Source of the DNA: Sipunculus nudus
Taxonomy: Eukaryota; Annelida; Sipuncula; Golfingiida; Sipunculidae
Assembly: GCA_026874595.1 (NCBI GenBank)
Contig: CM049308.1
Span: 48,925,327-48,989,326 of the forward strand
DNA: 64,000 bases
Direction of reading: 5' to 3'
Below, piece after piece: positions 1 through 64,000 of this stretch. Made by a program: the position numbers and the translations under genes. The notes under the pieces were generated by a model. It was not told the origin of the DNA and searched no databases. It saw nothing but the letters and a program-made list of their open reading frames with translations. The stretch's first letter is position 1, and the number at the start of each line of letters is the position of its first letter.

Positions 1-380
1 AACTGCCTTACTCACCTATGCCTTATCAGCCCAGTGCATTAAACTCTGGGGAAGTTTGATGTATTGGACTGATATTTTGACCTGTCTATGTTTCTTTGAT
101 AGTATTCTCATTTACAAGACAGGTGGTGCCACCTACATTGACTTTTGCAGTGTATGCGCCTGCTTATTTCTAAGGAGGAATTTGATACATCAGCCTAAAA
201 TTGGGCATGTTTATACATATCGGGTAGCTTTATAGTGTACAAGACTGGTGGCGCCACCTACAATAATTTTTTCACAGTGTATGTCCCTGCTTATTTCACA
301 GGAGGGGTTTGACATGACAGTCTGGGCATATGTATATATCTCTTAGTTGTATATAAGACTGGTGGTGCCAGCTACAATCA
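1..380 (+). mobile_element. Family C element, left part of copy 1 (cut by window start)
   Basis: Three units of roughly 115 bases, each with a GGTGGYGCCACC or near-match core (about 130, 247 and 361). The same sequence recurs at about 45384-45804, which defines it as a dispersed repeat. It breaks off after 'CAGCTACAATCATT', where a family A element begins, and resumes at 2956. The 5' end lies outside the window. No coding potential is seen. Confidence 0.8.
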
Positions 381-382
381 TT

Positions 383-2955
383 GTATCCGCCAAAACAGAG
401 TTTTGCAGATACAATGTTTTCAGTCGGACGCCGACGCTGCCGCCATCGCTGCATAGGTATCCAGAGAACTCCTCCATAACCGCTGGGCAGAATTTTTTGA
501 AATTCGGAATTATGATCGGTCACATGTGAACTGCTGCGCCCTCATTTTTGGTTGACCTCTGACCTTTCTTCTCTGCCCAGCGTCCATTTGTGCGTCTGTT
601 TCCACACATAAACCCACATATCTCGGGAACCGTTTGACTGATAAGGCTTAAGATTTTGCACAAGTGTAGCCCTTGGAAAGCTTTATAACCTACACTAAAA
701 ATGGTGGCGCCATCTGCAACTATTTTTTGCACAGCATCCATCTGTTCATCTGTCTTGGGATAAAAACACTCATATCTGTGCATTAGTTGGACTTATCCAC
801 CTGAAATTTTGCAAGTGTATACATCCTGGGCAGCTTTCTTGATTTTATGACAGGTGGCGCAACCTACATTCACGTTTAAGCTGCAGACATCCAAGCTCAT
901 ATCTCAGGAACCATTTGATCAGATGGGCCAAAATTTTGCATTTGTATAGATCTCCCATAGCTCTTCATACGCAAAATTGGTGGTGCCACCTGCAACCATT
1001 TTTGCACATCGTCCATCTGTTCATCTGCCTCAGGATAAAATCACTCATATCTAAGCAGTGGTTTGACTTATCCACCTGATATTTTGCACGTTTATACATC
1101 CTTGACAGCTTTCTTGATTTTATGACAGGTGGTGCCACCTACATTCAAATTTACGCAGCAGACATCCAAGCTCATATCTCAGGAACCATTTGACCGATTG
1201 GGCAAAAATTTTGCATGTTGATAGATCTCACATAGCTCTTTATCATACACAAAACTGGTGGCGTCACCTGCAACCATTTTTGCACAGCGTCTGTCTGTTT
1301 GTTTGCCGTGGGATAAAATCACTCATATCTCGGCAGTGGTTTGACATATCTGCCTAAAATTTTGTATGTTTATACATCTTGGATAGCTTTCTGGATTTTG
1401 TGGCAGGTGGCGCCACCTACATTTATGTATATGCTGCAGACCTTCAGGCTTATATCTCAAGACTGGTTTGACATATCCCCCTGAAATTTTGCATTTGTAT
1501 AGATCTCACATAGCTCTTAATCACACACATAATTGGTGGCGCCACCTGCAATCATTTTTGCACAGCATCTGTCTGTTTGTTTGCCGTGGGATAAAATCAC
1601 TCATATCTCAGCAGTGGTTTGATATATCTGCCTAAAATGTTGTATGTTTATACATCATGGATACCTTTCTGGATTTTGTGGCAGGTGGCACCACCTACAT
1701 TTATGTATACGCTGCAGACATTCAGGCTTATATCTCAGGACTGGTTTGACACATCCCCCTGAAATTTTGCATGTGTATAGATCTCGCATAGCTCTTAATC
1801 ATACGCAAAATTGGTGGTGCCACCTGCCACCATTTTTGCACAGCGTCAGTCTGTTTGTCTGCCGTGGGCTAAAATCACTTATATCTCACTAGTGGTTTGA
1901 CTTATCTGCCTAAAATTTTGCATGTTTATACATCTTGGGTAGCTTTCTGGATTTTGTGGCAGGTTGCGCCACCTACATTTATGTATATGCTGCAGACCTT
2001 CAGGCTTATATCTCAGGACTGGTTTGACATATCCCCCTGAAATTTTGCATTTGTATAGATCTCACATAGCTCTTAATCACACACAAAATTGGTGGCGCCA
2101 CCTGCCACCATTTTTGCACAGCGTCCGTCTGTTCATCTGCCTCAGGATAAAAACACTCATATCTCTGCATTGGTTGGACTTATCCACCTGACATTTTGCA
2201 TGTGTATACATCATGGACTTGCTTTCTTGATTTTATGACAGGTGGCGCCACCTACATTCATGTTTAAGCTGCAGACATCCAAGCTCATATCTCATGAACC
2301 ATTTGACCGATTGGGCAAAAATTTTGCATGTTTATAGATCTCACATAGCTCTTTATCATACGCAAAACTGGTGGCATCACCTGCAATCATTTTTGCACAG
2401 CATCTGTCTGTTTGTTTGCCCTGGGATAAAGTCACTCATATCTCGGCAGTGGTTTGACCTGCCTAAAATTTTGCATGTTTATACATCATGGATAACTTTT
2501 TGGAATTTTTGGCAGGTGGCACCACCTACAATTATGTATACGCTGCAGACATTCAGGCTTATATATGAGGACTGGTTTGACATATCCCCCTGAAATTTTG
2601 TATGTATATAGATCTCACATATCTCTTAATCATACACGAAATTGGTGGCGCCACCTGCCACCATTTTTGAACAGGGTCCATCTGTTTTTTCTGCCGTGGG
2701 CTAAAATCACTCATATTCTCAGTAGTGGTTTGACTTATATGCCTAAAATTTTGCATTTTTATACATCTTGGACAACTTTCTGGATTTTGTGGTAGTTGGT
2801 GCAACCTACATACACATTTCGGCTGCAGACATCCAGGCTATTATGCAACACACCTCACTCTATTCCCCTTGCCACTCAATCCATACCTCACTTCACCTTT
2901 CCTACTCTGATTTTGGAGGATACACGTAGTCGTTTGTTGACTACCCATATTCTAG
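383..2955 (+). mobile_element. Family A DINE/Helentron-like element, long copy (A1)
   Basis: The element opens with an imperfect hairpin (GTATCCGCC ... GCAGATAC, 383-412), followed by a stretch resembling 'CTGCCCAGCGTCCATTTG'. The core consists of units of about 130-150 bases, alternately ending in 'GGTGGCGCCACCTAC' and 'GGTGGCGCCACCTGC'. Near the 3' end 'ATTTTGGAGGATAC' (about 2909-2922) is an inverted, slightly decayed copy of the 5' terminus. It is followed by the hairpin GTAGTC/GACTAC (2926-2944) and the end 'CATATTCTAG' before a T-run. It is more than twice the length of the other two A copies because the core is expanded. It sits inside family C. The Helentron-like class is inferred from structure; no Rep/helicase is encoded. 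Confidence 0.75.
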
Positions 2956-3148
2956 TTTTTGTGTTGTGTGCACCCATGCCAGTATTGCAGCAGTGATGTT
3001 TGTTTAATTGTTTCTTGTTCTAAGTGTTTAGTACTTGCATTGTTCATATACATGTTACACATGTTCTTGAAAAGTAATGGTCCAGCATTGAAGCATTATA
3101 CCTGGTGTAATCTCATTGCACAGGTTTGCATTAGGACTGTAGGCCTTG
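2956..3148 (+). mobile_element. Family C element, right part of copy 1
   Basis: Begins 'GTGTTGTGTGCACCCATGCC' after a T-run and matches 47095-47268 closely. It ends 'TAGGACTGTAGGCCTTG' before TT. The second copy has the cleaner palindrome AGGCCTATAGGCCT here, so family C also ends in a hairpin plus CTTG. Confidence 0.75.
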
Positions 3149-3171
3149 TTTAAAGTAATGTATGTTTTATC

Positions 3172-3960
3172 TTCAAAATTAGACACACTAGTTGTTTCTG
3201 CCATGTTCGCAGAGGAACTGGAAACTGGAGACCTTGACCTTTATCTTCTCATCCAAATATGTGGAAATTTAAAATATTGTGACCCCTACAACTTTTAAGT
3301 AGGGAAGATTTTAACCTCAATTTTGACACACAAGTTGTCTCAACAATGCTCTTTTTAAATGATTAAAAAATACTGATGACCTTGACCTTTATCCTCAAGG
3401 TATAATCCGAAGAATCTAGAATAATTGTGACCCCTATAACTTTTGAAGTACTGAACATTTCCCCCTCAACATGAACACTTACCAGTAAGCAGTATCAACA
3501 ATGCTCTTTGACAACGTCAGAAACTGGTGTTCTACAAGGTCAAATCAGCAAAAATGTCAAATTTTTTGGAACCTGATAAGTATTGCATATTTTGTCCTCA
3601 AATTTGATAGACAAAATGTTTCAACAAGTTCTCAGAGGACTTTATCTTAAAGGTGAAACAGCCAGATTTTATTTTGTCTTCAGCATTTTTGTGATGCATT
3701 AACTTTTTAAATTTTTGCCTATATGTCCCTCAAATTTGACACTCAGTTTGTTTCCACCAAGTTCTCGGTGGAATTTGAAAACTGGTGACCTTGACGTTGC
3801 CTTATTCTCCTCTTGTACAATCTGTATAGACCAGTCATGATTGCATTGAATCTTCATATGTGTTACCCATCACTAACTGAAGAAGTGGTATCAGAAGGTC
3901 AAAGGTCAAGATCACATTTGAAGTTAATCTCAATTTGATTTTCAGATGACAAAATATGCT
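3172..3960 (+). repeat. Degenerate tandem repeats (family G)
   Basis: About five units begin with a motif like 'CCTCAAATTTGACACTCAG' followed by 'GTTTC..CAA..TTCTC.G.GGA', at about 3172, 3313, 3472, 3597 and 3729 (125-160 bases apart). Several contain 'GACCTTGACCTTTATC'. Neither end is recognisable. This is probably the decayed core of an old mobile element lying directly after family C. Confidence 0.55.
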
Positions 3961-4563
3961 GTTTTGAATGAGTGTCATGACACATGGCTCAGGCAGAAGG
4001 TCTATCTATGAATATCTAAGATAAACCTCCTGTATAAAATCTTTCACTCACATTTACACGAAATCAAGCTGTTGTGCATGGGAACTGTACATTACAATAA
4101 TTAAGACAGTGGAACAAATATAGAGCATGCATTGTCAACATTCATAACAAATTAATAACAGTTATAATAAATATTTTTGCCTTTTTTTATGCTTGAAATG
4201 TCTTAAAACTGGGGGAACTACATTTTGGCATGATATTGGTGATAGAGGTGTAAATGTATACAAACTAATACCTTGTGGCACCTGGTTTAAACACGTTTGG
4301 TACATGGGCGTTATTTTGGGGTGACGTCCGGGTCCCACTCCGAACACCTCATCTTATCTTTGAGTGGTCTCAGGAGAATACAAATTTGGCCGATTTTCCA
4401 AGTGGTCAAAATCCATGTGGTTCACCATAGTTGTATACAGTGGTTGCCTCAAGGCCACTGAAGTAGTGTGCTGGGTGAACAAGCAGTTGCAGGGGCCTAT
4501 CATCTGCCTCAATAGATCTTGACCCTGTGCATAGGTTGATGGCTGACATGTTGAATATTTTGT
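3961..4563. other. No recognised gene; unplaced GC-richer patch
   Basis: Apparently unique sequence. The part at 4320-4560 is less AT-rich, and minus-strand frames of 61 and 73 codons end within it. I recognise no domain and no splice-site pair, so I do not call it coding. Confidence 0.4.
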
Positions 4564-4785
4564 GTTTGTATTCATTAAAATTGTGTGTGATCCCTGTTAT
4601 TTCATTTAAATAAATGTGTGCCTTTTTGTCTCAGAATTCATTTCAAACAGTATGCCAGTTTTAAATTGTGCAGAGGTTTGTATTCATTAAAATTGTGTGT
4701 GATCCCTGTTAATTCAGTAAAATAAATTTGTGCCTTTTTGTCTCAGAATTCACTTCAAACAGTATGCCAGTTTTAAATTCTCATT
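4564..4785. repeat. Tandem duplication, 112-bp unit, two copies
   Basis: 'TATTCATTAAAATTGTGTG' occurs at 4569 and again at 4681, and the following ~100 bases match almost base for base, including 'GTGCCTTTTTGTCTCAGAAT'. Each copy contains an AATAAA-like motif, but nothing else suggests a transcript end. Confidence 0.85.
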
Positions 4786-5611
4786 ATTGCATGTTCAATT
4801 GTTATATATTCATATATGAAAATGTTCAAATAATGCAGTGTGTGCTTCATCAGACCACTTTGGTGTGTATAAATATGAAGGGGAGGGGTGGGGAGATAAT
4901 GTCTGTTTTGATTATGGTACCACCATACATCTCAGAAAGGTGTGATTTGATCAATTTAGTTTATGAAACCTTGTAAATTAACAAGATTTAAACAGATAGG
5001 ATTGGTTTAAGAGACCCTTAACCATAAGCTGGTGGTGACACCTGTTGAACAGGATAGGTATTAGACCATAGGCTTCTTGCATTTTAATGTCTATCTCATT
5101 TGCAGATAATATTGGCCCTGTGCCAACATTGCGTTTCTTGCAGTGAATTGGGTACCTGAAAGCCCAAGAAGTGTCATAAATGTTTAGAGGTATTTCAGAA
5201 CATTAAAAATACAATACTGAAATTTGAATTCGCCCAGTAATTTTTAGATATTTATCATGATTACGGTAATTAACCACACTCTTTCACACCTAAGCATTAG
5301 CATTTAGTTCATAACATTTTCTGTATGAGAATATTTCTGGCTCTGACCAAGCAGTAAATGCTTCAGTTCTCTTGTTCCAAAAGCCAGTCCTAATCAAAAG
5401 ACAACAATTACAAGGATACTCATCATCATACCCCAATAGCCCAGAGGGTGAGATTGTAATTGAATGGGTTTTACCTGTCTGTATGTCCATTGATCAGTCC
5501 AGCCACTGTTCTTGTCCAGAGGATTATTTCAATTTTGCTGGAGATTTTTAAATGAAACTGTGCAGACATGTTTGTCAGGACAAACATCACATATTATTAA
5601 TTGCCACATTA
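4786..5611. other. No feature recognised
   Basis: AT-rich, apparently unique sequence without a convincing exon, RNA gene or mobile-element end. Confidence 0.5.
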
Positions 5612-6705
5612 TTAGGGCCCCGCTTGACAAGCTGTGCCCTAAAGTGATCACCATGTCACTCTGTCCTTCTGTCCATCCGTTTTTCCGTCAGGGATGATTG
5701 GTACCTATGAGTGCTCCAGACCTATTGAATTACAGATCTGTCAGAATTCCAATATGGTTGCCACAGCCTGATCGCTGTTTTCCTTTCGCGTGCCATAACT
5801 CAACAACATCCTGCTGCAGCTTTCCAAAATTCACAGGAATGATTGGTACCTATGAGTGCTCCAGACCTATTGGATAACAGATCTGTTGGAATTCCAATAT
5901 GGCCTCCACAGCCTGATCGTTGATTTTCTTTCACATGCGATAACTCAACAACAACCTGCTGCAGCTTTCCCAAATTCAGAGGGATGATTGGTACCTATGA
6001 GGGCTCCAGACTTATTGAATTACAGACTTTTCTGAATTCCAGTATGGCTGCCACAGCCCGATTGTTGATTTTCTTTCTCGCGCGATAAATCAACAACAAC
6101 CTAATGCAGCTTTCCCAAATTCACAGGGATGGTTGGTACCTATGAGGGCTCCAGACTTATTGAATTACAGACCAGTCTGAATTCCAATATGGCCACCACA
6201 GCCTGATCGCTGATTTTCTTTTGCACGCAATAACTCAACATCAACCTATTGCAGCTTTCCCAAATTCACAGGGATGATTGGTACCTATGAGAGTTCAAAC
6301 CTATTGAATTACAGACCTGTCGGAATTCCAATATGGCCACCACAGCCCAAACCCTGATTTTTTTCACGCGCGATAACTCAATAACAACCTACTGCAGCTT
6401 TCCCAATTTCACAGGGTTCACTGGTGACTATGAGGGCTCCAGACCAATTGAATTACAGACTTGCTCAAAATCAAATATGGCCAGCAGACTACAATTGGTG
6501 ATTTTCTTTTGCACACATTATTTAAGACATATCTTCTTTAATATCATTTGATCCATTTGATTTTTTCCCTCATGCATATGGATAAAAACCTGTTTTTGTT
6601 TGTCATATTTTTCAAATTTAACTTAATTTTTCACCCACATGTAAATTAGTCCAGCACTATCAGAAATGCGGGGACCTCTGAGGACCATTGTCTGACCACA
6701 TCTAG
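5612..6705 (+). mobile_element. Family P DINE/Helentron-like element, copy 1
   Basis: Starts 'TTAGGGCCCCGC', can fold with 'GCCCTAA' 20 bases later, and is followed by GTCC-rich sequence. The core has about six units of almost exactly 145 bases; 'GGATGATTGGTACCTATGAG' or a close variant recurs at about 5692, 5837, 5982, 6127 and 6272. Near the end 'GCGGGGACCT' (6668-6677) is an inverted copy of the 5' 'AGGGCCCCGC'. The element closes 'CTGACCACATCTAG' before TT. There is no GGTGGCGCCACC core in this family, and the 3' hairpin is weak. Confidence 0.7.
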
Positions 6706-7585
6706 TTAAGTTTTATCGTCTAAAGCTAATAAGACACATTTATTTAACTCATTATTGATGCCAGCTATTTCAAAAAAAGCTTTTAGTACATACTCATTGG
6801 GGCTATTCACAATGTTTTCTTAACTTTTCATAATATCTTAAAATCAGTTACACTCTCCTAAATCAGGAAATGTGTCTTAGTAAAAGTAAACACATGAAAC
6901 CACTTAAGTTCTTAAATCATACAGTGTTTTAGACAGTAACACTAACTTTTCCATTCCTCAGTGTTCTGAGACTTATGAATTTGTTTTTAATGTTTGTTTT
7001 GTTTTTCAACAGTTTGATATAAAATTGTCATGTAAGTGTATTCAAGCCTTTTCTCTGGCACTTGATTCATTTTTTAATGTTAAAGAATATGTATCATCCC
7101 GTGAGAATATTCCTTTCATCAGGCGAATATTTAGCAAATTGGATGAACCAGTTCTTCAGGAAAAACATATATTTGGAACATCTTGGTGCATCATTTTACC
7201 CAATGTGTCCACCAAGGCATTGTTCTTAATCCAGTTTAGGTCATTTTGTTTGCTTTGTCATCGGGGTGTAAGCTTTAATTCAGTCCCTTTACTCTTGTGT
7301 TAATAGGGTCTAATCAAAATGTAATTTCTCAACTCTGTTAAGGACTCTGGACTTTTTCTGGAGTGTGTGCAAATATTTTTCTCACTGTTTATTAATGCAA
7401 AACCAATATGATAATTAACCACAATCACAAACTTGATTTACTTTCACTTATACAAACTTGCATTAAATAAAAACTGTTTATTTTCCATTTATTCTCTTTA
7501 GTTCGGGTATTTGAACTAAGCAAGCTCTTCAGACTATATTTATCTGGAAGCAAAATGTGAAAATGGAACATTTTCATGCATTTAA
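6706..7585. other. No feature recognised between the two P elements
   Basis: AT-rich. 'TTTTTCAACAG' at 7011-7021 and 'GTAAGTG' at 7032 resemble a splice pair, but would enclose only about 19 bases, so no exon is called. A 92-codon frame (7025-7303) has no coding signature. Confidence 0.45.
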
Positions 7586-8786
7586 TTAGGGCCACACTGG
7601 AAAAGTGGTTGCCTACAGTGATCACTGTGTCAGTCCGTCCACCCGTCCTTCCATCTGTCCAGTGATGCTTTCTTTCGTTCACAATATCTTAATAGGATTA
7701 TGCTTCATCTTTCTCATACTCACAGGGTTGATTGGTACCTATGAGTACTCCATCTTCAAATTATGAAAGAACAGACATTTTGAATTTCAGTATGGCCTCC
7801 AGAGCACAATCAGTGATTTTCTTTCACGCGTGATATCTCAACAAGAACATGCTGAATCTTTCTCATATTCACAAATGATTGGTACCCATGACTGCTCCAC
7901 CAGCAAATATCAGACCTGTCAGAATTCCAATATGGCCACCAGATTGCAATCCGTGATTTTCTTTCACATATGATATCTCAACAAGAACCAGCTTGACCTT
8001 TCTCAGAATCACAGGGATCATTGATGCCTATGAGGGCTCTAGACCTGTAGAATTCCAGACCTGTCAGAATTCCAATATTGTCACCAAGGCCTGATCGGTG
8101 ATTATCTTTTGCTCAAGGTATCTCAACAAGATCATGCTTGAACCTTCTTATATTCACAGGGATGATTGGCACCTATGAGGACTCCATCTCTTTCGAATTA
8201 CAGACCTATTGGAATTTCAGTATGGCCGCCAGAGCACAGTCGGTGATTTTCTTTCATGTGTGATATCTCAACAAAAACATGCTTGATCTTTCCCAGATTC
8301 ATAGGGATGATTGGTGCCTATGAGGACCCCATCCCTATCGAATTACAGACCTGCTCAAAATCAAATATGGCCACAAGAGGCGATTGGAGATTTTCTGTCA
8401 TTAATTTTGACATAACAGACCAGAATCAGAAATTTTCTGTCGCACACATTTTCACAAACAGAATACTTTTGATCTTTGTCAGATTCACAAGAATGATTGG
8501 TGTGTATGAGGACTATTGCTGTCAAATTACAGACCCATCCAAAATCAAATATGGCAGCTAGAGTACAATGTGTGTTTTTCTCTATTGCACACATTATCTC
8601 AAACATATCCACTCTAATATGATTTGAACCAGTAGGATTTTTGTTCCCTCATGCACATTGCTAAAAACCTGTTTCTGTTTGTCATATTTTTAAACTATAA
8701 ACTTAACTTTTTTCCCATATGTAAACTAGTCCTGCACTAAAAGAAATGGGGGGGCCTTCTGAGGACCACTGTCTGACCACATCTTG
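7586..8786 (+). mobile_element. Family P DINE/Helentron-like element, copy 2
   Basis: Begins 'TTAGGGCCACACTGG', then 'GTGATCACTGTGTCAGTCCG' and a GTCC-rich stretch. About six units of ~147 bases carry 'GATTGGTACCTATGAG' and 'GAATTCCAATATGGCC'. It ends 'GGGGGGGCCTTCTGAGGACC' then 'CTGACCACATCTTG' before a T-run. Its units have diverged more than those of copy 1. Same orientation as copy 1, with 0.9 kb between them. Confidence 0.7.
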
Positions 8787-9390
8787 TTTTTCTAAGGTTC
8801 ACCAAAAATATTTGATCAGAAAACAAATGGCATGCACAACATGAGATGACACTACCGGTATATATACATGTATTTAAAATCATAGGCCATGGCACCATAT
8901 TGTTACAACACCTTATCTGACAAACTATTGAGTGTTCAGGGATGGATGAAGAGGGGTGTGTGCTTCCCTATTTCTCAACCTAAAATAAATCAGGGGAATG
9001 ATTAATTCATGTATCACCCAATTTTGCTTGTCATGTAGTTTGCTTCCATATACTTCTGCATACATGACGTAACATGAGTTATGTATTTAGTCTGCTAGTA
9101 TTCCTGAATCACTTGTTGCCTTGGGTCAAGGTGCTAGACCCCCTTTTCTACATTCCTGTCTGCCCCTGGAGTTGGTGACAAATTTATATAGGCTCCACCT
9201 GCTTCCTGGATGGGGGTTTCATGCCCTGAGTGAGGGGTGACATTTAGATGAAAACTGAATCAGAAAACACAGTTTATTTGCTTTGACTACTGACTATTGA
9301 AACATATTATTTACTCTTCTTTTCAATTCAGAAATGTCCTCTTAATACTGAATGAACAAGTGTGCAATATAAAAGTATACTTAGAAGCAG
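8787..9390. other. No feature recognised
   Basis: Apparently unique AT-rich sequence. Confidence 0.5.
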
Positions 9391-9600
9391 GGGTAGGACA
9401 TGGCCTGGTGGTTGGACTTCTGAGCCAAAGGTCCCTGGTTCGAACCCCGCTGGTACCTCAATTGCATAATGGTGAATCATTATCACATTGAACTTGAGAG
9501 ATTCACTCTGATGTCTTAATGAGAGGTTGACCTCTAGATTATTCCTAACCCCGTGTGTATTAAACCTGAAGTCCAGAAGGCTTAATAATAAGATATTCTG
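9391..9600 (+). mobile_element. tRNA-derived SINE
   Basis: A tRNA-like head carries an A-box match, TGGCCTGGTGG (9401-9411), and a perfect B box, GGTTCGAACCC (9437-9447), about 25 bases apart, as in RNA polymerase III promoters. The acceptor stem does not pair and no CCA-compatible end is seen, so this is not a functional tRNA. About 150 bases of unrelated body follow. The 3' boundary is approximate and no target duplication was resolved. Confidence 0.7.
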
Positions 9601-12600
9601 ATTTTACTATTTACTTCATCCTCATTCAAAAGACAGTGCCACCAACAGGCCATGGACCTATCCTTTAAAAAAATTAAAATAATGTATTAATTTAAAAATC
9701 ATAGATTCAAATGATTTTCATAGTGATCAGAATATGACCAATATTAACTAGCTTTATTCTTTCATAACCAAGAGAAGAAAATAGTTCAGAAAAAAGTCTT
9801 CAGCTCCCAAGTAAAAGTATGTTTTAGTAAACTTTCTTTCAAGATCTTGAATTTGTATGATTTAAATGATGGTGTTATGTGACAAATGCACAATGGATCT
9901 TTTTGGCTGAGAGGCACAGTAAAGTATGTGTAAAATATGCTCAATAGATGCATATTACTGCCAGTGAATTTAACTGTGTTTCTCTTTGTATCCTGGTCCA
10001 TGTGGTTAGTTAATAATTCTGTACTGTACACAGTAAGCCTTAATGCCTTTATTAATATGATCAGCATTGCCCCTGGGCCACTTATTCTTGCAAAAAAATG
10101 CAGACCAACATAGAATGAACACTGACTGACATTTTTCATGATTGATTAAATTTGATGATCGTCTGAAAGCTTCTTCCTGTTTAAGCCTGTAAAACAATTT
10201 AGATGCATGATCTCCCATATTAAAAACTCGCTGGTTACCCATATATGTTTGTTAAAACCAGCCGACCACAGTGAAACCACAGCTTACATGTTAAGCAATT
10301 AGTGGTGAATGTTGAGTAAACATGTTGGGTTGAGGGAGGGTGTAAAGATAAGGAGCCGCCTGCATCACATAGGTAAACATTTCACATCATGGGGGTATTT
10401 GGTAATCATTATTTTCTCTCATCTTAATCAAAATAATATGCAAATTACTTGATTGCTATTACCACCACCATTTCACCACATATGGGTTTCTAAACTGCAG
10501 ACTTGAGCAGAGATAAAATTAAATGTATGGTTTTTACAATTTGAAAATGACCAAATATATCAAGTACCGGTACATGATGGCAGTTGACTATTTTTAGCAT
10601 TGTTCCACAAATATTCTTATATGAGTAAGTATTCTTATTGAGTAGAATAAGTAGGTACAGTTTACCATGTTTTTTATGTGTGTGTAACTTACAGGACCAG
10701 GTTTGTAGCTAAATTCTCAGTCTGCTGCATATTAACTGGCTGACATTTATCACATGAACATACATGTTTTTACAAAGATTGCAAGGGATTTCAGCAGTGT
10801 TAAAAATGTTTTAAATATTTTACTTCTATGTGTGTGAATGAAGATAACAGTAATTATAATCAGAAATTCTCAGGGGTTTTTATTTATGGGAATAACTCTT
10901 TCACAGGTGAAAAATATTTTGCACATGGTTGCTGTAGATATGGAACACAATACATAAAATGCAGGTCATTTCACATACCATGAGCTTCTTAACATAATCA
11001 GTCCATAGATAGTTATAGTTATTCACTGATGTATTTAAGTGTTATGAATATCTTATGTATGGAGTAATTTCTTTGGTCTTTTTGGGGTGATTTTTCACCA
11101 GGTGTGAAATATTTCTGTATAAATATACCCCTTTTGGTATACATCCTTATCACCAACATCTGAACCCCCTACATAGGTATAGTGGAAGCAGAGTCCAAAA
11201 GCTTCACACCTCACCTGTACAGGCAGCCTGTAGCTGTCAATTGTACTTTTAATAAGCCTAACTGGCCTGATATTTTGTGATTATAAAGCAATTGTTTAAG
11301 ATATTTTTTCACAGCCAACAACATGTATTTAACCTGTGGCTTAAGAATATTTTCACATTAACTCACGGTTACCTTTCAGGTTAAACTTTGGATTTATAAT
11401 ACAATGTTCATGATTGATTATTTAATTAATAAAAAATGTTTGTTGTAAGATTAATAATTCTTGTGTCCATCTTTACGAAATAATCCCAAGGAGAACATTT
11501 TTATTTGAGTCAAAGATTTTATCATTTTTTATTTTCTGCCAATATTTGATTTTTTTGTGTCTTATCAATATAATCACTGTAATTGTGTGTCTTATTTTCT
11601 TTTAGGTTTCAACTTAAAAAAAAACATAAAATATAATCAAATAGTAATGATTATAGGTGACCATAACAAATGCACCACATGACCTGACATGCTGCTGAAT
11701 GGTCTGTGAGGTTGTTATCATGGTGTGGATACTGTACATGAAGTAGTCCTTGGTTATTTGATTGCTGTAATGTTCTTCATTAGTGATGACATCATGGACT
11801 ACATTGATGCTCATGTTGTGGTAATGGGTTCGTTTGTGGCTCATCAGTGTTCCTATCAGTGGAGAACAATAACTGTGATTGAATTGGCTTCAGTGCAAAA
11901 ACAAAATGCTAATTGATTCATGTCCACCTTTTGTAAGCTCTGATATTCCTAGATCATCATTGATAGGAAAGTAAATTAGCAAGAAAAAATGAGCCCCTAA
12001 AACCCTGTCCTCCCATGGCAATGTGATCTGTACAGTGTTGTAGATACAAGGTCTGCCTCATGGTTGAGTTGTATGATTTGTTACAGTTGATTTGACTAAT
12101 GTAGAACCTGAATGAGTACAAAGTGGAGTGACAGTGGGACGCCTGGCCTCCCAGTGCTCAGCCTCCAGGGAGGATGGACTTCCTTCTCTACCTGTGACTT
12201 TGGCTGAATTGTAACCACTTCCAATCAAATTTGCTACCAATTGTGGCAGAAAATGCAGTAGAGAATATATTTTGACTGGATGTCATTTTGATGAATGCTT
12301 TGTTGGGGCTCTGACTGCTTCAGTGTTTGTTTATAATACAGTGATGAACATTGTGCTTCATATGCTGTGATGCAAGGCTCTAACAGTATGCTTTCTCTAC
12401 AAATCAATTTCAATTTTTATCATTAACATAATTATATATCAGTAAATATAAAATGCATGTATTAATGTTCTCTCATAAAACAACTTGTACCAAGAGAGTT
12501 TAAAGAGGTCATATTTTTTCTCTGTTTACTCACCAACTGTTATTATAAATGGCTCTTATTCCAGGTTTTGGGGGCAGCCATAACATTTTTTATCACTCTC

Positions 12601-13001
12601 AGTCTTAATGATGAGCAGAGCGTGTTCATAAGTCAAAACAGCTTCCACGCAACTTCAATCTGAGAAGATTAATACAGAGAGCACCAACACATTCCACAAG
12701 AAAGCATTAACACTGAATGATAGTCCTTCAGTGATTAAACAAGTGATTGCTGAATTGTTAATGCCTTTTTATTGTGAGTAATTTATTCTTTTACAAAACA
12801 GTATTTTTATATTATTTTTAAATAATTTCCCACCAAATGTAAAAGGAGACCTGTCATTTTTGAGTGATTGTGATGGATGTTCTTCTGGTATGGTTATCAT
12901 TAGTCTTGATATAATCATGCCATGCTTCCCCATTTTATTTTTTAAGATCCCCATCTTTTGTTGGTTATTTCTCTAATGCTGATTTTTTTTCTGTGTTTCA
13001 G
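9601..13001. other. Probable intron sequence, no feature recognised
   Basis: Upstream of the exon at 13002. Unique AT-rich DNA with several chance frames of 60-117 codons, none with splice sites or a recognisable domain. The stretch 12050-12240 is GC-richer and holds a 60-codon minus-strand frame, but I see no homology. Confidence 0.45.
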
Positions 13002-13088
13002 TGTAAGCAATTGGAGAGTGAAGTATTAAGACTGCAGCGTCAGAGTCGTGAACTCTCTCAGATGAAACAAAACTTACAGCTCTTACAG
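13002..13088 (+). CDS. Internal exon of an unidentified coiled-coil protein
   Basis: The exon is 87 bases, 29 whole codons, phase 0 at both ends. Upstream is an acceptor with the tract 'TTTTTTTTCTGTGTTTCAG'; downstream is a consensus donor 'CAG|GTAAG'. Only one of three frames is open; the other two hit stops within nine codons. The peptide starts CKQLESEVLRLQRQ and ends MKQNLQLLQ. Leucines fall at residues 4, 11, 18 and 25, an exact heptad series, and Q, E, R and K fill most other positions, as expected for a parallel coiled coil. Residues are too generic to name the gene; golgin, hook, liprin or centrosomal families would all fit. No neighbouring exon is certain, so flanking introns are at least several kilobases and carry most of the mobile elements listed here. 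Confidence 0.8.
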
Positions 13089-13179
13089 GTAAGCCATCCT
13101 TGCATCACATTGCTAAAAATCCAGATTTAATATTGGCATCAACACTTTATCATTCTTTTTGATTATCTTTTTAATTTTT
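13089..13179 (+). other. Start of intron after the coiled-coil exon
   Basis: Follows the donor 'GTAAGCC'. The next mobile element (A2) begins only 92 bases beyond the donor. Confidence 0.6.
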
Positions 13180-14355
13180 GTATCCGCCAATACGAAGTTT
13201 TGTGCATACTGTGTTTTTGACCAGGTTCTGCCGCCGCCGCCGCATTCATTTCAGGAGAAATCCTCTGAGACTACTGGACGATTTTTCTGAAACTTACACC
13301 AGTTATCGGGTCACATGTGAACTAGTGCCCAACCAATAGGCATTGACCTCTTACTTTTCCTCTCTGCCCAGCGTTCATTTGTGCGTCTGTTTCCACACAT
13401 AAACCCACATATCTCAGGAACCGTTTGACCAACCAGGAAAAAAATTTTGTACAAATGTAGCCCTTGTATAGCTCTATAACATAACAAAAAATGGTGGTGC
13501 CACCTGCAACCATGTTTGCACAGTGTCCATCTGTTTGTCTGCCTTGGGTTAAAATCATTCATATCTCTGCAGTGGTTTGACTGATTCACCTGAAATTTGG
13601 CATGCGTTTACATCCTGGATAGCTTTCTTGATTTTATGACAGGTGGCACCACCTACATTCACGTTCATGCTGCAGACATCCAAGCTCATATCTCGGGAAC
13701 CTTTTGACTGATTGGGCCAGAATTTTGCATGTGTATAGATCTCGCATAGCTCTTTATCATATGCAAAACTTGTGGTGCCACCTGCAACCATTTTTGCACA
13801 GCATTCGTCTGTTTGTCTACCGTGGGATAAAATCACACATAACTCGGCAGTGGTTTGACATATCTGCCTAAAATGTTGCAGGTTTATACATCCTGGACAG
13901 CTTTCTTAATTTTATGACAGGTGGTGCCACCTACATTCTAGTTTACGCTGCAGACATCCAAGCTCATATCTCTGGAACCTTTTGACTGATTGGGCCAAAA
14001 TTTTTCATGTGTATAGATCTCACATAGCGCTTTATCATAAACTGGAAGGGCCACCTGCATCCATTTTTGCATAGCATCCATCTGTTTGTCTGCCGTGGGC
14101 TAAAATCACATATATCTCAGTAGTGGTTTGACTTATCTGCCTAAAATGTTGCGTGTTTATACATCTTGGTTAGCTTCCTCGATTTTTTTTGGCAGGTGGA
14201 GCCACCTACATATACATTTGGGCTGCAGACATCCATGCTAATATGCAACACACCTCACTATATTTCCGCTTTCCACTCAATCCATGCCTCACTTGACCTG
14301 TTCCACTCTGATTTTGGCAGATACACGTAGTCCCTTGTCGACTACCAGATTCTAG
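13180..14355 (+). mobile_element. Family A DINE/Helentron-like element (A2)
   Basis: Inserted after 'TTTTTAATTTTT'. It begins GTATCCGCCAATAC with a partly decayed hairpin partner. The core includes GGTGGTGCCACC, GGTGGCACCACC and similar variants. Near the end are 'ATTTTGGCAGATAC' (an inverted copy of the start), the hairpin GTAGTC/GACTAC, and 'GATTCTAG' before TTTT. Length about 1,176 bases, almost equal to A3, which suggests this is the standard size. Confidence 0.75.
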
Positions 14356-14371
14356 TTTTCAACACAAATTA

Positions 14372-17300
14372 AAGTATTCAACCTAATAAGCGCCCCTTCC
14401 CTAATAAGCCCCCCCCCCCCAAATAATATCCTGGGGCAATGTAATGCTTTCACTTCTCCGTGCCAAGCTTAAAAGTTACCGCCAGTTTTTATTCTATCTC
14501 CGTTAGGCTTTATCATCTAATAAAATAATAATATAAGTTTCACAGAAAAGAATCAGTGATCAAGTGTGTCATAGATTACATTGACTGACTGTCTGTGAAG
14601 GCTGACCCTGCAGGTGGCCATGCTGATCTGGTGACCTGAATTCAGGTATGTGGATGTATTATGCAATGAAATATTTATACTTATCCAATTTGCACATGTA
14701 CAGGACAATAAACTTTATCCTTAAAACTATTTGGCAAAAAAGAGGCGCCATCTTATATGGGTACAAGGTTTCAGCATCCTCAGGGCCGCCAAGGATAATT
14801 TACAGCAATCAGCATTATTACGTTGGTCAAAAAGGATGCTGTAAATATCAGTGACCATGTCCGTTTGGTTAATATATACATATAATAGAGAACATTACAA
14901 TGCTTTGTTTTTGTTTGAATTTATAGTTTTTACATCAGATGCACATAGTTAAATAATTGGTAAGAAAACTGAATCAATATATGAAAGCCCTTCTGACAGT
15001 AAAGCCAGTGATTTTCCGCGGTCGCGGACGGAATCGGAAACTGACAGACCAAAACGGAATTCCCAATCCTAAAAATATATGTTTTAATGTATTTTGTTTC
15101 TGCAAAAAATATCTTGGCAATTCACTTGAAACGTATGCAGTGATATAATTGCCGATGCCTCTGAAAGAGTGCAGGGCTTACCGATGTACTCAAGATCCCA
15201 GAGCCCTGGGTTTATTTGTGTATACAGCGCTCGTGCAAGGGATGCTGGGACTTGCCTGTTTGGCTAAATGCCATCCACTAGCACTTAATATGCATAATAA
15301 AACAAGGATGATTTTTAGCCCTCAGCCCTTAGGCTGATGGGCTATTGTCGTCACCCAAGCTTTCCGTCCATCCGTCCGGCGTCCGTTAACTTTTACCTTG
15401 TGAGCGGGATATCTTGAAAAGGATTCACCGTCAGAATTTTATTTCCTCGGTAAAGATGTATATCTAGATTATCTACAAAATCTCGGTCAAGTTCGAAGAT
15501 GGGTGACCTTGACCTATTTTTGTACATTTTAGAGCTGATTATAGAAAAACACTTAGATGCTTATTACTCAGGAACCATATGGTGGATTTTCACAAAACTC
15601 ACTATGATTATTGGGACTGATCCTCTGTACCTGCTTCACAAGTTTGGTGGCGCCACCTACAATTTCTGATTTTTAATGAATTTTTATCGGATTTTTCAAC
15701 TTTGGGCTTGTGAGCGGGATATCTCTAAAAGGATTCACCGTAGGAATTTTATTTTTTCGGTGAAGATGTATATTGACAAAATCTCGGTCAAGTTCGAAGA
15801 TGGGTGACCTTGACCTATTTTTCTACGTTTTAGAGCTGATTATAGAAAAAATATTTAGAAGCTCATTTCTTAGAAACCATTGGGTGGATTATCACAATTC
15901 TTACTATGATCATAGGGACTGATCGTCTGTAACTGCTGCACAAGTTTGGGGGTGCCACCTGCAATTTCTGATTTTTAAAGAATTTTTCTTGGATTTTTCA
16001 ACTTTGGCCTTGTGAGCGGGATATCTCTAAAAGGATTCACAAGAGGAATTTTATTTCTTTGGTGAAGACGTATATCTACGAAATCTCTGTCAAGTTCGAA
16101 TATGGGTGACCTTGACCTACTTTTCAAGGTCACAGAGCTTATAATAGAATAAAACTTAGAAGCTTATTTTTCAGGAAGCATTTGGTGGATTGTTATGAAA
16201 CATGGTACATACCTCTCCATTTTAAATTTATAACTGAGACATGTACAGATATACATCCATGTGAGAACAGATATTTAGTACTTGTAACTGTTACCACCTC
16301 TAAACACTGTTGTTTTGGCTGAGGGCTTTTGTCAGCTTCTGCTGATATTCTAGTTTCATATGGTGCCGTATTTACCGCATAAAATGTTCATGGGTCCAGT
16401 GAATGCGGACGCTGTCAGCTGGCTTGCACACGGACATACACGGAGACTTGCACATGGCACTTTGATTACAAGACAACCAGAAGCGCTTTATAATGATAAA
16501 TATGAAGCGGCCTTTCCTCAGGTGACGTGAAATTCAATGTTTGTCAAGCTTGTATTATTTTGCCTTGGTGCAAGGCTGAGAATAAGACACTGGGGGACCC
16601 GGGTCATACAAAATCTCATTTCAGTTATTAACCCATAACAAGTATAATTGGACTATGTCAAGAAATGAATGTATTATAACGGGTCAACAAAGTTCAAGGA
16701 AGGGACCCTGTTTCCGCGGGATATAAATATGACGAATTTCCTTACAATTTTTAAACATAAACCCGGATTTGGTGCGTATACGCACTGATATTAATATAAA
16801 ACTTAGGAGTCTGAGGGCCAGTATTTCAGCTTTTTTTTAACTTTTGCATGTAATATCAAGCACAATGAAGGTCAAAAAGGACAATTATTGGCGATGCCAT
16901 TCCATGTCATACATCGGCTCAGCTGTCAAAGGTATTTGCGCAAGGTGGCTGACATAATCGGGGTGCCGATGTACCTTATTATATTTTCTCATCTATCAAA
17001 TAAATACTGTTTTACCTACCTTTATATGATCATTTTATATATTTTACTACCTTATTAGGCGATGACATTTATTAAAGAGTGCATTTATTACCATCCTTAT
17101 TTTTCCTCTTCACCTGCAAAGGAAATCTCTAACTGCAGTCATTCATAAAATTCTCTCATACAACACAAAATAAAATTGTCTGCAAATTGGTATCACTTGG
17201 ATTAGTTATTATTTTTCAAAACTTCACACAATCATCGCTAAAACATTGTTGTTTTTTCTGAGTTGTCCTGAATCTGCTGTGAATTTAAGCACGTGTACAC

Positions 17301-17428
17301 AAGCAGCAGTGTTGAATTAAGAGGACCGTAAAGCACTTTGGAAGTTGGCAGATGTTGGGGGGGGGGGGCGCTTATTAGGAAAAAATTAATTTTGAGAGCG
17401 CCCGAGGCGCTTATAACGTCGAATACGG
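14372..17428. mobile_element. Inverted-repeat DNA transposon, ~3.06 kb (TIR family 3)
   Basis: The right end reads outward as TACCGTATTCGACGTTATAA then GCGCC. The left end is a diverged match, AGTATTCAAC then CTAATAAGCGCC. Both ends are followed by C-rich 'CTAATAAGCGCC' motifs and long C or G runs (about 14409-14420 and 17357-17368). TA follows the right end; the left duplication is not clear. No transposase is recognisable, so it is probably non-autonomous. A family E element is nested inside (15316-16353). Confidence 0.6.
15316..16353 (+). mobile_element. Family E DINE/Helentron-like element
   Basis: Starts after a T-run with the hairpin AGCCCTCAGCC / GGCTGATGGGCT, then 'CGTCCATCCGTCCGGCGTCC' and GTTAAC. 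Three core units of 303-310 bases each contain 'TTGTGAGCGGGATATCT' (about 15399, 15709 and 16012) and 'GATGGGTGACCTTGACCTA' or a near match. Unit one carries GGTGGCGCCACC (15646); unit two carries GGGGGTGCCACC. Before the 3' end GGCTGAGGGCT is an exact inverted copy of the 5' AGCCCTCAGCC. It closes with the hairpin CAGC/GCTG and 'ATATTCTAG' before TTT. Confidence 0.75.
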
Positions 17429-17679
17429 TAATGATCTGATTGGGGTGGGCAAGTGACATTGCCATTTGCACCTAGTCACATTGCCAAGCCTTAGTGACAT
17501 CTGTTGGACATTTTAGGTACTGTAGATTTGATGCTGCACTGGAAGTTGCCCATTTGTAAGAATATGTTCATAAGTTGCATATATTTAAGAATATGTTCAT
17601 TCTCCACCTTAGCAGAGTGGTTGATATGTAGAAAAGCTCTGTCCTCCTGTCCATCGACTGTCTGTCCATAAACTGAGCA

Positions 17680-17935
17680 GATCCTGGACGACATCTCCTA
17701 TACTGTTACTCAGATCCTGGACGACATCTCCTATACTGTTACTCAGATCCTGGACAACATCTCATATACTTTTATTGACAGCTACTGGACAATATCTCAT
17801 ATACTGTTACCCAGACCCTGGACAACATCTCATACACTGTTAATTAGATCCTGGACAACAATTCATATACTGTTACTCAGACCCTGGACAACATGTCATA
17901 AACTGTTACTCAGATCCTGGACAACATCTCATATA
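17680..17935 (+). repeat. 33-bp minisatellite, left part
   Basis: Units like 'GATCCTGGACAACATCTCAT' plus 'ATACTGTTACTCA'. About eight copies run up to a TA, where a transposon interrupts the array; the same array resumes at 19385. Confidence 0.9.
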
Positions 17936-19382
17936 CCGTAAAGTCTCCACTTAAAACCGCGGTTTAATCAAGAAATTCAAAATCTTGAAATCAGGTTGAT
18001 TTCCTGAAAGCACTGTGCGGTTTATACTAGAAGGGTTTCCTGAATATCTTCCTGACAGTCATAGTTTTTGGGCCGGCGAGTGAGCGATAATATTGCAACT
18101 TTCAAAGGCCGTTCTTAGCAGCAGTCTCGCTAGTCCATACATGGACCTCTATGTCCTATGATGCGTTATATGCGTATTTGATAAGAATATCTTTATTTCT
18201 TAACAAATACGACATTTTCAGACGAAATATAAGAATTTAATTGTCATGTGGAATGTCTCCAGTTTCCTCAAATTATCTTCTAGGGCTCTTGCACAGCGTA
18301 GCGTAGTAAGAGAGGACGGGCGCTAGGGCTAACAGCGGCCCACATCGTTGGGCAAGCAAACTTGAAATAAAAGCCTACTATAAACCCATTTGCGGCATTA
18401 TTTAGGAATGATTATTTGTTTAAAACGTAAAGTAAATAAAAAGCTGACATCGCAAAGAGTCACATAATGGCAGACGATCGTTTTAAAATCAAGTTTGAGT
18501 GCCGCCATGTGCTGAAACGCCCCGGTATTCTGCTAAGCATATTTTGAACGGCTGTACGCGGTGGGTGGTAAACAGAACAGCCACCTATTTCGTCCCAGCG
18601 TGCCTTGCGCGAACACTGCCTTGACAAAATGGCTCCCCACGGAAACTTTCTTCAGGAAAAAAACTTGCTTACCCCGACTGGCCACTTTAATTTTACCTAA
18701 AAATCACTCGTTTTCAAGTGTCATGTTTCCTATACGTGCGTATCTCGACAAGGTAACTTCAGTTACTTTGATATTTAGTTAAGGTGACCAGCGATGTTTT
18801 CAAACGAACCAGCAAATTGTAACCTGGGGCGATGTCAACGTACGATGTGACGATGATAATACCGAAGTAACCGGTATGAAAATGATTTGAATCTTCCGAG
18901 TAATTCCAGAAAATGGAATTTTCATCAGAAATTAAGATTTCAAAATATTACTTTTAGAATTGAAATATACAGTGACTTGAAGTGGATAAGCAGAATATTT
19001 TTTCCAAAATATAATGACAAATCAGTAGCAAACAAGAATACGGCACGGAATATAAAATCTGTATAAACAGGCAGAGGTTCACCGGCCCTTGCGTCTTCCC
19101 AAACTTCATGCTTGAGTGACCCTGCAAAAAAAGTCTTATGATGAGTTCAAATAAAATGCCCAAGGAATTTTAAAGTGGATAGTAATGGCCGAGCCGCAAC
19201 CTACGCGTGTTCATTTCTAGATGATAGCTTGATTGTTGTCAAATCATTCCGTAGCGAAAGTTGGTGCGGTTTTAAAGGGGGGTTTTTAGTATTTGAGCCC
19301 CTCGCGGTGTCTCACCTGGAATTTCGGCGAAGTCTGGGTGCGGTTTTAATCGGAAGTGCGGTTTTAAGTGGAGATTTTACGG
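17936..19382. mobile_element. Inverted-repeat DNA transposon, 1,447 bp, TA duplication (TIR family 2)
   Basis: The 25-base terminal repeats match at 24 positions: left begins CCGTAAAGTCTCCACTTAAA, right (inverted) begins CCGTAAAATCTCCACTTAAA, both ending ACCGC. They are flanked by TA at 17934-17935 and 19383-19384, and lie between two halves of one minisatellite, which confirms insertion. The interior is GC-richer than its surroundings. No transposase was recognised, so a non-autonomous element is likely. TA duplication fits Tc1/mariner-type integration, but the superfamily is not proven. Confidence 0.85.
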
Positions 19383-19384
19383 TA

Positions 19385-19962
19385 GTCACTAATATTCTGG
19401 ACAACATTATATATACTGTTACACAGATCCTGGATGACATCTCATATACTGTTACTCAGACTTGGACAACTTCTCATACTGTTACTCAGATCCTCAACGA
19501 CATCTCATTTACTGTTACACAGATCCTCGACAACAACTCATATACTGTTACTCAGACCCTGGACAACATGTCATATACTGTTACTCAGATCCTGGACAAC
19601 ATGTCATATACTGTTACTCAGACCCTGGACAACATTATATATACTGTTACTCAGATCCTGGACAACATCTCATATAGTTACTCAGATCCTGGACAACATT
19701 ATATATACTGTTACACAGATCCTGGATGACATCTCATATACTGTTACCAAGACCCTGGACAACATCTCATACACTGTTAATTAGATCCTGGACAACAACT
19801 CATATACTGTTACTCAGACCCTGGACAACATGTCATAAAATGTTACTCAGATCCTGGACAACATCTCATATAGTTACTCAGATCCTGGACAACATTATAT
19901 ATACTGTTACACAGATCCTGGATGACATCTCATATACTGTTACTCAGATCCTGGACAATGTC
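19385..19962 (+). repeat. 33-bp minisatellite, right part
   Basis: About seventeen 33-base units with several short deletions. Because 33 is divisible by three, a 184-codon frame runs through it with an 11-residue repeat (TQILDNISYTV). Two other overlapping frames are also long, so this openness is not evidence of a protein. Confidence 0.9.
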
Positions 19963-20385
19963 TAATTTATGTGGCAGGAATATCAGCAGAATCTTCCCAC
20001 CTCACTTGGTTGATTTGCATAATTAACGCAGTATTTTTCCAGTTGTAAAATTAAAATTTTTTCGGTTTTCATGATGGCCTGGGTGCCTCCAACAGCATTA
20101 AGATGTAAGATTCGCAATCTTAGTTTTATACAAGATAAGCTCTTAGTGGAGTTAGGTCAGGGGTCAAAATGCCTTCTTTCCACCTGTCTCAGACAGGCAA
20201 ACATGTGCATGGAAAGTCATTTTCCATTTTGTACCAATCTTTCAAAAGGTGAATACCTAGATGTGCTTCACTTTAGTAGCCAATAAGTAGTAACAAACAT
20301 GACACGAAAATGAAATATTTTACAGGTGGTCTTCCACTGACTTCCTTTATTTCCTATATTTCCCTATAAAAATAGTCTATAATTT

Positions 20386-20809
20386 CTTATACATTCCAGC
20401 TTGCCGATGAAGAAAAAACTTGTTAACTTGCATAACTGGGAAACTGGTTAAACGGTCCAAATGACCGAAAACGCAAGTAAAAGGGCTTTGTGTCTCGAAG
20501 TAAAGTCGTTCACAATGATCGAGTTCGGCTCTCGAATGGCATGGCTGGGTCTCCGCTGCTGGGATCGGTAGAGGGAATGCGGGTTGCTTCGGGCTTTGTG
20601 GCTGTGGGTGCTGTAGCTTTCTAACAAGGACTTCAACCCCGGAGAGAAGAGGGCGCCCCCTATGGCTCCTTGCTTGGCTTGGCGTGGCACTGCGACTGTT
20701 GGCTCAGAGAACGTGCTTAAGGAGCGCACAGGGCTGAGGTCTTGACCGCAGCAACCTGTAGCTGCTCGATGAGCGTATACTTCTTTTGGCTTGGCTTATA
20801 CATTCCAGC
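20386..20809. mobile_element. 394-bp GC-rich insertion with 15-bp direct repeats
   Basis: 'CTTATACATTCCAGC' occurs exactly at 20386-20400 and 20795-20809, enclosing 394 bases of clearly different, GC-rich composition (20401-20794). The duplication length fits LINE-machinery retroposition. No poly-A tract is seen; the + strand end has a short repeated TTGGC tail. A 93-codon minus-strand frame (20448-20729) is not recognised. It could be a SINE, a truncated retroelement or a retroposed transcript. Confidence 0.7.
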
Positions 20810-21400
20810 ATTTAGGTCCTCATCTCCTATATTTTCCTGTTTTTTTCAACTGCACAATTATATTTCAGATACAAAAGTGTTACTGTTGAAAACATTCAAT
20901 TCTTTTTTTCATGCTAATGTGCCTATAGGATGGCCTGTAAGCTGATAGAATCATGTTTACACTGGTGAAGTGTGACTGAAAGTTTGATATGATGGTAGGA
21001 CACATCTTTAGTGGAAAGGCAAATTTATCTGCAGAAAGGCAATCATGTATTTTTGCCTTTCTGTTGGATAGGTGAAATTTTAAAGTATTATGGTCCCTGT
21101 AGATTCTGAGCATCTGAATGAGTAGGATCCCTGTGCCAACTGACCATTGTTCATTATAATGTTAAATTATGACGTCTGTCAGATAAATTGTGTGTATGGC
21201 AGACACTCCATACTCCCACCTAAACTTAAAATTATTTTGAAATGTATGATCTTTTATTTTTTTAATTTAAAGAACATTTGTCAATGGATACTGGCCATAT
21301 TAGAGCTAGGGTTATAACAGGTTAACTAATATTAATATTAATAACATTAATAATTAAAGTTAAGCTCCATGTGATTATGTAGGTCCATTTGGAAAAAGGG
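20810..21400. other. No feature recognised
   Basis: AT-rich sequence; no supported gene or element. Confidence 0.5.
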
Positions 21401-21409
21401 CGATTTAAT

Positions 21410-22075
21410 TAATATTTGGCAAATTCTGATCATAAATCAATATGGTACTCTTTGTAACAGTTGTTTAGGTTTAATAACACTTGGCACAGTGGTAAATGAT
21501 ATAGTACTATTAATGCAGTGAAATAAATAATATATGGACCATTCTGGTCATAATGCAGTACATTATAATATTTGGCTTATTCTGAGCATTATGCAGAACC
21601 ATATGTAAAAGGGTAATTGACATAAATTTAGGTTATCTATAGCCATAATTCAGTACAAGTAATAGCTATTTAATTCAATAAAATTTGGCTCATCATGACC
21701 TTATTACAGTATAATTTTTAACATAGTTATTAAATAAATATATGTCTTTATATTAAAGAGTATTGGCGTAATTTTCATTTTGTATTTATAAGATACAAGT
21801 TCTGAATATAATTGAATAATATTTTACTCATTCTGGCAGTGGCAATAACACAGAACAATCTGTAACTGTGTAAAAAATTAAATAACATTTGACATTCTGG
21901 CCATGAAGCAGTATAAGTTATAAAATGTACTAATATCAAACACCCAATTTTCTATTCGTGATATCCAAAAAAAAACAAAGTTATTACAAAGTAATTAAAT
22001 TTACTCAATCTGGCCATATTACCGTCCAATTTGTAAAAATGAAATAAAATGGACTCATTCTGGTTTTAATAAAAA
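21410..22075 (+). repeat. Ancient degenerate tandem array, very AT-rich
   Basis: A motif close to 'TTTGGCTCATTCTGGCCATA' plus 'ATGCAGTAC' recurs in decayed form at about 21416, 21533, 21572, 21628, 21684, 21824, 21889, 21999 and 22048, separated by AT-rich spacers. Spacing is irregular (39-140 bases), implying an old array with many deletions. Confidence 0.55.
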
Positions 22076-22959
22076 AAAAACAGAATATTATTCAGTAAGA
22101 TGAAAATGCATTAACATCTCCTCAGTTAGATTTTATACCCATACCCACATACGAATATGTAATTTTTATCTAAAAATATAATCTAAATTAATTTTGTGTG
22201 AAAACATTACACAAAGGAAATAAAGAATTACTCAGGTACATAGCAGTTTGTTCAGTGAAATAATTGAGACATTGTTATATTTGATTTGTGTTCTTTATGC
22301 CGTTATTTTAACAATTGACATCACAACCATCATCATTTATTCTCACACTTTGACTATTGCTGTGACCCACAATACTCAGATTTTAAACTAAATTTAATTC
22401 CCATACAGCCAGCCAGTGCTGAAGAAGCTGTTTCATACAGACAGGTGTATGCACATATTTGTACACCGGTTTGTATGGGAGGTAATGATTGTAGGGATGT
22501 TATGATATGGCTGTGGTAGGGCTTCAATCAGGCAGGTATCAAGAGGCCGCTCAATACTGTTTGAAGCCTACAATAATACAATAGCATGCCTGACTCTTAA
22601 GAGAAGATTGCTTCTTTATAGCTTGGATGTTCAATTCAGCCCATCTGAAGGAGATAGTTTATATGTGGAATTTATATTTATGACATGTACTTGAGCTGGT
22701 TGAATAAGAAGGCTATGTAAGGTCAGGAAGCCCTTGTGTTATTTGTATCTCCATGAACCTGTGTCCTCACTCACTCTCCTGGTATTAACAATAATATTTG
22801 TCCAATCCACCCGTGGAAGTACGCTGATGTTGAAACTCTGTGGCAGACAAACCATGGACAAAGTTTGATGGTTACACAAACGTGGATGATGCTATGAAGC
22901 TTGCATGTTCTTGGCTACAACACCGCTAATATTTGTAGTGATTTATCTTGCTTGAGTAG
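22076..22959. other. Mostly unique sequence, no feature recognised
   Basis: The part 22400-22790 is less AT-rich and non-repetitive, but no exon can be defined. Confidence 0.4.
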
Positions 22960-23109
22960 CAAACACTCTCCAGCCAAAACAACCCTTCTCCCACCACAGA
23001 TAACCCGAGAGAATCAACACTGCTTAACCTTCATGATCAACTTCTACAAGAGGCAATGCTCAAGAAATTATTGACACTTCTGAGTCAAACAAATTTGGAA
23101 AAGCAGTAA
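22960..23109 (+). CDS. Possible 3'-terminal exon (weak)
   Basis: A 49-codon open stretch begins right after an AG that could be an acceptor ('TATCTTGCTTGAGTAG') and ends in TAA at 23107. The first half is rich in S, P, T and N; the second (ESTLLNLHDQLLQ, then MLKKLLTLLSQ) is leucine-rich and could form an amphipathic helix. Phase 0 at the proposed start is compatible with the donor of the exon at 13002-13088, and AATAAA follows at 23555. Against it, a second frame over the same bases is open for about 58 codons, the acceptor is ordinary, and no homology is recognised. It may be chance. Confidence 0.25.
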   Translation, partial: QTLSSQNNPSPTTDNPRESTLLNLHDQLLQEAMLKKLLTLLSQTNLEKQ

Positions 23110-23554
23110 TATGACAGATGTAGAGAGACAGAACATGCCCTCAAGTGTGAAATGTGTGTGCTGTGTCCACTTGTTCTTGTTAGCTCCAACCAAAGAAATG
23201 TATATTTGATGGCTGCTCATAGGTCTATTTGTGTAACAATTCACTCAACAAGCTATCACACAGTGTTGTATTTAATTGTGTCTTTTGCACTACCATTAGT
23301 CTTTAAACCATAAGGTCTAGTTGTACTTTCTTTGCTTGTAAGTGTTGTCTCTGAAATGATCTGTTTTCACATGTGAAGCTTACATCACACTTAAGATACA
23401 GTTTATTTGGATATCTGTTACAGATGGTCATGGAGAATTTAATGTTATGAACTCCCTTGTATCATTCAGTTAATGTGTACAAGAAGTATCTGTGTTTTTT
23501 ATCAGGTGTATGCTAAATGATGAAACTAAATGTGCACAGGTAGAAAAAAAAATC

Positions 23555-23560
23555 AATAAA
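23555..23560 (+). promoter_or_regulatory. Possible polyadenylation signal AATAAA
   Basis: AATAAA 446 bases after the stop of the weak terminal exon. Such hexamers are common in AT-rich DNA, so this only counts if the exon is real. Confidence 0.2.
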
Positions 23561-26500
23561 AGCCAATCAGTACAGTCAAAATTAAAGATGTCATGATTAT
23601 TTGAGCATAATTTTTTTTCACAGCACAGCTATTAGGAGAGCAGAATGATCATGGAAGACACGGTTTATATCTTTATATTTGTAAGCTGTTTAGGGTAGGG
23701 CTCAGCCCTGTGTATGTCCCTGAGTGGTTGTAGGTGTCAAATGTAATAACAGATGTGTTTACCTTTTATATATCATCTCAACCAAATAGGAGCCAAAGAA
23801 GCAGCTTCTCATGGCTTCTTAGGCTGTTGGTTTTGGCTTCTTCTCAGAAGCTGTTGGAGCAAGCTCAAACTCCTATTCCTTCAGGCCAGAAAGAATATTC
23901 ATTGAAATATTCATAGATCATACCTTTCTGTCTCTATTTTATAATATTCTAACACTGATCATTCTCTTTTATAATGAAAAAAAAATCAGTAATTTGTTTA
24001 TTCCTGGGACCAGACTGATGGAAATTGACAGTTAAACAACGACATGTCACTCAGTAGCCATAGAACTGGTGGGTCCAGGTATATATATATATTGTCAGCA
24101 CACCACTGCACTGAACATTGTGTCTGGTATAGATCCAGCTAGAAGCTGTGTTGATCAATAAGGGTACATTCACAAATATGACATCCACATTAAGGAACAA
24201 AAATTCATGAAATGAAAGAAAAATCTGGTAATTTTTGTTGCCGTCATTATTATGAAATATGATTTTGTATTTAAACTTTATTATGAAAATTTAATGTATA
24301 AAATGTTCCTTGCAATAACTTACCCAGATCTAAAGCTGACTTTAGGACAGCAGCAGGTTCAGTAACAAACTTGTGAAGAATCATGAGCCATTTTATCCTG
24401 TCCCAGTATAACAGTTAATACCTGTGATACTTACTTCAAGTCTTCATTCATACTTATCTACAGGAATTCTTTATACAAGAGTAAAGGTAGCAGCCCCAGC
24501 AAAAACCCCTCCATTTAAAATCAGTCCAAAAGCTGCTTCAGATTCATATAATGTATTTATCATTTGAACCCTAGGTCACTGTTCTTTCTGACTAAATATG
24601 TAGTTATGAATTCACATTATTTTTTATATGATATTTTAATATATTTGAAAGTTCATTTAAAAAAGTACACCATTTTGAGCACCCAGGAACAGAAAAGCCA
24701 CATATTCGTGGGCTAATGTTCAACAACAATATCAGTTTTTATTTTTCCTCTACTATTTTCTTTTACACACATGTTTAAAAATGAAATTTTAACCATTTTT
24801 TATTGAATAAGAATTTTTAAAAAAATTATAAGTTTTATCATCCAACACAGAAAATTTGATATTGTTTTCATAGTATAATCTGTAATATATTTACAAATCA
24901 GTTAAATTAGAATAAAGACAAATAATATTTCCTCCTTGTATATATTTGTTTGACCTTTTATCTCAGTAAAAAATGTTGTTCATCAGTTTGAGAGGTGATG
25001 ACAGTTTATTTGAGCATGTTGTCATGAATGTGTGATGGTTACTTGGATATCAGTTGAACTTCTGCTGCACGGAATACTAAGGAGCGTCTGATGATCGTGT
25101 TAGTGTGTGTATAACCTGCTGTTCACCAGAATATCTCACTGTTTGTGTAGTCTATAGTTACCAGTGTAATTTTATCAAATGCGGGTGGGGTGCTTCCCAG
25201 GCTGCTGAGAGGCTGCATATGAAATTGGATGTCATGGGCACTCTGTCAACCTAACCTGCACTGTCCATACATATTTCATCATGCTCTAATGCAGTTGTCA
25301 CTCCCTCCGTTAGATTTTCACTGTTTGTTTGAGTACCTTGTCATTGAGCAGGCTTGTGTTCATATTGAGTCTCATACAGACCAAACGCTTGGTCCCAGTC
25401 CTGAGAACCCAGGTCCTGAGTCCATTAATGTGGCACAATGGTCAGTAAGTGGACACTGGTTTTGTGGCTGCAGTTCACCAAGCAACGGCACTAACGCACT
25501 TGTGTTTATCATACCAGATATGTCAGATCTTCAAGTATAAACCCTTTCTTCTGTGTGTGTGTATGTTTGCATAAAATTTTCAAATTTATTTTTATTTAAA
25601 ATACAGTTAATAATTAAGACTTAACTCTTATTTCATAAAAAATCTGATCTACTTTTAAAAGCGGAATGGAGTAACAGTTATATACTTGACATTGATGCTT
25701 AGAGGAAAAAGTGAAGAAAAATAATTTCCCGTTGAAACATTGTATAAAATTTTATAATTCATACAGTAAAAATTGCCTGGTCATATAATTCAGGTTTATT
25801 TTGGAAATATCATAAAACCACACAAAGTGAAACTTTAATACCCTATATAAAATGTCTGAGGTATGTTAAGGATATGCAGTATAAAAGCTGATTGGTTTGT
25901 GGCTTCAGGTGTGGAGAAAGCACTGTGATGGTAAATTACCTGGCTAAATGTCAGGTCGTAAGATAAAACCCTAACACTTGAATGTGTCAGCCAAGTCCCC
26001 TAACAAACACTAACAGGAGATATGGGAACAAAAACCTGGGTTATGTCACCAGGGCCAGGATGAAAGGTGCAGCTTGAGTAATGAGGGCATGATTACAGTG
26101 TTTGTGGTGGACCTCTGACCATCAGTGACCATTGTCCAGTCCCCACACCTGTTGGTGCTACCCACCTGTAAGTCACACCAAGTGCTTGTCTTGTGATTTG
26201 GCTGAAAATGAAGTAGGCAAAAGTCAACATAAGATTGATTAGTGTGAGGGTATTATATAAAGCCAGCCTGCTTGGGACAGGTTATACCTGATTAGTACCA
26301 ACCTTACTCACTGTCATAACAGTACTACCACTTAAAACAGCTGGTTGTTGTTATGGTCATCTGCATGTTTATATTGTCCACTTCTCTGTGTACCTAACAT
26401 TTCACCTTCGTCTAATATACAGGAGATTACAGGAGCTCTCATTGTGAAATTAAAGTGTCCCAGGTAGCGTGTATTGGTCAATTAGTACCAGAGTTAAATA

Positions 26501-27600
26501 GACTAGCTGAGTAATGAAACACAGATGACATTAATTCCACCTTCTGATACCACAAAGTATACATGACTTTTTCGGTCTATGTTCACAACTCTTAAAATAC
26601 TTAAATATTAATGCTGATACTTTGAATAATTTTTTTAATTTTTTTTAGATACAATATTATTAGATTGTTACCTGCCTACGTTATAGTATAACAATAACCA
26701 TGATAGAACACAAAAGTATAGAACACGACTATCAGCAAAAGGTCATTTGGCTGAGGGCCTCCAGCTGCCAGGCTGATAACGTGGGTCAGGGCTCCCAGCA
26801 ATTAACAACTGCAGATAATTTTCATGAAAAATTGAAGGAGGACTTGAGGCAGTCACATGCGAGAAGGCTGCATAAAGCAGTCTTATCTCCACACCTGCTG
26901 CTCATGAAATATTGCCGATATTACTCACAGTGAGGCTGTGACAAGGGCAGCAAGTGGTTACACAGGGTACCCACATTTATTATACCTGCACAGGGTCCTT
27001 GGAAGCTGGGGAAGGCCATCAAGTAGTTTCTATGGCAACCAGGTAGCTTGCTGTAATATCTCAAGTTTTTGTAAACACAAAAACACTGTAACAAATTTTC
27101 ATGGCTGCAAGCTTTAAATTGAATTGTTTCCTATATCAGACCTTCATATTACTCTGTAGAATTATTGTGTAGACACTCAAGTAGGAATAAAGCATGCTTT
27201 GGAGAATGAGCAGTAGTTGAATGAATCAGGAGCTTCACAGAACACTGTTATCTGAACCAAAAATGAACCTGGAAGCAGATATTTCAGAGCTGTGAACGGG
27301 AGACTTTCATCTAGTATATTACAGTTTGTTTTTTCTGATATGCAAGACATACCCGCTCTCTTATGTTTAACAAGGGTACCACAAGGGTACTTTTTAATAG
27401 ATTTTGCCGCAGGACAAATCTTGTGACTAGCATACAACTCCTCAAATTATAATCAAGGTAAACCATTCATGAAAAAAGCAACCGCTTTTGTAGTTGAAAA
27501 AATAAATGGCACTCAGGGGTTCCTCAATGCTGACACTCACTGAACCTTACAAATCAACTGTGTGAGAGTTTCGTATTTCAGAAAATTACTCTCAGCCAAG
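23561..27600. other. Largely unique DNA without supported genes
   Basis: No long open frames and no mobile-element ends recognised. A short TA run lies at 24081-24092. The less AT-rich blocks 25900-26500 and 26700-27000 could be conserved non-coding DNA, but this cannot be judged from one sequence. Frames at 25229-25540 (103 codons) and 26700-26933 (77 codons) show no domain or splice context. Confidence 0.4.
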
Positions 27601-27609
27601 TTAAAAAAA

Positions 27610-28135
27610 TGTATTTAATATTTGTGCTGGAACTCCTCCAAAGGCCGCTCCATATTGCCCCCATAACTTTGGTAGGGTTTAAGTGGTTCTCTTGTTTCTG
27701 CCAACCAAGGATTGTGGATGATCCCAGTGTTTGCTAACTTTCTCCAGTTTTGATGGTAACAAAAGGAGAAGGACTTCATTTGCTTTGGGAGAGGGGTCTC
27801 AGTGAAGGAAAAGGGTGTTGTAAGGCAAGCCAATGTCGAGGGGAATCTTTTGTGGTGCTAAAGTCTTTGCAAACACTGGGAGCTGATCACATTGTACTTG
27901 AGAGTTTGTGTGGTGCCTCTACAGCGGAGAACAGATCTGCCATGCAAAAAGACGTTGTTGTGGTGAGGCAGGCATGAGAGGCACTCCTCCTGGCCTCTCG
28001 AGTCTTTATTTCCTGCACTCTCCATATCCCGCTTGCTTTCTCTTGACCCACCACCCATATATCATGCACTTGAGACATTTGCCATTTCCTGCCCGGCCTG
28101 TTCAACAAATTTATAACCTGCACCTTTTTTCATAA
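27610..28135 (-). other. GC-richer block with broken minus-strand frames; possible decayed coding sequence
   Basis: Several overlapping minus-strand frames of 66-78 codons lie end to end with stops and frame changes between them (27615-27833, 27858-28058, 27887-28123). Composition is less AT-rich than the flanks. This could be a decayed retroelement or transposase gene, but no family motif is recognisable. Confidence 0.2.
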
Positions 28136-30444
28136 CTTTGTTTTGAAACATTTCAGGGATTGTCATTTTTTTGTGTGGATATCATTCCTGGCAGACTTTT
28201 CATTTGAATCTTCCATCAGGACCAATTTAGACATGACCTTTTTGAAACTGGTTGCATGGAGGTTGTCTTGATGTGTCACTCCATAGTGATAAGCAGACAT
28301 GTTGGCTATCCTGGTGTGGTGTTTGCTAAGGTCCTTGGTTCTATGTCCATGACAAACAGCTCAATTTGCCCAGCTTGTTCAGGTGTATGCCTAAGAGTTG
28401 TAATAGATCTTTCTTCTAGGGAGAGTGGAATTTGAAGAATCAAGTTATTGGTGATTAGTTGAGCAGTGTAACAGAGTTGTATGATAAACAACTAGCCACA
28501 CTTCCTGATTATCCAGTATTTGCTTGACAGATTATTGAAGGATGGGACATTTTCTTAGATGTTTAAAATGTTAATAATTTCCAGTGGCCACCATGATGAG
28601 ATAATTCTGCACAATGAGCAGTAAGTCACTAATTGTCATGTTTAGATTGGGTGACCTTTCATTAGAGGTTAATGCTTATGTAGGATGATTGGACCTCAGG
28701 ATAATCCTGGGAAGACTTCCTCTTGTCATATGTTTCCATATATAATTCTGTCCCTGAAAAGGACAATTACTTTACACATGATAAATGCGGGATAAGAAGA
28801 CCTCTTAAAGCAAGGCCATACTTGAAAGGGAAATACAAGTATATAAATTATATCAGTGATTATTAAAATTAAATAGAAGTACATCTCAACTTGACTAGGA
28901 TATAGGTCACCTATTAGGGGAAATGATGCATATTGGTGTCTAGTAATATATCTTCTAATTCTGTACAGTAGTAACAGAAATGATACCAGAAACATGTTTT
29001 GCAAAATAATTTTGTATATTTAACCAGCCTATTTTGTATTATAATTTATACATGCAGTTTAAAACTGAAAGGGATTGACTTGAATGTGACTTGATTGTTC
29101 TTATACTTCTCACCTGATGACATTCAGTTATGTGTAGAAGTGCCGTCATATTTCCATGTATTGTCCAGCATACTGTTAAATCTTTGTTACTGCATGGTCA
29201 ACCATTAAGTATTTTATTTTAAGCAAAATAGCACGAAGCATGGAAGAGTTAATGTTTTGTGTAAAATGACTTTAATTTCAGCTAAAAGTCATCAATCTTG
29301 GCATATCGTAATGCTATTATGGTTGCATTATGTTTTTTTTTTAATTCCACATATTAAATGTAATCCAGGATATCTCTTAGGTCTACTGTACTACACCATT
29401 TTGCTTCCTTTTAACATAGCATGTTTTTGCTGTGTGGCGGTATTCATTAAAGGGGTGATTGTGCCTGGTTTTCTTGTGTTAACAAGGGCATGGCAACTGT
29501 TTAAGTAAAGAGAATGACTCTAACTCTGCCCTAGTCACTGGCATGATAAGAGACGTTTACAAGCACAAGGCCACAAGCCTACTTTGGTGCTACCACGTTC
29601 ACCGACACCTGAGTGCTTACCTGTGCTGGTACCTTTCCATGAATCATTTGGAGGTCAGGCAAGGTCAAGTGGCCAGACTGGATGGTTTGCCACCAAATTT
29701 TAAAAGTCAGGCAGGCAGTACAATGTTGCTTTGTTTTAATATGTGCTGGGGTTATTGAATATTTGGACTGCCTTGAGTAAAAGGTTATCCTGTTGATAGA
29801 AACCCTGTTGGGTCAAACATTTTCTAGGCTAGCTAAAATGAAGTGGCACACTTATCTCTTCATGGAGTAGCCCCTGTCAGCAGACTTCTGCCCGTTATAA
29901 AGTGCTTTTATGGTTGCAGAAAGAAATTGCTGCCTGGCAGAGATAAGAGGGTCAATATAGTTAGAGGGCCACTAATTCTGATCATCGTTTATTATGTCAA
30001 GACATTTCTTGGATTCATAAAGTACTTTGAGAACTAAAATTCTTGGCAGCATTGATGAACCCACTTCAAGCTATCCAAAAAAAAAATTAAATGATTTGTT
30101 AACAATGGAATAAATAAATGTAATGTTGCCAGAAACTTATAATTCACATGTTCTGATGGGCGTGGTTGTGAATTTACCAACAGTCAGAAAAAAATGTTTG
30201 AATTAAATACTGATATTATAGAAAAAATCTTATAGAACCTGTCCATTGGAGGAAGGAGAGTTTGGAGGGAGAGAGGGGAGAATCTCTGGTTTCTGGCTGC
30301 CTGACCTGGGTCAGCTCCTCCAGACAAATAACATGTCCAGCCCGTTCTGGCCACATCACCACTGCAGTAAACTGACCTAATGTAAACAACAGCTATTTAA
30401 AAATTACATGGTCTTCTAAATACCTGAATAAAAGCTATAATTTT
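28136..30444. other. No feature recognised
   Basis: Apparently unique sequence. A 92-codon hydrophobic minus-strand frame (28726-29004) is what AT-rich DNA yields by chance. Confidence 0.45.
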
Positions 30445-31278
30445 TAGCTCAGCTGACTGAAAGTCATCTTAGCTATAGCAATCACTCTTTTTTCTGTTTT
30501 GTGTCTATTTGTTTATCGGTCTGTTCGTTAACAGGGCACAAATTGTCACCTCTGGACCTAGAATCTTCAGAATATTTAAAAATATGCTACAAAAGCTTCA
30601 GTATCTGAAAAACTAATGCATTGTTCACCATGATTCTTTGCATGCTTATTTATCATGGAGTGTTTCATCATTTCCTGTAGACTGGTGGTGCCACTTGCAT
30701 TTTTTTTCAAATTTTAACGTAATTTTTTCTCAATTTTTGAGACCTTCAAAGACGTGGATATCTGTTAACAGGGCACAAATCGTAACCATTGGACCTAGAA
30801 TCTTCTATCTTGACATTCAGGGAGGTCCATGAAAAATCTCCTTGGAATCCTGAAATTAGGTCTCTGTTACCCATATTCTGTGAGCTATGGGGCTCAAATG
30901 AACTCCCCAGAATAACTTAAAATTTGTTACAAAAGCTCCGGTATCTGAACAACTAATGCATTGATCACCATGCTACTTTGCATGCATATTCATTATGGAG
31001 TGTTAGAGAGTCATCATGGAGAGTCAAATTTTACACTTTTTTTTCTCTTTTTTTGAAAAATTGTTACCATTGCACCTGGAATCTTCTAACTTGACATCCA
31101 GGGAGATCCATGAAAAATCTCCTAAGAAACCTTAAATTAGGTCTCGGTTTTCCATATCCTCCAAGCTAAGCGTCAGTTGAATGGGGATACCACTTACAAA
31201 ATTTGGCTTTCAGATGATACAATTCATTTTGTAAATGTCTTCTCAGAAGGCTGAGCATCATGACCCATGATTCATTTG
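30445..31278 (+). mobile_element. Family S element, short decayed copy (S1)
   Basis: Starts TAGCTCAGCTGACTG after TTTT, with the hairpin partner GTCATCTTAGCTATAG. Then follow GTTAACAGGGCACAAAT and about two and a half decayed units with 'GGTGGTGCCACTTGC' and 'TGAAAAATCTCC'. It ends 'GGCTGAGCATCATGACCCAT' and ATTTG before TT, a decayed version of the family's 3' hairpin and CTTG end. Confidence 0.75.
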
Positions 31279-31585
31279 TTTATCAATTGCTTTCAAATTT
31301 CAGACTTTAAAAGCTTAAATCCATACCTGTTACTTGCATAAATAGTGCTAACAGGAAAAAAACATGCCATTTTCAAAATAGGGCAAACTTTATGGCTTTT
31401 TCATTTAAGCTTATAACTTTGAAAAATTTAAACATCCTGGTCAGCCTTATTTCTTATGTACACTAAAATAAATCAACTGTAATTATATTCTTGGGAAAAA
31501 AACTCTAGCTTCAATAGTTTACATATTAAGTGAGAAAATATCTTTCCTGTTGTCTTTACTAAGTACATTATGTCCCAACCTGTAA

Positions 31586-31920
31586 GGCCAAAAAAATAAA
31601 AGGTATGGTTCTCAGGCACCGCCCGCATAAAGTTTAAACCCCCGCATCAAAAATTTTTATTTTGATATTCCAAAGTAAGTTACCAATTTTGAGCTACAGC
31701 CACTCAGACATTTCTTTCAAGAAGATAAAATCATACACTTTCCTTTGTTATGTAGTACTTTTACTTGTTTAGCAAAATAAATCTGTTATAATCATGCTCT
31801 TCTCTTATCATTTGACATTTTTATCAAAACATACCAAAAAATTAAAAATAAAAAAAACGCCCGTCCGCATTAATTTCTGAAAAAAAGTGCCTGAGAACCA
31901 TACCTTTTTTTATTTTGGCC
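31586..31920. mobile_element. MITE, 335 bp, near-perfect inverted ends
   Basis: The left end GGCCAAAAAAATAAAAGGTA continues TGGTTCTCAGGCAC; the right end is its inverse (GTGCCTGAGAACCATACC then TTTTTTTATTTTGGCC). The terminal repeats are about 34 bases with a small length difference in the A/T run. The interior is AT-rich and non-coding, with CCGC motifs inside each end. The target duplication is not resolved. Confidence 0.85.
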
Positions 31921-32262
31921 TGACTTCTACAGATTTTGTTAAATGTTGCAAAATTCACTTAATTCCATACATGTACACAGTAAAATTATTGAAGAATCTT
32001 TTTGCCAAAAATGGAAGGATATTAAAAAAATGCCCTTGAAGTGTAACAATGGGAGGTATTTGCTTAATTTCTTGGAGGAATGAGATAACATTACCCTAGT
32101 TTCATTAATGGAAATAGTTTTTGCCCTACCTGTATGCAAAATTCCAGGTCTGAAACTAGAAAAGTTTTGATTTGTGCCCTGTTAATGTATGTCTGGCCAG
32201 ACAGATGGACGATGGACAAAAGGTGATCACTATAACTCAGATGATTTTTAGGCAGTTGAGAC
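31921..32262 (-). mobile_element. Family S element fragment, reverse orientation (S8)
   Basis: Read on the minus strand from 32262: a 5' hairpin with 'ATCATCTGAGTTATAG', then GTGATCAC, 'TTTGTCCATCGTCCATCTGT' and TTAACAGGGCACAAATC, all family S landmarks. The 3' limit is unclear; the fragment runs up to the MITE. It is the only copy found pointing this way. Confidence 0.6.
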
Positions 32263-33822
32263 AAAAATTGATGGATATTTTTAAATCAACAATAGCACAA
32301 TATTCAAGGCTACCACCTAGTAATTTTCCTGTCTTGACAAAGCTTCAGTTGCACATGAAAACAGTGTAGGTAGTTTAACTTAAACCATTTGAAATACTTC
32401 TGTGAAATTTATAATGTCCACAGTGAATCAGAAGCCAAGGCCTGTTTACAGTGCAGCCATTACTCTGGCTGTGACAGATCTCACTAACTTGACGTGTCAA
32501 TGTTTTAGGAAAAAATTTATACAAAAAGATCAGATTTCTCAAAAAAGACCTGATGGATCATCTTAAAATTTCCATTGAAGAAGGCCTTTAGAATGTGAAG
32601 TTTGACCTACATCCAGGTTTTTATAGAATTTTTAACTTTTTCCTTTCCTCAGGAATGGCTTTATGGTTTGTGTAAATTTAGAAATTTAGTGTAAACTTTG
32701 GTCTTGGATAGGTCTATCCATTGAACAAAAGATGGGGTTCTAAGTATAAGACATTATCACATAATTGTGAGAAATTTGTAGATTATCAAAAATTTGGTGA
32801 ATTTATTGATTTTGGATTGTTTTTGCCATTAACTGGGACTTTTACACTAAGTGTGATTGTAAAAACAATTGTAGGAGATTTACAAAAAATGAGGCACTTA
32901 CAATATTGAAATATAGCTGTTATTAAGATACCTTTTTTTATGTGAATTTTATAAAAAAAAAAATGTTTTGAAATTTGTAAAGATAAAAATACTCCACTGA
33001 CAATACTGCCATGCAAATTTCCTTTTTTTTTAGTTGGCATTGTTTTTGTTTTAGCTCATTGATTTGTATTGGCTTGCAGGCATAAAGCAGTTGTTTCCTT
33101 CTTGGTTCAGTTCGTAGAAAGAACTCCTAGTCAAGAGTCATTGTCATATCCTGTTGAGGTCTCAAATTAGATGTCTGGAAATCCTGTGATGAGGTGAACA
33201 TCCTGGGAGCTCGTGACTTCTACCTCCTTCAGTTGACATGAGGAATCCACTGAGAAAAGAACTTAGATTTCTTATATCAGTTAAAGTTCATCAGATGAAT
33301 TAAGCTTTCTACTTTTTACTCCTATTTGAATGAGTTCAGTCCTTTTTGAAAAGCTGCAGATAAACTATTCATTTCGTATTGGCTTGACTATCCCATGAAG
33401 TTGCCTTTAAATGCATTTCTAGTTGCATTTTATTAGTAGATTTGGTATCCCATTATTAAAAAAAAAAAATTTAATATCCTGATACTGAAACATGTCAAAG
33501 AATAACTTACTTTTAATTTTTGTGTAACTAAAGATTATTTTCCTGTTCTTTGAGATGGAGTCAGTAAAGTTTTTCTACCGAGAGACCCTGTCCTGTCTCA
33601 GAATAAGAAGTTAATTACTGTAATAAATATTGAGTGTAAGGTTCATCAAAGAGTGTATTAATTATGCAAGTTTTTTCAAAATCACAACAAATACTTCTTC
33701 TCCTTTGTTTCATGACTGATTTTGGTCCTGTTTGTTTGATCTGACAGGGCTTGATGCCACCTTCTAAACTGCTTCACAAAATTTGAACCAGCAAGTGGGG
33801 CCACAAGGGATACCTGCTTTTT
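32263..33822. other. No feature recognised
   Basis: AT-rich, with short A and T runs; no exon or element end supported. Confidence 0.5.
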
Positions 33823-34059
33823 TAGCTCAGCTGACTGAAAGTCATCTGAGCTATAGCGATCACTCTTTGTCCGTCGTCCGTCTGTCCGTCTGTCCGTCTG
33901 TCCGTCTGTCCGTCCGTTAACCAGGCACAAATCGTAACCGCTGGACCTAGAACCTTGTAACTTGGGATTCTGAGAGGTCCATAAAAAATCTCCTTGGAAA
34001 CCAGAAATTAGGTCTCTGTTACCCATATCCTTCGAGCTATTGGGCCCCAAAGTACCCCC

Positions 34060-36065
34060 CAGAAAAGTCAAAAATTTCATACAAAAACTTCAATATCTCA
34101 TTAACTACTTGACTGATGGTCATGATTTTTGGCATACATATTGATCATGAGATGTTACATCACTTCCTGCAGACTGGTGGCGCCACCTGTATTTTTCAAT
34201 TTTTTACGAATTTTTTTCTCTATTTTTGAGACCTTTAAAAATGTGAACATCTGTTAACAAGGCACAAATCATAAAGACTGGACTTAGAATCTTAATTCTT
34301 GACACACTGAGAGGTCCATGAAAAATCTCCTTGGAAACCAGAAATTAGGTCTCTGTTACCCATATCCTTTGAGCTATCGGGCCCCAAAGTACCCCCCAGA
34401 ATAGTAAAAAATTTCATACAAAAACTTCAATATCTCAATAACTACATCACTGATGGTCTTCATTTTTGGCATACATATTGATCATGAGATGTTCGATCAG
34501 TTCCTGCAGACTGGTGGCGCCACCTGTACCGTTTGATTTTTTAGGATTTTTTCCTCTATTTTTGAGACCTTTGAGGATGCTGTCATCTGTTAGCGTGGCA
34601 CAAATCGTAACGACTGGACCTAGAATCTTCATTTTCGACACACTGAGAGACCTATGAAAAGTCTCCATGGAAACCAGAAATTAGGTCTCTATTACCCATA
34701 TCCTTCGAGCTATGGGGCCCAAAATTACCCCCCAGAATAGTCAAAAATTTCATACAAAAACTTCAATATCTCATTAACTACATCACTGATGGTCATGATT
34801 TTCGACATACATATTGATCATGAGATGTTTCATCAGTTTTTGCAGACTGGTGGCGCCACCTGTATTTTTCAATGTTCACGAATTTTCTCCATTTTTGAGA
34901 CCTTTAAGGATGTAGTTATCTGTCAACAGGGTACAAATCGTAACGACTGGACCTAGAATCTTCGTTCTTGACACACAGGGAGACCCATGATAAGTCTCCA
35001 TGGAAACCTGAAATTTGGTCTCTGTTACCCATATCCTTCGAGCTATGTGGCCCCAAAGTACCTCCCAGAAAAGTAAAAAATTTCATACAAAAACTTCAAT
35101 ATCTCATTAACTACTTGACTGATGGTCATGATTTTTGGCGTACATATTGATCATGAGATGTTACATCACTTCCTGCAGACTGGTGGCGCCACCTGTATTT
35201 TTCGATTTTTTACGAATTTTTTTCTCTATTTTTGAGACCTTTAAAAAATGTGAACATCTGTTAACAAGGCACAAATCATAAAGACTGGACTTAGAATCTT
35301 AATTCTTGACACACTGAGAGGTCCATGAAAAATCTCCTTGGAAACCAGAAATTAGGTCTCTGTTACCCATATCCTTTGAGCTATCGGGCCCCAAAGTACC
35401 CCCCAGAATAGTAAAAAATTTCATACAAAAACTTCAATATCTCAATAACTACATCACTGATGGTCTTCATTTTTGGCATACATATTGATCATGAGATGTT
35501 CGATCAGTTCCTGCAGACTGGTGGCGCCACCTGTACTGTTTGATTTTTTACGATTTTTTCCTCTATTTTTGAGACCTTTGAGGATGCTGTCATCTGTTAG
35601 CGTGGCACAAATCGTAACGACTGGACCTAGAATCTTCATTTTCAACAGACTGAGAGACCTATGAAAAGTCTCCATGGAAACCAGAAATTAGGCCTCTGTT
35701 ACCCATATCCTTTGAGCTATGGGGCCCAAAATTACCCCCCAGAATAGTCAAAAATTTCATACAAAAACTTCAATATCTCATTAACTACATCACTGATGGT
35801 CATGATTTTCGACATACATATTGATCATGAGATGTTTCATCAGTTTGTGCAGACTTGTGGCGCCACCTGTATTTTTCAATGTTCACGAATCGTTTTCTCC
35901 ATTTTTGAGACCTTTAAGGATGTAGTTATCTGTCAACAGGGTACAAATCGTAACGACTGGACCTAGAATCTTCGTTCTTGACACACAGGGAGACCCATGA
36001 TAAGTCTCCATGGAAACCTGAAATTTGGTCTCTGTTACCCATATCCTTTGAGCTATGGCACTCCA
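34060..36065 (+). repeat. Recent duplication of a three-unit block, ~1,007 bp apart
   Basis: Three consecutive S units starting near 34060 are repeated almost identically starting near 35068; matching landmarks are 1,006-1,007 bases apart (for example AGACTGGTGG at 34171 and 35177). Units within a block differ from one another more than the two blocks do, so the block was copied as a whole. Confidence 0.8.
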
Positions 36066-36902
36066 AAGTACAGCTCAGAATAATGGAAAATTTGATACAA
36101 AAGCTAAAGTATCTGAACAACTAATGCAGAGATAACCATAATTGTTTGCATGGATATTGATCATGGAGTGTTTCATAAGTTTCTGCAGACTGGTGGCACC
36201 ACCTGTATTTGTTCGGTTTTTTTTTACGAAATTTTTCTGTATTTTTGAGACCTTTAAAGATATGAACATCTGTTAACAGGGCACAAATCATAAAAACTGG
36301 ACCAAGAATCTTCATTCTTGACACACAGGGAGACCCATGAAAAGTCTCCATGGAAACTTGAAATTAGGTCTCTGTTACCCATATTCTTTAAGCTGTATGG
36401 GTCCAAAATACCCCCCCCCCCCCCATGAATAATGGAAAATTTGATACAAAAACTGCAGTATTTCAATAACTACAACACTGATGGTCATGATTTTCGGCAT
36501 ACATATTGATCATGAGCTGTTCCATCAGTTTCTGCAGACTGGGTGTGCCACCTCTATTTTTTTTTCAAATTTTTACGAATTTTTTTCTTTTTTTTGAGAC
36601 CTTTAAAGATGTGGTTATCTGTCAACAGGATACAAATCGCAACAACTGGACCTAGAATCTTCATTCTTGTCATGCAAGGAGGCCCATGAAAGGTGCCTGT
36701 GGAAACTTGAAATTAGGTCTCTGTTACCCATATCCTTCAAGCTATAGGACTCCGAAGTATCCCTCAGAATAATGGACAATTTGATACAAAAACTGAAGTA
36801 TCTGAACAACTAATGCAGAGATCACCATGATTTTTTGCATGGATATTGACCATTAAGTGTTTTTATTAGTTTCTGCAGACTGGTGGAGCCACCTGTATTT
36901 TT

Positions 36903-38073
36903 GTATCCGCCAAAACGAAGTTTTGCGGATACTATGTTTTTGACCGAGTTCCTCCGCCGTGGCGGCGTTCGTTTCCAGAGAGCTCCTCAGAGACTAATGG
37001 ACCGATTTTTCCCAAACTTACACCTATTATCGGGTCACATGTGAACTGGTGCCTAACCAATTTGCATTGACCTCTGACCTTTCCTCTCTATCCAGTGTCC
37101 ATTTGTGGGTCTGTTTCCACTCATAAACCCTCATATCTTGGGAACCGTTTGACCGATCAGGAAATAAAATTGATACAAATGTAGCCCTTGGATTGCTTTA
37201 TAACATACACAAAAAATGGTGGCGCCACCTGTAACCATGTTTGCACAGTGTCCATCTGTTCATCTGCCTTGGGTTAAAATCACTCATATCTCTGCAGTGA
37301 ATTGACTAATTCACCTGAAATTCGTCATGTGTATACATCCAAGATAGCTTTCTTGATTTTATGACAGGTGGCGCCACCTATGTTCACGTTCATGCTGATG
37401 ACATCCAAGCTTATATCTCGGGAACCGTTTGACCGATCAGGAAATAAAATTTATACAAATGTAGCCCTTTGATAGCTCTGTAACATACACAAAAAATGGT
37501 GGCGCCACCTGTAACAATGTTTGCACAGCGTCTGTCTGTTAGTCTGCCGTGGCCTAAAATTACTCATTTCTCTGTAGTGGTTCGACATAACTGCCTAAAA
37601 TTTTGCAGGTTTATACATCGTGGACAGCTTTCTTGATTTTATGACAGGTGGCGCCACCTACATTCTAGTTAACGCTGGACACATCCAACCTCATATCTCA
37701 GGAACCATTTGACCAATTGGGCCAAAATTGTGCATGTGTTTAGATCTCACATAGGTCTTTATCATACACAAAACTGGAGGGGTTACCTGCAAAGATTTTT
37801 GCACGGTGTTTGTCTGTTTGTCTGCCATGGGCAAAAATCGCTCATATACATGTAGTGGTTTGACTTTTCTGCCTAAAATTTTGCAGGTGTATACAACTTG
37901 GACAGATTTCTGGATTTGTGGTAGGTGGCACAACCTACATACACATTTAGGCTGCAGACATCCATGCTAATATGCAACATACCTCACTCTATTTCCCCTT
38001 GCCACTCAATCCATGCCTCACTATCCGATTTTGGCAGATACATGTAGTCACTTGTCGGTTACCCGTATTCTAG
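36903..38073 (+). mobile_element. Family A element (A3) nested in S2
   Basis: It begins with the cleanest 5' hairpin of the family (GTATCCGCCAAAAC / GTTTTGCGGATAC, 36903-36932). Four exact GGTGGCGCCACC cores lie at about 37219, 37366, 37498 and 37647. It ends 'ATTTTGGCAGATACATGTAG' then 'CGTATTCTAG' before TTTT. The S unit stops at 'GGTGGAGCCACCTGTATTTT' and continues after the element with 'CTCTATTTTTGAGA', so the boundaries are well supported. Confidence 0.85.
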
Positions 38074-38350
38074 TTTTAAAAGTTTACACAATTTTCTCTA
38101 TTTTTGAGATATATAAAAACAGACTAAATCTTGGCCTGTTGGTTAATCTGTTTGATGCTTCAGTTGAATGGGTATATACTACCATTCTGGTGATAAAATT
38201 TCCTTTTGTGAATCTCTTCCCAGTCAGCTGAGCGTCATGACCCATGGGTCACTTGTTGTGATTAAAAGCTCATTTCATACATTTGTGAAGATTGCATAAT
38301 TTTATATTCCAAGACCACCAGTTGATCACTGTGTGCTGGACCTTCTGGTA

Positions 38351-38741
38351 AAAAATGGCATTCATCAGACAGTATATTCTGATGGTATGTAAAATGGCAT
38401 TCATCAGACAATATATTCTGATGGTATGTAAAATGACATTCATCAGGCAGTCAGACAGTATATTCTGATGTTATGTAAAATGAAATCCTCAGACAGTATA
38501 GTCTGATGTTATGTAAAATGACATTCATCATACAGTATATTCTGATGTTATGTAAAATGACATTCATCAGACAGTACATTCTGATGTTATGTAAAATGAC
38601 ATTCATGAGACAGTACATTCTGATGTTATGTAAAATGACATTCATCAGACAGAATATTCTGATGTTATGTAAAATGACATTCATCAGACAGTATGTTCTG
38701 ATGTTATGTAAAATGACATTCATCATACAGTATACTCAGAT
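38351..38741. repeat. 39-bp minisatellite, about ten units
   Basis: The unit is about 'GATGTTATGTAAAATGACAT' plus 'TCATCAGACAGTATATTCT'. As 39 is divisible by three, long frames exist on both strands (13-residue repeats), which argues against real coding. It begins about 100 bases after the 3' end of S2. Confidence 0.9.
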
Positions 38742-39368
38742 GTTATGTGACAAAGGCAGCCAAACTAGTACATGCACAGATGTTCTTATGTCTTACATGT
38801 TTATGAGATATCTGATATAGGTAAAAATGAAGCAGAATATTTTGATTTATATGTAAAATAATGAGATTTGTAAATAAAACAACATGTATACAAAGGACTC
38901 AGATTTTTTTAACTGCATCCTATATTTGATTTCATTTTAGTTATATAGGCAGGAATTGAATAAGCAATGAACTGAATTTTGACATTAATTAAAGTAGGCC
39001 AAAGCAGTTGAATATACTAATATTAAGAATGAATGTGTATGAAGATTAAAAAGTCAAAAATAAGTTTAAGAATAATCAAGGAATAGCCAGTGCAAGTGAG
39101 GGTTTAGCAGTATATAAACATTTGGCCTTCTTCATTGTAATTTGTTCTATAATAACCAGGTCACACAAACTTAGGACCCTTCATACACTCTTTCTGTTAA
39201 CGTTGATAGTTTAACCCAGATAGGTGTTCATAGTTTGTTTCTAGTTAAATGACCACTTGAGATTTTTTTTCCACCTCTGATTTTGCAGAACTCACACATG
39301 TTCTTCCTGAATCAGAAATGCAACTGACAGATTGATAAAACACTATCAACTTGTAACTTCATTATTTT
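38742..39368. other. No feature recognised
   Basis: AT-rich unique sequence. Confidence 0.5.
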
Positions 39369-41996
39369 TAGCTCAGCTGACTATAAGTCATCTGAGCTAT
39401 AGTCGTGGTCCATTGTCCGTCGTCCGGCTGTCTGTCCGTCCGTCCGTAGATGTGGCACGTTTTGAAACCATAAGACCTAGGAACCTAAAATTTGGCATAA
39501 TGTTAGATGTCCCGAAGATCTCCTGCCAAGCCGAAAACTGGGTCTTTGCCACTTTGTTCCTTTGAGAAATTAAGGAAAAACCTCAATTTTTTATTAAAAA
39601 CCTATTTTCACACTTCAGGGCTGCCTAATATCAAAACCATTCATCTGTTGTTCCTCATATTTACCATAAATATTCCTCTATATAGTTCCTATGTACATGT
39701 CTGAAATTATGTCTGTATTATATAATTTGAGAAAGTTATGGGCCAGAACATAATGCATTTTGTAAAAAATCAGGAAAGATATTTGATCACTTAACACAAA
39801 ACTAGTTTAAGCTAAGGACTTTTTTTCAAGTAATATAACTTTAATTAATCAAAATTAAATTGTATACCCAAAATTAGATCAAAATCTTTTAAATTTTTTA
39901 AAAATATGAACAAAAATAAAAAATTGGTACCTTAAATTTTGCCTTACTTTGACCATGGCACGTTTTTTTCCTGTAAGTACTGTGGATTTAATTTATCAGC
40001 ATGTTTTTGTTAGCATTTTGTCTGTTAACAAAAATAATTTGAAACCAGTTGATCAAAAACTGTAGATTTTATTCAAGTTTTCAAGCACCATGTAACATAT
40101 TGTTTACATCAGGCTAGTGTTATGCAGTTTGCAAGAGCTCAGCTCCCCAGCTTAAGCTCTCAGTTCGTAAAATTTGGCATACAATTAGATGTCTCCAAAA
40201 TCCCCTATCATGCCAAGAATTTGGTCACTAGGACTTAATACCTTTATGATATTAATGAAAAACTTCATTTTTCAATTAAAAACCCATTGTTACACTTCAA
40301 TACTGCCTAATATCAAAACCACTGATCTGACTTTAATCATATATAATATACATGTTTTTCTATACATTCTCTGTGCACATGCCAGAAATTATGTCAGTAT
40401 TGTGTAATTGTTTTAAGTTATGGGCCCAAACATAATGCACTTTGTAAAAAAAATCAAGAAATATATTTACTCCCTTAACAAGGGGCTTGCTGAAGCTAGA
40501 GGTTTTTTGTCAGGAATGTAACATTATTTAATCAAGATTCAATTGAATACCCAAAATTAGTTCTGAATTTTTAAAATTTTATAAGTTATTAGTATAAATA
40601 TAAAATTAGTACCATAAATTTTGCCCAACTTTGACCATTTCACTTTTGTTTCATGTGAGCTCTGTTTTTATAATTTTCATATCATGCACACATAAGGATT
40701 TCAGCTTTTTAGTTTAGAAAGCTGAAAGAAATTGGCCAAAAAATGTAGCTTTTATTAATGTTTTTATGAGACCATGTCAGACCTTGGCTCTCTCCAGCCA
40801 CTCTTTAGTCACCTGTATGTTGAACTTGTTGAACTTTCAGCAAATTATGCACGCTTGAGGCGAGGCATATACCTGGGCAGCCAGGCAGCTTATGGCCAGC
40901 CACAGTTGATCCAGGTGTCCAACCCAACTCATCTAGTAGTTTTATACAACAACATAACAATAAACAATAAATTAATCAATTTTTATTGGTTTTTAATAAC
41001 AAATTAAAGAAAAATAGAAAAGGAATTTGTTAGTTTATAATAATAGGGAATTAACTTGCAGTTACTGATGATATAAGAATCTTGTATCGATGGATAGAAT
41101 TTCACATATTCCAAATAACACCATGCATTCACCTATGGCATTTTTCAGTTCAGTTTTAATAATAAAAAAGTAAATCATATTATTCATTACTAATCATAAG
41201 GGATCATATGAAGGAAATTAATGATAGACAAAGATGCAGTTGATAATATTAATCTAGATTCCTACTGTGTCTAGTGTGTACATTGATATGAAATTAGTCC
41301 AAAATGAATATATCACATTTATTTTTTTTTAATATAAATAAAAGCCATAAAACCAGGTACTTATGATCATTATTCAAATGTGTGAATTTTGTACATTCTG
41401 GATTCTCAACACCATTGTTTGGTGAAAACTGAATAAATACCAGACATGGTGGGAATACTTTGCAATTGGATTTAAATACGAATATGAATATGTACTCCAT
41501 TATAAAATTTCTTGCATAAAGAATGGGAATTCAGGTAAAAATGAAAGTATATGAATACCAGTGCAAATACTTTCCAAATGTATTCATGAATGCATTCATG
41601 AATATATTCTTTAATATTATTTTAATAATCATTTCAGTTATATTTCATTTTAAAAATCATACGATTCTCTTATTATTTTTAATAAAAATTATATCTGGGA
41701 CAATATTTGTAATTTTTTTTAATAAATAGTTAAACTCTTATATTATATGTTCTGCTTATAAGTTATATGGCCAAGTCAAAATCTGTGTGACAATAGCACT
41801 CCATTTGTTAATAAAATAAATGAAATCAATTCTCTTCTCTGTCTCCAAAGGTACTATCAAAATCATACATAAGCTAAACAACAACTCATAATACAGCTTA
41901 TACTTATTACCACACAAAACCAGCATGTGCCTCATTTCTAAATCATATTTTTTTATCATATATAACAGCTGAGCGCTGTGACCCATAGGTCCCTTG
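39369..41996 (+). mobile_element. Family S-ended element with a distinct body (S5), 2.63 kb
   Basis: Family S ends: TAGCTCAGCTGAC / GTCATCTGAGCTATAG at the 5' end with GTCCGTCGTCC following, and CAGCTGAGCGCTGTGACCC, GGTCC and CTTG at the 3' end. The body is unlike S2: two related units of about 680 bases ('AAATTTGGCATA' at 39487 and 40170), then about 1.2 kb of AT-rich DNA. It lacks GGTGGCGCCACC. A close paralogue lies at 59880-63979. Both carry the same small frames (for example 41756-41986, minus), explained by overall identity. Confidence 0.8.
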
Positions 41997-42871
41997 TTTT
42001 ATACAGGTGGTTCTGTAAAGATCATAATAGTTTATGCTATTGTATTCATATCTGCCGATTCATTAACAGGTTTGGACAGAATAGAATATTATTTTGCCTT
42101 CATAAAGAGCTGGCTTCCATTTGATTTCAGTCCAGTGTGAAAATTATAAAGTGAACAGTTCAAAATTGACTTGTTTTGCTATAACACTTTGCCTGTTCCA
42201 TCTAATACTCTGTTACTGTCCACTTTGCAATCTTCTCTGACCTATCCAAGAAATGCTAAACATCAGAAGACCACCTGTAATCAACTTCATACATACCAGT
42301 ATAGCCTGGTTTCCATGACCCCTGAGTACCCAGTGGATTATGTGACAGGTCATGTGATTACAAAATGTGCATGTCAGCACCAAATATCTCCCCCCCCCCA
42401 AGGATTTTAATGATAATTAAGTGAAAGACTGTACATTTTGTATGTTCTACAGTAACAGACTCTTCTTTCTGCACCAGCATTTATTTACTCTTTCCCCAAA
42501 TTTATTCATTAGCTAATTTAATTTTAAATGTTTTTATTGAACATATATTGCAGACATTAATCTCAACTATTTGTCAGATTAAATCATCACTCTACAACAA
42601 AGATGTATAAATTAAAAAAGAGGGTGATACCAATCATATTTAGCTCTGTGCCTTTCTCATAACATTTTCAACATCTTGGTTAGTATCACGTTTTGTTTAT
42701 CAATGGTGAGCTTGTTGACACTTTCATTATCATGCATAGACAAACTCCATGGATAAACAAAAGTTCCATTTACATCATGGTTTAAATTTTCATAGATTGT
42801 AAGAAATATCTTCCTGGATTGACGGTCTGTTCATATTTTTTAACACCACTAATTTGAAATTTTACTATTTT
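41997..42871. other. No feature recognised
   Basis: AT-rich; a C9 run near 42390. Frames of 60-79 codons have no coding support. Confidence 0.5.
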
Positions 42872-44990
42872 TAGCGAACCTGTGAGCTTATGCGATGGTG
42901 TGGTGTCTTCTGTCGTCTGTACGTTAACCCATACTATCTTGAAAACGGGAAGAGTTTGCATCACAAAATTTTATGCAAAAAATTAATCATCTGAAAAACT
43001 CAGATGAAAAACTTATTTTTTGGCTAACTGCATTTTCTTAGATTTTATAGGGAAAAAGCTAAAAAAGCTTTAAAAATCTTCTTCTCCGAAACTGTTCAGC
43101 CAAATTGTTTAATGTTGCACAGAAATGATCCTAGGGTAGTGCTTTCTGAAATTTGTTCAAATGGTCTCAGTTCAGTGACTTTTGGCTGAGTTACGGGAAG
43201 CTGAATTTAGTCATATGCCATAACAGCCCATTTTAGCTCAGTGGCTACAAAGATCTTCTCAAAAACCACTGGGCCAAATTCTTAAATCTCACACATTAAT
43301 TATCCTTAGATGTTGATAATTCAGGTTTGTTCAAATGATTTTGGTTCAGTGATTTTTGGCTGAGTTATGGGAAGCTTAAGCCATTTCGCTTTATTTTCCC
43401 ATATGAGATATAAACCTGCAAAACGTTTTTTGACTGACGCCACTGAGGCCAATTTGTTTAATATTTTACAAAAATAATCCCCTAAATAATTCTTACAATA
43501 ATTGTCTTTTATGGTTCCAAAGAATGAATTTTGGCTGAATAATAAAGATTGAATTGAGTCATTTTACCATATATGTTAGCTGTGTGAAGCAGATACATTT
43601 AGCCTGGAACCAGTTTATCAGCATCCGTATCATCATGCCTCCAGACATTTAGATTTCAGGTTATCTATGGTTAATATTGACAAGAATGTTTTTTAAAAAC
43701 TTTTAAAAAATGTAGATTTATGATTTTAGATATTCCTCATGCCAGGCAATGTTTACAATCACAGGTATACATTAACCCATACTATTTTGAAAGCGACTGG
43801 AGCTAGCATCATGAAATTTAATGCAAAAAATTAGCCATCTGAAAAAATCTGCATTTTCTCATATTTTATAGAGAAAAAGCTAAAAAAAACTTTAAAAATC
43901 TTCTCCTCCGAAACGGTCAAGCCAATTTGTTCAATATTTCACAGAAATAATCTTTTATACCATCTCTCTCAAGATTGTTCAAATGGTTAAAGTTCGGTAA
44001 ATTTTGGCCAAATTACATGAATATGAACTTAGTCATCTGTCCAAAAAAGCATACTAAAATGACAATCTCAGAAACGGCCAGAGCTATCCTCACCAAATTT
44101 TATGCCAGTGTTGGTCACATGAGTCATATATGAAATTTTGGTGGCGCCACCTGCATTGACCTTTTTTTTGTACGGGGGTCATTGGTCATCTGTATATCAA
44201 CCTATAATTTCTCAGGAATAGCAGGAGCTACCATCCCGAGATTTGATCTGTCACATATCAAATGTTGTGGGATTCAGCTTATTTTTTGCTATCTGCTTTT
44301 ACTTAGAATTTATAGGGGAAAAGCTGAAAAATCTTTAAAAGTCTTCTTGTAAACGGTCCAGCCAAATTGTTCAATATTTTACAGAAATGATCCCAGAGGC
44401 TATGGTTTGCATTTGATGAATTTTAGTGGAGTTAAACAAATTTGAATAGTCATTTGGCCAAGTAAGCATACTGACATAGTTATCTCAGAAATGACAGAAG
44501 CTAGCATTACCAAGTATTGTGCAAATGTTGGTCACATGAATCATATTTGAAGTTGCAGATTTTGTGGTGCCACCTACATTGACCTATGGGCAAAAACCTC
44601 ATAATTTTAGCCTCTTTCAGCTTAAAATGTTTATGATGAAACTGTCAAGTTGAATCGTTCAATTTTTCATAAGAATTATCCTAGGACATGGTTCTTTCAA
44701 TCATATCAGAAAAGCTTAAGTTGGTCTTATGGCCATTATTATGTCTAACTCAAACTGAGGACTGCAAAACTGTTCTTCTACAAAATTATTGTTTCAATTA
44801 TAACTTCTGTAACATGGCACAAAAATTATTATTAGGTGGCCTTTTTTCAAGTTTACTTGAATGATTTTTGGCAGAATTGTTGGACCTTTAACAATGAAAG
44901 AACTGCATCTTTTATTATTCTAGATATTTTGATAAAAAGTTTATGAATATTTCAGCTTGAAAAAAAGCATTTTAGCCAAAGTCTTTCAGT
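42872..44990 (+). mobile_element. Family F repeat element, 3' end not defined
   Basis: Starts TAGCGAACCTGTGAGC after TTTT, followed by 'GTCTTCTGTCGTCTGTACGT' and TAACCC, resembling the S and E leaders. The core has units with 'TTCAGCCAAATTGTTTAAT' or variants (about 43090, 43265, 43440, 43910, 44350 and 44650) and 'TTTTGGCTGAGTTA'. GGTGGCGCCACC occurs at 44141 and GTGGTGCCACC at about 44563. No inverted copy of the start was found, so the right limit is a guess. Confidence 0.55.
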
Positions 44991-45019
44991 ATGTGTAAAC
45001 AGATTTGCCAACAGGCCAA

Positions 45020-45804
45020 GATTGTGTCTGTATATTTAAATAGGTTAAAAAAATGCCAACCGTTAAAGATTTGTCAATAGATCAGGAGTTCATTCAGTGC
45101 AGCTAGATATAGGTCAAGAGTTCAATCAGTGCAGCCAAGCACAAGGCATGTGATCACCTCATGGGTGACATGTGAACACCTCATGAGCACCATGTGATCA
45201 CCTCATGGGTGTCATGTCCCTCAGGGCTGCATGTGGAGCCAATCTATTTATAGCTTTGGCAGACTGCCGACTGTATCAGATTAGGCAACAGGTCAAAAGT
45301 TCACCCAGTCTAGCCAGGTGCAGGTCATGAGTTCACTCAGTGCAGTAGCCTGAGCCAGCAAATTTGTCACAGTTCACTCAGGGCAACTGCCTTTCTCACC
45401 TAAGCCTGGTCAGCCCCATGCATCAGATTCAAGGTAAGTTTGATGTATTGGCCTGGTATTTTGACCTGTCTATGTGTCTTTGATGGCTCTCTAGTTCACA
45501 AGACAGGTGTCACCACCTACAATGACATTTGCACAGTGTGTGACTTTTGTGCTTGCTTATTTCTATAGAGGAATTTGATATATCATCCTGAAATTTTTGC
45601 ATATTTATACCTATCATATTTTAATTATCGTATACTTGTCGTATACAAGACTGGTGATGCCACCTACAATAATTTTTTGCACAGTGTGTGTCCCTGCTCA
45701 TTTCTTAGGAGGGGTTTGATATATCAGTCTGAACTTGGGCATATGTATATATCTCTGATAGCTTTGTTGTTTACAAGACTGGTGGTGCCAGCTACAATCA
45801 TTTT
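45020..45804 (+). mobile_element. Family C element, left part of copy 2
   Basis: From about 45384 it matches 1-380 closely, including three units with GGTG.YRCCACC cores, and stops at the same point after 'CAGCTACAATCATT'. The part before that (45040-45380) contains a short array around 'CATGTGATCACCTCATGGGT' (about 45147-45215) and is assigned to C only tentatively. Confidence 0.7.
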
Positions 45805-47094
45805 TAGCTCAGCTGACTGTAAGTGAACTGAGGTATAGGAATGGCACTTTGTCCGTCGTCCGTCGGGACGTCTGGGCGTCCGGCTGTCCATTAGCAGAGC
45901 ACAAATCATAACGGCTGGTCCTAGAAACTTCTAAGTTAACATCCAGGGAGGTCAATAAAAAAATCTCCTTGGAAACCTGAAATTAGGTCACTGTGAACTA
46001 TATCCTTCGAGCTATGGGGCTTGAAAGTACCCCCCAGAATAGTAAAAAATTTGATACAAAACCTCCAATATCTTGATAATTAATGCCTGGTTTGTCATGA
46101 ATCTTGCCTTGAATATTGACCATGACTAGTTTTGTCAGTTCCTGAAACGTGGTGGTGCCATCTATATTTTTTCCTATTTTAACGAAAATTTTTCTATTTA
46201 TTTACTATAAAATGACAACAATCATGTCAGTTTCTCAGCTGTGATTACATCTTGTGTCCCCAAACCTGATGTGTTTATTGATCACAAGTGGATGCCCTAT
46301 ACTAATCACCCTGTCTGTCTGTCTGTTTGTATGTCTGTCTATCTGTCAATCCGCACAAATTTGTTTCCAGACGATAACTCCAGGTTGGATTAGCACATGG
46401 ATTTCAAACTTGACTTACACATGGCCCACCACTAAAGCAAGAACCTATATGATTTTGGGGTCATGAGGTCAATGGTCAAGGTCACAGGACCCATTTCTTT
46501 AAAAGGAATGTGTATGCATTTGATGCCAAACTTTTCATTGCAAACCTTCCATCTTCAAGAGATTGCTTACCTGCCACTAGTGGAAGATTCTGTTTGATTT
46601 TTGGGTCATAGGTCAAAGGTCAAGGTCACAGGGCCCATCCATTCACAAATTAGTTTATGGATGATAATTCTGCTTTGGATAGACAGACTGGCTTCAAACT
46701 TGATTTAATAATGACCAACCACATAAATAAGTTCATTTTGATTTTCAGGGTCCAGCGATCTAAGTTGAAGGTCACAGAAGCCACATCTTTAAAAAGATTG
46801 TGGATGCACTGTAAATCAAACTTTTCATCCTGAACTTTCCAACATTCACACATGGCTTACTTGCCCAAAGTGAGGAAACCTGTAGAATTTTAGGTTATCT
46901 GGTCAGTGGTCAAGGTCAACTTTTAAAAGATTGTTACAATAATCCTAATGCTGCAAGTTCAAGGATATTAAGTTCTAAGATTTTTTGGTCACAAGGTCAT
47001 TTGTTAAGGTCACAGGACTGTCATTCTGAAAAATTTCTTTAAAAAATATCCTTATAGACAAATTCAGCTGAGCTTCGAGACCCATGGTCCCTAG
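45805..47094 (+). mobile_element. Family S-ended element nested in family C (S3), chimeric body
   Basis: The 5' half is family S (TAGCTCAGCTGACTG, GTCCGTCGTCCGTC, 'AAATTAGGTCACTGTGAACT', a decayed GGTGGTGCCATC). From about 46200 the body switches to another repeat, with (GTCT)n and units like 'GGTCAAAGGTCAAGGTCACA' (family D). The 3' end returns to family S: 'TTCAGCTGAGCTTCGAGACC', CATGG and CTAG before TT. The ends are therefore shared while the cores are interchangeable. Confidence 0.75.
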
Positions 47095-47268
47095 TTGTGT
47101 TGTGTGCACCCATGCCAGAATTTCAGCAGTGATGTTTGTGTAATTTTCTTATTCAAAATGTTTAGTACCTGCATTGTTCATATACATGAGAAGTAATGGT
47201 CCAGCATTGAAGCATTATACCTGGTGTATTTCCCAATGCACAGGTTCGCATTAGGCCTATAGGCCTTG
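47095..47268 (+). mobile_element. Family C element, right part of copy 2
   Basis: 'GTGTTGTGTGCACCCATGCC' onward matches 2956-3148. It ends with the palindrome AGGCCTATAGGCCT overlapping the final CTTG before TT, the clean form of the family's 3' hairpin. Confidence 0.8.
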
Positions 47269-49695
47269 TTAATTCATGCCACACAGGGGAAAAATTGTCA
47301 CTACTTAAATATTGTTTAACCTTAAATTGCACTGTGTTAATGGATTTTATCTTATCATATATTTTTTGTTTAGTTGGGTACTAAAAAATCACTCATGATA
47401 AAAAAAATAATTAACTATGATTCATTTTGGAAAAAAATAGGGTTACTCGTGTGTATATTAGCAATCGACCTACAGTGTGTCAACAAACTATTGAAGTTAG
47501 AAGACATTTGCAGTAATTCAGGTTATTTGTAAAATAATATAAAAATTCCAGTTCCTTTTATATATATCATGTAAATTGCAAACAAAGGTACTCTAAATTT
47601 TGCTGATGATATTGCTCTTATCTTGAAAACCCTTTTTCTTTAAAATTGAAAAAAATGGAAATATGAATATCTCCTTCCTTCCCTACTGCCAAGATTTTTA
47701 TTATTTTACTCTGTCATGAGATAATGAGTTTTTTTTAGGATCACCGTACACATACTATAGATCTGTTGTCAAGTAATGACAGATAAGACCTGAGTGTTTT
47801 TAGATCACATAGTTAACAGACTTGAATGTTTAATGAGTGTGTGTGTGTCACAACTACCTGGATGATTGACAGGTTGTGCTGAAATTAACTCTGCTGGGTA
47901 TGCACATTTCATTTGTCCTTTCCCCAAGGGATTATCCAGGCTACCAGTGTTTGGTTTTTGTTTGTAAAACAGTTTGGAATCAATCAGTTGGCTGTGTCAC
48001 CAGCCCCTTGGGAATGACTGTGGATGTTAATATAAGACAGGATGAGAGTATAATATAAGCTGAGAGATCAGGTAGCTAGGTCTGATTTGTGATTGTGAAG
48101 AATGTCATCAGCAGGAGAAACCAATGAGAACGGTATGCTGTCAATTAGTGGAGGACCATATAGCACACAGCATGTCACTCTGTTTGACTAGCATACATCT
48201 ACAAGTGCCCCACACACTTTGGCTTTGACCTCTGGGCAATTCTGTGCCTTGACCCTTTATCTTGTCCAAATTTAAAAAGCATCATTAGGGCAGCTTAGAC
48301 AACTAGTTGAAACTAATAGTTTGACTGCCAGATCTTGGCTGAAGTGGTTAGAAAATATTGTCTTTAGATAAGCTGTTGAGGGGCGTAATGACAGACACCA
48401 GTTTCAGTAGCAAGAAATGCATATTGACTCTCCCAGACCAAGTAAATACAACATACTTGTGGGAGGTTTACATTTGGCTCTTGATTGTCTTTGTATATTT
48501 ATGTAAGCTGTGTTGTGTGTAACTTTGCCTCACCTTCTTGTGTTATATTGGGCTTAAGCAGGGTAACTGAATGATGTAGGCAAAAGCTGAATTTGGCTTA
48601 TGTTTGGAACAACTCAAACCAGTTAAGGGAACCCAGATTGCTTCTTTCATGATATAACCTTATTGAAACATCAGTAGATATATCTTATGGATGACTCACC
48701 ATGGAAAGTCTGTATGATTTTGTTAAGAACCATGAGGAAAACCTCAATTCTGATTATATGAGCATTTTCAATTTTACCTTTAGCTTGACTTAGCATTTTT
48801 GGCCTTCCTTTTTTTGCCCACATAACAGGTTGCAGTAGATACTAAGGCAATCCCACATTAATACTTTATAATTGCCATGAGACTTTTGTTACCTTTATTG
48901 ACTTTACAAGTGCCCAGGATGCTAAAATATATCAGAATGTGATATTTCAAGTTCCTAAAGAGTTGCGCCCCCCCCCCCCCCCCCCCAACCCAAAATTCCC
49001 TGACTTGAATGACTGACCAAGTGAAGTTGTGCAAGATACAAGGATGATTGATACGATCATTTAAGACTGAAAGGAATAGCCACTTTGGTTTGCAGGTTTG
49101 CCAGGATCCACAGAATCATGGAGGGAGCATATATTACAGGAGGGACATGTATTAGGTTGAATGAGGTATATGGTCAGACAATATTGCTATATTTGCTCAT
49201 GAGACTATACTCATGCAGATTTCTTTGTCTTTTCAGTATCCTCAGTTTAACATATTTTATTTGCAAAGGCTAGTTGTGTGTCTTGATTTTAATATATTTT
49301 AAATGAATAATCTCCAACTTAAGTTCATCATGACTTTTGAATTTACAAAGGCATTGTCTTTGTTCTGATATTGTTAACACTTCAGTGATTTCCATCATGC
49401 AGGTCAGAGGTGTAACAGGCATTCTCTCAAGTGTATTTGTGAATGTCTTATGGCTGTCTCAGTCTGGTTTAACAATGTTGGTATGTCTTCACAGTCTACA
49501 CCCAGGGCTTCACTAATCATGTGCTGGAACAAAGCTTATGTCAGGGATTTATGCAGAAAAGTACACACCATGGGTTGGATTAGTTTAGAGTGGGCCAGCA
49601 CATACCTGAGGATCTAGCTTGCTGTCTGGCACCAGAGAATGCATGTCTGGTTTTGATCCAAACTATATGCTAATTAGGGTGACACATCAGATTCC
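47269..49695. other. No feature recognised; one long C run
   Basis: Unique AT-rich sequence. A run of about 21 C lies at 48966-48986. A 62-codon frame at 49085-49273 lacks support. Confidence 0.45.
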
Positions 49696-49699
49696 TAGT

Positions 49700-50566
49700 G
49701 GCTATCCTGGTTACTGAGGACCTGAGGGACAACAACAGGGTGTCACCCTACTTGCTTTTCTGAATCATGTTCTTGTGCCAAACCTGGTTACTAGAAACCT
49801 GACAGACATGATCAGGGTGTTACCCCTTCCTGGTTTCCTGATTCATGTCTTAGTGCTGATCCTGGTCACCAGAAACCTGACAGACATGATCAGGGTGTCA
49901 CCCCTTCCTGGTTTCCTGATTCATGTCTTAGTGCCTATCCTGGTCACCAGAAACCTGACAGACATGATCAGGGTGTCACCCCATCCTGGTTTCTTAAATC
50001 CTGTCCTAGTACCAATCCTGGTTACTAGAAACCGGACAGACATGATCAGGGTGTCACCCCATCCTGCTTTCCTCAATCATGTTTTAGTGCCCAACCTGGT
50101 TACTAGAAACCTGACAGACATGATCAGGGTGTCACTCCTTCCTTCTTTTCTGAATCATGTCTTAGTGCCCAGCCTGGTTACTAGACACCTGACAGACATG
50201 ATCAGGGTTTTACTCCATACTGCTTTCCTGAACCATGTCTTAATGGCCATCCTGGTTACTAGTAGAAACCTGACAGACATGATCAGGGTGTCACCTCTTT
50301 CTGGTTTCCTGAATTGTGTCTTAGTGTGCATCCTGGTTACTAGAAACCTGACAGACATGATCATGGTGTCACTCCTTCCTGCTTTTCTGAATCATGTCTT
50401 AGTGCCCAGCCTGGTTACTAGAAATCTGACAGACATGATCATGGTTTCACACCACACTGCTTTCCTGAACCATGTCTTAATTGCCATCCTGGTTACTAGT
50501 AGAAACCTGACAGACATGATACTGGTGTCACCCCTTCCTTGTTTCCTTAATCAGGTCTTCTTATGT
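49700..50566 (+). repeat. 78-bp minisatellite, about eleven units
   Basis: Units contain 'ACTAGAAACCTGACAGACAT' and 'GATCAGGGTGTCACCCC'. Two late units carry a 3-base insertion (81 bases). The 26-residue repeat (NLTDMIRV...PILVTR) gives a 267-codon frame. Indels that keep the frame are worth noting, but there is no splice or start context and no known domain. Confidence 0.9.
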
Positions 50567-52290
50567 GTATGGCATTGATTCTATCATTGCTTACCATGAT
50601 GTTGAGTGGAGTGGGAAGGCCCGTACAGCAGAAGACAGAAAGCTTCTACCATATCTTTTTTCTACTGCCAGAGTTAATTTAAAGATATCATATAATTTAT
50701 ATGGTCAAGTTAACTGATGGAGATTTTGAGGAGGGGCAGAGACAAGGAAATACCACCATGTTCCATATCTTGTCAGTTTCACCAGGTGGAGACCAGTTCT
50801 GGACTCTCAATTTTCCAACACATACTCTTAATGATGTACAAATGGTCATGGCAGTTAGGTTGTAGTCACAAGGAAAAGAGAATGAGTAAGCAAGTCAGCA
50901 TTAAAGCCAGTAGCACAAGTCTACAGGACATGTATGGGCTTGCTGTAACTGCTGTGGTATCAGGCAGCACTGGTCAACTGTAACATGATGTTCTGTCATT
51001 TAATATAGTGGTCTGTGGTGGCTGGCATTGTGGCTACAGTTTCAAGGAAACGGGGGGGGGGCACGTGCTGGTGTGTCCATACCAAAAGAGAGTTGAATAT
51101 GAGGTTTGTGTTGTGTTTGTTTGTTAACTAAACACCAGGGCGGTCGAGATGGGGCCCACTGGACCTGGCAATATTGCTTTTATTGATTGTCTCTAAATTA
51201 CTGCTCGATAAAATGAATCCACTTTTGCAGTGTGCCATCCTGGTTTTCAGTCTCATGTAGTCTGGTGAAATTGATCCCAGACCAAGTGGACAGGTTGTGT
51301 TGCTATGACAACAGCATGACCACTTTACCACTCAGTGATGACCAATAAAAATGTGTTGACCTTCTGTTTAGGGATCATGTTACCTGAGGCTTGATTCTGG
51401 TCAGTCAGACAGGAAGAAGACCTAGGATGGAGGCGTCACAATGACTTGACAGGCCTTAACAAGCATGTCAAGACAACATGACCCAGACTAAAGCCCGCTT
51501 CAAAGGCCAAAGAATTATTACATTTTATACAAGCATCAATTGTCTTTTATTTTACATTATGCCATTTTTTTGGTCATAAAAAATGTCCTGTTAGATTGAA
51601 TGAACTGTATCTGTATCATTCATTAACTTTAAAAAAATTATATATCTGCTAAAGTCATGAGCAGTTTTTGTTTCTCTTTAATTTGTGGTGATCCTTATGA
51701 AATGTTTTTTTCCATGAATGTTATTGTCTGGAACAGTTTTATTTATTTTTTTTGGGGGGGGGGGCACAGTTGTTTTGAGGAAAATCATCATGGCACTGAT
51801 TTTTCTGCAAAAAGGTCTAGGAGACATAAATGTAACTTTAATGGTTTAACAACTGGAGTGGACTATAGACTTATAATGGAAACACCATCACAAGTGGTTT
51901 ATTCATTGATACATTTGGAATTTAGAATAAATGCACCCTGTTTTTGGTTATAAAGTATCATAAAGGTTTAATGACATATTGTTTATAGTTGTGCATCCAA
52001 ACAGGTTAAAATTCTTGGGCCACAGTCAGATGTCAAAAGACATAACCCTGATGTTTATAAGTCTCTTGATAAATCAGTCCTAATCAGTTTAATATAAAAA
52101 GTCTTTTCTGTGTTTGGGAATCTTTATTAAATGATTTCATAGGTATGAAATGGAAAAAGGAATATTTTCTTGTGTAAACAGAATCTTGATTTAAATTATA
52201 TCATGCCTCATATTGAGAAAAACAAATATGAATGACAGATCATGTAATATAGCCAGCATTAGATATAACATTCAAGTCTCAGGGTATATT
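50567..52290. other. No feature recognised
   Basis: Unique sequence with G runs near 51050-51060 and 51755-51765. Confidence 0.45.
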
Positions 52291-55253
52291 TAGCTCAGCT
52301 GACAAAAAGACATCTGAGCCATTGGATCACTCTTTGTCCGTTAGCTGTTAACAGGGCACAAATCTCTATTTTTGAGACCTTCAGATTAAGCTGTCATCAG
52401 TTAACAGGGCACAAAACATATCCATTGGACCTAAAGGTCAAGCAAACATATTCCAAATCTCATTATAGTATCATATAACATAATTGCCTATGAAAAAAAT
52501 ATTAATATAGATTTTACATAAAATAAGCCCAATTCCTGGAGCAAAAACATTTTTTCTTTCTATTTTTTCCACTAAAAACATGAGGTTGTGTGATTTGTTC
52601 AAAAACTATTGGCACATCTATGAGCACTGTCAACTCGGCAGTGATGTCACACACTGGGAAATCCCCTGTGACTAAAAATTCTAGATCTCAGTAAAAGCAC
52701 AGTATTTCTGCCTCTGTCAGTCCCAAATTTTCAGCAGAGAATAAAAACAACATGCATTACTAGATCTGAGTTGTTGATAAAATTCAGTCCATGATGTCAC
52801 ATATGTACCAGCCAATCAAATCTGGACAAAGTCTGGGATCTGGATGAAATCCTCTCATCACACAACAAATGCACATGGAATAGGTTTACTTAACCTAAAG
52901 TCGTCTTACTTGACATCCAGGGAGGTTCATGATAAACTTTGAAACCTGAAATTAGGTCATGGTGACCTATAATTTGTGAACTTCATGCTGAAAACATGAT
53001 TTTTAGCACCCTGTCAGTCAGACCAGGCACAAATTGTATCAGCTAAGCCCAGAATCTTCTCACGTTACACCTATGGAGGTCCATACAAAAACTCTTTCCA
53101 AACCTGAAATTAGGTCACTGTGACGTATATACTGCGAGCTATGGGGCTTTAAAATAACACCTCCCCTCCCCCCCCCCCCCCCGGAATAATTAAAAATTGA
53201 TACAAAAGCTCTTATATCTGAACAACTAATGCATTGATTGCCAGGATTTTTTCTGTGCAAGTTGATCATGGAGTGATCCATCATTTCTGAAGACTGGTGG
53301 CACCACCTGTATTATTTCTAATTTTAAGTGTTTCTTTTTTTTTTTTTAGACCTTTAGATGAAGCAGTCCATCCATTAACATGGCACAAATTGTAATTTTT
53401 AGCTCAGCTGACTGTAAGTCGTCTGAGCTATAGCGGTCACTCTTTGTCCATCGTCTGGCCGGCTGTCTGTCTGTTAACAGATCATAAATAGTTACCACTG
53501 GACCTGGAATCTTCTAACTTTACATCCAGAGAGGTTCATGAAAAAACTCCTTGGAAACCTGGAATTAGGTCTCTGTTACTCATATTCTTCAAGCTAAGGG
53601 GCTCTGAAGTACCCCCAGTATAATGAAAAATTTGGTGCAAGTATCTGAACAACTAATGCATTGATCACCATGATTCTTTGCATGGGTATTGATCATGGAG
53701 TGTTTCATCAGTTTCTTTAGACTGGTGGCGCCACCTGTATTTTTTCGATTTTTTTTTTAACCATTTTTTCTCTCTATTTTTGAGACCTCAAAAGATGCCG
53801 TCATCTGTTAACAGGGCACAAATTGTAATCGCTGGACCTGGAATCTTCTCACTTTACATCCAGAGAGATCCATGAAAAGTCTTCTTGCAAACCTGGAATT
53901 AGGTCTCTGTTACCCATATTCTTCCAGCTATTGGGCTCCGAAGTACCCCCCCCCCCCCCCAAAAAAAAAACTATATTGAAAAATTTGATACAAAAGCTCA
54001 AATATCTGAACAACTAATGCATTGATGGCCATGAATCTTTGCATGGATATTGATCATGCAGTGTTTCATCAGTTTTTGCAGACTGGTGGCAAACTGTATT
54101 TTTTCAATTTTTTATGATTTTTTTCCCTCTATTTTTGAGACCTCAAAAGATGCCGTCATATTTTAACACGTCATCTTCAAAACCAGAAAGTAGGTCTCTG
54201 TTACCTATATTCTTCCAGCTATGGGGCTCCGAAATACCCCCAGAATAATGAAAAATTTGATACAAAAGCTCAAGTATATGAACAACTAATGCATTGATCA
54301 CCATGATTCTTTGCATGGATATTGATCATGGGGTGTTACATCAGTTTTTGCAGACTGGTGGCACCACCTGTATTTTACAATTTTTTTATCTTTATTTTTG
54401 AGACCTTAAAAGATGCCAATCTGTTAACAGGGCACAAATCTTAATGACTGGACTTAAAAGTGACCTTGGAAACCTGGAATTATGTCTCTGTTACCCAAAA
54501 CCTGTGAGCTATAGGGCTTCCAAGTACCCCCCCCCCCCCAAGAATAATAGAAAATTTTATACAAAAGCTCAAGTATCTGAACAACTAATGTATTGATCAC
54601 CATGATTCTTTGCATGGGTATTGATCAAAGAGTGTTCCATCAGTTTCTGCAGACTGGTGGCACCTCCTGTATTTTTTTTTATTTTTACTATTTTTTTCTC
54701 AATTTTTGAGACCTTAAAAGATGAGGTCATATATTAATAGGGCACAAATCGTCACGGCTAGACCTAGAATCTTCGTTCTTGACATGCTGGGAGGCCCATG
54801 AAAAGGCTCCTTGGAAACCTGAAATTAGGTCCCTGTCACCCATATTGTCTGAACTATGGGGCTTAGAAGTACCCCCCCCCCCCAGAATAATTGAAAATTT
54901 GATACCAAAGTAGGGCACAAATCATAACCATGGGGCCCAGAATCTTCTAAATTGACATTCTGAGAGTTCCTCAAAATTTCTCCCCAGAAACCTGAAATTG
55001 GGTCACAGTGACGTATATTCATAGAGTTTTGGGGAAAGTTTGAGCACCCCAGAAATAATGCAAAATACAAACAAAATTGCCAGATTCCTAATGAAAGGCT
55101 GGTTTGATTGTCATCAAATTTGTTGTGCTTATGGGTCTTGATCAACTTAAGCTAATATGCATGAACGATGCCACCCATCTTAATTAGTTGTCTGTGCAAG
55201 GACATATTATCATGATGTCAGTCGGCTGACCATCATTACCCATGGGTCACTTG
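52291..55253 (+). mobile_element. Family S element (S4) with a second S start inside
   Basis: Starts TAGCTCAGCTGACAAAAAG and runs through decayed units with TTAACAGGGCACAAA. At 53400 another full S start appears, and one 3' end closes both: 'GTCGGCTGACCATCATTACC', CATGGGTCAC and TTG before TT (55253). Cores include GGTGGCGCCACC at about 53725 and GGTGGCACCACC variants. C runs after AGTA expand to 9-14 bases in several units. Confidence 0.7.
53400..55253 (+). mobile_element. Family S element nested within S4 (S4b)
   Basis: A complete leader (TAGCTCAGCTGACTG / GTCGTCTGAGCTATAG, then TTTGTCCATCGTC and GTTAACAG) directly follows 'GGCACAAATTGTAATTTT' of the outer element. About five units of ~325 bases follow. 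It is unclear whether the 3' end belongs to this or the outer copy. Confidence 0.65.
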
Positions 55254-56083
55254 TTCTAGTAATTTTTTATGATTAAAAGTATCAAAATTTATCTTTTGGT
55301 TAGATTGAAAAAACAAGCGGCTGTAACTTTCCCCTAATCCATATTTTTATATATATCATTTGAAAAAATTGTCAAGAGCAGTTACTTTTAATCTTCCTGG
55401 TACATATATAAAATATCGTGTTTTATGTATATAAATATATTCAAGCCTCTCTATGGATGTAGTAATGTTATTCCCATGGTAAAATGTAGTCGTCAGTTGT
55501 ATTCGGATAACCATATTTATAAAATCAATCATACATTAAAATAACTGCGTTGGTACTATTTCTGGTAATTTTTACACCTCTGTTGCCAAAAGCACTGTTG
55601 GTCTGGGTCATAGAAATGGGTGGCATCTATCTGTCTGGGTCCTGAAATGTACAGTGGAATTTTATATATATATATATATTTACTAGCAGAGAAGAGGTTA
55701 AGGCCCTCAGCCCTGAACTTGGTGCTGCCCCCCCCCCCCCCCCCCAATCTTTAAATCCTGGATACACCACTGATATTATTGGCACAGGTATGAGTTTGCA
55801 TTTTGTTATATTCTCTAATATATATGTATAAGTTTCATATTTTCATGCCAATCCGGAAACAATTAATGATTTAAAACATGGATATTTATAAACTAAAATT
55901 CTCAGATTTTTAAAAATAAATATAAGATATCATCATGATCTGTTGTGAATGTAAATGTAACCATATATGATTAAATCTGTCTTGTAATTAAAGGATAATT
56001 TACCTTGCATAATCAAAACAGCTGCCAACATATATTATAATAATTTTATCAAGAACTTATGTACAAGATGACACATGTTATGA
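55254..56083. other. No feature recognised; TA run and C run
   Basis: Short TA repeat at about 55661-55679 and about 17 C at 55729-55745; otherwise AT-rich unique DNA. Confidence 0.5.
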
Positions 56084-56293
56084 GTCATTTCAGTTATTCA
56101 GTTACTATTAAACATTAGCCAGGACATGAGGGGCACTGAGGTGAAGAAGATGGCCTCCCTCATATTGCTGCCATTATGTGAAGTTGTGAACCCATATTAT
56201 CAACAGGTCCTGGTCTCCCTGTGTCTTATCAGTGCTGATAATAACAGCCATTACCTCAGTTCAAGACTGGGAGAGGATGTGCTTGCTGTAGGT
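56084..56293 (+). other. 70-codon open stretch, possible exon (very weak)
   Basis: Open from 56084 to a TAG at 56294, with an ATG at 56126 preceded by a possible acceptor 'ATTAGCCAG'. The translated part (MRGTEVKKMASLILLPL...) is not recognised, and the nearest donor-like GTTAGC is poor. It lies in a less AT-rich unique block, which alone could explain the open frame. Confidence 0.15.
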
Positions 56294-56747
56294 TAGCTCT
56301 TTACTCCTGTGTTAACTATAGGACTACCAGTTAATTTGTATTTGTACAAACAGTGTTTGATTTACTTTCCTGTTTCTGGTGTTTGTACTGACTGGATGAC
56401 CATTTGCTGCCTTACCCAGCAGGTAATTATTTATCCTGTGTAAATTCATTACTGGCTGCTCATGTAATTTGGGCAGGCCAAGGGAGTGCATTAATTGTTG
56501 TATAGTTTTTGTATCAGCTATTAAGCCACAAGTGTGTGAGAGAGGTTAGATTGGAGAGATCCTGTTTGAGTGTAAGGTTCATTATCATCAGATATACAGA
56601 CACAGAAAGAAAATTAGGGCTGAATGCTTTGAATTGTAAGTTGAAGCATGCATATCCTTTGAATTCAAAGAGTTTTGTTCCTGATAGATAATAGTTTATT
56701 AATACAGTGGATGGTGGTTAATTGAAGCTGGCCAGAAATTTCAAATA

Positions 56748-56750
<3 letters not shown>
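56294..56750. other. No feature recognised
   Basis: Unique sequence. Confidence 0.5.

Positions 56751-56802
<52 letters not shown>
56751..56802. repeat. (AT)n microsatellite, ~26 units
   Basis: Uninterrupted AT dinucleotide run of about 52 bases. Confidence 0.95.
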
Positions 56803-56805
<3 letters not shown>

Positions 56806-58022
56806 AGAAATGTGACAAAATATTGGTTATAAGGTACAGCCAGATATACATTAAAAACAACACTATTTTACAAGGATTAAGCAGTTGCATGGACCCTCTT
56901 GATATATATATATAAATCACCAGGTACAACCAGGGATGTGACAGCAGCAGTTCATTTGTTAAAGAAGATGATAAGGTCAATAGCATATTTAATAAAATAA
57001 AGGATAAATACCAAAGGGAACAAAGACTCTGTTGAGAAAATAAAAGGATTACAAACATGTTCCTTAAACTGCAGCATCTCACTGAACAAATCTTTTGTAC
57101 TTCTTGGAATGCACACAAAAAGTGTATTGGATTAAAGGGTGGTATTAAGTTTTCTGTATAGCTACCCCCATGGACAGTATGTGTTACTGCTGTTAAAGCC
57201 TATCATAGGTGATTGTCAGGAGTCCTGTGAAATGGCTGAAATTGTCTTTACTTGCATCAGACAGATTAGTAGATGTCATAGTTGTGTTTCCAGTAAATTA
57301 GACAGCGGGTAATAGAGCATGATTACTGTGCAGGGAGGATGTGAGATATGGTATGATTGTGGCCTGTCACTGCTTATCACAGCTCTGACTGTTAAATATG
57401 GGAATGACGAGGTGCCACATGATTACAGAGGTAATGATGTTTTATCATTCCCTTGTGGCACCTCAGGCCACAGGTTGATCAAGATAAAGTACATGATGTT
57501 GTCCCCTTATCTGTGTACACAGGGGCATGAGAGGTAATTTGAGCAATTGGCGACAATCCTGCTTGTCAGGTCTAATTGCGTCATGTCTTCATCATGCCAT
57601 ATATTTTTCAATTATTCCTGTAATTTTCATTACTTTGCTACCAAAACATACTTTTGTGCATTTATAAAAAATAATAAATTATTTCCTTGCAAAAGAGGTG
57701 GATAAGTTAACTAGAAAACCACTGAGTTTGTCCCATACAAAGGATTTCACATTATATGTTCAGTGTTGCTGTATTCCCTAACAACCAAAATGTATATATG
57801 AATAGATGTTCACAAAAGTTCAAGATTTTTCCTAATCTTTTAAAGACTTTTTTGTAGGAGATACCTCTTGTTACCATCCATTTCTTCATAATGTTGGCTG
57901 TCTGTCATGTTTGTGTGGCATTGTCTTCTCCATGTATGAACTTTCAAGATGTTACCGAGTATCAGAAATATGGTTTGAATATCAACTGATATTAACTGAT
58001 TCCCCTCAGAATCACATACCAT
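56803..58022. other. No feature recognised
   Basis: Mostly unique. The block 57300-57600 is less AT-rich and contains AGGTGCCACA and its inverse about 40 bases later. No exon supported. Confidence 0.45.
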
Positions 58023-59130
58023 GCTCATCAGATGGCCTTAAATCTCCTCCTTAGAGAAACAGACCCTGTTCATCAGATAGCCTTAAATCTCCTCCTCAGA
58101 GAAACAGACCCTGCTTATCAGATGGCCTTAAATGTCCTCCTCAGAGAAACAGATCCTGCTCATCAGATGGCCTTAAATCTCCTCCTCAGAGAAACAGAAC
58201 CTGCTCATCAGATGGCCTTAAATCTCCTCCACAGAGAAACAGACCCTGTTCATCAGATGGCCTTAAATCTCCTCCACAGAGAAACACACCCTGTTCATCA
58301 GATGGCCTTAAATCTCCTCCTCAGAGAAACAGACCCTGCTCATCAGATGGCCTTAAATCTCCTCCACAGAAAAACAGATCTTGCTCATCAGATGGCCTTA
58401 AATCTCCTCCTCAGAGAAACAGATCCTGCTCATCAGATGGCCTTAAATCTCCTCCTCAGAGAAACAGACCCTGCTCATCAGATGGCCTTAAATCTCCTCC
58501 ACAGAAAAACAGAGCCTGCTCATCAGATGGCCTTAAATCTCCTCCACAGAGAAACAGACCCTGTTCATCAGATGGCCTTAAATCTGCTCCTCAGAGAAAC
58601 AGAGCCTGCTCATCAGATGGCCTTAAATCTGCTCCTCAGAGAAATAGATCCTGCTCATAAGATGGCCTTAAATCTCCTCCTCAGAGAAACAGACCCTGTT
58701 CATCAGATGGCCTTAAAACTCCTCCTCAGAGAAACAGACCCTGCTCATCAGATGGCCTTAAATCTCCTCCACAGAGAAACAGACCCTGTTCATCAGATGG
58801 CCTTAAATCTCCTCCTCAGAGAAACAGACCCTGCTCATCAGATGGCCTTAAATCTCCTCCACAGAGAAACAGACCCTGTTCATCAGATGGCCTTAAATCT
58901 CCTCCTCAGAGAAACAGACCCTGTTCATCAGATGGCCTTAAGTCTCCTCCTTAGAGAAACAGACCCTGTTCATCAGATGGCCTTAAATCTCCTCCTCAGA
59001 GAAACAGACCCTGTTCATCAGATGGCCATTAAATCTCCTCCTCAGAGAAACAGAACCTGCTCATCAGATGCCTTAAATCTCCTCCTCAGAGAAACAGGCC
59101 CCGCTCATCAGATGGCCTTAAAATTAGCAT
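58023..59130 (+). repeat. 45-bp minisatellite, about 24 units
   Basis: The unit is 'CATCAGATGGCCTTAAATCT' plus 'CCTCCTCAGAGAAACAGACC' and CTGCT or CTGTT. It gives the longest frame of the window (366 codons, 15-residue repeat beginning MALNLLLRETDP). A second frame (SDGLKSPPQRNRPCS) is open across most units but broken by TAG or TAA in at least three. One-base changes near 59030 and 59070 shift the frame. Variants (CTC/CAC, GCT/GTT) alternate in blocks, suggesting higher-order copying. Not called as a gene. Confidence 0.9.
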
Positions 59131-59585
59131 AATGATATTGTTCAACCAACAGTGTGTATACTTTATTTGAAAAGATGTTTTTATTTTACCAAATTTACTG
59201 AATCTTTTATTTTATTTCGGTGAATAAGATTAAGCATGTACTGGAAACTCCAATGTGCAAAACTTTTTAATAGTGATTCAAGGAATAATCTTGTAGATGC
59301 CATGTTGTGGCATTATTTTCTTTTAAATTCAGTTTAAACATTTGTGATTTAAAAATAATAAAAATATGTGTATGCATGATATGACCCGATATGAGCTACA
59401 CTCTGGATATATAATGATTGCAACTTAGAATTCTAATATTTTAACTTATATTTTCAGTGTTTTTAATGCAAATTTATAAAACTTGTAAATAAAAAAAAAT
59501 AATCAGATAAAAACTATTTTAATGGAAAAAGTGGATATGCTTAAATAATAGGCTTATATATAAACTTAAATGCATTATTCCCTTG
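59131..59585. other. No feature recognised
   Basis: Very AT-rich. Confidence 0.5.
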
Positions 59586-59867
59586 AAAGTGAAATAAAGG
59601 TATTAGTCCATTCTGTCCACTGGCCTGTCCATCTGTAAATTTTTCATATACATCACAGTATCTCAAAACTTTTACTGTTTTTCTTCATGACTGTCTTGTC
59701 AGAGTATTAGTTTGCATATATTTAGAACTTTACTATAACCAAGTAGGAGGGCCTCTTTCCTCTTAGCTTCTCATATGCTTATATAAATGAAAAACATTAA
59801 AATAGAATATTTTGCATTTGCAAAAATTTCAAACTTAAGCTGAGCGCCGTGACCCATGGGTCCCTTG
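59586..59867 (+). mobile_element. Family S element, 3' fragment (S7)
   Basis: Ends with the intact family 3' terminus AAGCTGAGCGCCGTGACCC, ATGGGTCC and CTTG before TTTT. Upstream are 'CTGTCCACTGGCCTGTCCAT' and decayed body, so the left boundary is approximate. Only 12 bases separate it from the next S element. Confidence 0.6.
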
Positions 59868-61539
59868 TTTTACAATTTTTAGCTATAGTCGTGGTCCATT
59901 GTCCGTCGTCCGTCTGTCCGTCCATCTGTAGATGTGGCACGTTTTGAAATTGTAAGACCTAGGAATCCAAAATTAGGCATAATGTTAGATGTCCCCAAGA
60001 TCTCTTACCAAGCCGAAAACTGGGTCTTTGCGACTTTGTTCCTTTGAGAAATTAAGGAAAAACCTCAATTTTTTATTAAAAACCTATTTTCACACTTCAG
60101 GACTGCCTAATATCAAAACTACTCATCTGTTTTTCCTCATGTTTACCATAAATATTCCTCTATATAGTTCCTATGTACATGCCAGAAATTATGTCTGTAT
60201 TATATAATTTAAAAAAGTTATGGGCCCAAACATAATGCATTTTGTAAAAAAATCAGAAAAAATATTTGATCACTTAACACAAAACATGTTAAAGCTATGG
60301 ACTTTTTTCCAGTAATATAACTTTAATTAAAAAAAATAAATTGTATACCCAAAATTAGATCAAAATCTTTTAAATTTTTTTAAATATTAACAAAAATAAA
60401 AAATTGGTACCTTAAATTTTGCCCAACTTTGACCATGGCACGTTTTTTTCCTGTAAGTACTGTGGATTTAATTTTCTCAGCATGTTTTTGTTAGCATTTT
60501 GTCTGTTAACACCACAAATTTGAAACCAGTTGATCAAAAACTGTAGATTTTATTTAAGTTTTCAAGCACCATGTAACATATTGTTTACATCAAGCTAGTG
60601 TTATGCAGTTTGCAAGAGCTCAGCTCCCCAGCTTAAGCTCTCAGTTCCTAAAATTTGGCATACAATTAGATGTCTCCAAAATCCCCTACCATGCCAAGAA
60701 TTTGGTCACTAGGACTTAATACCTTTGAGATATTAATAAAAGCTTCATTTTTCCATAAAAAACCCATTGTTACACTTCAAGACTGCCTAATATCAAAACC
60801 ACTGATCTGACTTTAATCATATATAATATACATATTTTTCTATACATTCTCTATGCACATGCCAGAAATGATGTAAGTATTGCGTAATTGTTTTAAGTTA
60901 TAATGTACTTTGTAAAAAATCAAGAAATATATTTACTCCCTTAACAAGAGGATTGCTGAAGCTAGAGATTTTTTGTCAGGGATGTAACATTATTTTTTCA
61001 AGATTCAATTGAATACCCAAAATTAGTTCTGAATTTTTCAAATTTTATAAGTTATTAGTATAAATATAAAATTAGTACCTTAAATTTTGCCAAACTTTGA
61101 CCATGGCATGTTTGTTTCCTGTGAGCACTGTTGATATAATTTTCATATCATGCACACCTAAGGATTTCAGCTTTTTAGTTTAGAAAGCTGAAAGAAATTG
61201 GCCAAAATTGTAGCTTTTATTAATGTTTTTATGAGACCATGTCAGACCTTAGCTCTCCCCAGCCCCTCTTGAGTCACCTGTATGTTGACCTTTCATCAAA
61301 TTATGCAAGCTTGACACTAGGCATACACTGGGGCAGCCAGGCAGCTTATGGCCAGCCACAGTAGATCCAGGTGTCCAACCCAACTCATCTAGTAGTTTTA
61401 ACTAACAACATAACAATAAACAATTAATTAATAAATTTTTATTGGTTTTTAATAAAAAATTAAAGAAAAATGGAAAAGGAATTAGTTAGTAGTTACTGAT
61501 GATATAAGAATCTTGTATCAATTGATAGAATGTCATGTA

Positions 61540-63087
61540 CCGTAGATCCGTGTTTTGCCGCCGCACTTCGTCTAATGGCCTCACCCCATGTTCGTAAAAT
61601 ACCAGGAAGGCTCCTTCACTGGAGTTAAAAATACCCAAAACCTTACTTAATGGCCACACCACATTCTCACCACGTTCCATTGCTGGGTGGTGTATGGAAA
61701 CATAACGTAAAAAGGTTTCCCTCAAAAGCTAGACTGCAGCTTGGAAGGCTGTGGTATGCTGATATGCGATCAGGCATAACAGTTTTGGGAAACTGAGCAA
61801 GTTGCAACTGTGTATGTTACTTGGCTTTGTTAATTAAACAGCCTGATCTACCCAGTTAGAATAGATGACAATTTGTTCGATTTATGACAACTCATCCAAG
61901 ACGAATCCTAGTAGGGCCGCGAAATTAATTTGACACATCACTGCATGCTGGAGAATCTTGCGCCTTTAACTTTGTTAATTAAACTTCAATGGGACATCAA
62001 CAGATCAAAGCATTGTATAGGATGACGGTACTTGTATTTAGACTTTATACATCATCGGTCATTTAACAACAAAATCTCTAAATAAACAACACCCGCGTCG
62101 GTGATCATACCACTTGAACCCCCGGGTCCTGCTGTTCATAATATATGCAAAATGGTGTCTGCACGGTCTACCGGCAAAACATGCCATATAAAATGATTAC
62201 GAAACAAGCGTGCCTTGAGATACCTTGTGCCATTACACTGACAAATTAAACTTCAGTGGTACATCAAAGCATTATATAAGCCAACGGTACTCTTTGTGAT
62301 GACAAACTTTAATTTGGACTCTATATAACGCCGGTCAGTTAACAACCTTGACAAAACCTTTGAATAAACGAATCCCGCGTCGATATTCAAACACAGCCTG
62401 TACGCGTACTCCCAGGGTCCTGCTGATCATAATGTATGCACACTGGTGCCCGAACCGTCTGCTGGCAAAACGTGCTATATTGAATGATCATGGAACTAGC
62501 TGGTGAGGTAATGACCTTTGAGCGCCATCTATTAACAATGTGATGAACGAAGAAGTAGCTGAACGTGAACGCAGGTTTAATTGCCGAAGACCGTATGGTC
62601 TTTGGCTATCTTTTGTTTTACAGTTTATTTTAAAAGAAAGGATATGTTCCAGAAATATCTTTAAAAAATGTTTTACCGGTATTGCAGCCATGCTCAAAAT
62701 TAGGTACAACCGTTAGAGTGCATAATTTGGTGAGTGAATATCGATCATTTATCAGTCATGGCTTGAAAATGGCTGTGGTTTATGACTGACTCAAAGAAGT
62801 TTGTTAATACATATAAGCCTGTTTAAAATATAACTTTACATTTTATGAAATTAACAATGAATAAAATTAATACACAAATATGCAGTATCATTAAATATAG
62901 GTTCTTAGTATTCACTTCAACCTTCCTCTGCCAAATATCTCCCCTTGCGCGTCGTCGAGTCTCTTGCACATGTTTGGTTTTAGCCTAACCTGCCTTTTAT
63001 AGCCCATCCCTTGTCGAGTAAAATTAGACAGGATTTTCGGTTCTAAGTCTCATTTTATGGCCGCGGCGGCAAAACGCGGATCTACGG
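61540..63087. mobile_element. Inverted-repeat DNA transposon, 1,548 bp, TA duplication (TIR family 1)
   Basis: The left end CCGTAGATCCGTGTTTTGCC and the right end (inverted) CCGTAGATCCGCGTTTTGCC both continue GCCGC, one mismatch in 25. TA flanks it at 61538-61539 and 63088-63089. S5 shows the matching empty site with a single TA ('TTTCACATATTCCAAATAAC'). The interior is GC-richer, contains two copies of a ~270-base unit, and has no recognised transposase (small frames at 61486-61725 and 62488-62709, minus). Probably non-autonomous and Tc1/mariner-like by its TA target; superfamily unproven. Confidence 0.9.
61930..62500 (+). repeat. Internal two-copy repeat of the 1.55 kb transposon, ~267-290 bp unit
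   Basis: 'ATTAAACTTCAATGGGACAT' at 61978 matches 'ATTAAACTTCAGTGGTACAT' at 62245. Both copies continue through GGTCCTGCTG, CATAATRTATGCA and GGCAAAACRTGC. Similarity is clear but far from perfect, so the duplication is older than the insertion. Confidence 0.75.
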
Positions 63088-64000
63088 TATTCCAAATAAC
63101 ACCATGCACTCACCCATGGTATTTTTCAGTTCAGTTTAAATGATAAAAAAATAAATCATATTATTCATTACTAATCATTAGGGATCATATGAAGGAAATT
63201 AATGATAGACAAAGATGCAGTTGATAATATTAATCTAGATTCCTGCTGTGTCTAGTGTGTACATTGATGTGAAATTAGTCCAAAATGAATATATTACATT
63301 TATTTTTTTTTAAATATAAATAAAAGCCATAAAACCAGGTACTTATGATCATTATTTAAATGTCTGAATTTTGTATATTCTTGATTCTCAACATCATTGT
63401 TTGGTGAAAACTGAATAAATACCAGACTTGGTGCGAATACTTTGCAAATGTATTTGAATACGAATATGAACATATACTCTATTATAAAATTTCTTGCATA
63501 AAAATGGGAATTCAGGTAAAAATGAAAGTATATGAATACCAGTGCAAATACTTTCCAAATGTATTCATGAATGCATTCATGAATATATTCTTTGATATTA
63601 TTATAATAATCATTTCAGTTGTATTTTATTTTAAAAAATCATATGATTCTCTTATTATTATTAATAAAAATTATATTTGGGACAATTTGTAATTATTTTT
63701 AATAAATAGTTAAACTCTTATATTATATGTTCTGCTTATAAGTTATATGGCCAAGTCAAAATCTGTGTGACAAAAGCACTCCATTTGTTAATAAAATAAA
63801 TGAAATCAATCCTCTTCCCTGTCTCCAAAGATACTATCAAAATCAAACATAAGCTAAACACCCACAACTCATAATACAGCTTATATTTATTTCCACACAA
63901 AACAAGCATGTGCCTCATTTCTAAATCATATTTTTTTATCATATATAACAGCTGAGCGCCGTGACCCATGGGTCCCTTGTTTCTCTTATGAGACCTCCAA

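Follow-up and report, generated by a model that had tools for sequence, protein, structure and literature searches.

Four repeat families in a Sipunculus nudus genomic window have the anatomy of non-autonomous Helentrons, and one has a candidate gene-carrying partner

The window analyzed here, a 64,000-nucleotide stretch of Sipunculus nudus DNA, contains four families of dispersed elements (A, S, E and P) with a common layout: a T-run, a foldable 5′ end, a tandem core, an inverted copy of the 5′ end and a final CTAG or CTTG followed by T. We consider it highly probable (about 90%) that all four are HINE-type non-autonomous Helentrons that bear short satellite-like arrays and are moved by a Helentron Rep/helicase supplied from elsewhere. 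Family A is represented on the plus strand by copy 1 (383..2955), which has a 278-bp tandem core and lies inside an A-like outer repeat that includes window positions 1–382, by copy 2 (13180..14355) and by copy 3 (36903..38073). Two P copies, the first with a 145-bp core (5614..6705) and the second with a CTTG end (7588..8786), and one E element with a 302-bp core (15317..16353) are also on the plus strand. The principal S element (33824..38255, plus strand) has a 336-bp core, is broken by A copy 3 and is 99–100% identical to its best other copies across the first 482 bp. Further plus-strand S sequences comprise a copy with a diverged 3′ end (30446..31278), another copy (53401..55253) and 5′ ends at 39370..39429, 45806..45864 and 52292..52341; the end at 45806 sits in an A-like outer repeat, at the point that A copy 1 takes in its own. 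One S 5′ end (32203..32260) is the sole minus-strand element among those counted. Exact matches to the ends are abundant in the 1.4-billion-base genome, with 35,384 for an S 16-mer, 8,214 for an A 16-mer and 1,272 for an E 32-mer, against 0, 1 and 0, respectively, for reversed-pattern controls.

All eight end sequences that an earlier note on this DNA had listed are present in the window, and its claim of a subterminal inverted copy of the 5′ end holds in six copies spanning the four families. The 3′ copy matches the reverse complement of the 5′ end at 11/11 positions in E, 12/13 in S, A copy 3 and A copy 1, 11/13 in A copy 2 and 9/10 in P, and among 5,000 shuffled tails for each these levels were reached by none for the first four, by one for A copy 2 and by three for P. 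These repeats are of HINE size (11–15 bp) in the six copies, for P over 10 bp only. Six of seven further fetched P copies had both ends in view and, counted by eye, matched at 10/10 positions in one, 9/10 in three and 8/10 in two. The 5′ ends of the five copies that we folded are more stable than shuffled sequences, as the same note had proposed (z of −4.6 for E, −3.9 for S, −6.9 for A copy 3, −5.3 for A copy 1 and −2.1 for P). Folding at the 3′ side is weaker: of the clear hairpins described for A, E and S, that of E stands (z of −2.2), but those of S (−0.1) and A (−0.9 and −0.6), like the one described as weak in P (+0.9), are no better than shuffles. In the S-type 3′ hairpin, one pair changes from A–T to G–C on both sides in 3 of 11 ends; among 500 shuffles, its covariation score was reached by 11 and its paired cells by 17, but 451 had as many pairs of this sort and 450 as many pair types. 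A fifth family, C, had been listed with the same 3′ hairpin and a CTTG end; the two 3′ ends that we take to be this family (59836..59867 and 63949..63979, both plus strand) are S-type.

Genome-wide copies end where these termini were proposed to lie, at both ends of E and P and at the 5′ end of S. In query coordinates and leaving out self matches, E begins at 12–16 in 38 of 39 scored places and ends at 1058–1068 in all 39, P begins at 15–18 in 27/27 pieces that reach the 5′ end and ends at 1113–1123 in 39/39 best places, and S begins at 4–10 in 38 of 39 scored places. The expected TT targets were also found: E is flanked by TT on both sides at 8/8 loci (window copy included), the 3′ flank of P is TT in seven of eight cases and a single T in the other, and S follows a T-run in 6/6. 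A copy 3 lies in a T-run of an S tandem unit, and its flanks rejoin into that unit; no duplication beyond the Ts was detected at T-run targets. The fetched A copies all derive from one composite lineage, and the longer A-like repeat in which the copy at 383 is nested is common to 8/8 fetched loci, the window's included. The short inverted repeats close to both ends might call to mind MITEs or another cut-and-paste class, a reading we regard as very improbable, given that the repeats are subterminal at the 3′ side, that target duplication beyond the Ts is absent, that the terminus is CTAG or CTTG and that Rep and PIF1 matches lie on an element bounded by S ends. Canonical Helitrons, with an A/T insertion site and L in Rep motif 2, are contradicted by the TT flanks of E and by GSPH in the Rep motif pieces of four lineages (R1, R2, R3 and R5) of the at least six Rep lineages in the genome.

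The element with S ends is a 14.2-kb candidate partner on contig C17 (5′ end at C17:35639637, 3′ end near C17:35625478) that is flanked on each side by an S end and contains a tandem core of S type together with a 2342-aa open frame to which both the Rep and the PIF1 matches are assigned, the Rep piece being confirmed; it also carries a Herpes_teg_N match. Its similarity to the S core is 71–85% over stretches of at least 240 bp within the first 640 bases and lower beyond. The 924-bp 3′ region of this element recurs at 98% identity or more in 6 of 40 scored places (C17 copy included), all six with a PIF1 match upstream on the same strand and five with a Rep match. Among places with 69–74% similarity, all five fetched have an S-type 3′ end, with an exact CTTG in three, and all ten pairs diverge after it; a listed Rep match lies nearby in one only (L093). 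S-type ends occur on the R3 Rep lineage, whose 3′ ends are S-type wherever observed. We infer that S is mobilized by the C17 Helentron-type element, and A, E and P by Helentrons of other lineages. The search for an autonomous Rep/helicase element with the same ends, proposed earlier, succeeded for S and yielded none for A, E or P among loci of which few were readable far enough; family ends were also absent, at the E-values used, within about 1.5 kb of 30 fetched Rep loci (L009–L038). The R1 Helentron, which has Rep, PIF1 and an endonuclease (seen only in R1) in a single open frame, was considered as a partner and rejected; the single end of it that could be located, by way of copies on C7 and C5, corresponds to none of the four families. 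Mechanistically, a Helentron Rep/helicase supplied in trans would nick the 5′ end of the element, the strand would be displaced and then released by cleavage behind the CTAG or CTTG of the 3′ end, and the new copy would insert in a T-run without target duplication.

The earlier description of the bodies as unrelated is too strong, because a palindromic box, GGTGGCGCCACC, is common to the cores of A, S and E; allowing no more than one mismatch, it occurs 37 times in the window. Examples, none assigned a strand, lie in an A unit (1406..1417), an S unit (34176..34187), an E unit (15646..15657; the next E unit has two mismatches) and an unclassified stretch (44140..44151). With the box left out, comparison of cores shows clear homology between A and the A-like outer repeat. 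Counting the units that outscore all 2380 simulated sequences, again without the box, the E core model detects 15/79 A units and 0/19 S units, the A model 6/19 S units and 0/14 E units, and the S model 4/79 A units and 0/14 E units; the P core scored 0.2 bits and the R1 core gave no match. These comparisons suggest that the A, S and E cores are distantly related. Four cases (A copies 1 and 3, S at 45806 and the C17 Helentron) give the separate impression that the position directly behind the core box may be an insertion hot spot.

Within the 5′ inverted repeat, S and P share a motif at 10/11 positions, P and E at 8/11 and S and E at 7/11, levels reached by 8, 272 and 1352 of 200000 letter shuffles, respectively; the comparison used a single S copy, a P-like string and an E-like string, all picked by hand, a choice that favors a match. 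Several of the five window S copies shown depart from this motif, and A is without it; in consensus-like copies it hints at a common recognizer for S, P and E. Together with the shared architecture, the box common to three of the cores and the similar local orientation of different families, the motif in these chosen copies could indicate that a single Helentron enzyme moves all four. We think this unlikely: the Rep lineages are many, the terminal repeats are different sequences in the four families, and the 3′ ends observed on R3 are those of S. One enzyme for all families is unsupported because the R1 Helentron lineage has a different end. Thus, whereas the architecture, the T-run targets without duplication and the S partner bear out the Helentron class proposed earlier, the accompanying idea of one mobilization group was not shown.

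The anatomy of HINEs is already published; new here are a gene-carrying partner for S, a box across A, S and E, and coherence of orientation. Eleven Cg_HINE families are described in Crassostrea gigas, and by that description they match our elements in the 5′ subTIR, complementary IR, GTCC-type microsatellite, tandem core, 3′ subTIR and, most clearly for E, palindrome, as well as in T-rich targets and several families with different cores per genome (PMC7492417). Its authors were unable to link any autonomous Helentron to their satellite-carrying elements, whereas S has a candidate partner that itself bears a tandem core (PMC7492417). DINE-1/HINE elements and Helentrons of mite, Culex and Drosophila share with ours the subterminal inverted repeats, the TT targets, a Rep/helicase partner, an S flanked by G and P in Rep motif 2, most clearly for E a palindrome at the 3′ side and, in R1, one reversed gene; the differences on our side are the Herpes_teg_N match of the S partner and the presence of one core box in several families (PMC4067079). 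Bivalve pearl (CvA), DTC84 and MgE elements are, by description, likewise modular with short central repeat arrays, and DTC84 is noted to have a conserved palindrome close to its repeat junctions (PMC7492417 and PMC5139131). The mite HINEs are reported to be deletion derivatives at 84–99.9% identity (PMC4067079), and the parts of the two HINE studies at hand offer no case of a tandem core on a gene-carrying Helentron (PMC7492417, PMC4067079). Here, one HINE family can be tied to a gene-carrying element with the tandem core on that element; satellites of this kind may therefore move together with their own machinery, and capture by a deletion derivative would be unneeded.

Elements separated by 5–30 kb mostly share an orientation, even when they belong to different families, and contig C1 is almost one-directional over its first 1.1 Mb. 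A coupling of insertion to the direction of replication would account for this pattern. We raise, as a tentative idea that is probably not correct, that host replication direction sets the inserted-strand polarity of Helentrons, with unrelated HINE families co-oriented in replicon-sized stretches, and over 1.1 Mb at one contig end, forming a fossil map of fork direction in a eukaryotic genome; were the signal linked to replication, germ-line fork direction would be recorded in tens of thousands of insertions. IS200/IS605, described in PMC5371812 as inserting in single strands with an orientation that follows replication, would then be a parallel; these are bacterial and use another enzyme, and the analogy is one of function. 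Runs tests give 38 runs against 49.0 for E (273/20000) and 41 against 50.5 for A (692/20000) and are not significant for E thinned to 100 kb (36 against 42.5; 1851/20000), A beyond 1.4 Mb (39 against 41.4; 6701/20000) or the S 55-mer (42 against 45.3; 5196/20000; thinned, 9391/20000). Nested or composite insertion, block duplication, local T-richness or selection could produce one-directional stretches without replication, which we judge to have a nearly even chance of being right. S and A pairs less than 5 kb apart are on the same strand in 10/10 cases and look composite, and on C1 the orientations of S and A disagree at 1.23–2.23 Mb. Against such an origin, once the first 1.4 Mb and all pairs closer than 5 kb are set aside, 18 of 21 cross-family pairs at 5–30 kb are on the same strand (A–S 12/14, A–E 6/7), the pairs not being independent, and equal spacings are not in excess in the 1.1-Mb stretch (231 observed versus a jittered mean of 274.4). 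In the window, T-runs outnumber A-runs (403 versus 340), as local T-richness would have it, but these numbers predict 54% plus-strand elements, against 14 of the 15 counted.

Following a check proposed in the earlier note, we sought an autonomous element sharing the ends of a window family and found a candidate for S: a copy of the R3 Rep lineage on contig C17. It carries a 2342-aa open frame that stops, by arithmetic, about 1 kb ahead of an S 3' end identical to that of the window at 34 of 35 bases. Upstream of the frame lie an inserted A element and then an S-type tandem core with the S 5' end AGCTCAGCTGACTGTAAGTCATCTGAGCTATAG. The Rep and PIF1 matches both fall inside the frame and list the same frame length, and a direct domain scan of the frame returned a Rep piece and a Herpes_teg_N match. 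The latter occupies the N-terminal part (L090:2-928, minus), where the R1 Rep lineage has OTU.

The 924-bp 3' region of this element recurs at ≥98% in six of 40 scored places including C17 (1,415 candidates), with domain matches upstream on the same strand (PIF1 in 6/6, Rep in 5/6). Another 15 of the 40 match only from query position 770, as would be expected of non-autonomous copies; 14 of these reach 920–924, positions that say nothing on the boundary itself because the query ends at the terminus. The S-type 3' boundary was tested at five places where similarity of 69–74% stops near query position 597. All five carry the S-type 3' end (exact CTTG in three), and all ten pairs diverge within a few bases past it; of the five, only L093 lies close to a listed Rep match.

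In kind, A, S, E and P are ordinary HINEs (non-autonomous Helentrons), their likeness to mollusc HINEs being drawn from the literature only; what lifts their interest is the S partner together with the orientation pattern described below. The anatomy claimed for them largely held in the window: all quoted end sequences were found, inverted copies near the 3' ends are above chance and the 5' ends do fold. The claimed 3' hairpins are visible, but by folding energy only that of E is clearly better than shuffles. Three of 11 S-type 3' ends have one stem pair altered on both sides; of five measures taken on these stems, shuffles seldom attain two, whereas most shuffles attain another two. Tandem units measure ~278 bp (A), ~336 bp (S), ~302 bp (E) and ~145 bp (P), and copies of S, E and P have a GTCC-like microsatellite after the 5' repeat. 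The window holds further tandem arrays at 58014-59122 (unit 45 bp), 17678-17936 and 19397-19958 (33 bp), 38352-38748 (39 bp) and 49696-50559 (78 bp).

Across the genome (1.43 Gb, 153 contigs; window at G000:C3:48925327-48989326), both boundaries of E and P and the 5' boundary of S coincide, in the places scored, with the termini proposed. With queries extended past both element ends, E matches start at query 12–16 in 38 of 39 non-self scored places (at 45 in one) and end at 1058–1068 in 39/39 (40 scored of 3,576 candidates); P matches start at 15–18 in all 27 pieces reaching the 5' end and end at 1113–1123 in the 39 best places (40 of 3,417). For S, queried on the 5' side only, matches start at 4–10, inside the T-run, in 38/39 and at 1 in one (40 of 1,658). 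Because identity among the best scored places is 92–100% for S, versus 93–96% for E and 83–88% for P, these sequences suggest that S was the most recently mobile of the three. The TT targets predicted were seen on both flanks in 8/8 E loci and on the 3' flank in 7/8 P loci.

For A, queried without flanking sequence, upstream sequence is common to 8/8 loci because the A lineage sampled sits inside a longer A-like repeat. A copy 3 (36903..38073, plus) interrupts an S unit at its T-run; the flanks of the insertion rejoin into an S unit, with no target duplication visible beyond the Ts. Similar A-like outer repeats at 1-382 and 45600-45805 hold A (copy 1, 383..2955, plus) and S (5' end at 45806), respectively; the two insertion points coincide and follow a degenerate box.

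Some sequence is common to several families. By a rough yardstick, selected copies of S, P and E have a motif in common immediately interior to their 5' inverted repeat, and the palindromic box GGTGGCGCCACC recurs in units of A, S and E and in the stretch at 44140; outside it the A, S and E units are weakly similar. The window holds 37 box matches at ≤1 mismatch versus 0.01 expected, most being units of the same arrays and the independent families numbering ~4. In the literature searched, the box string occurs in one unrelated paper.

At least 143 Helitron_like_N matches occur in the genome (150 scored of 195 candidates), with at least six Rep lineages among the 50 pieces compared (30 + 20), R1 and R3 being the largest. 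GSPH, a Helentron-type motif according to PMC4067079, is present in pieces of R1, R2, R3 and R5, with variants in L035 (GWPH) and L083 (GSTH). Rep motif inspection did not show it in L009 and L010, two Rep-like loci strongly diverged from the Helentron groups and interrupted by internal stops. R1 has a single 2235-aa frame whose first part holds OTU and whose second part holds Rep, PIF1 and Exo_endo_phos; STPR-repeat matches occur both in another frame upstream and where the main frame begins (L040:2317-3072 and L040:1-2313, minus). Its outer end, located by the breakpoint between copies, adjoins an array of ~148-bp period and, read on the strand that does not carry its gene, resembles the 5' end of a HINE. 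This one located end has no match among A, S, E and P, and R1 was rejected as their partner; a search of the 26.2-kb R1 stretch for the box found no copy.

Of the 15 elements counted in the window, which nesting makes not fully independent, 14 are plus (54% expected from T-runs; two-sided P = 0.001). Genome data comprise the first 100 places listed per end pattern, all on contig C1. Among these matches, S 16-mer ends are minus in 77/78 from 96 kb to 1.10 Mb and plus in 22/22 from 1.23 to 2.23 Mb; up to 1.08 Mb, A (16/16) and E (1/1) are also minus. Thinned to 5 kb, ends in the minus stretch are 58/58 minus, the lone plus S being lost by thinning. S 16-mer density at C1:96436-1098879 (78 listed ends in 1 Mb, 77 minus) is, by arithmetic, ~3x the genome mean.

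Polarity set by replication would account for cross-family coherence at replicon scale. Single-strand insertion with replication-following orientation is described for bacterial IS200/IS605 (PMC5371812), and a replication fork at the donor for Helitron models (PMC5876387). Titles and abstract openings of the orientation and strand literature surveyed hold no report of replication-linked orientation of Helitrons or Helentrons. Among the matches listed for 1.23–2.23 Mb, where S is all plus, A splits into 4 plus and 5 minus ends and the E end at 1.77 Mb lies on the minus strand, which counts against a one-directional pattern. Beyond 1.4 Mb, coherence among listed matches is short-range: same-strand pairs number 14/18 (A-A), 12/14 (A-S) and 6/7 (A-E) at 5–30 kb, and 29/57, 24/40 and 11/17 at 30–100 kb. 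E-S pairs within 1 Mb share a strand in 157/262, against a mean of 130.7 under rotation, and 1 of 99 rotations attains that count; coherence within 200, 300 and 500 kb is reached by 4, 2 and 6 of 99. Several runs tests on end orientation were not significant, and all orientation tests were made after the lists had caught the eye, on one contig. As the source of the pattern, replication-set polarity is rated less likely than its combined rivals, namely nested insertion, duplication, T-richness or selection. On C1, S-then-A pairs recur on the same strand 1.4–2.4 kb apart (for example, 6548786/6551160, 9458353/9460080 and 11570266/11572319), which suggests that an S element carrying an inserted A spreads as one composite unit.
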